From a virus: a DNA stretch of 39,235 nucleotides. The stretch covers positions 1 to 39,235 of IMG/VR virus record IMGVR_UViG_3300038701_002455; one strand, given 5' to 3'. This document shows positions 1 to 39,235 of this stretch, in pieces (position 1 is the first letter of the stretch; every line of letters begins with the position of its first letter). The notes below the pieces were generated by a model. That model made no database searches. It was not told the origin of the DNA and was given only the letters and a program-made list of their open reading frames with translations. The translations under genes were made by a program, and so were the position numbers.

Positions 1-26
1 GAAGGAGACCCCAAATCCGGTTGGTA

Positions 27-578
27 ATGGGGCGCACGAAAAAGGTATCAGGTAGGGGCAAGAGGCCCCGGCGCGGCGCGCCAATGTCGCAGAGCGAATA
101 TGCGAGGCGGCGCGACTGCAGCCAGAAGGCGGTCGCCGACGCCATCAAGGATGGCCGCGTGTCGCGCAGCGTCGTCCGCGTCAACGGGGTAGCCAAGATC
201 GCTGACCCGGACCTCGCGGATGAGGAATGGGCGGCCAACACGCGGACAAAGGCGACCCCAGAGGCGAAAGCCGCCGCCGATGCTGCCTATCAGTCCATGC
301 GCGCCCAGCATGAGCGGGAGAAACTCCGCCTCGCCGAGCTCAAGCGCCAGGAGGCGGAGCTTGACCTGGCGAAGAAGCGAGGCAGCCTCATCGAGTTCGC
401 CAAGGCAGAGGCGGACGTCGCCGACGCTTTCCGGGCCGTTCGCACTCGCTTACTGTCGGTGCCGTCTCGGGCGCGTCAGCGCAGGCCGACGCTCTCTGAT
501 GGTGACATTGAGCTGTTCGAGGAACTCATCGAGGTCGCGTTGGAGGAACTCGCATCCCGTGGCGACGCCGACGAATAG
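27..578 (+). CDS. Terminase small subunit (Nu1-like)
   Basis: Probable small terminase subunit, the DNA-recognition partner of the large terminase that starts before this gene ends. The product is about 183 aa. Residues about 20-55 resemble the winged-helix/HTH start of Nu1-like proteins (QSEYARRRDCSQKAVADAI). A long charged helical segment follows at about 80-125, then an acidic C-terminus suited to binding the large subunit. The ATG at 27 is used here. A TTG at 21 sits closer to the GGAG at 4-7 and could be the true start. Family assignment rests on position and general pattern, so the exact subfamily is uncertain. Confidence 0.8.
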   Translation: MGRTKKVSGRGKRPRRGAPMSQSEYARRRDCSQKAVADAIKDGRVSRSVVRVNGVAKIADPDLADEEWAANTRTKATPEAKAAADAAYQSMRAQHEREKLRLAELKRQEAELDLAKKRGSLIEFAKAEADVADAFRAVRTRLLSVPSRARQRRPTLSDGDIELFEELIEVALEELASRGDADE

Positions 579-2463
579 GATCGCGCGGCGCTGCTGGCGC
601 CTCCTGCGAAAGCCCGAGCGCCTCTCGCTGTCAAAGTGGGCCGACAGGCACTATTACCTGAGCGCCGAGTCAGCGGCCCAGCCGGGCCCATGGACTACGC
701 TCCCGTACCAGCGGGGCATCATGGACGCCATCAGCGACCCGCGTATCTGGCGGGTGACCTGGTGGAAGAGCGCGCGCGTTGGCGCGACGAAAATCCTGAA
801 CGCCACGATCGGTTACTACATGGACCACGACCCGTGCCCGATCATGGTTGTCCAGCCGACCGTCGAGGACGCCCAGGGCTACAGCCGCGAGGAGATCGCG
901 CCGATGCTCCGTGATTGCCCCCGGCTCGCTGGCCTCGTCGCCGACAAGTCGAGGGTGAGCGAGAGCACGATTCTTCACAAGTCCTTCCCCGGCGGCTCGC
1001 TGTCGATGGTCGGCGCCAACAGCGCCCGCGGATTCCGCCGCGTGTCGCGCCGCGTCGTGATGTTCGACGAGGTGGACGGCTATCCGCCCAGCGCCGGCCT
1101 TGAGGGCGACCAGATTAAGCTGGGCATCAAGCGGACCGAGTACTACCACGACCGCAAAGTGATCGCGGCCTCGACGCCGACTGACGAGGGCGTTAGCCGT
1201 ATCGCCCCGATGTTCGAGGAGGGAGATCAGCGCCGGTACCACGTTCCGTGCCCTCACTGCGACCATATGGATTTCCTGGTGTTCCGCTCTCGGGAGGACC
1301 GCCGAGGGCACGTCATGCGCTGGCCAGATGACCAACCGGAGCTCGCCTACTTCGAGTGCGCTGAGTGCGGCTGCGACATCGACGAGGTCCATAAATTCGA
1401 GATGCTCGAGCGTGGTGAGTGGGTGGCAGAGGCCGAGTTCAGCGGCCACGCCTCGTTCCACCTCTGGGCGGCCTACTCGATGGCGCCAAACGCCACATGG
1501 GGGACCATCGCGAGCGAGTTCGTTGAGGCCAGCCGCAAGGGGGCAGACGCGCTGAAGACGGTTATCAACACGACGCTCGGGGAGACGTGGAAGCCGCGCG
1601 GCGAGGCGCCCAGCTGGGAGCGCCTGTACCGGCGGCGGGAGCCGTACCCGCTGGGCGTGGTCCCGGAGCCCGTCCGGTTCCTCACGTGCGGCGTGGACGT
1701 CCAGAAGGACCGCCTGGTCTACGAGGTGGTGGGCTGGTCCCTCGACCGGCAGTCGTGGACTATCGAGCCCGGCGAGCTCTACGGCGACACCGCGGACATG
1801 GCGACATGGCGCCAACTCGACGAGCTCCTGGACCGGCCGTGGCCGACGGAGGGCGGCGAGACGCTGCAGATCCGCAAGATGGGTGTGGACTCCGGCTACA
1901 ACACGCAGCAGGTCTACTCCTGGTGCCGGACGAAGCCCATCTCGCGGGTCATCGCAACGAAAGGCGTCTCCGAGGCACGGGTGCTGGTCCGGTCGGCGAC
2001 GGTGGTCGACGTGACGAAGGGCGGGAAGAAGATCCGCCGCGGCTACCGCGTGTTCCCGATCGGTGTTGACCTCGCGAAGGCCGAGCTCTACGGGTGGCTG
2101 CGCCTGGAGCCCGGCATCGACGAGCCGACGCCGCCGGGCTACTGCCACTTCCCCGAGGCCGACGCCGAGTACTTCAAGCAACTCACCGGCGAGCACCTGG
2201 TCTCGGTGCGCAAGCGCAACGGGGCGAAGGTCCACGAGTGGCACGTCCTGCCCGGGCGACAAAACCACTGGCTCGACTGCAGGGTCATCAACCGGGTCTG
2301 CGCCGCGATCATGGGAATCGACAGGGTCAAGGCGGGCACGAAGGGCGCCCAAGCGCCCGCGAAGGCGGCCCAACGCCCGCGCGAAGCCCGCCGAGAGGGC
2401 CGCAACCGCCCCGCAAAGGGCGGCGGCGGGTGGCTGCAGCCGCGTCGGGGCTGGCTCGGTTGA
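559..2463 (+). CDS. Terminase large subunit, lambda GpA family
   Basis: Packaging ATPase and nuclease that cuts concatemers and drives DNA into the prohead. The product is 634 aa, close to lambda GpA (641 aa). The deviant Walker A typical of GpA is visible (WWKSARVGATK, K70, G75). Walker B is VVMFDEVDGYP with D170-E171. The C-terminal nuclease domain carries GVDVQKDRLVYEVVGW and MGVDSGYN, with acidic metal ligands. A GTG start at 559 gives a 20-nt overlap with the small subunit gene. The reading frame is open upstream to 220, but that part is a shadow of the small subunit gene. The TGA stop lies inside the TTGACA of a repeated promoter-like element. Confidence 0.95.
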   Translation: MATPTNRIARRCWRLLRKPERLSLSKWADRHYYLSAESAAQPGPWTTLPYQRGIMDAISDPRIWRVTWWKSARVGATKILNATIGYYMDHDPCPIMVVQPTVEDAQGYSREEIAPMLRDCPRLAGLVADKSRVSESTILHKSFPGGSLSMVGANSARGFRRVSRRVVMFDEVDGYPPSAGLEGDQIKLGIKRTEYYHDRKVIAASTPTDEGVSRIAPMFEEGDQRRYHVPCPHCDHMDFLVFRSREDRRGHVMRWPDDQPELAYFECAECGCDIDEVHKFEMLERGEWVAEAEFSGHASFHLWAAYSMAPNATWGTIASEFVEASRKGADALKTVINTTLGETWKPRGEAPSWERLYRRREPYPLGVVPEPVRFLTCGVDVQKDRLVYEVVGWSLDRQSWTIEPGELYGDTADMATWRQLDELLDRPWPTEGGETLQIRKMGVDSGYNTQQVYSWCRTKPISRVIATKGVSEARVLVRSATVVDVTKGGKKIRRGYRVFPIGVDLAKAELYGWLRLEPGIDEPTPPGYCHFPEADAEYFKQLTGEHLVSVRKRNGAKVHEWHVLPGRQNHWLDCRVINRVCAAIMGIDRVKAGTKGAQAPAKAAQRPREARREGRNRPAKGGGGWLQPRRGWLG

Positions 2464-2484
2464 CACCTGTGGGCCCCTGTGATC
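2460..2484 (+). promoter_or_regulatory. Bipartite element A (TTGACA-N13-GTGATC)
   Basis: TTGACA at 2460-2465, 13 nt, then GTGATC at 2479-2484. It overlaps the large terminase stop and lies 11 nt before the gpW-like start. It is one of five near-identical elements at + strand gene-block boundaries. It could be a promoter with a non-standard -10. Alternatively, GTGATC could pair with the GGATCAC that precedes CCTCC at the 16S rRNA 3' end. Confidence 0.6.
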
Positions 2485-2495
2485 TCCGCTAGGCG

Positions 2496-2705
2496 GTGAT
2501 TGGGTGGACCCAGGCTGACATTGACGAGCTCAAGGCGGCGATCGCCACGGGCGTGCTGTCCGTGACCTTCGCCGGACCGCCGCAGCGGACGGTGACGTAC
2601 CAGTCAACCGCCGAGATGCGGAAGCTCCTGGGCCAGATGGTCCGCGAGGTCAACGGCTCTCGCCGCTACCGGCGCGCCCGCTTCTCCCAGGGGTTCCGCT
2701 CGTGA
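2496..2705 (+). CDS. Head-tail joining protein, gpW-like
   Basis: A 69-aa protein in the place of lambda gpW, between large terminase and portal. In lambda, gpW seals the filled head and makes the tail-joining surface. The N-terminus (WTQADIDELKAAIATG) and the following strand-rich part (TVTYQSTAEMRKLL) match the usual gpW pattern of helix, beta hairpin and helix, with a basic C-terminus. The GTG start lies 11 nt after element A, and no strong ribosome binding site is visible. The stop overlaps the portal GTG start by 4 nt (GTGA), which suggests translational coupling. Confidence 0.85.
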   Translation: MIGWTQADIDELKAAIATGVLSVTFAGPPQRTVTYQSTAEMRKLLGQMVREVNGSRRYRRARFSQGFRS

Positions 2706-4339
2706 GCAAGTCAACCGCCCTGGTGCCCGTGTCGCGCGCTGCGCGTGGCCCTGCTGCGCCGTCCGGCAACCTCCTGGACCGCATGATCGGCGCCGTCGCG
2801 CCGGGCTGGGCCCTGCGACGCGAGCAGGCCCGGATTCAGCTCGAGGCGGTCCTTCACCGCCGCAGCTACAAGGCCGGCGGCAACTCGCGGCGCACGGCCG
2901 GGTGGGTGAACCGCTCGACGGACGCCAACGCGGCGGCGATGCCGCAGCTGGCGACGCTGCGAAACTTCGCCCGGGACCTGCGACGGAACAACGGCTGGGC
3001 GCGCCGCGCAATCCAGGTGGTCGGCAACAACACCGTCGGCCGCGGCATCAAGGCAAAGCCCAACATGCCCGGTATGCTGCAGCGAAACCGCGACGCGCTG
3101 GCGGCGTGGAACCGCTGGGCGACGTCGCTGAAATGCGACCATGACGGCGCCCTGCCGTTCACCGGCATCCAGCGCCAGGTGATGGAGGCGGTCGTCGAGT
3201 CCGGCGAGTGCCTGGTCCTCCGCGAGCCGGCGCCGTCGTCCTACGGCATGGAGATCCCGCTACAGCTGCGGGTGCTCGAGTCCGACTACATCGACACGAA
3301 CCGCCACGGCCTGATCCAGGGCAGCGGCAACGCGGTACGCCACGGCATCGAGTTCGACCGGCGCGGTCGGCGCGTGGCCTACTGGCTCTACGAGGAGCAC
3401 CCCGGCGGCACGGACGTGTTCACCGCCATGGGCTCGCGCATCAAGTCGCGCCGCGTCCCCGCCGAGGACGTGCTCCACATCTACCGCCCCGACCGCCCGG
3501 GCCAGTACCGCGGCGTCTCGTGGCTGTGCGCGGCCATCGCGAAGCTGAACGACTACGACGACTACGACGACGCGACCCTGGTCGCGAAGAAGATCGCGGC
3601 CTGCTACGCGGTGTTCGTCGAGGACCTGAACGGTGAGGCGGAGGCGCTCGGCGAGCTCGACGAGGACAACCTCGACCAGGTGAAGCTCGAGCCCGGGCAG
3701 ATCACCCACCTCGAGCCCGGCCAGACGGTGAAATTCGGCACGCCGCCGACCACCGCCGACCACGACTCGTTCTCGACCACGACGCTCCGGCGCATCGCAT
3801 CGTCTATCGGCATCACCTACGAGGACATGACGGGCGACTACTCCAAGGTCAACTTCAGCTCCGCCCGCATGGCCCGGCTTGCCCACTGGGCGAACGTCTG
3901 GGACTGGCGCAACAACATGCTGATCCCGCAGCTTTGCGCCCCGGTCTGGGACTGGGTGATGAGCTACCACGCCGGCCTCCGCGGCTGGCGCGTGGTGCCG
4001 ACGGTGGACTGGGCGGCGCCGCCCATCCCGATGCTCGAGCCGGACAAGGAAGGCAAGGCGTACAAGGAGCTCATCCGGTCCGGCGTGATGACGCTCGCCC
4101 AGGCCATCGCCGAGCGCGGCTATGACCCGGAGGAGCAGCTCCGCGAGATTGCGGAGACGAACGCCCTCCTCGACGAGCTCGATATCAAGCTGGACTCCGA
4201 CCCGCGCGCAGTCGCCATCACCGGCCAGGAGCAGCCCAGCGCCGGCGGCGACGACGGCGAGGAAGAGGCCCAGGAAGACAGCGCCGACGGCGAAGGCGAG
4301 CCGGACGAGGACGAGGACGCCGCGGACGGCGACGGGTAG
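2702..4339 (+). CDS. Portal protein, lambda gpB-type
   Basis: Portal protein, the dodecameric ring at the head vertex through which DNA passes. The product is 545 aa, the usual size for the lambda-type portal family. Typical features include the Arg-rich N-terminal stretch RNFARDLRRNNGWARRAI, the segment DVLHIYRPDRPGQYRGVSWL, and the later GITYEDMTGDYSKVNFSSAR, which is highly characteristic. The last 40 residues are strongly acidic (DDGEEEAQED and following). It is coupled by overlap to the gpW-like gene and followed by element B, so the next gene may have its own signal. Confidence 0.95.
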   Translation: MSKSTALVPVSRAARGPAAPSGNLLDRMIGAVAPGWALRREQARIQLEAVLHRRSYKAGGNSRRTAGWVNRSTDANAAAMPQLATLRNFARDLRRNNGWARRAIQVVGNNTVGRGIKAKPNMPGMLQRNRDALAAWNRWATSLKCDHDGALPFTGIQRQVMEAVVESGECLVLREPAPSSYGMEIPLQLRVLESDYIDTNRHGLIQGSGNAVRHGIEFDRRGRRVAYWLYEEHPGGTDVFTAMGSRIKSRRVPAEDVLHIYRPDRPGQYRGVSWLCAAIAKLNDYDDYDDATLVAKKIAACYAVFVEDLNGEAEALGELDEDNLDQVKLEPGQITHLEPGQTVKFGTPPTTADHDSFSTTTLRRIASSIGITYEDMTGDYSKVNFSSARMARLAHWANVWDWRNNMLIPQLCAPVWDWVMSYHAGLRGWRVVPTVDWAAPPIPMLEPDKEGKAYKELIRSGVMTLAQAIAERGYDPEEQLREIAETNALLDELDIKLDSDPRAVAITGQEQPSAGGDDGEEEAQEDSADGEGEPDEDEDAADGDG

Positions 4340-4354
4340 CCGCCGCGCAAGGTC

Positions 4355-4380
4355 TTGACAGGCCGGTTAGTGCCGTGATC
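4355..4380 (+). promoter_or_regulatory. Bipartite element B (TTGACA-N14-GTGATC)
   Basis: TTGACA at 4355-4360, 14 nt, then GTGATC at 4375-4380. It lies in the 54-nt gap between portal and protease-capsid genes, 13 nt before the ATG at 4394. No good Shine-Dalgarno sequence is seen for that ATG. The highly expressed capsid gene is a sensible place for a strong promoter. Confidence 0.65.
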
Positions 4381-4393
4381 GAGACCTTCGAGC

Positions 4394-6409
4394 ATGGCGA
4401 AGAACCGCAAGACCCGCGAAATTGGGCCGCTGACGAAGCGCATGGCCCTGTCTCCCGGCTCGCTGAACGAGGAGGCGCGGACCGTAGAGGTGGTCTGGAC
4501 GACGGGCGCCCGGGTTCTTCGAGGCGGATTCGACCGCTACTACGAGGAGCTCTCGCTCGACCCGGCGCACGTCCGCATGGAGCGCCTCCAGAACGGCGCT
4601 CCGGTGCTCAACACCCACAACCAGTGGGAGCTGAGCGACCAGATTGCGGTCGTCGAGGACGCCCGGCTCGAGGACGGCCAGGGCGTGGCGGTCCTCCGGT
4701 TCCCGCAGGCGGGGATCGATGAGAACGCTGACCGCATCTTCCGGCTCGTGGCGGACGGCATCATCCGCAACATCTCGGTCGGGTACCGGGTCTACAGCAT
4801 GGAGATCGTGGAGGACGGCGAGGCCGAAATCCCGGTGATGCGTGCTGTGGACTGGGAGCCCTTCGAACTGTCTTTCGTCCCGGTTGGCGCCGATGCCGAT
4901 TCCAGGACTCGCGGCGACGCCGCACAAACCAACCCCTGCGAGTTCGTCTCGCGACAGGAGCAGAACATGGCGAAGCAGAACCAGGCGGCGGACAACTCGG
5001 CGCCGAACCCGACCACGGACGAGACCCGAGCGAACCCCGCCCCGGTCCCGCCCACCCTCGACGAGTCCAAGGTCCGCGCCGAGGCCGCGGCGGCGGAGCG
5101 CAAGCGCGTCGCCGAGGTGATGGACACCGGCCGAGCGCTCGAGCTCGACGAGGACTTCGTCCGCGAGCACCTCAACGCCGGCACCCCCATCGCCGACTTC
5201 CGCAAGCTGGCCATCGACCAGCGGGCGAGCGCGCAGCGCAACCATCCCGACCCGACGCCCTCGGCGCCGGTCATCGAGCCCGGCGAGGACGCGCGCGACA
5301 AGCGCATCCGCGGCATGGCGGCGGCCCTCCACCACCGCGCCGGCAACGTTGGCCACATCAAGGAGTGGTCGAAGCGCACCGGCGAGGCGGTCGACCTCGA
5401 CGGCGGCGAATTCCGCTCGATGCGCCTGATCGACATGGCGCGCGACAGCCTCGAGCGGCAGGGCGTCCGCACCCGCGGGATGCTGCCGCAGGAGATCGCG
5501 GACGTCGCCCTCAGCCGGTCGGCGGCCACGACCAGCGACTTTCCCGTCGTCCTGCAGAACGTCATGGGCAAGCGCCTCCTGGCCGCCCACGAGATCGCCA
5601 GCGACACCTGGCGGAACTTCTGCTCGACCGGGTCGGTCCCCGACTTCCGGCAGAGCCCGCGCATCCGGGTCGGCTCGATCGCGAACCTCGAGATCGTCAA
5701 CGAGGCCGGCGAGGTGCGCAACACCGCCGTCCCGGACGGCCGGCGCGAGAACGCCTCGGTCCAGACCCGCGGCAACATCCTGTCGGTCACGCGCGAGACG
5801 CTCGTCAACGACGACATGGACGCCTTCAACCGCCTGCCGGCTGCGTTCGGCCGCGCGGCGGCGCGCTCCATCGAGGCGCTCGTCTACTCGACCCTCGGTG
5901 AGAACAGCGGCGCGGGCCCGGACATGGCGGACGGCGACCCGATGTTCCACGCCAACCACGACAACATTGGCGCCGGCGCCGCGCTTACCGCGGCGAACAT
6001 CGACGCCAACCGCGTCATCATGAAGGAGCAGCAGGACGAGTCCGGGTACGACTACCTAGCGCTCGTGCCGGCCGTGCTCCTGGTCAACACCGCGCTCGGC
6101 GGCCTGGCCCGCAAAATCAACGAGGCCGAGGACGACCCGGACACCACGGGCGACCGGTCGCCGAACCCGGTGCGCGGCACGTTCCGCACCATCGTCGACA
6201 CCCCGCGCGTCTCCGGCACGCGGCGGTACCTGTTCGCCGACCCGGCCGAGGCGTCTGTCCTCGAGGTCACGTACCTCAACGGGCAGGAGACCCCGATGCT
6301 CATGCAGTTCGAGGAGCCGCGCGTCCTCGCCCTCCAGTGGCGCCTGATCCACGACTTCGGCGTCAACCCCATCGGCTTCCGCGGAGCCGTCTACGACGCC
6401 GGCCAGTAG
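4394..6409 (+). CDS. Prohead protease / major capsid protein fusion
   Basis: One 671-aa product joins a phage prohead protease (S78-like) to a scaffold-like linker and a major capsid domain. Residues 1-185 carry the protease, with candidate catalytic His75 (NTHNQW) and Ser128 (ISVGYR). Residues about 190-350 are Pro/Ala-rich, then helical and charged, as in scaffolding domains. Residues about 360-671 match an HK97-type capsid, with phrases such as VPDFRQSPRIRVGS and FHANHDNIG. Fused protease-capsid genes are known in proteobacterial prophages. An internal ATG at 4967 with its own AGGAG could make scaffold-capsid without the protease. The protein must be cut during maturation, at a site not predictable here. 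Confidence 0.93.
   Translation: MAKNRKTREIGPLTKRMALSPGSLNEEARTVEVVWTTGARVLRGGFDRYYEELSLDPAHVRMERLQNGAPVLNTHNQWELSDQIAVVEDARLEDGQGVAVLRFPQAGIDENADRIFRLVADGIIRNISVGYRVYSMEIVEDGEAEIPVMRAVDWEPFELSFVPVGADADSRTRGDAAQTNPCEFVSRQEQNMAKQNQAADNSAPNPTTDETRANPAPVPPTLDESKVRAEAAAAERKRVAEVMDTGRALELDEDFVREHLNAGTPIADFRKLAIDQRASAQRNHPDPTPSAPVIEPGEDARDKRIRGMAAALHHRAGNVGHIKEWSKRTGEAVDLDGGEFRSMRLIDMARDSLERQGVRTRGMLPQEIADVALSRSAATTSDFPVVLQNVMGKRLLAAHEIASDTWRNFCSTGSVPDFRQSPRIRVGSIANLEIVNEAGEVRNTAVPDGRRENASVQTRGNILSVTRETLVNDDMDAFNRLPAAFGRAAARSIEALVYSTLGENSGAGPDMADGDPMFHANHDNIGAGAALTAANIDANRVIMKEQQDESGYDYLALVPAVLLVNTALGGLARKINEAEDDPDTTGDRSPNPVRGTFRTIVDTPRVSGTRRYLFADPAEASVLEVTYLNGQETPMLMQFEEPRVLALQWRLIHDFGVNPIGFRGAVYDAGQ
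4956..4969 (+). promoter_or_regulatory. Internal ribosome binding site and ATG in the protease-capsid gene
   Basis: AGGAG at 4956-4960 sits 6 nt before an in-frame ATG at 4967-4969 (Met192), exactly between the protease and scaffold regions. The frame's first ATG at 4394 has no comparable site. Starting here would give a 480-aa scaffold-capsid protein in excess over protease, as nested genes do in lambda (C/Nu3). Confidence 0.65.
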
Positions 6410-6454
6410 CCCGGGTAGCCCCACCGACAGCCAACTCAAGCGAAGGAACGAGAG

Positions 6455-6802
6455 ATGCAGAACTACAAGCAGCCGGGCGACATCATCACGCTCACCGCCC
6501 CGAGCGGCGGCGTCACGGGCGGGACCGCCTACAAGATCGGCCAGCTCCTGGTCGTGGCGATGGCCGACGCGGCCGAAGGCGAGCCCTTCGAGGGTCGCCG
6601 GACCGGCGTCGTCACCTTGCCCAAGAACACCAGCGATGCCTTCAGCGAGGGCCAGCGGGTGTTCTGGGACGACGGAGCGAGCGAGTGCGTCAACGCGGCG
6701 ACCACGGGCGACCACGAGATCGGCGTGTGCGTCGCAGCGGCCCTCGCAGCGGACACCACCCTGGAGCTTTGCCTCCACGGCATCGCGACCGCCGACGCCT
6801 AG
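6455..6802 (+). CDS. Head decoration / capsid fibre protein, DUF2190 family
   Basis: A 115-aa protein with the DUF2190 pattern: N-terminal NYKQPGDIITLTAPSGGVTGG, then a repeating beta-rich body (VGIALTD-like YKIGQLLVVAM, EGRRTGVVTLPK) ending in ELCLHG. DUF2190 proteins sit next to capsid genes and are taken to decorate or stabilise heads. The start has a usable site (AAGGAACGAGAG, just upstream). The 45-nt gap after the capsid gene holds no obvious terminator, so it is probably read from the capsid transcript. Confidence 0.8.
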   Translation: MQNYKQPGDIITLTAPSGGVTGGTAYKIGQLLVVAMADAAEGEPFEGRRTGVVTLPKNTSDAFSEGQRVFWDDGASECVNAATTGDHEIGVCVAAALAADTTLELCLHGIATADA

Positions 6803-6830
6803 CGTCTAGGGCAGAGAGAACCAACCACCG

Positions 6831-7169
6831 ATGGGATTCGCCGACCTCGTTGCGCGCGCCGATGCTGCCGTCCTGGGACACCTGGGATCGGTGCCGGTGA
6901 CCTACGCGCCCGAGGTCGGCGATCCCGTCGTCGTTTCTGGAGTGTTCGACGACAACTTCGAGCTCCAGGTCGAGCCCAACACCGCGGGCGTCGAGAACTA
7001 CGCCCTGTCGGTGTGGCTGTCGGCCGCCGAGGTGGCGAAGCTGCCGGAGGACCCGCGCAGCGGCAGTGCCAACCCCACCCTGACCATCGGCGGGCAGAAC
7101 TACACGATTCGCGAGCGGCCGTATGACTCCTTCGGCGGAGTCCGGCTGCTCCTTCACGAGAGCTTCTAG
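6831..7169 (+). CDS. Head-tail adaptor, FII-like
   Basis: A 112-aa protein resembling lambda gpFII (117 aa), which is added to filled heads and forms the tail attachment site. It is beta-rich, with VTYAPEVGDPVVVSGVFDD and a later NPTLTIGGQNYTIRERPYD, both typical of this attachment family. Its position between the decoration gene and the tail terminator fits. The ATG follows a GAGAG stretch. It is separated from the next gene by 8 nt. Confidence 0.72.
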   Translation: MGFADLVARADAAVLGHLGSVPVTYAPEVGDPVVVSGVFDDNFELQVEPNTAGVENYALSVWLSAAEVAKLPEDPRSGSANPTLTIGGQNYTIRERPYDSFGGVRLLLHESF

Positions 7170-7177
7170 GCGCGCGC

Positions 7178-8596
7178 ATGCCCCACCCCCGGCAGACGAT
7201 TCGCGCCGCGGTGGCGGCGGCGCTCAGCGGCAACACAGCCGCAGGGACGAACGTCGTCCCGTCCCGCGTCGTCCCGTCCCGCCTGGACAACCTTCCGACC
7301 ATCGCCGTCTACACGCTGGACGAGTCGGTGGACCCGGACAGCGCCCAGACGGCCCCGCGCGAGCTCACGCGCAACCCGACCATCGTCGTCGAGGCGTGGA
7401 CCGAGGCCCCGGACGCCGCGACCAACATCGAGGACGCGATGGACGACCTGGCGCTGGAGATCGAGACAGCGCTGGACGCGGACATCCTCCTGGGAGGCGC
7501 TGTCGGCGGCCTCGGCCTGATTCTCTCGGACACGGCGCTCGAGGTGCTCGAGGCCGGTCGCAGGCTCATCGGCGCCGTGCAGATGACCTACGCGGCGACG
7601 TACTACACGTTCTCGCCGGCCGTGCCTGAGGATGGCGACCTCGACTCGTTCATCACCATGCATGGCCAGTACAACCTAGCCAACGAGGTCCAGGAGGACG
7701 AGCAGGCCGAGGACCAGGTGACCGTGGTCGCCGGCGTCGAGTTCTACGGCACGGAGGCCCCGGACGAGGTGACCTCGTACGCGCGCGACTCGCCGGCTAC
7801 CGCAGTCACCGAGGTCGACCCCGTCGACGGTGCGGTGATTACGGAGTTCGACGCGGACGAGTACGCCTACGGGCTGGATGGTGCCTTCTCGCATGACAGC
7901 GAGTTCGGCGCGCTTGTGCCGCCCGCGGCGACCAATCTGCTAGGCCGCTCGCGCAACGTTGGCGAGTTCAGCTTCGTGAACCCGTGGCAGGAGGACGACG
8001 TCAACGCCTCCGGCGGATCTGGCATCGGCGAGGTAACGGGCCCCCTCGGAGACACGGTGTCTCGCATCGCATGGGGATCGACGACCGGGGATCGGTGGAT
8101 CTTTCAGACCGTCACCGGACTAACGATCGGCGAGCAGTACACGTTTTCGACCTACCTCAGAAAGCCGACCGTCGCGGAGCTGGGCCCGCTAACCAGCGTC
8201 GACCCCGCGAGCACGATCGATCTCCGCGTGGACACAGGCGTGTTCGCGGTCATTGAGCAAGCCACCGTGACCCTCACGGAGCAATGGGACCGGTACAGCG
8301 TCACATTCACGGCGACGGACACGTTCGCGTTTGTCCGACTTGTGCTCGGCTCCCGAGAGGGAGCGTGGATGCCCCAATGCCTGCAGCTCGAGGCCGGGGC
8401 GGTGGCGACCCAGTGGATCCGGACCGCGGACGCCTTTGGCTCGACTGCGACGCGTGAGGCCACCGTCATTGACTACCTCGTGGCGGGCCAGGCCGGACAA
8501 ATTTCCAACCTCGGCGCCGGCCCAGTTGTCACCTCGGGTGCAGGTGTGATCAGTGAGGTCCAAGGCGAACTGGTCGCCAAGGTGAACGCGGCATAG
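7178..8596 (+). CDS. Tail terminator-like protein with added carbohydrate-binding-like domain
   Basis: A 472-aa protein in the tail terminator slot. Residues about 1-155 look like a gpU/terminator-type protein (ending in AVQMTYAATYYTF). Residues about 155-245 form an acidic linker. Residues about 250-420 resemble the spike or carbohydrate-binding domain of many phage fibres: ATNLLGRSRNVGEF at the start, TGLTIGEQYTFSTYLRK in the middle, and QLEAGAVATQWIRTADAF at the end. Terminators are usually 130-200 aa, so the extra domain is unusual. DNA of the added part looks less GC-rich than its neighbours, suggesting acquisition. A 15-bp direct repeat lies at 7254-7283 (VPSRVVPSR). Confidence 0.7.
   Translation: MPHPRQTIRAAVAAALSGNTAAGTNVVPSRVVPSRLDNLPTIAVYTLDESVDPDSAQTAPRELTRNPTIVVEAWTEAPDAATNIEDAMDDLALEIETALDADILLGGAVGGLGLILSDTALEVLEAGRRLIGAVQMTYAATYYTFSPAVPEDGDLDSFITMHGQYNLANEVQEDEQAEDQVTVVAGVEFYGTEAPDEVTSYARDSPATAVTEVDPVDGAVITEFDADEYAYGLDGAFSHDSEFGALVPPAATNLLGRSRNVGEFSFVNPWQEDDVNASGGSGIGEVTGPLGDTVSRIAWGSTTGDRWIFQTVTGLTIGEQYTFSTYLRKPTVAELGPLTSVDPASTIDLRVDTGVFAVIEQATVTLTEQWDRYSVTFTATDTFAFVRLVLGSREGAWMPQCLQLEAGAVATQWIRTADAFGSTATREATVIDYLVAGQAGQISNLGAGPVVTSGAGVISEVQGELVAKVNAA
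8526..8551 (+). promoter_or_regulatory. Near-match to the bipartite element (TTGTCA-N14-GTGATC)
   Basis: TTGTCA at 8526-8531, 14 nt, then GTGATC at 8546-8551, inside the 3' end of the terminator-like gene and 56 nt before the DUF2635 gene. It differs from the other elements by one base in TTGACA. It may drive the sheath and tube block, or be a chance match in coding sequence. Confidence 0.35.
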
Positions 8597-8607
8597 AGGA
8601 GCCCAGC

Positions 8608-8919
8608 ATGAGCGAGACCGAGAAGATGTTCGTTGTCCCCAGCAAGCCCGGCCTGGTCCTGCGCGACCCGGTGACGCGGCAGATCCTCCCTGAGGAGGGC
8701 GGCTGGGTGCCGCGTAACACCCACTGGACGCGGCGCTGCATGCACAAGGACTGCACCGAGGTCGCTCCCCCGGCGCCGGCGCCGCCGACGGCGACCGAGA
8801 AGCCCTCGGAGCCGGAGGGCGAAGAGCTCGCAGAGCCCGCCACCGACGCGCCGAAGCCCAAGAAGAAGCGCGCCACCCGCAAGAAGACCCCAGCGCCGCC
8901 GACGGCGACCGAGGAGTAA
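8608..8919 (+). CDS. DUF2635-like protein (Mu gp38 position)
   Basis: A 103-aa protein just upstream of the sheath gene, where Mu-like phages carry a DUF2635 protein of unknown function. The N-terminal half matches the family pattern: FVVPSKPGLVLRDPVTRQILPEEG followed within a few residues by WVPRNTHWTRR. The C-terminal half is a low-complexity Pro/Ala/Lys tail holding two copies of APPTATE, so it is probably disordered. AGGAG at 8596-8600 precedes the ATG at a good distance. The gene ends 3 nt before the sheath start. Confidence 0.8.
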   Translation: MSETEKMFVVPSKPGLVLRDPVTRQILPEEGGWVPRNTHWTRRCMHKDCTEVAPPAPAPPTATEKPSEPEGEELAEPATDAPKPKKKRATRKKTPAPPTATEE

Positions 8920-8922
8920 GCC

Positions 8923-10404
8923 ATGACCATCAGCTTCAACGAAATCCCCAACTCGCTGCGGGTGCCGTTCGTCGCGGCGGAGATCGACGCGTCGCAGGCG
9001 TCCCAGGGGCCCGCGCTCCTGAACTACCGCGCGATCATCATCGGCCAGCTCCTGTCGGCGGGCTCGGCGAGCGCCAACGAGCTGCACCGCGTCACGAACG
9101 TCGAGCAGGTCATCGCGCTTGCGGGGCGTGGGTCGATGCTGCATCGCCAGGCGATCGCGTGGTTCGACGTCAACAAGCTCACCGAGGTCTACATCGGCAC
9201 CCTGGCCGACGACGGCGGCGGTACCGCGGCGACCGGGACCATCACCGCGTCGGGCCCGGCCACTGCCGACGGCACGATCGCGCTCTACCTCGGAGGCGAG
9301 CGCATTACCGTCGCGGTCTCGAGCGGCGATGCCGACAGCGACGTGGCGACCGCCATCGTGGCGGCCATCACCGCGGCGGCCGACCTGCCCATCACCGCGG
9401 CCGTCAACGGCGGCGACGACACCCAGGTTGACATCACGTTCCGCCACGCCGGCGAGGTGGGCAACTACTACGACATGCGGGACAGCTACCGCGACGGCGA
9501 GCAGCTCCCAGCGGGCGTCGGCCTCACCTACGGCGCGATGTCCAGCGGCGCGGGGAACCCGGCGCTTACGACGCTGATCGCGGCGATGGGCGACACCTGG
9601 TACAACGTGCTCGCGCACCCGTACACGGACGCCACGAACCTCACGGCCATCGAGAACGAGCTCGCGAGCCGGTTCGGGCCGATGCGCATGATCGACGGCG
9701 TGGCCATCACGTCGGCGGCCGACACGCTGGCCAATCTGGCGACCCTCGGCAACGGCCGGAACAGCCCGCACAACTGCATCGTGGCGCAGCCCGGGGAGAA
9801 CCCGCTCACGCCGCCGATGGAGCACGCGTGCCAGGTGGCGGGCGTCGCCGCCCGCTACGCCCAGGCCGACCCGGCCCGCCCGCTCCAGACGCTTCCGCTG
9901 ACCCGGACTCTGGCCCCGGCGGAGACCGACCGGTTCACCATCAGCGAGCTCAACAGCCTGCTGTTCGACGGCATCGCGACCACTCAGGTCGGCGGCGGGG
10001 ACGTGGTCCAGATCTCGCGGCTCATCACGACGTACCAGACGAACAGCGCTGGCGCGGCGGACACCGCGTATCTGGACGCGGCCACGATGTTCACGCTGAT
10101 GTACCTGCGCTACTCGTGGCGCCAGCGCATCCTGACCAAGTACCCGCGCCACAAACTGGCGAACGACGGCACCCGTATCGGCCCGGGCCAGGCGGTCATG
10201 ACGCCGAAGCTGGGCAAGGCCGAGGCGCTCGGCTGGTTCCGCCAGATGGAGCGCGAGGGCCTCGTGGAGGGCTTCGAGCAGTTCAAGACGGACCTGATCG
10301 TGGCGCGCAACCAGGCGGACCCGAACCGGCTCGACGTGCTTCTACCGCCGGACCTAATCAACCAACTCATCGTTACCGCGACCCAGTTCGGGTTCCGGCT
10401 GTAA
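8923..10404 (+). CDS. Tail sheath protein, Mu gpL-like
   Basis: Contractile tail sheath subunit, 493 aa, the normal length for Mu gpL-type sheaths. It begins with ISFNEIPNSLRVPFVAAEID, a very typical start for this family. It contains a Thr/Ala-rich domain at about 95-170 and the conserved C-terminal tail domain (RLITTYQTNSAGAADTAYLD, then LRYSWRQRILTKYPRHKLAN). The presence of a sheath shows the phage is a myovirus. GAGGAG inside the end of the preceding gene serves as its ribosome binding site. Confidence 0.96.
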   Translation: MTISFNEIPNSLRVPFVAAEIDASQASQGPALLNYRAIIIGQLLSAGSASANELHRVTNVEQVIALAGRGSMLHRQAIAWFDVNKLTEVYIGTLADDGGGTAATGTITASGPATADGTIALYLGGERITVAVSSGDADSDVATAIVAAITAAADLPITAAVNGGDDTQVDITFRHAGEVGNYYDMRDSYRDGEQLPAGVGLTYGAMSSGAGNPALTTLIAAMGDTWYNVLAHPYTDATNLTAIENELASRFGPMRMIDGVAITSAADTLANLATLGNGRNSPHNCIVAQPGENPLTPPMEHACQVAGVAARYAQADPARPLQTLPLTRTLAPAETDRFTISELNSLLFDGIATTQVGGGDVVQISRLITTYQTNSAGAADTAYLDAATMFTLMYLRYSWRQRILTKYPRHKLANDGTRIGPGQAVMTPKLGKAEALGWFRQMEREGLVEGFEQFKTDLIVARNQADPNRLDVLLPPDLINQLIVTATQFGFRL

Positions 10405-10416
10405 GGAGCGCACGCC

Positions 10417-10779
10417 ATGAATCGAGTAGGCGGAATCATCGCATTCCAGGTCAACGGCCAGGGCTACCGAGCCAAGGGCTCGTTCGGCTACAACATCGGG
10501 TCGCCGATGCGCGAGGCCGTCGTGGGCACGGACACGGTCCACGGCTTCAAGGAGACGCCGCAAGTCTCGTTCATCGAGGGCGAGATCACGGACGACGGAA
10601 CGATCGACCTTCGCGATCTAACGACCATCCGCAACGCGACCGTTACGCTCGACCTGCCCAACGGCAAGATGGTCGCGCTCTACGACGCCTACTTTGCCGG
10701 CGAGGGCTCCGGCAACACCGAAGAGGGCAACATCCCCGTCCGGTTCGAGTCCGGCGAGGGCGAAGAGGTGCCGGTCTGA
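10417..10779 (+). CDS. Tail tube protein, Mu gpM-like
   Basis: Tail tube subunit, 120 aa, directly after the sheath gene as in Mu. Family features include IIAFQVNGQGYRAKGSFGYN at the start, the central GFKETPQVSFIEGEITD, and LDLPNGKMVALYDAYF. It forms the rigid inner tube through which DNA passes. AAGGAG precedes the ATG by 8 nt. The TGA stop overlaps the ATG of the next gene by one base. Confidence 0.93.
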   Translation: MNRVGGIIAFQVNGQGYRAKGSFGYNIGSPMREAVVGTDTVHGFKETPQVSFIEGEITDDGTIDLRDLTTIRNATVTLDLPNGKMVALYDAYFAGEGSGNTEEGNIPVRFESGEGEEVPV

Positions 10780-11072
10780 TGGGCAAAGAACGCGTCATTG
10801 TCGAGGTGCACGATCTCGAGGAGCCGATCGAGCTAGGGAAGATGCGCGCCGAGTCGCTGGAGTTCCGCAAGGCCCGCGCTGGCGACCTGTGCGACTTGTC
10901 CGACGACAAGGTGACCCAGATCCTCCAGGTCGCGGCGCGCCTCACCGGCCACCCCGAAGGGCTGCTCAAGCAGATGAGCCTGCCGGACCTCCGGGCCGTG
11001 GAGGCGATCGTCGTCGGTTTTTTGGACCTTGGGTCAGAGCCGGCGACTGGGAACGCTGGATCCCCCGAATAG
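10779..11072 (+). CDS. Tail assembly chaperone, Mu gp41-like
   Basis: A 97-aa acidic protein after the tube gene, matching the gp41/gpE-type tail assembly chaperone: ELGKMRAESLEFRKARAGDL and LPDLRAVEAIVVGFLDLG. Such chaperones coat the tape measure protein while the tube forms. Near its end, T-TTT-TTG at 11018-11024 allows a -1 slip into an open frame ending at 11176. That would give a 132-aa extended form. This zero-frame product is expected to be the more abundant form. Confidence 0.85.
   Translation: MGKERVIVEVHDLEEPIELGKMRAESLEFRKARAGDLCDLSDDKVTQILQVAARLTGHPEGLLKQMSLPDLRAVEAIVVGFLDLGSEPATGNAGSPE
11018..11024 (+). promoter_or_regulatory. -1 ribosomal frameshift slippery site
   Basis: The heptamer T TTT TTG has the X-XXY-YYZ form read as TTT-TTG in the zero frame. 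Slipping -1 lets both tRNAs re-pair and moves ribosomes into the frame that encodes the conserved second chaperone domain. It lies 16 codons before the zero-frame stop at 11070-11072. Confidence 0.8.
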
Positions 11073-11176
11073 CCCTGGTCTTCAAGACCCCGCCCTCTGA
11101 GATCTGGGCGATGGAGCTGACCGAGCTCCAGTACTGGGGCAAGTGGGCGGAAGCGGTGCTGAATGCCAAGAGGTAA
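11024..11176 (+). CDS. Tail assembly chaperone extension (Mu gp42 / P2 E'-like), reached by -1 frameshift
   Basis: Fifty codons open in the -1 frame relative to the preceding gene, with no good start of their own. The sequence, WVRAGDWERWIPRIALVFKT followed by PSEIWAMELTELQYWGKWAE, is typical of the second part of split tail chaperones, with conserved Trp and acidic positions. Made as a fusion, it gives a 132-aa protein thought to contact the tape measure. The frame overlaps the tape measure start by 14 nt. Confidence 0.82.
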   Translation, partial: GPWVRAGDWERWIPRIALVFKTPPSEIWAMELTELQYWGKWAEAVLNAKR

Positions 11177-12731
11177 GGAATATCCCCTGAGTCTGGTCCT
11201 GCGGACGGTCGATAAGGCCACCGCAGGACTTCGGCACGTAACGGGGCAGATCCGGAACCTCCAGCGTCCGCTGGACCGGGTGAACCGCCGGTTCCGCACG
11301 ATGGCGAAGGCCGGCGGGCTCCCGCAGCTCGGCGGCGCGCTGCGCGGCGTCGGCTCGGCGGCCCGGACGGCGGGCCTTGCGGTCGGCGGCATCGCCGTGG
11401 CGGCGGGGCTCAGCACGGCCGCTATCAAGGACATGATTACCGCGGGCGACGACCTCGCGAAGAAGGCCGACCGCATCGGGCTGACGGTCGACGGCTACGC
11501 CCAGCTGCGATTCGCGGCGGAGCGGTCGGGCACCGAGATGGCCCGGTTCGACAGCGCGATGGAGGGCTTCTCCAAGCGCCTGGGCGAGGCGAAGGCCGGC
11601 ACCGGCAGTCTCACCACGTTCTTGAACAAGGCGTCCCCGGCTCTGCTGCGCCAGCTCAAGGGTGCCAAGAGCAACGAGGAGGCGTTCGACCTGCTTTCGC
11701 GTGCGATGGGTAAGGTCGAGGACCCGGCGAAGCGTGCGGCGCTCGCGGCGGCGGCGTTTGGCCGGTCGGGTCAGTCGCTGCTGAACCTCTTTGCCGAAGG
11801 GCCGGACGGAATACAGGCTCTGCGCGACGAGTTCGCCGAGCTCGCGGGCCCGCAAGAGGAGGGCGCCCGATCGGCCGAGGCGATGGCGGATGAGTTCGCC
11901 AACATCGACGCTGCCTTCATGGGCGTGAAGGCGTCGATCCTCCAGGGGCTGGCGCCGGCATTCGTCGACCTATCGAAGGAGTTCCAGGGCTTCCTAAAGG
12001 AGAACCGCGGGCAGATCACCGAGTGGGTCCGAGAGTTCGGCGAGAAGCTCCCCGACCGAATCCAGGCGCTACAGGACGGTCTCCGGCGCCTGGGCGACGC
12101 CATCAAGCCGGTGTGGGACTTCATCGGCGGCGTGAGCGGCGCGGCGAAGGTCCTGGCCGGCATCCTCGGGGGCAAGCTGCTGCTCGCTGTCGCGAACCTG
12201 GGCAAGGTCCTGCTCGCGACCCCGATCGGCCTCATCACCGTTGGCATCGCGGGACTGATCAGCATCGGCTACCAGCTCTACGAGGGCTGGGACCAGATCG
12301 CGAGCTGGCTCGACGACGTATGGCGCGGGATGAAGAAGTCGGTCACGGAGGCGTGGGAGCCGATCGGGTCGTTCTTCTCGGGCCTCTGGGACGGCATCGT
12401 GGGCGTGTTCGAGTGGGCTTGGGGCAAGATCCAGGGAATCATCGACGGCATCTCCGGGGCGGTCGACCTGGTGGTGGGCGCGCCCGGCCGCATCGCCAAC
12501 GCGCTAAACCCGTTCTCCGACGACGTACCCGCGATCAAGGACTTCGACCCGAGCAACCCGGACGACGTGGCGGTGGTGCAGAACCTCACCGCCGCGCTGG
12601 GCCTCGGCGGTGGTGAGTCGTCGCGCGTGCAGCTCGATATCACCGGCGCCCCGCCCGGCTCTCGCGTCCAGGTGGACCCGCGAGGCGGCGGCGTCGACTA
12701 CACCCTCGGATACCAGCTGGCGACCCCGTGA
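11163..12731 (+). CDS. Tail tape measure protein
   Basis: A 522-aa protein directly after the frameshifted chaperones, the fixed place of the tape measure. It has a helical N-terminus (VLRTVDKATAGLRHVTGQIR), a hydrophobic Gly/Ala segment at about 65-85, a long helical middle and a strongly hydrophobic region at about 330-375 (LLLAVANLGKVLLATPIGLI). Trp-rich amphipathic repeats follow (GLWDGIVGVFEWAWGKIQG). The short length predicts a short tail by the usual ruler relation of about 1.5 angstrom per residue. The start overlaps the chaperone frame, and the stop overlaps the next GTG start (GTGA). Confidence 0.93.
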   Translation: MPRGKEYPLSLVLRTVDKATAGLRHVTGQIRNLQRPLDRVNRRFRTMAKAGGLPQLGGALRGVGSAARTAGLAVGGIAVAAGLSTAAIKDMITAGDDLAKKADRIGLTVDGYAQLRFAAERSGTEMARFDSAMEGFSKRLGEAKAGTGSLTTFLNKASPALLRQLKGAKSNEEAFDLLSRAMGKVEDPAKRAALAAAAFGRSGQSLLNLFAEGPDGIQALRDEFAELAGPQEEGARSAEAMADEFANIDAAFMGVKASILQGLAPAFVDLSKEFQGFLKENRGQITEWVREFGEKLPDRIQALQDGLRRLGDAIKPVWDFIGGVSGAAKVLAGILGGKLLLAVANLGKVLLATPIGLITVGIAGLISIGYQLYEGWDQIASWLDDVWRGMKKSVTEAWEPIGSFFSGLWDGIVGVFEWAWGKIQGIIDGISGAVDLVVGAPGRIANALNPFSDDVPAIKDFDPSNPDDVAVVQNLTAALGLGGGESSRVQLDITGAPPGSRVQVDPRGGGVDYTLGYQLATP

Positions 12732-13951
12732 CCTGGCGAGACGACCTACAGCGAGTCACTCTCGACGACGGGCGCGAGCTCATCGGCGCGTCCTTCCGGG
12801 GCGTGCCGTTCTTCGTCCAGCAGAGCGACCGCGTCGGCGGCCGGCGCCTGGTCGTGCACGAGTTCGCCGGCCGGGATGACCCGTACGTGGAGGACCTCGG
12901 GCGGGCGCCTCGCCCGTTCGCCATCGAGGGCTACGTCATCGGGGACGACTACCTCGCCCAGCGGGACAGGCTCCTGGCCGCGCTCGAGGACGTCGCCGGC
13001 CCGGCCGAACTCGTCCACCCCTACTACGGCGTCCTCCGGTGCGCCTGCGATTCGCTCACGGTCCGCGAGACCGTCACCGACGGCGGGATGGCGATGTTCT
13101 CCATCCGGTTCATCCGCGCCCCGGCGGCCCCGGTCTCGCCGGTCGAGGTGTCCGACCTCGTGGGGGCGGTGGATACGTCTGCGGTGGAGGCGGCTGCAGC
13201 GGTCTCCGAGGAGTTCGAAGCCGGCTACGACGCCAGCGACGCGCCGGCCTACGCGGTGACGAGCCTTTCCGGCGAGCTCGAGCAGCGGACGCGTGGACTG
13301 CGCAGCGCGCTGAGCCGGGTCAACCTCGCGACCCAGGAGCTCGCGCGCCTGGATGCCGAGACGCAGTCGCTGATCGGCCAGGCGGGGACCCTCATCCGCA
13401 GCCCCTCGGCGACGCTGGGAGCCTTTCTCACGGTGGCTGGCGCCGTGGCCGAGACAGCCCTGACGGCGCCCCTGCGCATCGTGGACGCGTTCCTGGAGGC
13501 CTACTCCGTCGCGCCCCTCGCGGAGGTCGTCGGCTCGACCGCCCAGCGCGTCCAAGAGCGACTGAACCAGCAGGCAATCACCGCAGCTCTCCGCCAGACC
13601 CTGGTGATCGAAGCGGCGCGCCTTCTCCCCTCGGTGCCGTTCGAGACCGTGGACGAGGCGAAGGCCAAGCGGGCCGAGGTCGTGGCCGCCATCGACGAGC
13701 AACTCCAGGTCGCCGGCGACGCCGCGTTCCCGGCCCTGTCGCTCCTGCGGTCGGCGGTGACGCGCGCCGTGCCGGGAGACCGTGCCCTCGCGCGTATCGT
13801 CCGCATCGAGCGGCGGAGCCCGGTGCCCTCGCTGGTCCTGAGCTACCAGCTCTACGGCGCGGTGGCGCGAGAGCAGGAGATCGTCGACCGCAACGGCGCA
13901 CAGCACCCGGCGGTCCTAAGTGGAGTGCTCGAGGTGCTCAGCGATGGCTGA
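12728..13951 (+). CDS. Mu gpN-like baseplate / DNA circularisation protein
   Basis: A 407-aa protein with the N-terminal domain called DNA circularisation N in Mu gpN relatives: WRDDLQRVTLDDGRELIGAS, RRLVVHEFAGRDDPYVEDLG and YVIGDDYLAQRDRLLAALE. In Mu, gpN is part of the baseplate hub region, and relatives were once linked to DNA circularisation. The middle part is helical and Ala-rich. The C-terminal part carries LPSVPFETVDEAKAKRAEV and ends near the hub gene. It is coupled by overlap at both ends. Confidence 0.9.
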   Translation: MTWRDDLQRVTLDDGRELIGASFRGVPFFVQQSDRVGGRRLVVHEFAGRDDPYVEDLGRAPRPFAIEGYVIGDDYLAQRDRLLAALEDVAGPAELVHPYYGVLRCACDSLTVRETVTDGGMAMFSIRFIRAPAAPVSPVEVSDLVGAVDTSAVEAAAAVSEEFEAGYDASDAPAYAVTSLSGELEQRTRGLRSALSRVNLATQELARLDAETQSLIGQAGTLIRSPSATLGAFLTVAGAVAETALTAPLRIVDAFLEAYSVAPLAEVVGSTAQRVQERLNQQAITAALRQTLVIEAARLLPSVPFETVDEAKAKRAEVVAAIDEQLQVAGDAAFPALSLLRSAVTRAVPGDRALARIVRIERRSPVPSLVLSYQLYGAVAREQEIVDRNGAQHPAVLSGVLEVLSDG

Positions 13952-15017
13952 GTTCGAGCTCCTGGTCAACGGGCGAGCGTTCGGCGGATGGAAGTCCGTC
14001 CAGGTGAGCAGGTCCATGACGGCGTTCGGCTCGTTTGCCCTGACGGTCTCGGACAAGTGGGCAGAGCAGCCGGAGCCGCGGCGCATCGCCGAGGAGGACG
14101 AGTGCGAGGTCCGCGTAGACGGCGAGACACTGATCCTCGGATACGTGGGGCAGGTGAGCCGGTCGTTCTCGCCGGGCCAGCGCGACCTGGGCGTACAGGG
14201 CGCGGACCGCGCAGCCGAGCTCGTCGAAAACTCGGCCCTCGGCCCGCCCTGGTCGTACAAGGCGAAGACCATCGTGGACATCGCCACCGAGCTCGCCGCG
14301 CCGCACGGCGTGTCGGTTTCCGTCCAGCGCGGCGTGTCGGTGCCGGAGCCTGTCGCCAAGATCGCCATCAGCCCCGGAGACTCGCCATTCGACGTCATAC
14401 AGCGCGCCGCCAGGGACGCGGGCGTCTTGCTGGTCTCGGACAACGCCGGCGGCATCGTCATCACCCGGACGGGCGCCGAGCGCGCGGAGGCCTTGGTGGA
14501 GGGTCGCAACATGGTCGGCGGCGCAGCTGACTTCCGCGCGTCCGAGCGCTTCCGCCGCTACGTGGTCCTGACCCAGCCGGCCGGGACCGACAACGCCAGC
14601 GGCGAGGCGACACGCGTCATCGGTGAGGCCGTAGATGAGTCCGTGCGGCGAGAGAGCCGCGTCCTGGTCGTGCGACCGCAGGCCGGGGCCACGCTGGCCT
14701 ACGCTAGGCGCCGGGCCGACTGGGAGGCGCGCACGCGTGCAGCCACGGGCGACTCGGTGAGCGTCGTCGTCCAGGGCGCACGCCAGACGAGCGGCGCACT
14801 GTGGCCGGTCAACGCGATAACCGCGGTCCGGTCCCAGACGCTGGGCATCGACGGCGAGATGCTGATCGCCGAAGCGGCCATCGAGCGGACCAACCGCGGG
14901 ACGTTCACGCGGCTAACGCTTGTCCGGCCGGACGCGTTCACACCGGAGCCGGCGGCGGTGGTGAGGTCCGGCGGTGGCGGGACCAGCTGGAAAGAGCTGG
15001 CGGGAGGCGCACTGTGA
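13944..15017 (+). CDS. Baseplate hub protein, Mu gpP-like
   Basis: A 357-aa hub protein of the Mu gpP (T4 gp27-like) group. The start (AEFELLVNGRAFGGWKSVQV) and RSMTAFGSFALTVSDKW are typical. Further family features are AEEDECEVRVDGETLILGYV and a GDSPFDVIQRAARDAGVLL-like stretch. The start is set at the ATG at 13944, with GAGGTG 7 nt upstream. An upstream ATG at 13920 is in frame but poorly placed. It forms the trimeric hub on which the spike sits and overlaps its neighbours at both ends. Confidence 0.92.
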   Translation: MAEFELLVNGRAFGGWKSVQVSRSMTAFGSFALTVSDKWAEQPEPRRIAEEDECEVRVDGETLILGYVGQVSRSFSPGQRDLGVQGADRAAELVENSALGPPWSYKAKTIVDIATELAAPHGVSVSVQRGVSVPEPVAKIAISPGDSPFDVIQRAARDAGVLLVSDNAGGIVITRTGAERAEALVEGRNMVGGAADFRASERFRRYVVLTQPAGTDNASGEATRVIGEAVDESVRRESRVLVVRPQAGATLAYARRRADWEARTRAATGDSVSVVVQGARQTSGALWPVNAITAVRSQTLGIDGEMLIAEAAIERTNRGTFTRLTLVRPDAFTPEPAAVVRSGGGGTSWKELAGGAL

Positions 15018-15553
15018 TTCCCAAGGAATGGGCGCGCCAGGTGCGCGCAATGCTGCGGCCGGTCGAGACCCGGCTAGCCAACGCAATCGCCCGGGCCGTC
15101 GTGTCCCGCGTCAACGACAGCGGCGGACTGCAGACCATCCAGCTCGGCGTCATGGCCGGCGAGACGGTGGACGACGCGGAGCACTTCCAGGCCTACGGGT
15201 TCAGCAGCTCGGTCCCCCTCGGCGGCGAGGCAGTGGTCCTATTCCCCAACGGCGACCGGGCCCGGCCTCTGGTCATAGCGACCGGCCACCGCGCGAGCCG
15301 CATCACCGGCCTGGAGGAGGGGGAGACCGCGATCTACAACGCCGACTCCCTCGTGATTCTGAAGAACGACGGCACGATCGAGGCCCGGTCGCGGTCTGGC
15401 TCCGCCGCCGAGGTGGCGACGCTGGAGAGCCTGCAGGATCTGAAGGACATCTTCACCAACTGGGTACCCGTCGCCCAGGACGGCGGCGCGGCGCTCCAGA
15501 CAGCGCTGTCCAGCTGGACGCCGGCGGGGACGACGAAGTTCAAGGCCGAGTAG
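15014..15553 (+). CDS. Baseplate spike protein, Mu gp45-like
   Basis: A 179-aa protein matching Mu gp45, the trimeric membrane-piercing spike. It contains an N-terminal helix and an OB-fold part with LQTIQLGVMAGETVDDAEHF and YGFSSSVPLGGEAVVLFPNG. A repeated beta stretch (ADSLVILKNDGTIEARSRSG) of the type that builds a beta-helical needle follows. The GTG start overlaps the hub stop (GTGA). No obvious HxH metal-binding apex motif is seen at the C-terminus, unlike in some spikes. Element C follows its stop. Confidence 0.92.
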   Translation: MIPKEWARQVRAMLRPVETRLANAIARAVVSRVNDSGGLQTIQLGVMAGETVDDAEHFQAYGFSSSVPLGGEAVVLFPNGDRARPLVIATGHRASRITGLEEGETAIYNADSLVILKNDGTIEARSRSGSAAEVATLESLQDLKDIFTNWVPVAQDGGAALQTALSSWTPAGTTKFKAE

Positions 15554-15559
15554 CCGGAG

Positions 15560-15584
15560 TTGACTCGGCCCGGGGGCCGTGATC
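15560..15584 (+). promoter_or_regulatory. Bipartite element C (TTGACT-N13-GTGATC)
   Basis: TTGACT at 15560-15565, 13 nt, then GTGATC at 15579-15584. It occupies the gap between the spike gene and the gp46-like gene. Downstream GTG codons at 15593 and 15596 lie 8 and 11 nt away. Confidence 0.6.
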
Positions 15585-15592
15585 CTGGCCGA

Positions 15593-16069
15593 GTGGTGGG
15601 TGACTTCGCGCTCGAGCTCGGACCGATCGGCGGGTACTTCGCGGACATGGTGGTCCGCGATGACGACCTGGTGGCCGACGACGGGTTGCGCACCGCTGTG
15701 TTCCTGAGCCTGTTTTGCGACGCCCGAGCGCAGGAGGGCGACCCCGTTGCGGACGGAGACCGGCGCGGCTGGTGGGCGGACGAGCTCGCCGAGCAGCCCA
15801 ACGACAAGATCGGCTCTCGCCGGTGGCTGGTGACGGACCGCGGGAAGCTCCGGCCGGACTCGGCGCGGCTGCTGCGCCAGTACGACGAGGAGGCACTCCA
15901 GTGGCTGATCGACGACGGCGTGGCCGCGGCCGTGGACGTCACGGTCGTCATCGAGGACGCCAGCCCCGGGAAAATGATTCGCGAGCGCGTCGTCATCGAG
16001 CGGCCGAACGTGGACCCCGCGGAGTTCGAATTCGCGCACGTCTGGGAGGGCGAGGCCAATGCCGTTTGA
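15593..16069 (+). CDS. Baseplate protein, Mu gp46-like
   Basis: A protein of about 158 aa matching the gp46 family, which joins the baseplate hub to the wedge (T4 gp25-like role). Clear family features are DGLRTAVFLSLFCDARA, DRRGWWADEL and IGSRRWLVTDRGKL, then ALQWLIDDGVAAAVDVTV. The start is uncertain. The frame is open back to a TTG at 15560, but that overlaps element C, so GTG at 15593 (or 15596) is chosen. The end overlaps the gp47-like start by 11 nt. Confidence 0.9.
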   Translation: MVGDFALELGPIGGYFADMVVRDDDLVADDGLRTAVFLSLFCDARAQEGDPVADGDRRGWWADELAEQPNDKIGSRRWLVTDRGKLRPDSARLLRQYDEEALQWLIDDGVAAAVDVTVVIEDASPGKMIRERVVIERPNVDPAEFEFAHVWEGEANAV

Positions 16070-17141
16070 AAGGCCAACTCTCGCCGAGTTGCTCACGCGT
16101 ATCCGCGAGGACTTCCGGTCCCGGCTCGGCATCTCCGGCGCCCTGGTGCGTCGCGCGATGGCGGACGTGCTGGCGGCGGTCTGGACCGGCTCGGTCCACA
16201 TGCTCCACGGCCACCTCGACTGGCTGGCGGAGCAGCTCTTCGGCGACACCGCGGAGGAGCCGTTCTTGTCCCGGCGCGCCAGCCTGTGGGACATCACGAA
16301 GACCCCGGCCTCGTTTGCCGACGGGACTGCGACAGCCACCGGAACCAACGGCCTGATCGTCTCCTCGGGGACGGTGTTCGTCCGCGACGACGGCGCCACG
16401 TACACGGCGACGGCCGACAGCGCGGCAATCTCTGGCGGCACCACGACGGTTTCCATCCAGGCCACCGAGGCCGGCGCCGACGGCAATCTGGACCCCGCCG
16501 AGACCCTCACGTTCGAGAGCCCGGTGGCCGGCATCGACTCGACGATCACGATCGACGACGACGGCTCCGGCGGCGGGCTTACCGGCGGCGTGGACGAGGA
16601 GACCACCGAGCAGCTGCGCCAGCGGTTCCTCCTGCGTCTCCGCGAGCCGCCGACGGGCGGCAGCGACCAGGACTACGTGGCGTGGGCGCTCGAGGTGCCA
16701 GGCGTCACCCGGGCGTGGGTGTTCCGCCACGAGAACGGCCTGGGGACGGTGGTCGTCCGGTTCGTCCGCGACGGCGAGTCGCCCATCTTTCCGAGCGCGG
16801 GAGAGGTGACGGACGTCCAGACGAAGCTGGACAGCGAGCGGCCGGTGACGGCCGAGGTGACGGCCGAGGCGCCGGTCCAGCTCGACGTGGACTTCGACAT
16901 CGAGCTTTCGCCCGACACCGCGGCCATCCAGACCGCCGTGGAAGCGGCGCTCGAGGACCTGCTAACGCGTGAGGCGGAGCCCGGCGACGGGGCCGGCAGC
17001 GGAACCATCCCGCTCACGCAGATCCAGACGGCAATCGGCGTCGCGGTCGGCGACGGCGACTACACACTCAACAGTCCATCGGCGAACGTCGTCCCTGCAC
17101 TCGGGGAGCTCGCCGTGCTGGGGACGGTGACGTTCTCGTGA
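16059..17141 (+). CDS. Baseplate wedge protein, gp47 / baseplate J-like
   Basis: A 360-aa baseplate J family protein (Mu gp47, P2 gpJ, T4 gp6 group). The N-terminus PFERPTLAELLTRIREDF and DVLAAVWTGSVHMLHGHLDW are typical. A beta-rich part then leads to GGVDEETTEQLRQRFLLRLR and PPTGGSDQDYVAWALEVPGV, strongly conserved in the family. It builds the baseplate ring and signals sheath contraction. The stop overlaps the next gene's GTG start. Confidence 0.95.
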   Translation: MPFERPTLAELLTRIREDFRSRLGISGALVRRAMADVLAAVWTGSVHMLHGHLDWLAEQLFGDTAEEPFLSRRASLWDITKTPASFADGTATATGTNGLIVSSGTVFVRDDGATYTATADSAAISGGTTTVSIQATEAGADGNLDPAETLTFESPVAGIDSTITIDDDGSGGGLTGGVDEETTEQLRQRFLLRLREPPTGGSDQDYVAWALEVPGVTRAWVFRHENGLGTVVVRFVRDGESPIFPSAGEVTDVQTKLDSERPVTAEVTAEAPVQLDVDFDIELSPDTAAIQTAVEAALEDLLTREAEPGDGAGSGTIPLTQIQTAIGVAVGDGDYTLNSPSANVVPALGELAVLGTVTFS

Positions 17142-17629
17142 GCCTGATCTTTCCAGGCCCCGGGGGCGGTGGTGGCGGTGGCAACGGCCTGATCGCTCTG
17201 GCGAACCGGACGCTCTCCGGTGACGCGGTGGTGTCGGCAGTCGGCGACCCGGTCCCCTTCGACGCCGGCGACCTGATCCACGGCATTACCTGGGCGACGT
17301 CTGGCCAGTACGAGGCCATCCTGACGGGCGGGTACTTCGATCTCGAGGCGGCCGTCCGCCAGGTCAACGGTTTCAACGATCTGGCAAAGTGCCGCTGGTA
17401 CCTGCGGGTCACGTCGGGCAGCGACACGGGAGGTGCGTACGTCGGCTCGACCGGGCTATCCCAGGACGAGAACCGCAGCGTTTCGGCCTCGAGCCAGATG
17501 GTCGCCTCCGCGACCGTGGACGCCTCGTCGACCACGTACTACGCCCAGCTGCGAATGACCGCCGGGCCGGTCAATGTCACCGTCACGGCCGAGAACAGCT
17601 ACGCGAAGATCCGGGGGTGGGCCGCGTGA
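17138..17629 (+). CDS. Glycine-rich virion-associated protein, unknown
   Basis: A 163-aa protein not recognised as a named family. It starts with a polyglycine linker (FPGPGGGGGGGNG), then a beta-rich domain with many Thr/Ser/Val and a Trp/Tyr-containing end (AENSYAKIRGWAA). This pattern suits a compact jelly-roll attached through a flexible neck. It sits between gp47 and gp48 homologues, where Mu has no gene, so it is an insertion into the baseplate operon. GTGA overlaps at both ends show it is coupled to its neighbours. A role as an accessory baseplate or receptor-binding protein is inference. Confidence 0.65.
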   Translation: MSLIFPGPGGGGGGGNGLIALANRTLSGDAVVSAVGDPVPFDAGDLIHGITWATSGQYEAILTGGYFDLEAAVRQVNGFNDLAKCRWYLRVTSGSDTGGAYVGSTGLSQDENRSVSASSQMVASATVDASSTTYYAQLRMTAGPVNVTVTAENSYAKIRGWAA

Positions 17630-18444
17630 GCGAGGTGTTCACCGGCTACGTCGGCGGCGCGCCGACCGCGGGCCTGGAGCCCGAGTGGCATTGCGTTTAC
17701 GACGCGATCACCGGGGACGAGCAGCTGGTCGCAGTCGGCGAGGGGGTGTTCGAGCCGGACGGGCCCACGATCGTTGACGTGGGCGGCGGGCTTTACGCCT
17801 TCGAGCGCCCCCTAGTGTCCAGCGGGCTGGAAGAGATCGACTTCTGCGGGATCCTCGACCTCGGGGCGACTGTGGACAGCAGCCATCGCTATTTGGTCGC
17901 CCGCGCTCGTACCGTGGAGGTGTTCGGGGCCTTCGACCCTGCGCCGGTGGCTGGAATCTCGCCGACATGGTCGACCTACAAGCGCGTGAGCGACGGTGCG
18001 GACCAGTCACAGCCATCGATTACCGAGCTCGGCAAGGGGCTGTACCGGTTCGACAGGCCTGCCAGCGGCGACCAGGTCGCGGGCGTTATCGATCTCGGGG
18101 CAGCGCGCACGCCGCGCTACCTCGGCTTCGACGCCCAGAACGACCGCCCGGAGGTAACCGTGGTGAGCCCTGGCGAGGGCGGGAGCCTGGAGCCCGATGG
18201 CGTGGTCACGGTCGACGTCACCGCGGGCCGAACTCTGCAACTCGTCGAGCTGTTCTTCTCGGAGCCCGGAGGTGCGCAAGTACTCGTCGCGCGGGACGGG
18301 GCCATCCTCCGGCCGTTCGCCGGCTCGCGGACCGCCATCTCAACCGGCTACCGCTACGCCATCACGCGCGACGGCAACTGGCCGCCGGGCGCGGTGCGCT
18401 TCCAGGCCGTGGCGGTCGATGAGCGAGGGGCGCGGATCGCATGA
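17626..18444 (+). CDS. Virion-associated protein with internal duplication, unknown
   Basis: A 272-aa protein inserted between the gp47-like and gp48-like genes. Residues about 2-92 and 98-171 are tandem copies of one domain. Compare PTIVDVGGGLYAFERP with PSITELGKGLYRFDRP, and ILDLGATVDSSHRYLVAR with VIDLGAARTPRYLGFDAQ. Residues about 175-272 look like an Ig or fibronectin-type beta sandwich (PEVTVVSPGEGGSLEPDGVV). Such multi-domain beta proteins are common in tail tips and fibres. Overlaps of 4 nt on both sides place it in the baseplate operon. Function is unknown, and adhesion is the best guess. Confidence 0.65.
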   Translation: MSEVFTGYVGGAPTAGLEPEWHCVYDAITGDEQLVAVGEGVFEPDGPTIVDVGGGLYAFERPLVSSGLEEIDFCGILDLGATVDSSHRYLVARARTVEVFGAFDPAPVAGISPTWSTYKRVSDGADQSQPSITELGKGLYRFDRPASGDQVAGVIDLGAARTPRYLGFDAQNDRPEVTVVSPGEGGSLEPDGVVTVDVTAGRTLQLVELFFSEPGGAQVLVARDGAILRPFAGSRTAISTGYRYAITRDGNWPPGAVRFQAVAVDERGARIA

Positions 18445-19076
18445 CGTCGTGGTTCTACAACGTCGGCCTGGGCGCCGAGAACCCGACCGGGGTCGTCCCG
18501 CTGTCGGCGGCGGCGTACGCGCGCGTGATGAAGAAGCTCCTCCCGCCGGGCCGCATCTGGCGGCTCGAGGTGGCGGGCATCCTGTCGCGCGTCTTCCTGG
18601 GGGCCGGCGACGAGCTCGAGCGGGTTGGCGGTCGCGCGAAGGACCTCATCGACGAGTCCGACCCGAGGACGGCCACCGAGCTGCTGCCGGAGTTCGAGCG
18701 CGAGCTCGGCCTGTCGTCCGACGGCACCGACGCGGAGCGCCGCGCGCGAATCGTCTCGCACCTGGTCAAGCGCCCGCGCGTTCGGCCCGCCGACTATCAG
18801 TCGACGCTGGCGTCCGTTCTCGGCCTGGACCCGGCCGACGTCGAGGTCATCGAGATCTCCGCCGCGGAGGCGGCGTCGACCGGCGACTCGAGCGAGGTCT
18901 ACCGGTTCTTCATCTATCGAGACCCGTCGCTCCCTGGGACCTACGACGTCGCCGAGGCGCAGGCCATCGTCGACACGATCAGCCATTCACACACGCGGGG
19001 CCACGTAATCGAGTCCGTCGCCATGATCTGCGACGACCCCGAGAGCCTCTGCGACCGAGACATCATAGGAGTCTGA
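18441..19076 (+). CDS. Baseplate/tail protein, Mu gp48-like (DUF2313)
   Basis: A 211-aa DUF2313 protein (YmfQ, Mu gp48 group). Typical features are AYARVMKKLLPPGRIWR, the acidic ESDPRTATELLPEFERELGL, and DAERRARIVSHLVKR. A C-terminal beta part ends in cysteines (CDDPESLCDRD). In Mu-like phages it follows gp47 and precedes the tail fibre gene, acting at the edge of the baseplate. The ATG overlaps the preceding stop (ATGA). A one-base gap separates it from the fibre-like gene. Confidence 0.9.
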   Translation: MTSWFYNVGLGAENPTGVVPLSAAAYARVMKKLLPPGRIWRLEVAGILSRVFLGAGDELERVGGRAKDLIDESDPRTATELLPEFERELGLSSDGTDAERRARIVSHLVKRPRVRPADYQSTLASVLGLDPADVEVIEISAAEAASTGDSSEVYRFFIYRDPSLPGTYDVAEAQAIVDTISHSHTRGHVIESVAMICDDPESLCDRDIIGV

Positions 19077-19077
19077 G

Positions 19078-19623
19078 ATGCCGCTTCCCGACAGTCGAAA
19101 CACCACCTACGCGGCGGGCGTCTCGCAAGTAAAGTCCGCGGATCTGAACGATCTCCAGGACAAAATCATCGCCAAGAGCCACGGCGAAGTCGACTACTGG
19201 CTCGCGGCGGAGGACGCGCAGCTGGACGGCAACGTCACGTTCGAGCACCCAGCCGTTGGCGACGAGCCATACATTCGTATGGCTGTGGCCGGCGGCCAGG
19301 TTACTTTCGGTCTGGGCGGAATAGCGCCTGCAGGTTCCGTCATCACGGAGGTCGAGCTCTTTGGCGAGAACGACGGCGCGCAGTCTACGACAAACGCCGC
19401 GTTTGCGGCCTACACCGCCGGCGGGTTTATTCAGGCCGCCATCGCCTCCCAGGCAAACGGAGATTTCAGCGTCCTGATGGATGGTGGTGGCGGAGGGTCT
19501 CAGTTCCCCCATACCGTCGTTGCATCACGCGCCGGCCGGATTTGGCTGACCGCCTACGACTCGGCCGGGTTGAACAACCCCGTTAATATCTACGGGGTGA
19601 GAGTTCGCGTCCGCAAGCCGTAG
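19078..19623 (+). CDS. Tail fibre-like protein
   Basis: A 181-aa protein in the tail fibre position after gp48. The N-terminus (YAAGVSQVKSADLNDLQDKI) resembles short tail proteins that attach to the baseplate. The rest is beta-rich with a polyglycine turn (MDGGGGGSQFPHTV) and a C-terminal strand (NPVNIYGVRVRVRKP). It is much shorter than Mu gpS (about 500 aa), so receptor binding may be shared with the following genes. The DNA looks somewhat less GC-rich than the baseplate genes, as often seen in host-range genes. Confidence 0.6.
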   Translation: MPLPDSRNTTYAAGVSQVKSADLNDLQDKIIAKSHGEVDYWLAAEDAQLDGNVTFEHPAVGDEPYIRMAVAGGQVTFGLGGIAPAGSVITEVELFGENDGAQSTTNAAFAAYTAGGFIQAAIASQANGDFSVLMDGGGGGSQFPHTVVASRAGRIWLTAYDSAGLNNPVNIYGVRVRVRKP

Positions 19624-19632
19624 GGGCCGGCC

Positions 19633-19657
19633 TTGACACCCTTGGCGGCGCGTGATC
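19633..19657 (+). promoter_or_regulatory. Bipartite element D (TTGACA-N13-GTGATC)
   Basis: TTGACA at 19633-19638, 13 nt, then GTGATC at 19652-19657, 9 nt after the fibre-like gene. The GTG could itself start the next frame, but an ATG lies 12 nt further on at 19670, the same distance as in elements A and B. Confidence 0.6.
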
Positions 19658-19669
19658 GCTCTGCCGGGC

Positions 19670-20023
19670 ATGGGCATGACACTGTTCGACGGCACGATCC
19701 TGAACGGGAACACGCAGTACGTGCCCGTCCCGGTCTACGGGAGCGCGATCGGCCTGCAAATCGCCTGGCGGGATGGCACCTCCAACGTGTCGTCGATCGC
19801 CCTGCAGCTGACCTCCGCACCCGCTTCGGTCGCTCCGGCTGACGCCGCCGGCGAAGACTACGGCTGGGTGGACTCGGGCGAGTCGATCACGGGGCCGGCT
19901 GGCGCGGCGGCTGGTGCCGAGCTGGTGAACCTGCAGAACGTGCGGCAGACCCGCGCCCGGCTCGTCATCGTCGCGTCCGCTGACTGCGACATGCTCATCA
20001 CCGACGGCGCCCTGGGCTCGTAG
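19670..20023 (+). CDS. Virion-associated protein, unknown
   Basis: A 117-aa protein from the ATG at 19670, or 123 aa if the GTG at 19652 is used. It is rich in beta strands (DGTILNGNTQYVPVPVYGS, VSSIALQLTSAPASV) and ends in ARLVIVASADCDMLITDG. No named family is recognised. It lies among fibre and receptor-binding candidates and is preceded by element D, so it may begin a separate transcription block for accessory tail proteins. No clear Shine-Dalgarno sequence precedes either start. Confidence 0.55.
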   Translation: MGMTLFDGTILNGNTQYVPVPVYGSAIGLQIAWRDGTSNVSSIALQLTSAPASVAPADAAGEDYGWVDSGESITGPAGAAAGAELVNLQNVRQTRARLVIVASADCDMLITDGALGS

Positions 20024-20034
20024 GGGTCCCCGGC

Positions 20035-20808
20035 GTGGGCATCGACAGCGGCATCATCACCGGCGTAAAGCCGGGCCTCGTGCGGGGGCTCGCCGGCCTG
20101 GCTGGCGGCGGTGGAGGCGGCGGCGGCGGTCCCGCGGGCGACCTCTTCAACGGCTCCGACGGCGCGCCGTTCAACCCGGCGATCTGGTCTGAGTACCAGC
20201 CGTCCGTCCACACCACGCGAGAGCAGCGGGGCGGCCGTTCCCGGATCGTCGTCGACGACAACACCGGCGACAAGACGCTCTGGTACCTCACCGACGACGG
20301 CCACGCGGTTTTCGAGGCGGCGCCGGTCGCGTTCCCGTTCGAGCGCATCGCCCACAACATCGGCATCGGGAAGACCGGCGACTCCCAGACGGCGCCCATC
20401 CCCGGGACGGACACGATCGCCAGTCCGTGGATGTTCAGCGGCGTTCTCGTCCACGGCCTCACCCTCGGCTCGCTCGAGTACCGGGGCTGCTTCGTCGGCC
20501 ACCGCGGCGGGACCAATTACACCTACGAACAGAAGAACAGCCCCGGCACCGGGACGAACAACATCGTCGACGGCGGGGCGAACGTCGCTCCCCTGGGACG
20601 CCTCGACCTTCGGATCGTCGGTACCGCGTCGAATGAGGTGGAGTTCTACTTCCGCCAGCCGGGCGGGACGACCTGGACGCGCTGCACCGAGGCACAGTTT
20701 CAGCTGCCCACGTTCGCGGCGACGTGCCGCGTGGGCTTCCTGGCCTACACGTTCGCCGGCTCGTCGATGCCCTTCGTCGGCACGATGGACCGCTGGGAAG
20801 TGGTGTAG
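20035..20808 (+). CDS. Lectin-like (concanavalin/LamG-type) tail protein
   Basis: A 257-aa protein with a short helix and polyglycine hinge (LAGLAGGGGGGGGGPAG), then a domain of about 220 residues with jelly-roll lectin features. These include FNGSDGAPFNPAIWSEYQ at the start, repeated beta strands, GRLDLRIVGTASNEVEFYF, and an end on TMDRWEV. The domain resembles laminin G/concanavalin A-like folds that bind glycans. Together with its place after the fibre gene, this suggests a receptor-binding protein. The GTG start at 20035 lies 11 nt after the preceding stop. Binding target unknown. Confidence 0.65.
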   Translation: MGIDSGIITGVKPGLVRGLAGLAGGGGGGGGGPAGDLFNGSDGAPFNPAIWSEYQPSVHTTREQRGGRSRIVVDDNTGDKTLWYLTDDGHAVFEAAPVAFPFERIAHNIGIGKTGDSQTAPIPGTDTIASPWMFSGVLVHGLTLGSLEYRGCFVGHRGGTNYTYEQKNSPGTGTNNIVDGGANVAPLGRLDLRIVGTASNEVEFYFRQPGGTTWTRCTEAQFQLPTFAATCRVGFLAYTFAGSSMPFVGTMDRWEVV

Positions 20809-20810
20809 CC

Positions 20811-21233
20811 GTGGAGGTCTGGGCCCTCGCTGGCGTCGCCCTGGCGTCCCTGGCCACCGCCGCGGGGGCTGTCGCGTTCGCCTGGCGGATGGATGGCCGG
20901 CGGGACGAGTCCGAGCGCCGAGCGCGCCGAGCCGTCGCCGACCTGGCCGACGAGCGCGAGGTCCGCGCCGAGCTGGCCATGGCGAACGCTGTGCTGGTCG
21001 AGGACTTGGACGAGCTCGAGCGTCGCCACGAGGAATTCCGGGCCCGCGCAGCCCGGCAGCTGGAGGCAGCCATTGACCAGAACGAACGCCGCCGCGCGGA
21101 CCTCCGCGCCGATCCTACTCCTGGCGATAGCGAGCTCGATCGCGAGCTCCGGCTGCTGCAAGCGCAACTCGCCCGCGGTCGAGACGGTGCCGGTAGTTCG
21201 GACCGTGAGACTCCCCCCGCTGGCGTGCCTTGA
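20811..21233 (+). CDS. Rz-like inner membrane spanin
   Basis: A 140-aa i-spanin candidate that disrupts the outer membrane at the end of lysis together with an o-spanin. It has one N-terminal membrane segment at about residues 4-24 (WALAGVALASLATAAGAVAF). A long charged coiled coil follows to about residue 130 (RRHEEFRARAARQLEAAIDQ), as in Rz. It lies in the lysis cassette, and a lipoprotein gene is nested in another frame from 21073, a hallmark of Rz/Rz1 pairs. GTG start, 2 nt after the lectin-like gene stop. Confidence 0.8.
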   Translation: MEVWALAGVALASLATAAGAVAFAWRMDGRRDESERRARRAVADLADEREVRAELAMANAVLVEDLDELERRHEEFRARAARQLEAAIDQNERRRADLRADPTPGDSELDRELRLLQAQLARGRDGAGSSDRETPPAGVP

Positions 21234-21453
21234 GAAGGCGCCACCGGCGACGGGGCCGGAGCCAACCGACCTCCCAGAGCTGCCCACGCCTTCGCGCGTC
21301 GGCGAGCCCGGCGACCCCCAGCGGCGCTACGCTCTGACGCCGGCCCAGTGGCGCGACGTCCTGGTGATCATCGGTGCCCTCGACGACTGGAGCACGGACG
21401 CGTGGCTCCAGTGCTCGCTCGTCTCCCCGGGCCCCTCACCGACCGCCCCTTGA
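21073..21453 (+). CDS. Rz1-like outer membrane lipoprotein spanin, nested start
   Basis: A 126-aa o-spanin candidate read in the +1 frame relative to the i-spanin gene, starting inside it. The TTG at 21073 has an excellent GGAGG at 21062-21066, 6 nt upstream. The N-terminus is a lipoprotein signal (APILLLAIASSIASSG then Cys28, with a second Cys29). The mature part is Pro-rich (PPLACLEKAPPATGPEPTDL), as expected for Rz1. The 126-aa length is greater than lambda Rz1 (60 aa) because a C-terminal stretch (ALTPAQWRDVLVIIGALDDW) is added. The stop falls within element E. Confidence 0.78.
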   Translation: MTRTNAAARTSAPILLLAIASSIASSGCCKRNSPAVETVPVVRTVRLPPLACLEKAPPATGPEPTDLPELPTPSRVGEPGDPQRRYALTPAQWRDVLVIIGALDDWSTDAWLQCSLVSPGPSPTAP

Positions 21454-21475
21454 CACATTCGGCGGGCCCGTGATC
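21450..21475 (+). promoter_or_regulatory. Bipartite element E (TTGACA-N14-GTGATC)
   Basis: TTGACA at 21450-21455, 14 nt, then GTGATC at 21470-21475. It lies before the holin candidate at 21505, which has its own GGAGGT. This is the only copy with enough space downstream for a normal leader. Confidence 0.65.
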
Positions 21476-21504
21476 GGTGTGGGGCCTCACGGAGGTACCG
21501 CACC

Positions 21505-22053
21505 ATGATTCGATCACGACTCCTTGCCGCCCCTGTTCTCGCCGCGCTCATCGCCACCGCCGGGCCCGTGTCCGCGCAGGAGGTCGCCGACCCGCCCGCG
21601 GTCGAGCTCGAGGCCGACGCCGGACCCAGCGAGATCGGGATTGGCACGTCGCCGGAGGTCGCGCAGGACGCCGCCCAGGGCGACGAGCTCGAGGACGTCA
21701 CAGACCCGACGGAAGACCCGGCCGGCGCGCTGGCGGAGCTTCAGGGCGTCCAGAAGGCGAAGGGGTGGGGCGCCGCCCTCGGCCTCCTGGTCTTGATGCT
21801 CGTCAAAGTCCTCCGCCGACGACTCGCCCGGCTACCCGCGTGGCTCCTGGGAGACTTTTTCAAGACCGCGGCGGGGGGCTACGTCTTTACCGCCGCCACC
21901 GCTGCGCTCGTCGCCTTCGGCAATGACCTCATGGTCGTGAACCTCGGGTGGGGCACGCTGCTAGACGCAGCCATCGCCGCGATCGTATCCCTCGCGCTGT
22001 CTCGCGGCGAGGATGCCCGCGTGGCGAACCACGCACGCCTCGGCAACCTGTGA
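21505..22053 (+). CDS. Membrane protein with signal peptide, holin candidate
   Basis: A 182-aa membrane protein. The N-terminus is a cleavable signal peptide (MIRSRLLAAPVLAALIATAG, predicted cut near VSA/QE). An acidic linker follows at about 27-85. Hydrophobic segments lie at about 88-104 (GWGAALGLLVLMLVKV), 122-140 (AAGGYVFTAATAALVAFG) and 147-166 (WGTLLDAAIAAIVSLAL). It lies between the spanins and the M15 peptidase, where holins are common, and has a strong GGAGGT. The signal peptide plus acidic ectodomain is unusual for a holin, so holin function is inference. The stop overlaps the endolysin start. Confidence 0.6.
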   Translation: MIRSRLLAAPVLAALIATAGPVSAQEVADPPAVELEADAGPSEIGIGTSPEVAQDAAQGDELEDVTDPTEDPAGALAELQGVQKAKGWGAALGLLVLMLVKVLRRRLARLPAWLLGDFFKTAAGGYVFTAATAALVAFGNDLMVVNLGWGTLLDAAIAAIVSLALSRGEDARVANHARLGNL

Positions 22054-22649
22054 AGCTCTGGCGCGTACAGTACGCGCCGCCGGAGTCGCCCAGGCTCACC
22101 GAGCCCCCCGGCGGGTGGACGCCCTTCGAGGGCCCTCTGGAGCGCCTGCCGCGCTCACGGCGCGACCTTTACGAGCTCCTGGGCAACCCGGGGGCCGGCA
22201 AGGTCGATCGCCGATGGCGGCGGCGGTCAATCGCGCGGATTCGGATCCCGGGCATCAACCCCTTCGACGGCCACCGCCTGGCGGAGCCCTACTTCCGCGA
22301 GGGCTTCCGCCGAGGGTTCATCGCCTGCCCCGACCTCGAGGTGGGCCGGGCCTGGGCCTTCGCCTTCCGCCACCAGCGCCACGACGCGACGCGGCCCCTT
22401 AGTGTCCACGCATGGGGCGCCGCCATCGACATCGACGCACCGCTGAACCGGGGGCGATACTTCGCGCGCGGGCAGGCACCGAAGCCGGGGAGTATCGAGT
22501 GGCGCGACGTCTGGCCGGAGGGCCTGCCGATGGCGTTCGTCCGGGCGTTCTGCTCGGCCGGGTTCCGATGGGGCGGCGACTGGGACGGCGACGGCGAGGC
22601 CGCGGACCACACGTTCGTCGACCCGATGCACTTCGAGCTGAGGGCGTAG
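22050..22649 (+). CDS. Endolysin, M15-type D-Ala-D-Ala/L-Ala-D-Glu peptidase
   Basis: A 199-aa zinc peptidase of the M15 (VanY-like) group, the cell-wall hydrolase of the lysis cassette. The zinc ligands are visible: H120 and D127 in SVHAWGAAIDID, and H194 in DPMHFEL. The family motif SxHxxGxAxD is complete. There is no signal peptide, so export would need a holin. The N-terminal 60 residues are basic, with no clear wall-binding domain. The GTG start overlaps the membrane protein stop (GTGA). Confidence 0.9.
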   Translation: MKLWRVQYAPPESPRLTEPPGGWTPFEGPLERLPRSRRDLYELLGNPGAGKVDRRWRRRSIARIRIPGINPFDGHRLAEPYFREGFRRGFIACPDLEVGRAWAFAFRHQRHDATRPLSVHAWGAAIDIDAPLNRGRYFARGQAPKPGSIEWRDVWPEGLPMAFVRAFCSAGFRWGGDWDGDGEAADHTFVDPMHFELRA

Positions 22650-22666
22650 CAATGGAGGGAGTGTCG

Positions 22667-23023
22667 ATGCAGGTAAGCGACTTCATCAACCTCGGCGGCA
22701 TGGGTCTGTTCGCATGGGTCGTCTACAGCGAGGTGAAGGCCCTGCGCACCGGCCTCGCCGACATGGCGACGAAGATCTCAGAGGCAGGGGAGAAGATTCT
22801 GGGCGCTATCACGGCGGAGACCGCGGCCAGGACGGCGGCGAGCCAGCGCACCGCGGAGCTGTTCGGGCGCCTCGACGCGCGCGTGGACGAGCTCCTGGCC
22901 GCCCAGCGCAGAGAGCAGGCGCCGACCGACCCGATCAGGCCCGCACGCCGGGACGATATCGTCGAGGAGCGCCACGAGCTCCGCTACGCCTCCGGCGACG
23001 GCGAGGCCCGGCTGGGCGACTGA
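22667..23023 (+). CDS. Small membrane protein with coiled coil, holin-like candidate
   Basis: A 118-aa protein with one N-terminal membrane segment (DFINLGGMGLFAWVVYSEV, about residues 4-22). An amphipathic helix and charged coiled coil follow (RTAELFGRLDARVDELLAAQ). This layout resembles single-span BhlA/XhlA-like lysis proteins. The start at 22667 is preferred because GGAGGG lies about 6 nt upstream. An in-frame ATG at 22652 has no such site. It follows the endolysin and may be the true holin, an antiholin or a lysis regulator. Confidence 0.6.
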   Translation: MQVSDFINLGGMGLFAWVVYSEVKALRTGLADMATKISEAGEKILGAITAETAARTAASQRTAELFGRLDARVDELLAAQRREQAPTDPIRPARRDDIVEERHELRYASGDGEARLGD

Positions 23024-23061
23024 CTGGCGACCGCGATCGACCGCTGGCATACTGGCAGCGC

Positions 23062-23343
23062 ATGGCCGCCATCGTCCCCATCCAGTTCCCCGACGTCGCC
23101 GCCGCCGAGCAGGCGTCTGACGACCTCCGCGCGGCCGGGTTCACCGACCTGGCGGACCAGATCGAGGCGGGCGTCCGCCCGGACGTCTCCGAGGTGCTCG
23201 AGGCGCTCTCCGACTGGCTGGACGAGGACGCCCCTCCGGGGCAGGTCGCCCAGCGGCTCGCGCGCCTGCAGAAGGTCGGGCGACGGGCGACGGGGCAGCG
23301 ACGGCGTGGCGGTGGGGCAGCGCTGCGCGGTCCGCGCAGGTAG
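23062..23343 (+). CDS. Small protein at the end of the late operon, unknown
   Basis: A 93-aa protein, mostly acidic and helical (FPDVAAAEQASDDLRAAG, SEVLEALSDWLDEDAPPG) with a basic Arg/Gly tail. No family recognised. It is the last + strand gene before the leftward operons, and its stop lies 2 nt from the stop of the convergent gene at 23346. There is no terminator hairpin between them. No clear ribosome binding site precedes the ATG. Confidence 0.5.
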   Translation: MAAIVPIQFPDVAAAEQASDDLRAAGFTDLADQIEAGVRPDVSEVLEALSDWLDEDAPPGQVAQRLARLQKVGRRATGQRRRGGGAALRGPRR

Positions 23344-23345
23344 CT

Positions 23346-23733
23346 CTATTCTTCGCCGGGCAGGATTGCCGCCACGATCTTCGCCTTCTCGCCCGCTGTG
23401 AGGTCCGGTATCAGAATGGCCGGGCCCGAGGTTTGCGGCTGCGACGGATGCCACAAGTGATCCTCGCAACCCAGCCCGGTGCAGGCGCCACTCCGCCGCC
23501 CCGCAGCCTGGGCATCGCTCCATGTTCGACGACGATCGGAGCCGCCCGCACCGCCCGCACGAAATCTCGGCGCCGTAGTGGCGCTCGACGATCCGCCGTA
23601 ACGCATCCACCGCATCCTCCGGGGTGTCCCCGTATGCGGTGAACATCTTCCACGAGGCAGCCCATCTGCCCTCGAAGGGCCGAACGGCGGCCTGCATCGG
23701 CACTGCGAAGAACGCGCGGTAGGTGTCACTCAT
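23346..23733 (-). CDS. Zinc-ribbon protein, frameshifted in this sequence
   Basis: The ATG at 23733 opens a convincing protein (MSDTYRAFFAVPMQAAV, AYGDTPEDAVDALRRIVE), then a C4-type ribbon (CGRCG and CPGCG). In that frame the sequence soon turns into an antisense shadow. A convincing C-terminus (CEDHLWHPSQPQTSGPAILI, GEKAKIVAAILPGEE, stop at 23346) continues in the +1 frame from about 23476. The two parts probably belong to one protein of about 128 aa, split by a one-base insertion or programmed shift. The start overlaps the previous small gene (ATGA). Function unknown. Confidence 0.55.
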
Positions 23734-23876
23734 CCGATCAGCCTCCGGCTCATCCTCCGCAGCGCCTCGACCTCCAGGTCGGCGGGGCACGAGCACTCGG
23801 CAAAGCCCTCGGGCAGCCGCTCGAACGGCCGCCGCACGCCGCCGCATCCGGCGCAGTGATTGAAGAACTGGGGCAT
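23730..23876 (-). CDS. Small Cys-rich protein (48 aa), unknown
   Basis: A 48-aa frame with HCAGCGG near the start and CSCP in the middle, giving four cysteines placed like a small zinc-binding ribbon. Its TGA overlaps the ATG of the following gene (ATGA), and it starts 3 nt after the stop of the preceding - strand gene. It fits the tightly packed operon. No family recognised. Confidence 0.55.
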   Translation of the reverse strand: MPQFFNHCAGCGGVRRPFERLPEGFAECSCPADLEVEALRRMSRRLIG

Positions 23877-23878
23877 GG

Positions 23879-24151
23879 CTATTTGTACCTCGTCGGCCGC
23901 CCGGCGCGGGCCCGCGATCGAGCCCAGACCCGCTCCCGCCGGTTGAGCTCGGCCTGGGCGACGTCGGCAGAGCGCTTGAGCTCTGGGATGCCCTCTGGGC
24001 TGCCCGTGTAGGCCAGGGCGACGTTGACGGCAGTCGCGCTGGCGATGATGCCTACGAGGTCCCCAAGCCCGGCCTCGCGGGCACGCTCGGGCGTGAGCTC
24101 CTCGCCGGGAGCGAGGCTGAAGCTGTCGGGCTTGCCGTCGCGGTCAGTCAC
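23879..24151 (-). CDS. Hypothetical phage protein, unknown
   Basis: A 90-aa protein from a GTG at 24151 that overlaps the stop of the upstream gene. It has a polar start, a hydrophobic helix (GLGDLVGIIASATAVNVALA) and a basic C-terminus (NRRERVWARSRARAGRPTRY). The hydrophobic stretch could be a single membrane segment. No family recognised. The frame is open further upstream, but that region is the shadow of the neighbouring gene. Confidence 0.55.
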   Translation of the reverse strand: MTDRDGKPDSFSLAPGEELTPERAREAGLGDLVGIIASATAVNVALAYTGSPEGIPELKRSADVAQAELNRRERVWARSRARAGRPTRYK

Positions 24152-24506
24152 GGTCGGACTCCGGCGGAGCGGCCTTTCCCTCGACCAGGGCGTCGCGCAG
24201 GCGCTGAAGGGGCAGGAGTCGCTGTGTCCGCCTGTGGCGCTCGTGCTCGCCGTGGTCCGGGACGTGCCGCAGGTCCTCGGCCAGGCCGACTGCGTCGATG
24301 AGCGCCGCTTCCGCCCGCTCGAGCCTTTGCTCCGCCGCCTCAAGCTCCATAGACAGCTCTGCGGCTGCGCGGCCCCGAGAGCGGGCGTAAGCCTCTGCCC
24401 GCTCGAGCTTGGCGCGGAGGGTGTCACGCTCGACGCGCACCGGCATCGGCCGCTCGCAGTACTCGCAGACTCCATCGGGGACCTCCCCGCAGATGGTGCA
24501 GCTCAT
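24144..24506 (-). CDS. Zinc-ribbon and coiled-coil protein, unknown
   Basis: A 120-aa protein. The N-terminus carries two CxxC pairs (CTICGEVPDGVCEYCERP) that probably bind one zinc. Residues about 25-95 form a long charged helix (LRAKLERAEAYARSRGRAAA), then a His/Arg-rich tail. Similar ribbon-plus-coil proteins are frequent in phage early operons and have no known role. ATGA overlap links it to the upstream gene. Confidence 0.65.
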   Translation of the reverse strand: MSCTICGEVPDGVCEYCERPMPVRVERDTLRAKLERAEAYARSRGRAAAELSMELEAAEQRLERAEAALIDAVGLAEDLRHVPDHGEHERHRRTQRLLPLQRLRDALVEGKAAPPESDRD

Positions 24507-24802
24507 CGGTCGGCCTCCGGGTCGCGCAGGAACGCCTGGACTTTGGCGACGATGGCGTCGTGCGGCAGGATCGGAGAGCCTGCCTCGTCGGAAACCTCCT
24601 GGAGGAGCTCCTCGGCCCGCTCCGCCCGGGCGGTGGCCGCGGCGAGATCGCAGTCGTTGACGACCGAGCCGCCGGGGATGCCCTCGGCGAAGTCGCGCAC
24701 CCGCTCGGCGAAGTCGCTCAGGGCCTGGCGCATGTCGATGCTTCCGTCTCTACGGACTGCGACGCCGACGCAGATCTGGCACTTGGCGGTTTGGGCGCTC
24801 AT
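24503..24802 (-). CDS. Hypothetical protein, unknown
   Basis: A 99-aa protein with an N-terminal CQIC pair, then amphipathic helices (MRQALSDFAERVRDFAEGIP, ARAERAEELLQEVSDEAG). A final segment, ILPHDAIVAKVQAFLRD, follows. Starts and stops overlap the neighbours by 4 nt. No family recognised. It shares the helical pattern RAERAE with the preceding gene's product, so the two may interact or derive from each other. Confidence 0.6.
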   Translation of the reverse strand: MSAQTAKCQICVGVAVRRDGSIDMRQALSDFAERVRDFAEGIPGGSVVNDCDLAAATARAERAEELLQEVSDEAGSPILPHDAIVAKVQAFLRDPEADR

Positions 24803-25017
24803 TCGGCGGCGTCCGGGTCGGCGTCCGGGTCGGCGTCCGGGTCGGCGTCCGCGGGTGTGACGAACGACTGGTACGTGTACGTCGCGATGAGCGGCGCGGG
24901 CGGCTCGTTCCAGGCCAGGACCTCGCCGGCCTCGTTGACGGAGAACCATTCGTCGGACCCGGGCGGGCGGAACAGCCAGGCCGTGAATTGTTGCTCGCGC
25001 GGTTCGTTGGTGCTCAT
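24799..25017 (-). CDS. Hypothetical protein with Asp-Ala-Asp-Pro repeats
   Basis: A 72-aa protein. The first 50 residues form a beta-rich body (QQFTAWLFRPPGSDEWFSVN, APLIATYTYQSFVTPA). The last 16 are an acidic tetrapeptide repeat, (DADP)n, encoded by a 12-bp tandem repeat. The repeat could vary in copy number. It overlaps both neighbours by 4 nt. Function unknown. Confidence 0.6.
   Translation of the reverse strand: MSTNEPREQQFTAWLFRPPGSDEWFSVNEAGEVLAWNEPPAPLIATYTYQSFVTPADADPDADPDADPDAAE
24809..24852 (-). repeat. 12-bp tandem repeat, about 3.7 copies
   Basis: The unit GTCCGGGTCGGC occurs at 24811, 24823 and 24835, with a partial fourth copy at 24847. On the - strand it encodes the DADP repeat at the C-terminus of the 72-aa protein. 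Confidence 0.85.
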
Positions 25018-25232
25018 CGGTCGGGCTCCAGGGCGGCGGCGTCGATGGCCCGAAAGTGGGCAACGAAGCGGCGGTACAGCGGCAGAGCCACCGCAAGCAC
25101 GAGCACTCCCAGCCAGCCGGCGGCACTCCAGTGGGCGCCCGCAAGCCAGTCGCGGTACGCGTAGATGCCGAATGCGGCGGCCGTGACGGTGTAGACGATT
25201 GCGAGCGCTGCCGCGGTTGCTCGGTTGCTCAT
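25014..25232 (-). CDS. Two-span membrane protein, unknown
   Basis: A 72-aa protein with two probable membrane segments, at about residues 6-26 (TAAALAIVYTVTAAAFGIYA) and 36-54 (AAGWLGVLVLAVALPLYR), joined by a short loop. The C-terminus is charged. The start (MSNRAT) overlaps the preceding stop (ATGA). An upstream in-frame ATG at 25283 lies inside the neighbouring gene and is less likely. A superinfection-exclusion or membrane role is possible but unsupported. Confidence 0.55.
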   Translation of the reverse strand: MSNRATAAALAIVYTVTAAAFGIYAYRDWLAGAHWSAAGWLGVLVLAVALPLYRRFVAHFRAIDAAALEPDR

Positions 25233-25549
25233 CGGTCGGACTCCGGGGTAGCGGCAAACGCGCGGCCACACGGGCCGCAGCACGACACGTCGCCGTCCTC
25301 ATCGTGGCCATAGTCGTCGCCCTCGAGCACGAGCCTGTTGCACGCCTGGCAGGTGCCGACGATATCCCAGACGTCAGCCGGGTCATCGGTATCGGTGCGC
25401 TCGAGGGATTCGGGGCGGAAGTCGCCCCACGGCTCATCGCGCATCTCGAACTCCTCGACCGCTTTTGCGATCGCCTCACGGCGGCTCTCGGCCTCGACCT
25501 CGACCTCTGCGTCGGCGTTAGCGCGGAAATGGACGGCGTACTTGGGCAC
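25229..25549 (-). CDS. Zinc-ribbon protein, first gene of the left-end operon
   Basis: A 106-aa protein. It starts with a short beta and helix unit (PKYAVHFRANADAEVEVEAE, then RREAIAKAVEEFEM). It then has an acidic linker and a C4 zinc site (CQAC then CCGPCG). It begins just after the attP region with GGAGGA a few nt upstream, so it probably heads the leftward operon 25549-23346. No promoter is obvious upstream. Function unknown. Confidence 0.65.
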   Translation of the reverse strand: MPKYAVHFRANADAEVEVEAESRREAIAKAVEEFEMRDEPWGDFRPESLERTDTDDPADVWDIVGTCQACNRLVLEGDDYGHDEDGDVSCCGPCGRAFAATPESDR

Positions 25550-25616
25550 AGATTCCTCCTTTCGCGTACGCCAGGCGTACGCACCCCGCGCGGTGGCGGG
25601 AATTGTTGTGGTTTTC

Positions 25617-25663
25617 GGGGACTGAAAATCCCCGTGTCAGCGGTTCGATTCCGTTCCTGGGCA
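25617..25663 (+). other. attP core: 3' half of a tRNA-Phe gene
   Basis: The segment reads as anticodon stem-loop (GGGGA-CTGAAAA-TCCCC, anticodon GAA for Phe), variable loop GTGTC, T arm (AGCGG-TTCGATT-CCGTT) and acceptor strand CCTGGGCA. No D arm or 5' acceptor strand lies upstream, so this is not a complete tRNA. Phages using tRNA genes carry exactly such a 3' half to restore the gene after integration. It is next to the integrase operon. Confidence 0.85.
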
Positions 25664-25668
25664 CGGTC

Positions 25669-25715
25669 AAAGCCCCGGAGTTCTTTGGGAAACACCCAAC
25701 GGAGCCCGGGGCTTT
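25669..25715. terminator. Hairpin terminator next to attP
   Basis: A 10-bp perfect stem, AAAGCCCCGG with CCGGGGCTTT, encloses a 27-nt loop. T-runs on either side are short, so it may work in both directions. It would end the leftward integrase operon or, in the lysogen, the host tRNA transcript. Confidence 0.7.
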
Positions 25716-25831
25716 CTCGTGGCCTCGCGTACCGTTTCCGGCACTGAGCGGCACCGATAGGCACCTCCGGCGTTCACCGAGCGTACGCAGCACGGGCTCC
25801 GTCCGCGGGGGATTTATGTACGCCGGCCGGG

Positions 25832-26296
25832 TCATCGGAGTAGCCCGATCAGCGCGTCTGCGTCGTCGTCGGTAAGCCCGCGCTCCCAATCGGTTTGGAC
25901 GAATCTGCCCAGGATGTCCGCGTCGTGGTCATCGTCGACGATGGCGCAGCAGTCCGCGGTTAACCCCGCTTGGTCCAGCCAGTGCTGGATCTCGACCCGG
26001 CGTTCGCGGGCAACGTCAGGCGTCGCCGCCCAGACTTCGTGCCGGAAGCCGCGGTAACGGAGCATGCGGGTCATGAGAGGCAGCGGCTCGCTCTTGCGCC
26101 ACGTTGAGGACAGGACCACAACGCACCCCGTCTCCTCGACGATCCTATTCAGTCGCTCTACCGCATCCGGGTCGATGCAGTCCTCCGCCATCTTTTGCCA
26201 GTCCGGCAGCCGGCCGAACAGCGGCGATCGAACGCGGCGGGTCATCCAGTCTCTGGAGTTTAGGACTCCGTCGATGTCGAGAAATAGGACCCTCAC
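25832..26296 (-). CDS. HAD-superfamily phosphatase
   Basis: A 154-aa HAD-like hydrolase. Motif I is LDIDGVLN (D7, D9). Motif II is VVLSSTWRK. A C-terminal motif IVDDDHDADIL supplies the acidic metal ligands. The size and pattern match small HAD proteins related to the phosphatase of nucleic-acid repair enzymes. The GTG start overlaps the integrase stop (GTGA), so the two are co-translated. It lies next to attP. Its substrate is not clear, and a role in processing nucleotides or DNA/RNA ends is inference. Confidence 0.8.
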   Translation of the reverse strand: MRVLFLDIDGVLNSRDWMTRRVRSPLFGRLPDWQKMAEDCIDPDAVERLNRIVEETGCVVVLSSTWRKSEPLPLMTRMLRYRGFRHEVWAATPDVARERRVEIQHWLDQAGLTADCCAIVDDDHDADILGRFVQTDWERGLTDDDADALIGLLR

Positions 26297-27357
26297 TTCA
26301 CGACCTTCAGCCGGCGCCCGCGCGGCATCTTCGCGATCGCGTCGCGGTAGACCTCGTCGCTCAGGTGCCCGTAGGTCATGTCGACCATGCGCGTGGTCGT
26401 GTGGCCCATCATGTCGGCGACTGCCTTGCTGTCGACGCCGGCCTGCTTGAGCCAGCTGCCGAACGTGCGGCGCAGATCCTTCGGCGTGACGGCCGGCGAG
26501 ACCTTCGCGGCCTTGCAGTAGACAGCCAGGTCCCGGCCGGGGTTGTGCCACGTCTCGAACATCAGGTCGGCGGCGCCGTGCTCGAGCTCATGGGCGCGCA
26601 CGGCCAGGTCGAGCCACGGGCGCAGCTCCTGGTCGATGGGGACGTAGCGGTCGCGCGATCGGGCCTTCGTGCCTCGCAGGCGGACGCGGTCGGCCTCGAG
26701 GTCCACGTCGCATCGGCGCATGCGCTCGACGTCCACCGTGTCGGCGCCGGCGAAGACCATGAGGGCGACCCAGACCTTGCGGGCCATCGGCGTCGCCGCG
26801 AGCAGGCGGTCGAACTCGTCTCGGGTGAGCCATCGCTCGCCGGGCTTGTAGTCGGCGGAGAACTTCGGGACGGTGCGCCGCGGGTCGTCGCAGGCGCCGC
26901 GCTCGTTGGCGTACTGCAACGCCAGGCGCAGCACGATGAGCTCTTTGTGAATCGTGTGGGCCTTGCGGCCCTGGGCGTAGCGCTGCTGGATGTACGCGTT
27001 GACGTCCTCGCGGCTGATGTCGGCGACAGCGGCCTCGGGGTTGAAGAACTCGCGCAGGCGCTTGGCCTTTTTCCGGTAGCTCTCGGCGGTGCCCGTCGCC
27101 TTCTGCGCGCAGTGGACGTTGGTCACGTAGTCGAGCGCCGCACCGATGGTCTCTTCGACCTCGACCGGCGCCGCTTCGCCGAGTTCTTTGCCTCGGAGCC
27201 GGCTGCGCGCGACCGCCTTGTCGGTGGTCTTGAGCGACTCCCGCTGGTGCCCGTGCTCGGGGTCGTGCCAGCGTCCCCACCAGGGGCATTTGCATCCGGT
27301 TCTCTTCGTGCCGGCAAGGGCGCAGGCCCTCCCGTGGCGTTTGTACAGCTCTGCCAT
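26293..27357 (-). CDS. Tyrosine recombinase / phage integrase
   Basis: A 354-aa integrase. The ATG at 27357 has GAGGAG 5 nt upstream. The N-terminus holds CKCPWW and an arm-binding-like region (HQRESLKTTDKAVA). A core-binding helix bundle lies at about 70-165 and the catalytic domain at about 175-345. The catalytic Lys231 (GTKARSRDR), Arg296 (KDLRRTF), His319 (MMGHTT) and Tyr329 (TYGHL) are in place. The first catalytic Arg is replaced by Asp206 (FAGADTVDVE). The usual His before DLR is Lys293. It lies beside attP, as expected for tRNA-Phe integration. Confidence 0.93.
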   Translation of the reverse strand: MAELYKRHGRACALAGTKRTGCKCPWWGRWHDPEHGHQRESLKTTDKAVARSRLRGKELGEAAPVEVEETIGAALDYVTNVHCAQKATGTAESYRKKAKRLREFFNPEAAVADISREDVNAYIQQRYAQGRKAHTIHKELIVLRLALQYANERGACDDPRRTVPKFSADYKPGERWLTRDEFDRLLAATPMARKVWVALMVFAGADTVDVERMRRCDVDLEADRVRLRGTKARSRDRYVPIDQELRPWLDLAVRAHELEHGAADLMFETWHNPGRDLAVYCKAAKVSPAVTPKDLRRTFGSWLKQAGVDSKAVADMMGHTTTRMVDMTYGHLSDEVYRDAIAKMPRGRRLKVVK

Positions 27358-27521
27358 GGTTGCTCCTCGCGGGCCCGGAGCCACGCTTCTATGCGCTCGC
27401 GGCGGACCCGCAGAGCGCGGCCGACCCTACACGGGCCGACTTCGTAGATCACCTGTCGCGCATAACGCTCGGAAATCTGGAGGTACTCGGCCACCTGGGT
27501 CGTGGTCATGAACCCGCTCAT
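27123..27521 (-). CDS. Excisionase-like HTH protein overlapping the integrase
   Basis: A protein starting MSGFMTTTQVAEYLQISERY has a compact MerR/excisionase-type winged helix (VAEYLQISERYARQVIYEVG, then VRRERIEAWLRAREEQ). The domain ends where the integrase starts. The frame has no stop until 27123, so as read it gives 132 aa with a 78-aa basic tail made from integrase coding DNA in another frame. A -1 shift at the integrase start would instead fuse HTH to integrase. The start overlaps the upstream small gene (ATGA). Control of excision direction is the likely role. Confidence 0.65.
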   Translation of the reverse strand: MSGFMTTTQVAEYLQISERYARQVIYEVGPCRVGRALRVRRERIEAWLRAREEQPWQSCTNATGGPAPLPARREPDANAPGGDAGTTPSTGTSGSRSRPPTRRSRAAGSEAKNSAKRRRSRSKRPSVRRSTT

Positions 27522-27619
27522 CGCCGCCGCTCCCACCAGTCGGTGATCGCGTACGTGACGAACGTCCGGCACGCCTCGGTGACCAGCTCGCGGGCGAGCT
27601 CGCGGGCGAAGGCCTTCAC
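27518..27619 (-). CDS. 33-aa peptide, unknown
   Basis: A very short frame from a GTG at 27619 (KAFARELARELVTEACRTFV, ending TDWWERRR). It overlaps its upstream and downstream neighbours by 4 nt each (GTGA, ATGA), as all genes here do. It is predicted to be an amphipathic helix with a basic C-terminus. No family recognised. Confidence 0.45.
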   Translation of the reverse strand: MKAFARELARELVTEACRTFVTYAITDWWERRR

Positions 27620-28104
27620 GGGTACCCCTCCCACCGCACGAGCGGCGTGAGATTCGGCAGCATGAGCGGGTGGCGCGGGTGGCCGGCCTTCGTCGTTCCC
27701 AGGCACATGGCCCCTGGCAGCGTGTCGGCGACCAGTCCGGCGCGGTTCTGCCACCCGCGAGCGTTCTCGACGCTGCGCCCCCACGCGACGATGACACCGC
27801 TTGCGCCCGCTAGCTCACCTTGGATGCACACGTCGTTCGAGCAGCCAATGGGGTCGATGGCGGTGCGCAGTTCGCGCGGGTCTGTCGCCCGCCAAGCGTA
27901 CAAGTTGACCACCGTCAACCCGGCGAAGCCCTCGCGCTTCGAAAAGCTGATGCAGCGCCGGATCGTCGGGTCGTCCTGTGTCGCGTCGGCCGTGCTCGGA
28001 TTGCACATGACCCACAAAGCGCGCGGGCCCGAATCGGCCCACTGCCGGCGCAGGGTGTAGCGGTACCGGCCGCAGCCGGAGATTTCGGCGGCTACGTAGG
28101 TCAC
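27616..28104 (-). CDS. DUF1643-family protein
   Basis: A 162-aa protein of the DUF1643 family, common in phages and mobile elements. Characteristic features are the early RYRYTLRRQW, LWVMCNPSTADATQDDPTIR, GLTVVNLYAWRATDP, VIVAWGRSVENARGW and the final KAGHPRHPLML. The family has no settled function, and conserved Asn/Asp/His residues suggest an enzyme. The GTG start overlaps the upstream gene stop. Confidence 0.85.
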   Translation of the reverse strand: MTYVAAEISGCGRYRYTLRRQWADSGPRALWVMCNPSTADATQDDPTIRRCISFSKREGFAGLTVVNLYAWRATDPRELRTAIDPIGCSNDVCIQGELAGASGVIVAWGRSVENARGWQNRAGLVADTLPGAMCLGTTKAGHPRHPLMLPNLTPLVRWEGYP

Positions 28105-28799
28105 CGCTCGACCCTCCGAAACTCGACGCACCACACCCACGGGTTCGCCTCCCAGCCGAACCCGCGCTTGGCGTAGACCGAGTCCCAGAGCGGACGGAAC
28201 TCCATCAGGATGCCCGACTGCGACGCCGGGCAGCGCACGTGAGCGAGGGAGCACGGCTCGCAGCGACACTCGTGCGGCGCCGGGTCAACACCCTCCGCGA
28301 CCGCGTCGTCCGCGCTGATGTTCTGCACCCGCTCGACGCGCACGGCCGTGACCTCGAGCGTGATGCGCGACGCCCATTTGGGCATGTGGATTGACGGGCG
28401 CCACTTGACCCTGCCCCAATTCAGCGCGTACGTGTCCATTTCGGCGCGGTAGGCGCCGTGGTCCAGAACCTGGCGGTCGGCGCCGTACGCGACGCGCACC
28501 GGCTCTTCGAGCTCTGAGCCGAACAGGAAATCAACCGGCGCCCACGTCTCGCGCACCCAGAGGCGACCGCCGGGTTGGCCGTATGGGCAGCGGGCGAAGT
28601 GAGAACCCTCGTCGGGATAGTCGTAATCCGCGTAGTACCAACCGTCACCCGAGTGGCCTGGCCCGGAGAGCCATCGCAGGTCGTCGCCGAAGAACTCTAC
28701 GTCTGGCTGGGGCCGGAGAGGCCGTCGCGTCTGGGTCTTGGTGCCGGCGAGAATGGCGCGGACCATCTCGCCGTTGAAGAGTATGGGGCGCTCGGTCAT
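28101..28799 (-). CDS. ASCH/PUA-like phage protein
   Basis: A 232-aa protein of a widespread phage group. It begins RPILFNGEMVRAILAGTKTQ followed by TRR, then GRLWVRETWAP, MPKWASRITLEVTAVRVERV, and FRPLWDSVY near the end. This order is that of ASCH-like domains, which belong to the PUA fold and often bind RNA or modified bases. A cysteine cluster (HECRCEPC) is inserted before the C-terminal part. Function in the phage is not established. It overlaps neighbours by 4 nt. Confidence 0.75.
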   Translation of the reverse strand: MTERPILFNGEMVRAILAGTKTQTRRPLRPQPDVEFFGDDLRWLSGPGHSGDGWYYADYDYPDEGSHFARCPYGQPGGRLWVRETWAPVDFLFGSELEEPVRVAYGADRQVLDHGAYRAEMDTYALNWGRVKWRPSIHMPKWASRITLEVTAVRVERVQNISADDAVAEGVDPAPHECRCEPCSLAHVRCPASQSGILMEFRPLWDSVYAKRGFGWEANPWVWCVEFRRVER

Positions 28800-28981
28800 G
28801 ACTCATCCCCCGGCAGCGGCGGCAATGGCCGCAACGCCAGCCTCGGCTCCAGCGCCTCGACCCGCTTCACCAACGCCCGGAGTCGGCGCCACTCCTCATG
28901 CGTCATCACTATCGCCTGGTCTCCGACATTCAAACCTAGCGCGTCGTCGGACAGGGTCACGCGCACGTCGCCGTCGGTCAC
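28796..28981 (-). CDS. Hypothetical small protein
   Basis: A 61-aa protein from a GTG at 28981 with a beta-rich start (DVRVTLSDDALGLNVGDQAI) and a helical second half (EEWRRLRALVKRVEALE). Its frame reads sensibly further upstream (NRYPDSIIATVTDGD) back to a stop near 29050, but without a usable start. The true N-terminus may therefore be longer if a frameshift joins it to the preceding ribbon gene. The stop overlaps the next gene (ATGA). Confidence 0.55.
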   Translation of the reverse strand: MTDGDVRVTLSDDALGLNVGDQAIVMTHEEWRRLRALVKRVEALEPRLALRPLPPLPGDES

Positions 28982-29105
28982 GGTCGCGATGATGCTGTCG
29001 GGGTAGCGGTTCGGCGGGGACTTTGGCGCGGGGGCGCTGCGGACGTGTCCTCAGGTAGCAGCGGCAGGCCGACTCGTACTCGCCGCAAGTGGTGCAGGTG
29101 CTCAT
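28896..29105 (-). CDS. Small zinc-ribbon protein, possibly frameshifted
   Basis: The ATG at 29105 overlaps the stop of the repeat-protein gene (ATGA). It opens a cysteine-rich start (STCTTCGEYESACRCY) like other ribbons in the operon. After about residue 19 the frame becomes Arg-rich and looks like a shadow, running to 28896. A -1 shift near 29050 gives a short tail (PEDTSAAPPRQSPRR) ending exactly at the GTGA start of the next gene. An indel in the phage or the assembly is likely. Only the N-terminus is well supported. Confidence 0.45.
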   Translation of the reverse strand: MSTCTTCGEYESACRCYLRTRPQRPRAKVPAEPLPRQHHRDRDRRRRARDPVRRRARFECRRPGDSDDA

Positions 29106-29560
29106 GGGGCACCGCCGTAGCCGGAGCCGGAGCCGTCGCCGTAGCCGTAGCCGTAGCCGTAGCCGTCGCCGTAGACGTCGCCGTAGACGTAGCCGTCGCC
29201 GTAGCCGTCGCCGTAGACGTAGCCGGAGCCGGAGCCGGAGCCGTCGCCGTAGCCGTAGCCGTAGCCGTAGCCGTAGCCGTAGCCGTCGCCGTCGCCGTCG
29301 CCGTCGCCGTAGCCGTCGCCGTAGACGTAGCCGTCGCCGTAGCCGGAGAAGCCGAGTGCGCCACGCAGCCAGCCAGCGTCGCCGTCATCGGCCTCACGGA
29401 TCGCGGCCTCGAATCCGCGCCGCTCATCCCCGAGCAGGGTGAGTCCCCGCCGCAGGCCATCGGCGCAAGGCGCCTCGCCCCACAGCGATCGCAGTGACAC
29501 CAGCCACGCGGCGTCAACCGTCTCGGGCACCTCGGGCACGGTGCCCAGCAGCACCCTCAC
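29102..29560 (-). CDS. Gly/Tyr/Asp repeat protein, unknown
   Basis: A 152-aa protein from a GTG at 29560 that overlaps the previous stop. Residues 1-71 form a normal helical region (AAWLVSLRSLWGEAPCADGL, DDGDAGWLRGALG). Residues 72-150 are an almost pure alternation of Gly with Tyr, Asp, Ser or Val (SGYGDGYVYGDGYGDGDGD and so on). Alternating Gly-aromatic/acidic sequence is expected to be disordered or to self-associate. The array is encoded by 6-bp repeats. The - strand frame fits the operon overlaps, while the + strand AVAV frame does not. Function unknown. Confidence 0.7.
   Translation of the reverse strand: MRVLLGTVPEVPETVDAAWLVSLRSLWGEAPCADGLRRGLTLLGDERRGFEAAIREADDGDAGWLRGALGFSGYGDGYVYGDGYGDGDGDGDGYGYGYGYGYGYGDGSGSGSGYVYGDGYGDGYVYGDVYGDGYGYGYGYGDGSGSGYGGAP
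29108..29346 (-). repeat. Hexanucleotide tandem array, about 40 units
   Basis: On the + strand the region is a run of TAGCCG, TCGCCG, TAGACG and GAGCCG units in mixed order, with sub-blocks repeated as longer words. All variants keep the 6-bp phase, so the (Gly-X)n reading is kept. Such arrays are prone to copy-number change and to assembly error. Confidence 0.92.
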
Positions 29561-29844
29561 CCCCACGGCGCAGCCTCCCAAGCCTCGCGCGCCTCGTCCG
29601 TGCACGTGACCACCGAGGTGACGTCGTGCAGCTCGAGGCGCGGCGCGGCCGGGCTTACGCGGCAGAGGTCGTTGGGCCCGTTGACCGCCAGGCCGATGAA
29701 TCCGCGCGTGTCGCGCCAGTGCAGACAGCAGCGCCCTTGCGTGATGACGGCGCGCTCCTTCGTCGGCTCGCCCTCCAGGTAGCCGGCGAATACGCCGCGG
29801 TGGGACGTGGTGATAACTGCGTAGGTCTTGTCGTTCTTGCTCAT
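29557..29844 (-). CDS. DUF6948-like hypothetical protein
   Basis: A 95-aa protein: YAVITTSHRGVFAGYLEGEP, then TQGRCCLHWRDTRGFIGLAV, NGPNDLCRVSPAAPRLELHD and CTDEAREAW. This matches a family often seen in phages, in which a small beta protein ends with a Cys-Thr and Trp motif. No function is known. ATG at 29844 is preferred over 29850 because GAGGGG is better spaced to it. It follows a 28-nt gap from the metalloprotease gene. Confidence 0.7.
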   Translation of the reverse strand: MSKNDKTYAVITTSHRGVFAGYLEGEPTKERAVITQGRCCLHWRDTRGFIGLAVNGPNDLCRVSPAAPRLELHDVTSVVTCTDEAREAWEAAPWG

Positions 29845-29872
29845 CGTCATTTCCCCTCGTTGTCGCTGTCGT

Positions 29873-30421
29873 TTACTGGTATCTACGTCGCAGCGCGCGC
29901 CGGTCGGCGGTCTGCACTCGTCGTCTCTGGTTGCCCGTCACCCACGCCATCGGGTGGGGTGGCGCCGCGTGCATCAAACTGCCGGGCTGCGGGTCGTGGG
30001 CCAGGCCCAGCACATGTCCGAGCTCGTGGCCTATAAGGTCGGCCGACTGGCCCACGAGCACGCAGCCGCGGCACTCCACCACTGCCAGACGCCGCCCAAA
30101 GCGGTCGCGGCCGAGGCGGGTGGCAGCGGACGTGCCCGGGACTGCCGAGCCGAAAGTGATCCGCACGGGCGATCGCGGCGAGGGCGAGCGGCGGAATAGC
30201 AGCACACCTACCTCGGCGTTCCACTGCTCGAGCGCGGCGTCGACGTCGGCGGTGAAAACCTCGTAGCCGTCGAGGTCCGCGTACACCGCGATCGGCAGCT
30301 CCCACGGCTCCGACAGGGCGCAGGGCCCGGTGGCGCCCGCGGTCTTGCACGGCGGCGCCCAGGTCGGCGACGGGTGACACGCCACGGCGAGCAGGGCGGC
30401 GAGTAAGGCGGCCCGGGTCAT
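29873..30421 (-). CDS. Lipoprotein metalloprotease, metzincin/matrixin-like
   Basis: A 182-aa predicted lipoprotein. The signal peptide (TRAALLAALLAVA) ends at lipobox Cys15. The zinc motif is complete: GHELGHVLGLAHD with H132, E133, H136, H142 and D143. A probable Met-turn is at M150 (GSLMHA). Before it lies a typical matrixin beta/alpha unit (ELPIAVYADLDGYEV, DVDAALEQWNAEVGVLLF). There is no obvious propeptide. It would act in the periplasm or at the outer membrane. In a lysogen it could modify surface proteins. The start overlaps the upstream gene (ATGA). Confidence 0.82.
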   Translation of the reverse strand: MTRAALLAALLAVACHPSPTWAPPCKTAGATGPCALSEPWELPIAVYADLDGYEVFTADVDAALEQWNAEVGVLLFRRSPSPRSPVRITFGSAVPGTSAATRLGRDRFGRRLAVVECRGCVLVGQSADLIGHELGHVLGLAHDPQPGSLMHAAPPHPMAWVTGNQRRRVQTADRRALRRRYQ

Positions 30422-30657
30422 CGGTGCCTCGTTCCCTGCCGCCAGTCGCCGGCCTGCGGGCACGTGGCGAAGTGGACGACGTAGCGTCGCTTGCCGTCAT
30501 CCGCGGGGCCTACGACGCGGCCAGTGCCGCCTGCGCGCTCCACGTTACCGTCGAGGCGGGGGACGGAGTCCAGCGGCGTGCGCCGGCCGCCCGGCTGCAT
30601 GGTCACCCAGAGGATATCCGCGCCGCATGAGCGGCACTTGCTCTCGCCGAACGGCAT
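30418..30657 (-). CDS. Zinc-ribbon hypothetical protein
   Basis: A 79-aa protein with an N-terminal CRSCGADILWV and PGGRRTPLDSVPRLDGNV, followed by VVHFATCPQAGDW. This arrangement (ribbon, Pro-Leu-Asp segment, second Cys) is a common phage small-protein type that pairs a zinc site with a beta hairpin. The ATG at 30657 overlaps the preceding stop by one base. Function unknown. Confidence 0.65.
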   Translation of the reverse strand: MPFGESKCRSCGADILWVTMQPGGRRTPLDSVPRLDGNVERAGGTGRVVGPADDGKRRYVVHFATCPQAGDWRQGTRHR

Positions 30658-31091
30658 CAGTTCACCACCGCATCCACTCGCGCGGACACGACCACCCGGT
30701 CCCACCGGACGCCCCAGTTCTTGGTGGGGTCGTCGCCGTCGATCCAGCTCGACCCGCAGAAGACGCGCACAACGCCGTCGCTCACAGCCGCGGGGGCCTC
30801 GGTGAACCCGCCATCGTCGACGCCGGCTGCCTTGCAGCGCCAGCGCGGCAGGTCGTGGCAGCGCGCGAAGCTGGTGCCGGTGATCCGGTCGGCGGCGGTG
30901 AACTTGTAGCGCGCGAGGTCTACGGGCCGGATGTGCTCGAACGTGGCGAACCACGCGAAGCCCGTGCCGTCGGGGCGCTCGGTGGCGACCGGTTGGCACA
31001 CCTCGCCGGTCGTCGGCTCGTACAGGGAGCCTCCGTCGTCGCAGGCTGCTGCGAGTGCGGCCACGGCCGCCAGGGTGATGATTCTGGTCAT
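30657..31091 (-). CDS. Predicted lipoprotein, unknown
   Basis: A 144-aa predicted lipoprotein. The signal peptide is TRIITLAAVAALAAA with the lipobox Cys17. The mature protein is polar with several cysteines (GEVCQPVA, SFARCHDL, RWRCKA, VFCGSSW) and a beta-rich end (WDRVVVSARVDAVVN). AGGAG lies about 8 nt before the ATG. It precedes the metalloprotease in the operon, so the two envelope proteins may work together. No family recognised. Confidence 0.65.
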   Translation of the reverse strand: MTRIITLAAVAALAAACDDGGSLYEPTTGEVCQPVATERPDGTGFAWFATFEHIRPVDLARYKFTAADRITGTSFARCHDLPRWRCKAAGVDDGGFTEAPAAVSDGVVRVFCGSSWIDGDDPTKNWGVRWDRVVVSARVDAVVN

Positions 31092-31101
31092 TTCGTCGCT
31101 C

Positions 31102-31365
31102 CTATCTCGAGAGGCAAAGCTCGCCGGCCACCACGCCGGCGCAGAGTGGGTCACTGCAGTCGCAGGCATCGAGCAGCTCGCTGATCTCAGGATCGGGTGC
31201 TCGAGGTGGCGTGTCGTCGCCGACGTCGGCCAGCACTTCGCTGGCGGTGATGGATATCTCGGCGAAGCTGCGGCAGGTCTCGCATCCGGTGACCCAGAGC
31301 GCGCAGCAACGGTTGATCTGGCGCTCGGCCAGGTCGCGTATTCGCTGGAGCCTGCCGGGGGTCAA
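31102..31365 (-). CDS. Cys-rich hypothetical protein, TTG start
   Basis: An 87-aa protein whose probable start is a TTG at 31365 overlapping the upstream stop (TTGA). It contains RCCALWVTGCETCRSF and a Cys-rich C-terminus (LLDACDCSDPLCAGVV), nine cysteines in all. A metal-binding role is possible. The frame is open to 31500, but the upstream part is the shadow of the next gene. No family recognised. Confidence 0.55.
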   Translation of the reverse strand: MTPGRLQRIRDLAERQINRCCALWVTGCETCRSFAEISITASEVLADVGDDTPPRAPDPEISELLDACDCSDPLCAGVVAGELCLSR

Positions 31366-31706
31366 TTCTTTGCCCCCTTCGCCGTGTGCGCGGCGACTTC
31401 TTTCGCGAACTCGTTCGACCGGCTGACGATTTCCTCCAGTCGGCGCTCCATGCATTCGCAGCGCCGAGCGTGGGCGTAGATCGCCATCTCCGCGCAGCAC
31501 CAGAGCTCGACGATCGTCTCCACGACCGGGACGCCGTTAACCAGGTCCTGGGCAGACTTGATCACCGCGCGCTTGATGGCAAATAGCGCGTCCTCGTCCT
31601 GTTCGCGCGCATCGCCGGCGCAGGCGCTGGAGGCGTGCGCGACCTCGCGAATCCTGGACAGAGCCCTCATGACGGCGGCGTCCGCCTTCGCCTTGTCCCT
31701 GCTCAC
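31362..31706 (-). CDS. Helical hypothetical protein
   Basis: A 114-aa mostly helical protein (MRALSRIREVAHASSA, ALFAIKRAVIKSAQDLVNGV, RRLEEIVSRSNEFAKEVA) with a Cys-rich middle (ELWCCAEM, CECMERR). The GTG start overlaps the nuclease gene stop (GTGA). No family recognised. Its place directly after the nuclease suggests involvement in early DNA metabolism. Confidence 0.55.
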   Translation of the reverse strand: MSRDKAKADAAVMRALSRIREVAHASSACAGDAREQDEDALFAIKRAVIKSAQDLVNGVPVVETIVELWCCAEMAIYAHARRCECMERRLEEIVSRSNEFAKEVAAHTAKGAKN

Positions 31707-33022
31707 GGCTGCCCCCACATCTCCGCGTCGATGGCGCACATGCGGCACGTGCCGCCCGCGGTCATCGCCTCGAAGTCGCAGCCCGGCGAGCGGCAGATAT
31801 GGGCCGTGTACTCGGCCAGGCCCTGCCACGACTTGCGATCGACCCCGCCGCGGTCGTCGAGCTCGGCCAGGAGCTCGCGCTCCACGGGGGCCATCTTGGT
31901 GACCAGACCGGCGTCGCGGAGTACGCGGAGCGCCTCCTTGATTCCCGACTTGGTGCCCTTGCGCGGCTGCGCGGGGGCGGCGGTGTCGGCGGCGAGCTCG
32001 GCGGCGGCCTGGTTCTCGGCGCCGAACGTCTCGAGGATGAGCTCGTGGACCTTGTCCCCCGAGACGCTCTCGCGCGACTTGTCTCGGAGCCCGTAGAACT
32101 TGCCGTCGCCCAGGGCGATGGACTCCACCCGGGCGAGGTCGTCGATCTGGGCCTCGACGTCGTCGAGCAGCTTGCGGATGGCGCGGGCGCGCCGGCGGGC
32201 CGTCGCTGCGGTCTCGCGGGTGATCTCGATCTCGAGGATGTCCGCCGGCTTCTCGATCGCTGCCGGCGAGCCCAGGCGGGCGGCGAGGCCGATGCGGGCG
32301 GGGCACGTCTGGCGGGCGGGGCAGTACTTGCAGTGGTCGCCGATGCGCACCTCGGGCAGGAGCCCGGCCTCGTAGTCACGGCGCGCGGCCTGGACGCGGC
32401 TGTCGATGTCCCGCAGCTCCGCGAGGAACAGGCCCGCCAACTCGAACGACGAGAACTCCGCCTGATCGCGGTACGGCTCGCGCCCCGGCGGGGCTTGGAT
32501 GATCTCGGCCACCGCGCGCGGCTTCTTGTAGATGGCCATCAGCGCGTAGGCGTAGGCCTTGAGCTGGCGATTCGACCGGGCGCGCGGGACCCGCTGGTGA
32601 CCGAGCTTCCAGTCGCCGGTGTAGACCAGGTCGGGGCCGACGCCCGCGAGGTCCATCGTCCCGCACAGCTCGTCATCCGTGGCCCGCGAGTAGTCGCGCT
32701 CCGTGCCGCGGCCGAGCTCGCGCGCCTTGCCGGTCTTGAGGTCGATGGCCACGGCCACCTCCGCGGCGCAGTTGCTGCCGAGGAGCCCGCCCAACGCGCC
32801 GAAGTCGATGAGCCCGACTGCGTTGCGGTTCTCGTCGTCGACCTCGGCCAGGGCGTCGGCGAGCTCGGCGCCGTCCTGGACCTTCTGGAGCACGCGGTGA
32901 CCGTCGGTGCCGAGGCTGGCGTGGCGGTTCGACGGCGAGCGCGCACCGGGCAGTACCGCCGATGCGGGGCACGCCGCCACGCGGTCCAGAGAGGACATCG
33001 TGTAGCCCTTGCCGCGGCTCAT
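31703..33022 (-). CDS. RecB/Cas4-type PD-(D/E)XK nuclease with Fe-S cysteines
   Basis: A 439-aa nuclease of the PD-(D/E)XK class. Visible parts are H42 (SLGTDGHRVL), the catalytic D124 (CGTMDLAGVG), D137-W-K139 (YTGDWKLGH), and Q153 with Y157 (SNRQLKAYAYAL). Cys18 together with C231, C234 and C240 (DHCKYCPARQTCP) forms the one-plus-three cysteine pattern that holds an iron-sulphur cluster in Cas4/AddB proteins. A C-terminal extension ends in another ribbon (CRSPGCDF, GGTCRMC). It probably makes 3' single strands for the RecT-like protein encoded just upstream. Confidence 0.82.
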   Translation of the reverse strand: MSRGKGYTMSSLDRVAACPASAVLPGARSPSNRHASLGTDGHRVLQKVQDGAELADALAEVDDENRNAVGLIDFGALGGLLGSNCAAEVAVAIDLKTGKARELGRGTERDYSRATDDELCGTMDLAGVGPDLVYTGDWKLGHQRVPRARSNRQLKAYAYALMAIYKKPRAVAEIIQAPPGREPYRDQAEFSSFELAGLFLAELRDIDSRVQAARRDYEAGLLPEVRIGDHCKYCPARQTCPARIGLAARLGSPAAIEKPADILEIEITRETAATARRRARAIRKLLDDVEAQIDDLARVESIALGDGKFYGLRDKSRESVSGDKVHELILETFGAENQAAAELAADTAAPAQPRKGTKSGIKEALRVLRDAGLVTKMAPVERELLAELDDRGGVDRKSWQGLAEYTAHICRSPGCDFEAMTAGGTCRMCAIDAEMWGQP

Positions 33023-33369
33023 GGGAGGTACTCCAGGAACGAGCCCAGGCGCAGGAACGCCGCCTGTTCGCCCTTGCGACGCAGCAGATCGGCGGTCCAG
33101 ATCTGGCAGTTGGCGAACGCCGTGCGCGCGGTCTCGAGCGAGCCGGCCCAGCCGTAGTCAGCGCCGAGCAGGATGGTCCCGGTGATGAACAGCTCCTTGC
33201 AGGGCAGGGAGGCCCACACTCGGCGGACGTGCTCGTAGCCGGTGGGCAGCGCCCCCATCGGGAGGTGGTTGTCCTCGTTGGGACACCACTGGCCCAGGTG
33301 GAAGCCCCGGCGCATGCGAACGTTACAGACCGGGCAGCGGTCGGTGTTGAAGTGCGACAGGTCGTTCAC
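33019..33369 (-). CDS. Zinc-ribbon hypothetical protein between nuclease and annealase
   Basis: A 116-aa protein starting NDLSHFNTDRCPVCNVRMRR, with a second ligand region (HLGQWCPNEDNHLP) forming a probable zinc site. A helical part follows (EHVRRVWASLPCKELFITGT). GTG at 33369 overlaps the preceding stop. No known family. Its place between the two recombination genes suggests an accessory factor. Confidence 0.55.
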   Translation of the reverse strand: MNDLSHFNTDRCPVCNVRMRRGFHLGQWCPNEDNHLPMGALPTGYEHVRRVWASLPCKELFITGTILLGADYGWAGSLETARTAFANCQIWTADLLRRKGEQAAFLRLGSFLEYLP

Positions 33370-34280
33370 GGCAGTTCCTCCTGGCCCTCGAGCAGCTCCC
33401 AGCGGGACGACGCCAGCTTCTGGAGCCGGTCTTGTTCGTCGCGCGGTAGGCGCGTGAGGTCTACGAGCAGCTCGCCGAGCTCTTCCTGGGACGAGGCCAG
33501 CGAGATCGCGGACTCGAGGCGGCGCACCTCGGCGCCCAACTCGTCGTCGGCCTCGACATCGGACCGCACCGGAGGCGGTGCCGATACATCGGGTGTGGTG
33601 ACATCGCGAACCGTGCCCCGGATTTCGTCGGCGTCGGCGGCGTCCATTCCGAGCACGACCTCGGGGAAGCATCGCTTCGCCAGCTTCGACGCTGCGCGCC
33701 AGGAGCACATCTCTTCTGGCCACTTGTGCCAGTTGTTCATGCGCGGGTTCTTGCCCTTGTCGTAGAGCCCGGCGCGCTTCGCGTCGGCGATCGTGAACGT
33801 GGTCTTCGACTCCTTGCCCTCGGGCCACTCGCGCCGCCGGCAAACCCACGTCGCGTGCTCCTCGCTCGAGCTGTCGCAGTAGAAGTATTCGCAGGGCGCC
33901 GACTTGAGAACGAGGGCGATCATTAGCTGCGCGGACTCGACGACCTTGCCCTCGATCACGTTGATCGCGCCGAGAGCCTGCGTTGGAGTCATGCCGAGCT
34001 CGCGGCCGCGCAGCAGCACCAGGAACGTGTTGCCCTGATTTCGCTGCAGGTCGCGAGGGATGAGGGTCGTCGAGCTCAGCTGGCCGGCAAGGCGCCACAT
34101 ATGGCCCATGTGCTCGGGCTCGAACGGGACTACGTCCTCCGGTTTCTCGCGCCTCGCGATAGCCTTCGGCGGCGCCTCGGCGGGCGGCGCACCCTGGCCC
34201 TCGCGTTCGCGCTCGTCGGCGGCCTGGTTCGCCGCGTCCGTCGCCCGGTTGGCGGCATCCCGCCACGCCTGCGAGCTCAC
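33366..34280 (-). CDS. RecT-like single-strand annealing protein
   Basis: A 304-aa protein with the RecT pattern: HMGHMWRLAGQLSSTTLIPR, then NTFLVLLRGRELGMTPTQAL and GAINVIEGKVVESAQLMIAL, followed by ATWVCRRRE, FTIADAKRAGL and MCSWRAASKLAKRCFPEVVL. RecT proteins anneal complementary single strands during phage recombination and replication. A charged, low-complexity N-terminus and an acidic C-terminal tail flank the core. The partner exonuclease lies one gene downstream. ATGA overlap joins it to the upstream gene. Confidence 0.85.
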   Translation of the reverse strand: MSSQAWRDAANRATDAANQAADEREREGQGAPPAEAPPKAIARREKPEDVVPFEPEHMGHMWRLAGQLSSTTLIPRDLQRNQGNTFLVLLRGRELGMTPTQALGAINVIEGKVVESAQLMIALVLKSAPCEYFYCDSSSEEHATWVCRRREWPEGKESKTTFTIADAKRAGLYDKGKNPRMNNWHKWPEEMCSWRAASKLAKRCFPEVVLGMDAADADEIRGTVRDVTTPDVSAPPPVRSDVEADDELGAEVRRLESAISLASSQEELGELLVDLTRLPRDEQDRLQKLASSRWELLEGQEELP

Positions 34281-34498
34281 GATGCAACCCCCGGTGCCGG
34301 GTGCTGCAGCGCTTCGATCGCCGCCTTGGCCGCGTCGAGGTGCTCTCGCGCCTGGCGGAGTAGCTGCTCGGAGTTCGTGAGCAGGTGCAATGCCTGCCGG
34401 TGGTCGCCGACGCGGTAGTGCTCCTGGGCCAGCCGGCGGCGAGCCTTTGCCGTGTCGATGGCGGCGTCCGCCAGGCGGAAGTGGTCTTCGATTCGCAT
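34277..34498 (-). CDS. Small helical protein, unknown
   Basis: A 73-aa protein that appears entirely helical (HFRLADAAIDTAKARRRLAQ, LLTNSEQLLRQAREHLDAAK), like a small antiparallel hairpin. It overlaps the annealase start (ATGA) and may assist it or regulate its expression. No family recognised. Confidence 0.6.
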   Translation of the reverse strand: MRIEDHFRLADAAIDTAKARRRLAQEHYRVGDHRQALHLLTNSEQLLRQAREHLDAAKAAIEALQHPAPGVAS

Positions 34499-34507
34499 TT
34501 CGTCCCC

Positions 34508-34714
34508 CTATTCCGCGCCGGGCCAGGCGATTACGGCCCTAAGCGCTATCTGGTTGAGTTCTTCGACTTCGTCGCGGCGGTCCTGCTCGGCGTCGAATGG
34601 CGCCCAGCGACAGGTCCGCCGGTTGTGGTTGAGGCCGCCGCACTGGGCGCACAGCTGGCCGGTGCTGTAGGGCCTCCGCCCTCCGCGGCTGTAGTTCCGC
34701 CGATTGACCGCCAC
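34508..34714 (-). CDS. CCHC zinc-knuckle protein
   Basis: A 68-aa protein with a perfect retrovirus-type zinc knuckle, C-x2-C-x4-H-x4-C (CAQCGGLNHNRRTC; C22, C25, H30, C35), preceded by a basic stretch (NRRNYSRGGRRPYS). An acidic helix follows. CCHC knuckles bind single-stranded RNA or DNA. Its place in the recombination operon suggests single-strand binding. GTG start directly follows the preceding TAG. Confidence 0.7.
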   Translation of the reverse strand: MAVNRRNYSRGGRRPYSTGQLCAQCGGLNHNRRTCRWAPFDAEQDRRDEVEELNQIALRAVIAWPGAE

Positions 34715-34945
34715 CTAGCGCCCCCTCTTCAGGGCCGACAGCGCGTCGGCGCGGTCGCGCATCGTCTCGGCCCACGCTCGCGCGTCGGCGAGCAAGACGC
34801 TCAGGCGATACTCGAGGTTCGTTGCGAACGCCTCGGCGGCGTGCGGGTCGATGTCCCGCAGCTCGCGGAACCGCTCGGTGATGCCCAGGTCGTCGCAGAG
34901 AGCCTGCGCCTCGACGACTCGCGGGCGCGGCCCCGCCTTCACCAT
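34715..34945 (-). CDS. Small hypothetical protein
   Basis: A 76-aa helical protein (RVVEAQALCDDLGITERFRE, PHAAEAFATNLEYRLSVLLA, ADARAWAETMRDRADALSAL). The start ATG at 34945 overlaps the end of the previous frame. No family recognised. It is one of the early genes of the leftward operon. Confidence 0.6.
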   Translation of the reverse strand: MVKAGPRPRVVEAQALCDDLGITERFRELRDIDPHAAEAFATNLEYRLSVLLADARAWAETMRDRADALSALKRGR

Positions 34946-35244
34946 CGAGCACCCCAGGGGCCAGACGTCGCTGTTTCATGAGCTGCAACGCCCACCGCCC
35001 CGTCCACGGTGGGTAAGCCGTCGCGGGCTCTCCCCGCGCACCATGGCGACGCCTGGCCCCGGGAGGGCTCGAAAGAGAGACCCAGGCCGGCGAGGCACGC
35101 CCTCATCCCCGCCGGCCTGGACGGAGCTGCACCATCGCAGCCCTCGAAAGACGCCACCGTCGCCCCAGCGCAGCACTGGCCGGGGGATGTTGACTCCGCC
35201 GCGCCGTCAAAAGCGGCGGCAGCGTCTCTCCAGGGCGCGATCAT
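34939..35244 (-). CDS. Possible Ala/Gly-rich early protein, uncertain
   Basis: A 101-aa frame (MIAPWRDAAAAFDGAAES and onward) that overlaps the previous gene by ATGA and the next by 7 nt, consistent with the operon. The composition is odd: Ala/Gly-rich with five cysteines and few charged residues, and some stretches could be a shadow. No other frame reads better across the same DNA. Treat as a possible gene. Confidence 0.4.
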   Translation of the reverse strand: MIAPWRDAAAAFDGAAESTSPGQCCAGATVASFEGCDGAAPSRPAGMRACLAGLGLSFEPSRGQASPWCAGRARDGLPTVDGAVGVAAHETATSGPWGARW

Positions 35245-35411
35245 CGGGCACCTCGCCCGTCGCGCAGCTCGCGGTAGAGCTCGGGCCACCGCGGGCTGTC
35301 CATCGGAGGCAGCTCGTCGATGGGCCGGAGCGGCTGAGTTATCGACCTAGACCGCCGGCGCGGCGCGGTCGCGCTGCCAGCGTTCTCCTGTATCCCCAGT
35401 TTCCCCGTCAC
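35241..35411 (-). CDS. Possible first gene of the leftward operon (56 aa)
   Basis: A frame from a GTG at 35411, 8 nt after the predicted -10 box of the leftward promoter, so its message would be nearly leaderless. The second half looks coding (QPLRPIDELPPMDSPRWPEL, YRELRDGRGAR). The first half is Arg/Ser-rich. A shorter start at the internal ATG is possible. Its TGA overlaps the next ATG. Confidence 0.45.
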   Translation of the reverse strand: MTGKLGIQENAGSATAPRRRSRSITQPLRPIDELPPMDSPRWPELYRELRDGRGAR

Positions 35412-35419
35412 CGGAAAAA

Positions 35420-35449
35420 CTGATACCGCCCATGGGAAGCGGCGTCAAA
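35420..35449 (-). promoter_or_regulatory. Predicted leftward early promoter (PL-like)
   Basis: Read on the - strand: TTGACG at 35449-35444, a 17-nt spacer, then TATCAG at 35425-35420. This matches a sigma-70 promoter in 5 of 6 and 4 of 6 positions. The -10 lies inside GGTATCAG, a word resembling the repeats near the repressor, so the promoter is probably repressed in lysogens. It would drive the long leftward operon. Confidence 0.7.
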
Positions 35450-35467
35450 CGAAAAAAACGTTGGTCG

Positions 35468-35686
35468 CTATTTTTTCGCGACGTGGGCGTAATTTGGGGG
35501 CGTTGCGCCCAGTGGGTCCTGGTCGGCAGGTGTGCGACGCAAACCCTCGGCGAACGCCAGAATGCTGTCCGCGCGACAGTGGGACTCTTGGGAGTCGGCG
35601 GCAGAAAGGACGGCGACACGAACGGCGCGAAGCGCTCGAGCGGCGCGAGTGGACCCCATGGCCTGGATCTGTAAACCGTATCGCAC
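35468..35686 (-). CDS. Uncertain small ORF between repressor and PL
   Basis: A frame from a GTG at 35686 (72 aa) or an ATG at 35659 (63 aa): STRAARALRAVRVAVLSAAD, ILAFAEGLRRTPADQDPLG. Amino-acid make-up is plausible, but there is no ribosome binding site and no family match. It would be read with the repressor. If not a gene, this roughly 300-bp stretch is regulatory DNA. Confidence 0.35.
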   Translation of the reverse strand: MRYGLQIQAMGSTRAARALRAVRVAVLSAADSQESHCRADSILAFAEGLRRTPADQDPLGATPPNYAHVAKK

Positions 35687-35754
35687 CTAGGTTACAAGCT
35701 GAAACGATGTGGTCGATTCAACTTCACCCAGAGTGGGCCAGTCTCGCCTGCGGT

Positions 35755-36129
35755 TCAGCCTTCGCGGGAGCGAAGGAATTCGGCGTAGGCCTCGACCTGT
35801 GCGATCTGTGAGTCGCTGAGACCTTCCAGGGCGCTGGCGATGCGCTCGAGCTTGCCCTCGATCCCGGGCGGCCAGGTCATCCCCAGCGCCTCGTTGATCG
35901 GGTGGACGAAGCGGGAGAATTCCGGTTTCCCGTTGAGGACGTCGGATATCGTGCTCTGGCGGACACCGAGCACTGCCTCCAGGTCCTCCTGGCTCACACG
36001 TAACTCGGCCATGCGGTCCCGGACGGCGGCCCTCCACGAGGGGCGCACTGGGTCTCGGGGCCATGTCTTCCGGGTGCCCGAGGGCTTCCTGGGCCACCCC
36101 GGTATTTTTCCGCCATCACTGGAAGTCAT
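35755..36129 (-). CDS. HTH repressor, XRE family (cI-like)
   Basis: A 124-aa DNA-binding protein. The helix-turn-helix is at about 43-70 (VSQEDLEAVLGVRQSTISDV, then LNGKPEFSR). A short helical C-terminus follows (GLSDSQIAQVEAYAEFLRS). It has no LexA-like self-cleavage domain, so induction would need an antirepressor or another route. The first 30 residues are Pro/Lys/Arg-rich and unusual. A GTG at 36150 is an alternative start. It faces the Cro-like gene across a shared operator region, the classical immunity layout. Confidence 0.75.
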   Translation of the reverse strand: MTSSDGGKIPGWPRKPSGTRKTWPRDPVRPSWRAAVRDRMAELRVSQEDLEAVLGVRQSTISDVLNGKPEFSRFVHPINEALGMTWPPGIEGKLERIASALEGLSDSQIAQVEAYAEFLRSREG

Positions 36130-36191
36130 CGCCAAGGTGATTGGAACCACGGCGCCCGCCGCGTTGCAACAGCTTTACCGTTAGTGGCTAG

Positions 36192-36228
36192 CCGTACGGT
36201 CGAGGGTATCGGCTTTGAGCGGTACCGA
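36192..36228. promoter_or_regulatory. Operator-like repeats between repressor and Cro-like genes
   Basis: Three related 8-bp words lie at 36192 (CCGTACGG), 36205 (GGTATCGG) and 36221 (GGTACCGA). Similar words occur at 35420-35427 in the leftward promoter and at 35676 (CCGTATCG). The shared core is G-T-A-C/T-C/G. They lie between two regulator genes, so they are likely repressor or Cro sites. Confidence 0.5.
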
Positions 36229-36236
36229 AAAAAGCG

Positions 36237-36265
36237 TTGACAGGCGCACAGGTGGGATGCATTGT
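36237..36265 (+). promoter_or_regulatory. Predicted rightward promoter (PR-like)
   Basis: A perfect TTGACA at 36237-36242 lies 17 nt before CATTGT at 36260-36265, a weak -10. The predicted start is within a few bases of the ATG at 36274, so the Cro-like message would be nearly leaderless. It overlaps an imperfect inverted repeat (GGGATG...CATTCCC). Confidence 0.6.
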
Positions 36266-36273
36266 CATTCCCG

Positions 36274-36507
36274 ATGGGTCTCGATTTTGGGGAGTGCTTC
36301 CGCGCGTGGAGAACGTCGCGGTCATTGACGCAGGAGGCGTTGAGCAAGGAGCTCGGCGTCCCCCAAACCACAATCTCTGGCTGGGAATCAGGCGGAGCGA
36401 TACCGCGTAAGGCCGTCCGGGAGAAGCTCGCCGACTTCTACGGCATCACGGTGCAGGAACTGTTCGCCGGACCGCCAGTTGATGCCCAGTCGGCCGATGC
36501 TCAGTGA
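36274..36507 (+). CDS. Cro-like HTH regulator, XRE family
   Basis: A 77-aa regulator that is almost only a helix-turn-helix domain: FRAWRTSRSLTQEALSKELG followed by VPQTTISGWESGGAIPRKAV. A helix and the FYGITVQELFAGPP end follow, typical of XRE proteins. The ATG at 36274 is used, and a TTG at 36262 is a less likely start. It is divergent from the repressor, like Cro. Its stop lies 7 nt from the stop of a convergent lipoprotein gene. Confidence 0.85.
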   Translation: MGLDFGECFRAWRTSRSLTQEALSKELGVPQTTISGWESGGAIPRKAVREKLADFYGITVQELFAGPPVDAQSADAQ

Positions 36508-36514
36508 TGCCGAG

Positions 36515-37000
36515 CTACTCGACCGGCTCGATCTTGATTCGGTCCGCGTTGAAGTCGTAGACAGCGCGCACGAACGCTCGCTCGAGCGGCTTCCCTGTCG
36601 GGCTGGTCTCGCCGGTGGGCTGCCAGTCCCATCCAGTGACGAGCGTCCACTCCTTCGACGGGTCGTGCCCGTGCTCGAGCAGCACGCTGATGGCCGCCTG
36701 GGCGAGCGCCTGCACCGTAGCGGCGTTGTCCTCGCGAGTCAGGGCCGGGCCGTCCAGAGGTCGGGTGTTCGAGACTCGGATGCGGTTGCCGTCGATGTCG
36801 ACGCGCAGGGTGCCAATCGTCTCGTCTGGCACCGCCGCCCTCGCGGCGGCCTCGACCTGGTCGGCGAGGGCTTCGGCGGCGACAGGGAAGTGCTGCTTGG
36901 GCTTCGGGTCGGGCTTGTTCAGCGGGGCCGTGGTCTCGGATTCCTTGCTGCAGGCAACGAGGGCCAGGGCCAGGGCGGCGATGATCGCGATGGTCTTCAT
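36515..37000 (-). CDS. Predicted lipoprotein on the opposite strand, possible moron
   Basis: A 161-aa predicted lipoprotein. The signal peptide (KTIAIIAALALALVA) ends at Cys17. A Pro/Lys linker follows, then a folded domain (ALADQVEAAARAAVPDETIG, LRVDIDGNRIRVSNTRP, YDFNADRIKIEPVE). It lies between the Cro-like and replication genes but points the other way, so the rightward transcript would run through it as antisense. Such single genes are often expressed in the lysogen. No family recognised. Confidence 0.7.
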   Translation of the reverse strand: MKTIAIIAALALALVACSKESETTAPLNKPDPKPKQHFPVAAEALADQVEAAARAAVPDETIGTLRVDIDGNRIRVSNTRPLDGPALTREDNAATVQALAQAAISVLLEHGHDPSKEWTLVTGWDWQPTGETSPTGKPLERAFVRAVYDFNADRIKIEPVE

Positions 37001-37020
37001 GGGGGCGGATTGTCGCTCAC

Positions 37021-37035
37021 CGGAGACAGTCTCCG
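37021..37035. promoter_or_regulatory. 15-bp perfect palindrome
   Basis: CGGAGAC-A-GTCTCCG lies 21 bp upstream of the lipoprotein ATG and 61 bp upstream of the initiator ATG. Its position between two divergent genes suits an operator. The binding protein is unknown. Confidence 0.5.
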
Positions 37036-37095
37036 CGTCCCTCACACTGGGCGATCGTCCATGCGGCCGGATGCCGCCGCCGAGGGGGGCGCCTG

Positions 37096-38031
37096 ATGGG
37101 CTACCCGCTCGATCACGGGCCCGGATACGCGGTCGTCCCCAGGACGGCGGCGCGCTTCGAGCGGCTGATGTCCGACCAGCCGGCTCTCGCGGTTTACTTC
37201 TACTGCGTCTGCCACGCGACACACCGCGCTGGCGAGCGTAGGACCTCAAAGGGCGGCACGGTCCACCTCGAGGTCGGCCAATGTTTTCTGGGACAAAGGC
37301 GCCTAGCGGACCTTCTTTCCGTCGATCGGAAGACGGTAAAGCGGGCTCTGGGAACCCTGTCTCGCCTTGGCTTGGTCAAGTCAACCACGGACCGGAACGG
37401 AACGATTGCAACCGTCGTTAACTACGGCGCTTTTGGGGGTCACCTGGGCCAGTCGGTGGGCCAACCGATGGGCCAACCAGTGGGCCAGTCACTGGTCCAG
37501 TCGGTGGACCAACCACTGGACCAATCACTGGACACTAAAGAACGGGAGGAACGGGAGGAACGGGAGAAACCACTGTCGGCTTCCGCCGACGCGGCCCAGC
37601 TGTCGCTGGTAGGGGCTTCGCCCTCAGGGCCTATCGGCCCCAGTCAGCCAAAGAGCGAGAGCACTAGGACCCCCCCGGGGGAATCTAAGCGAACCACCCC
37701 CCCCAAGGCCTCGAAGCCTCCGGGCGACCACCAGGCGCTGATCGCGCACTTCGACCAGCGGTTCCGCTCGGCGCATGGCGGGGCCAAGCCAACGTGGGGT
37801 GCGGCGCAGGGCAAGCAGGCCAAGCGCCTCCTGGCGGCGCACACGCTCGAGGAGTGCAAGCGGCGCGTGGACACGTTGTTCGACTCGGCGCCGGCCTGGA
37901 TGGACGGCCGGGACTTCGGCACGCTCGTGAAGCACTTCGACAAGCTGGCGACGCGCGCGCCGGCGCGCCGGTCGAGTGGCCGTGAGCAGCTGGGCGCGGG
38001 GCGTCGTGAGCGCCTGGGGGGTGGCCGGTGA
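37096..38031 (+). CDS. Replication initiator, lambda O-like organisation
   Basis: A 311-aa protein. The N-terminal domain at about 1-110 includes a winged helix (RRLADLLSVDRKTVKRALGT, then LSRLGLVKST). The middle at about 117-146 is a Gln-rich repeat (GQSVGQPMGQPVGQSLVQSV) encoded by 12-bp iterons, followed by a charged KEREEREERE segment. The C-terminal part at about 240-285 (GKQAKRLLAAHTLEECKRRV, DFGTLVKHFDKLA) is typical of phage replisome organisers that recruit a helicase. GAGGGG precedes the ATG. It overlaps the DnaB gene (GTGA), so the two act together at this origin. Confidence 0.82.
   Translation: MGYPLDHGPGYAVVPRTAARFERLMSDQPALAVYFYCVCHATHRAGERRTSKGGTVHLEVGQCFLGQRRLADLLSVDRKTVKRALGTLSRLGLVKSTTDRNGTIATVVNYGAFGGHLGQSVGQPMGQPVGQSLVQSVDQPLDQSLDTKEREEREEREKPLSASADAAQLSLVGASPSGPIGPSQPKSESTRTPPGESKRTTPPKASKPPGDHQALIAHFDQRFRSAHGGAKPTWGAAQGKQAKRLLAAHTLEECKRRVDTLFDSAPAWMDGRDFGTLVKHFDKLATRAPARRSSGREQLGAGRRERLGGGR
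37447..37530 (+). repeat. Seven 12-bp iterons, probable replication origin
   Basis: Seven successive 12-bp units run from GGCCAGTCGGTG to GACCAATCACTG, with a consensus near GGCCAACCACTG. Most changes are at three positions. They lie within the initiator gene, as the lambda origin iterons lie within O. A triple 9-bp repeat (GAACGGGAG) follows at 37543-37569. Confidence 0.8.
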
Positions 38032-39235
38032 CGGCGGCGGCCGAGGAGCCGGTGGTCAAGCCGTCGGCGTTCCGCTCGGACTGGGCGGAGCGTGCCGTCC
38101 TGGGCGGACTGCTGCGCGACTCGCGGGCCTTGCGCGCCCTGGGCATTGGCGGCCGGGATTTCTTCGACCAGCGCCACACGGCCATCTGGGAGGCCATGGA
38201 CGCGCTGCAGGCCGAGGGGCGTCGGCCGACGTTCTCGCTGGTCGTGGGGCGCCTGGAGCGCGATGGCGTGCTGGCGGCGGTCGGCGGGGCTGAGTACGTC
38301 GCCGGGCTCGCCGACGGCGCTCTCACGTCGGAGCTCCCGGTGCTCGAGACGCACGCGGAGACTGTCCGGGAGCATTCGCTCACGCGGTCGCTGCTGCTGC
38401 TGGGCCCGCAGCTCGCCGAGCGCATGGAGCGCGGGATCGTCGGCACCGAGGCGGTGGAGTACGCGGCAAGCCAGCTGCGTCGGCTGGCCGAGAAGGGTCG
38501 ATCCGAGCGGCCGGCCACGCTCTACGACCTGGCCGAGGACCTGCGCGAGGACCTCGCGAGCGAGGACGCCGACGAGGAGCCCCCGGGCTTCGTGCCGACG
38601 GGCATCGCGGACCTGGACCAGCGCCTGGGGGGCTACCCGCTGGCGACCGTCTCGGTGCTGGCCGGCAAGACGAGCCACGGCAAGTCGGCGACGCTGCTCC
38701 AGTCGGCCGAGGCGGCGGCGAAGGCTGGCATCGGCGTGGTGTGGCTGGCGACCGAGGACCTGTCGCGCAACACCGGCGCCCGGGCGCTGTCGCACGAGTC
38801 CGGCGTACCGGCGAGCAGCCTCCGCCGCGGACGGGCGGCGGTCGGGGAGGCTGGTCTCACGCGGCTGCGGGCTCTGCGGCCTGGAGAGCACCTCCGGCGC
38901 ATCCACGTCGTCAAGGCCAACGGGCTGGACGCGCGCGCCCTGGTGGCCCAGGTGAGGCTCCTGCAGGCGAGCAACGAGGACATCCGCCTGGTGGTCTACG
39001 ACTACCTGAACCGCATCCCGGTGCCGCGTGGTGGCGACCGGTTCGCGATGCAGGTCGAGGCGATGAACGTGTTCGACGACGCGGCCAAGGACGACGGCTG
39101 CGCGTGGGTCATCGGCTCCCAGTTCCGCAAGACCGAGGCGGACGAGCCGAAGCTACAGGACCTGCGGGGCGCGTCTGAGGTCTCGGACATCGCGAAGTTC
39201 ACGATCTTCGTCCACCGGCCCAGGTTCGGCGAGGC
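38028..39235 (+). CDS. Replicative DNA helicase, DnaB-like (3' end outside the window)
   Basis: At least 402 aa of a DnaB-type helicase, cut by the window end. The N-terminal domain at about 12-115 includes AERAVLGGLLRDSRALRALG and DFFDQRHTAIWEAMDAL. The RecA-like core has Walker A (AGKTSHGKSATLL; K219, S220) and Walker B (LVVYDYLNRIP, D325). A later SQFRKTEADEPKLQDLRGAS matches the conserved DnaB motif before the arginine finger. The GTG start overlaps the initiator stop. It unwinds phage DNA after loading by the initiator protein. Confidence 0.93.
   Translation, partial: MTAAAEEPVVKPSAFRSDWAERAVLGGLLRDSRALRALGIGGRDFFDQRHTAIWEAMDALQAEGRRPTFSLVVGRLERDGVLAAVGGAEYVAGLADGALTSELPVLETHAETVREHSLTRSLLLLGPQLAERMERGIVGTEAVEYAASQLRRLAEKGRSERPATLYDLAEDLREDLASEDADEEPPGFVPTGIADLDQRLGGYPLATVSVLAGKTSHGKSATLLQSAEAAAKAGIGVVWLATEDLSRNTGARALSHESGVPASSLRRGRAAVGEAGLTRLRALRPGEHLRRIHVVKANGLDARALVAQVRLLQASNEDIRLVVYDYLNRIPVPRGGDRFAMQVEAMNVFDDAAKDDGCAWVIGSQFRKTEADEPKLQDLRGASEVSDIAKFTIFVHRPRFGE

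Follow-up and report, generated by a model that had tools for sequence, protein, structure and literature searches.

What is the short two-part sequence that recurs in front of the virion genes of an uncultivated phage: a promoter, or a signal addressed to the ribosome? The question arises in the 39,235-base IMG/VR record IMGVR_UViG_3300038701_002455, which was analysed over its whole length and is referred to here as the window. Its gene content is that of a temperate myovirus, with a lambda-type terminase and portal, a protease-capsid fusion, a Mu-type sheath and a gp46/gpJ baseplate, together with an integrase (26293-27384) and CI- and Cro-like genes. A near-identity search of phage records with the window gave no match, and the capsid protein as sole query recovered no relatives; a two-row capsid alignment used as query did recover them, and it is mostly by comparison with such relatives that we attempt an answer.

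Results

The element in the window

The exact form TTGACA-N13/14-GTGATC occurs four times in the window (at 2460, 4355, 19633 and 21450), always on the + strand, whereas 300 first-order Markov sequences modelled on it contained no exact + copy. That the bipartite element is real, and not a compositional accident, is thus confirmed. An initial annotation had counted five nearly identical copies, and four of these hold, while the one at 15560 reads TTGACT and carries one mismatch (Table 1). It had also listed a one-mismatch copy at 8526, where the mismatch count is right, but the site lies inside an ORF and may not belong to the set. Namely, no element was seen at the equivalent place in relatives, and the gene at 8608, the next to start, has its own GAGGAG; this copy may be due to chance, and it was left out of the element set because of its position inside an ORF.

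Table 1. Element copies in the window, the genes behind them, and an early promoter for comparison
Feature	Position	Strand	Remarks
Copy 1, TTGACA-N13-GTGATC, exact, precedes gpW-like head-tail adaptor	2460..2484	+	GTG 2496, 36 nt from first T
Gene of copy 1, head-tail adaptor, phrog_2545	2496..2705	+	GTG start without Shine-Dalgarno, SD energy -2.1 kcal/mol
Copy 2, TTGACA-N14-GTGATC, exact, precedes major capsid gene	4355..4380	+	ATG 4394, 39 nt from first T
Gene of copy 2, protease-major capsid fusion protein	4394..6409	+	phrog_4523, E 2.4e-178
Copy 3, TTGACT-N13-GTGATC, 1 mismatch, precedes gp46	15560..15584	+	GTG 15596 at 36 nt
Gene of copy 3, gp46-like baseplate wedge	15596..16069	+	phrog_180, E 3.9e-32
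Copy 4, TTGACA-N13-GTGATC, exact	19633..19657	+	ATG 19670 at 37 nt
Gene of copy 4, 117 aa, near tail-fibre region	19670..20023	+	PHROG search: no match
Copy 5, TTGACA-N14-GTGATC, exact, precedes membrane/signal-peptide gene	21450..21475	+	ATG 21505 at 55 nt
Gene of copy 5, 182 aa, apparent signal peptide and transmembrane helices, SD present	21505..22053	+	PHROG search: no match
Doubtful copy, TTGTCA-N14-GTGATC, 1 mismatch	8526..8551	+	Inside ORF 7178-8596, 82 nt before gene 8608
Ordinary early promoter, TTGACA-N17-CATTGT, for comparison	36237..36265	+	ATG 37 nt from TTGACA

From GTGATC to the start codon there are 11, 13, 11 and 12 nt at 2460, 4355, 15560 and 19633, with no good Shine-Dalgarno (SD) sequence, just as had been described. 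Two of these starts were checked against orthologues: the capsid ATG at 4394 matches the start of its orthologue in the related phage G001, and the gene at the 15560 junction starts at GTG 15596 and not at 15593. At 21450, in what is possibly the lysis region, the distance is 29 nt and the start has GGAGG; given this SD and the 55 nt from TTGACA to the start, a leadered transcript is predicted there. Two further statements of the initial annotation were borne out, in that a scan of the - strand allowing up to one mismatch found no copy and no TATAAT-like hexamer stands 16-18 nt from TTGACA in the window copies. What is more, a sigma70 consensus scan of window positions 2300-22000 found no promoter, and a search for terminators at the element junctions found none.

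Anatomy of the element

The set assembled from the window and its relatives comprises 40 copies (37 distinct) on 19 contigs, near-duplicates included, which together encode at least 14 different terminases. As the copies were partly gathered by pattern, the apparent conservation of the core is inflated, and this applies both to the consensus, TTGAC(A)-N11-YYGTGATCCTNG, and to the -35 match (TTGAC in 40/40, the final A in 33/40). The spacer measures 13 nt in 38 of the 40 collected copies. When 310 kb on the 19 contigs were scanned for every gap from 0 to 40 nt between TTGACN and GTGATC, a gap of 13 was found in 34 cases and one of 14 in two, while no other gap occurred more than twice and the opposite strand had zero at 13 or 14. 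In other words, the spacing of the halves is rigid, with 36 of 40 such pairs at gap 13 or 14. In contrast, the sequence of the spacer has a mean pairwise identity of 0.40 between phages, so that conservation does not run through the whole length of the site.

Of the 36 copies to which a start could be assigned, 35 have it 35-39 nt downstream of their first T, the exception being window 21450; GTG serves in 20 of these 35 cases and ATG in 15. The distance from element to start is kept less strictly, with an sd of 1.0, compared with 0.2 for the spacing of the two halves. At the -10 position, 17 nt from the -35 box, the copies read TCCTNG, and neither TATAAT nor TAnnnT is found at 16-18 nt. Finally, the element genes have an average SD energy of -2.8 kcal/mol (n=15), compared with -5.9 for other virion genes (n=38; p=6e-4), and the SD is weak in 14 of the 15. 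In L119, the major capsid gene has both the element and an SD.

Conservation in related phages

Among related IMG/VR phages the element recurs at shared junctions, namely those in front of the genes for the gpW-like adaptor, the major capsid protein and gpJ or gp46, and it does so in phages with approximately 40-60% protein identity. A lack of conservation at these junctions had been named beforehand as part of what would refute the proposal, and the element passed this test. The clearest case is G001 (IMGVR_UViG_3300018933_000008), whose terminase, sheath and capsid are 59%, 63% and 44% identical to those of the window. It has three perfect copies of TTGACAGCCGGTTAGAGTTGTGATC, in front of the adaptor gene, the capsid gene and gpJ (after a gp45-like gene), with junctions as in the window. 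In G007 (45.9 kb), copies stand at gpW, the capsid gene, gpJ and gp46, the last reading TTGACC-N13-GTGATC; gp46 lies at a different genomic place than in the window and is still preceded by the element, which therefore stays with the gene. Five copies, which point in a single direction, were found in G047 (51 kb), and scans based on terminase and capsid brought in L119, L120, L201, L130 and others. The gpW junction carries the element in all 15 gpW-bearing contigs of the set. Where a gene is packed tightly and has an SD, as is the case for gpJ in the window and the capsid gene in L300 and L303, the element is missing. In the terminase tree, 11 of the 14 distinct element-bearing rows fall in one clade (95/99).

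When the whole collection of viral contigs was scanned for TTGACA-N13-GTGATCCTNG, 39 stretches were returned. In the GC-rich contigs among them in which this virion module is encoded, the site stands at the shared junctions and is followed by a start codon at 33-39 nt, a possible exception being the second site of L321. The remaining matches are scattered over unrelated, mostly lower-GC contigs, apart from a weak relative, L304, without such a start. A pattern with GTTAG in the spacer matched only G001 and one chance case, and the element is absent from 80 sheath-related prophages of named bacteria.

Variant 3' halves and a candidate regulator

In some members of the group, TTGAC and the distance are preserved, but a different 3' half is found, namely GGTGCCACC in L121, GGTGCAACC in L122 and L134, and GGTGACACC in L128. 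In L121 as well as in L122, the two junctions carry the identical version. Close relatives without GTGATC at the capsid junction have promoter-like sequences with a normal TAnnGT instead (TAGACA-N16-TATTGT in L132, TAGACA-N18-TAAGGT in L125 and TAGAGC-N18-TACCGT in L131), all three of which end 7 nt short of the ATG of the capsid gene. Out of 88 capsid junctions, z>2 was reached by six, without exception members of this terminase clade. It is the 3' half that differs from lineage to lineage, the 5' half being constant, which suggests that the host sigma factor reads the 5' half and a factor differing between lineages the 3' half.

A candidate for such a factor is encoded beside the terminase. 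Namely, G007, G047, L297 and L130 have, just upstream of the genes for minor tail protein Z and terminase, a gene for a protein of 127-172 aa that combines a zinc finger (C-x2-C...H...C) with a winged HTH. Its model (pLDDT 81) weakly resembles BldC/GlnR/Xis-type MerR-like domains (Foldseek E 0.09), and it has no sequence match to known activators in Pfam and PHROGs. At the equivalent locus, L134, L128 and L121, with GGTGnnACC sites, have an unrelated cysteine-rich protein, whose AlphaFold model (mean pLDDT 47) is too poor for use; the same protein is also found in L123 and L124. The putative regulator thus covaries with the 3' half, zinc-finger/HTH with GTGATC and cysteine-rich with GGTGnnACC, and the former is present in at least one member of each of the three GTGATC terminase lineages. 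It was found in four of the five element phages with the locus in view, the one without being G001, where neither gene was recognised despite three perfect copies of the element. Since, in addition, the window contig stops inside dnaB, short of the locus, the link to a regulator rests on four contigs. That the zinc-finger/HTH protein reads the 3' half is, consequently, a lead and not proof. No sigma factor was seen among the annotated phage proteins.

Discussion

Taken together, the sequence comparisons suggest that the element is probably a phage-specific late promoter, whose messages would start at or near the start codon and be leaderless or near-leaderless. Each copy would serve one or a few virion genes. 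TTGACA would be the -35 box touched by the host sigma factor, while (Y)GTGATCCT, 13 nt downstream, would occupy the -10 region and, being unlike TATAAT, would be read by a phage-coded factor or an unusual host factor. A start codon that lacks an SD and lies approximately 36 nt downstream of a -35 box has the geometry of a leaderless transcript. If the transcript begins, as predicted, at the start codon or only a few nt upstream of it, no ribosome-binding sequence would be required. What is more, the poor -10 may prevent expression of the virion genes in the lysogen for as long as the phage factor is not made. In other branches of the group, the -35 box and the distance are retained, the 3' half is exchanged, and with it the terminase-adjacent gene of the candidate regulator. 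The initial annotation, which had preferred transcription to translation, is partly supported in its interpretation overall, and on this preference it is backed by the rigid halves, the recurrence at junctions, the SD at 21450 and the promoters of relatives. That a distance of approximately 36 nt from TTGACA to the start implies a leaderless transcript had escaped it.

That said, several observations speak against this reading, among them the lack of a recognisable candidate regulator in G001. TCCTNG at 17 nt, moreover, has no A at position 2, which sigma70 needs. An extended -10 (TGn) was considered and rejected: its register fits most copies (TTGACA-N17-TCCTNG, with TGA before), but the capsid copies with GTAATC, GTCATC and GGCATC lack the G. 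Also, leaderless GTG starts are poor in proteobacteria (PMC3616915; PMC4633059), but fine in mycobacteria (PMC4633059), and GTG at 20 of 35 starts counts against leaderless messages if the host is proteobacterial.

It could also be that an alternative host sigma factor, and not a phage factor, reads the promoter. This would agree with the fact that the element phages have little in common outside the virion module, as well as with the missing candidate in G001. We nevertheless consider it unlikely. Namely, the viral scan shows no other phage type with the element in a promoter context, and the element is not enriched in 27 host genomes with related prophages, none of which is the known host. 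Moreover, the 3' half changes within a single phage clade alongside a phage gene, and the early promoter at 36237, in front of a Cro-like HTH gene (HTH_3 E 2.2e-13), has the same -35-to-ATG distance as the element, but an ordinary -10.

Somewhat less likely still is a role in translation. GTGATCC is complementary to the 16S rRNA tail beside CCUCC, and one can imagine that the GUGAUC(C) of a polycistronic mRNA base-pairs to GGAUCAC in that tail and substitutes for the SD, UUGACA being a second contact. The element genes do lack an SD, and the element does occupy the gap from stop to start. However, the start lies 10-14 nt past GTGATC, approximately 8-10 nt too far for the pairing register, and a G precedes GTGATC in none of the 40 copies, although GGTGATC would pair better. 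In addition, the capsid variants GTAATC, GTCATC, GGCATC and ATGATC break the pairing. It is on these grounds that the 16S rRNA pairing weighed in the initial annotation is disfavoured. Furthermore, one would hardly expect the start distance to vary more than the gap between the halves, the gene behind 21450 and the L119 capsid gene have their own SD, and the constant TTGACA is left unexplained.

It is quite improbable that the element is an operator or stoperator-like site, not itself a promoter, at which a phage repressor silences the late genes in the lysogen. Like L5-type stoperators (named in PMC3203893), the sites are short, asymmetric and of a single orientation, and stand at gene boundaries of a temperate phage; they follow, however, a different position rule. 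In particular, their fixed distance to the start codon is unneeded by a road-block, their halves form neither an inverted nor a direct repeat, the early region has no sites, and ordinary promoters stand in for them in relatives. Lastly, chance or a compositional artefact, which would suit the 8526 copy and the matches in unrelated contigs, can be dismissed for the rest, with four copies found where none is expected and homologous junctions conserved in at least 14 distinct phages.

How, then, does the proposed late promoter compare with known systems? Neither GTGATC promoters nor late phage promoters with leaderless messages could be matched in a literature search. Late-gene promoters that depend on an activator encoded by the phage are familiar from P2 Ogr, Mu C and T4 MotA/AsiA. 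There, as here, sites are repeated before late blocks, one half is host-like and the other lineage-specific, and here, too, a candidate zinc-containing regulator is encoded nearby; unlike in those promoters, the -35 is perfect, the -10 is odd, and there is one promoter per virion gene at the start codon. With sigma70 leaderless promoters (S. meliloti lmTSS, PMC3616915; mycobacterial, PMC4633059), the element shares TTGAC approximately 36 nt before the start and the lack of an SD, but it has GTGATCCT in place of the TAnnnT -10 and serves late virion genes of one phage group. Finally, the SAS/ESAS of cluster K mycobacteriophages, of unproven function and with a proposed role in translation initiation (PMC3203893, PMC12699233), are likewise short, mostly of one orientation, near the starts of particular gene families and conserved by gene. 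They consist, however, of GGGATAGGAGCCC and 17-bp inverted repeats, have no TTGACA and lie mostly outside the structural module, whereas the present element is in the virion module, is bipartite without symmetry and replaces the SD; its 40-copy consensus does not contain the SAS consensus.

A bolder version, which we put forward only tentatively, is that these phages represent a new class of late promoter, in which the host -35 persists, a module (GTGATCCT, GGTGnnACC or others) with interchangeable phage zinc-binding readers takes the place of the -10, and the messages are leaderless. The zinc-binding factors would then displace or complement recognition by sigma region 2, and each key virion gene would own a mobile promoter-start unit, often starting with GTG.

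If the late-promoter reading is true, a group of uncultivated Mu/lambda-like myophages would run its capsid, adaptor and baseplate genes via repeated leaderless late promoters. This would amount to a new late-gene switch with a non-standard -10, would offer natural specificity swaps between regulator and half-site, and would be a warning for gene callers that require a Shine-Dalgarno sequence.

Results and Discussion

The oppositely oriented CI- and Cro-like genes of the window (see table) include an ordinary promoter, and the Cro-like transcript is apparently leaderless, its ATG lying 37 nt from the TTGACA. In the related uncultivated phage contig G007 (rows L279/L280), a toxin-antitoxin pair, judged by eye to be HigB/HigA-like, lies at about 22408-23135 in reversed coordinates. 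Its first gene is preceded, 35 nt before the start, by TTGACT-N17-CACAGT, apparently another leaderless promoter.

Features of the window
Feature	Position	Strand	Detail
Tail-terminator gene	7178-8596		
HAD_SAK_2 gene (RNA-repair-type HAD domain) and DUF1643 gene, integrase between	25832-28269	-	E 2e-26; E 3e-40
Reading frames with long stretch of short repeats	28978-29605	-	
Matrixin-like metallopeptidase	29873-30463	-	Peptidase_M10, E 7e-7
CI-like repressor gene, opposite Cro-like HTH gene	35755-36150	-	
Cro-like HTH gene with upstream sigma70 promoter	36237-36507	+	canonical TTGACA-N17-CATTGT
DnaB-like ORF, open at contig end	38028-39233		

As for the proposed late promoter element, TTGACA-N13/14-GTGATC, its doubtful copy at 8526 lies inside the tail-terminator gene, whose product has some 300 additional C-terminal residues beyond the PHROG match, in all probability a fused second domain. 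In L126, another related contig, the junctions upstream of gpW and of the major capsid gene share an exact 13-mer, CGACTCCCGATTC, which differs from the element and is possibly a further version of it.

The matrixin-like metallopeptidase, with an apparent signal peptide, is encoded in a phage accessory region. The repeats read GYGYGDGYGDG in one frame and are of TATATA type in another; they would belong to a low-complexity protein rich in Gly/Tyr/Asp.

Finally, the DnaB-like ORF is truncated by the contig end, and the window therefore lacks the dnaB-terS stretch, which in the relatives encodes minor tail protein Z and the candidate late regulator.
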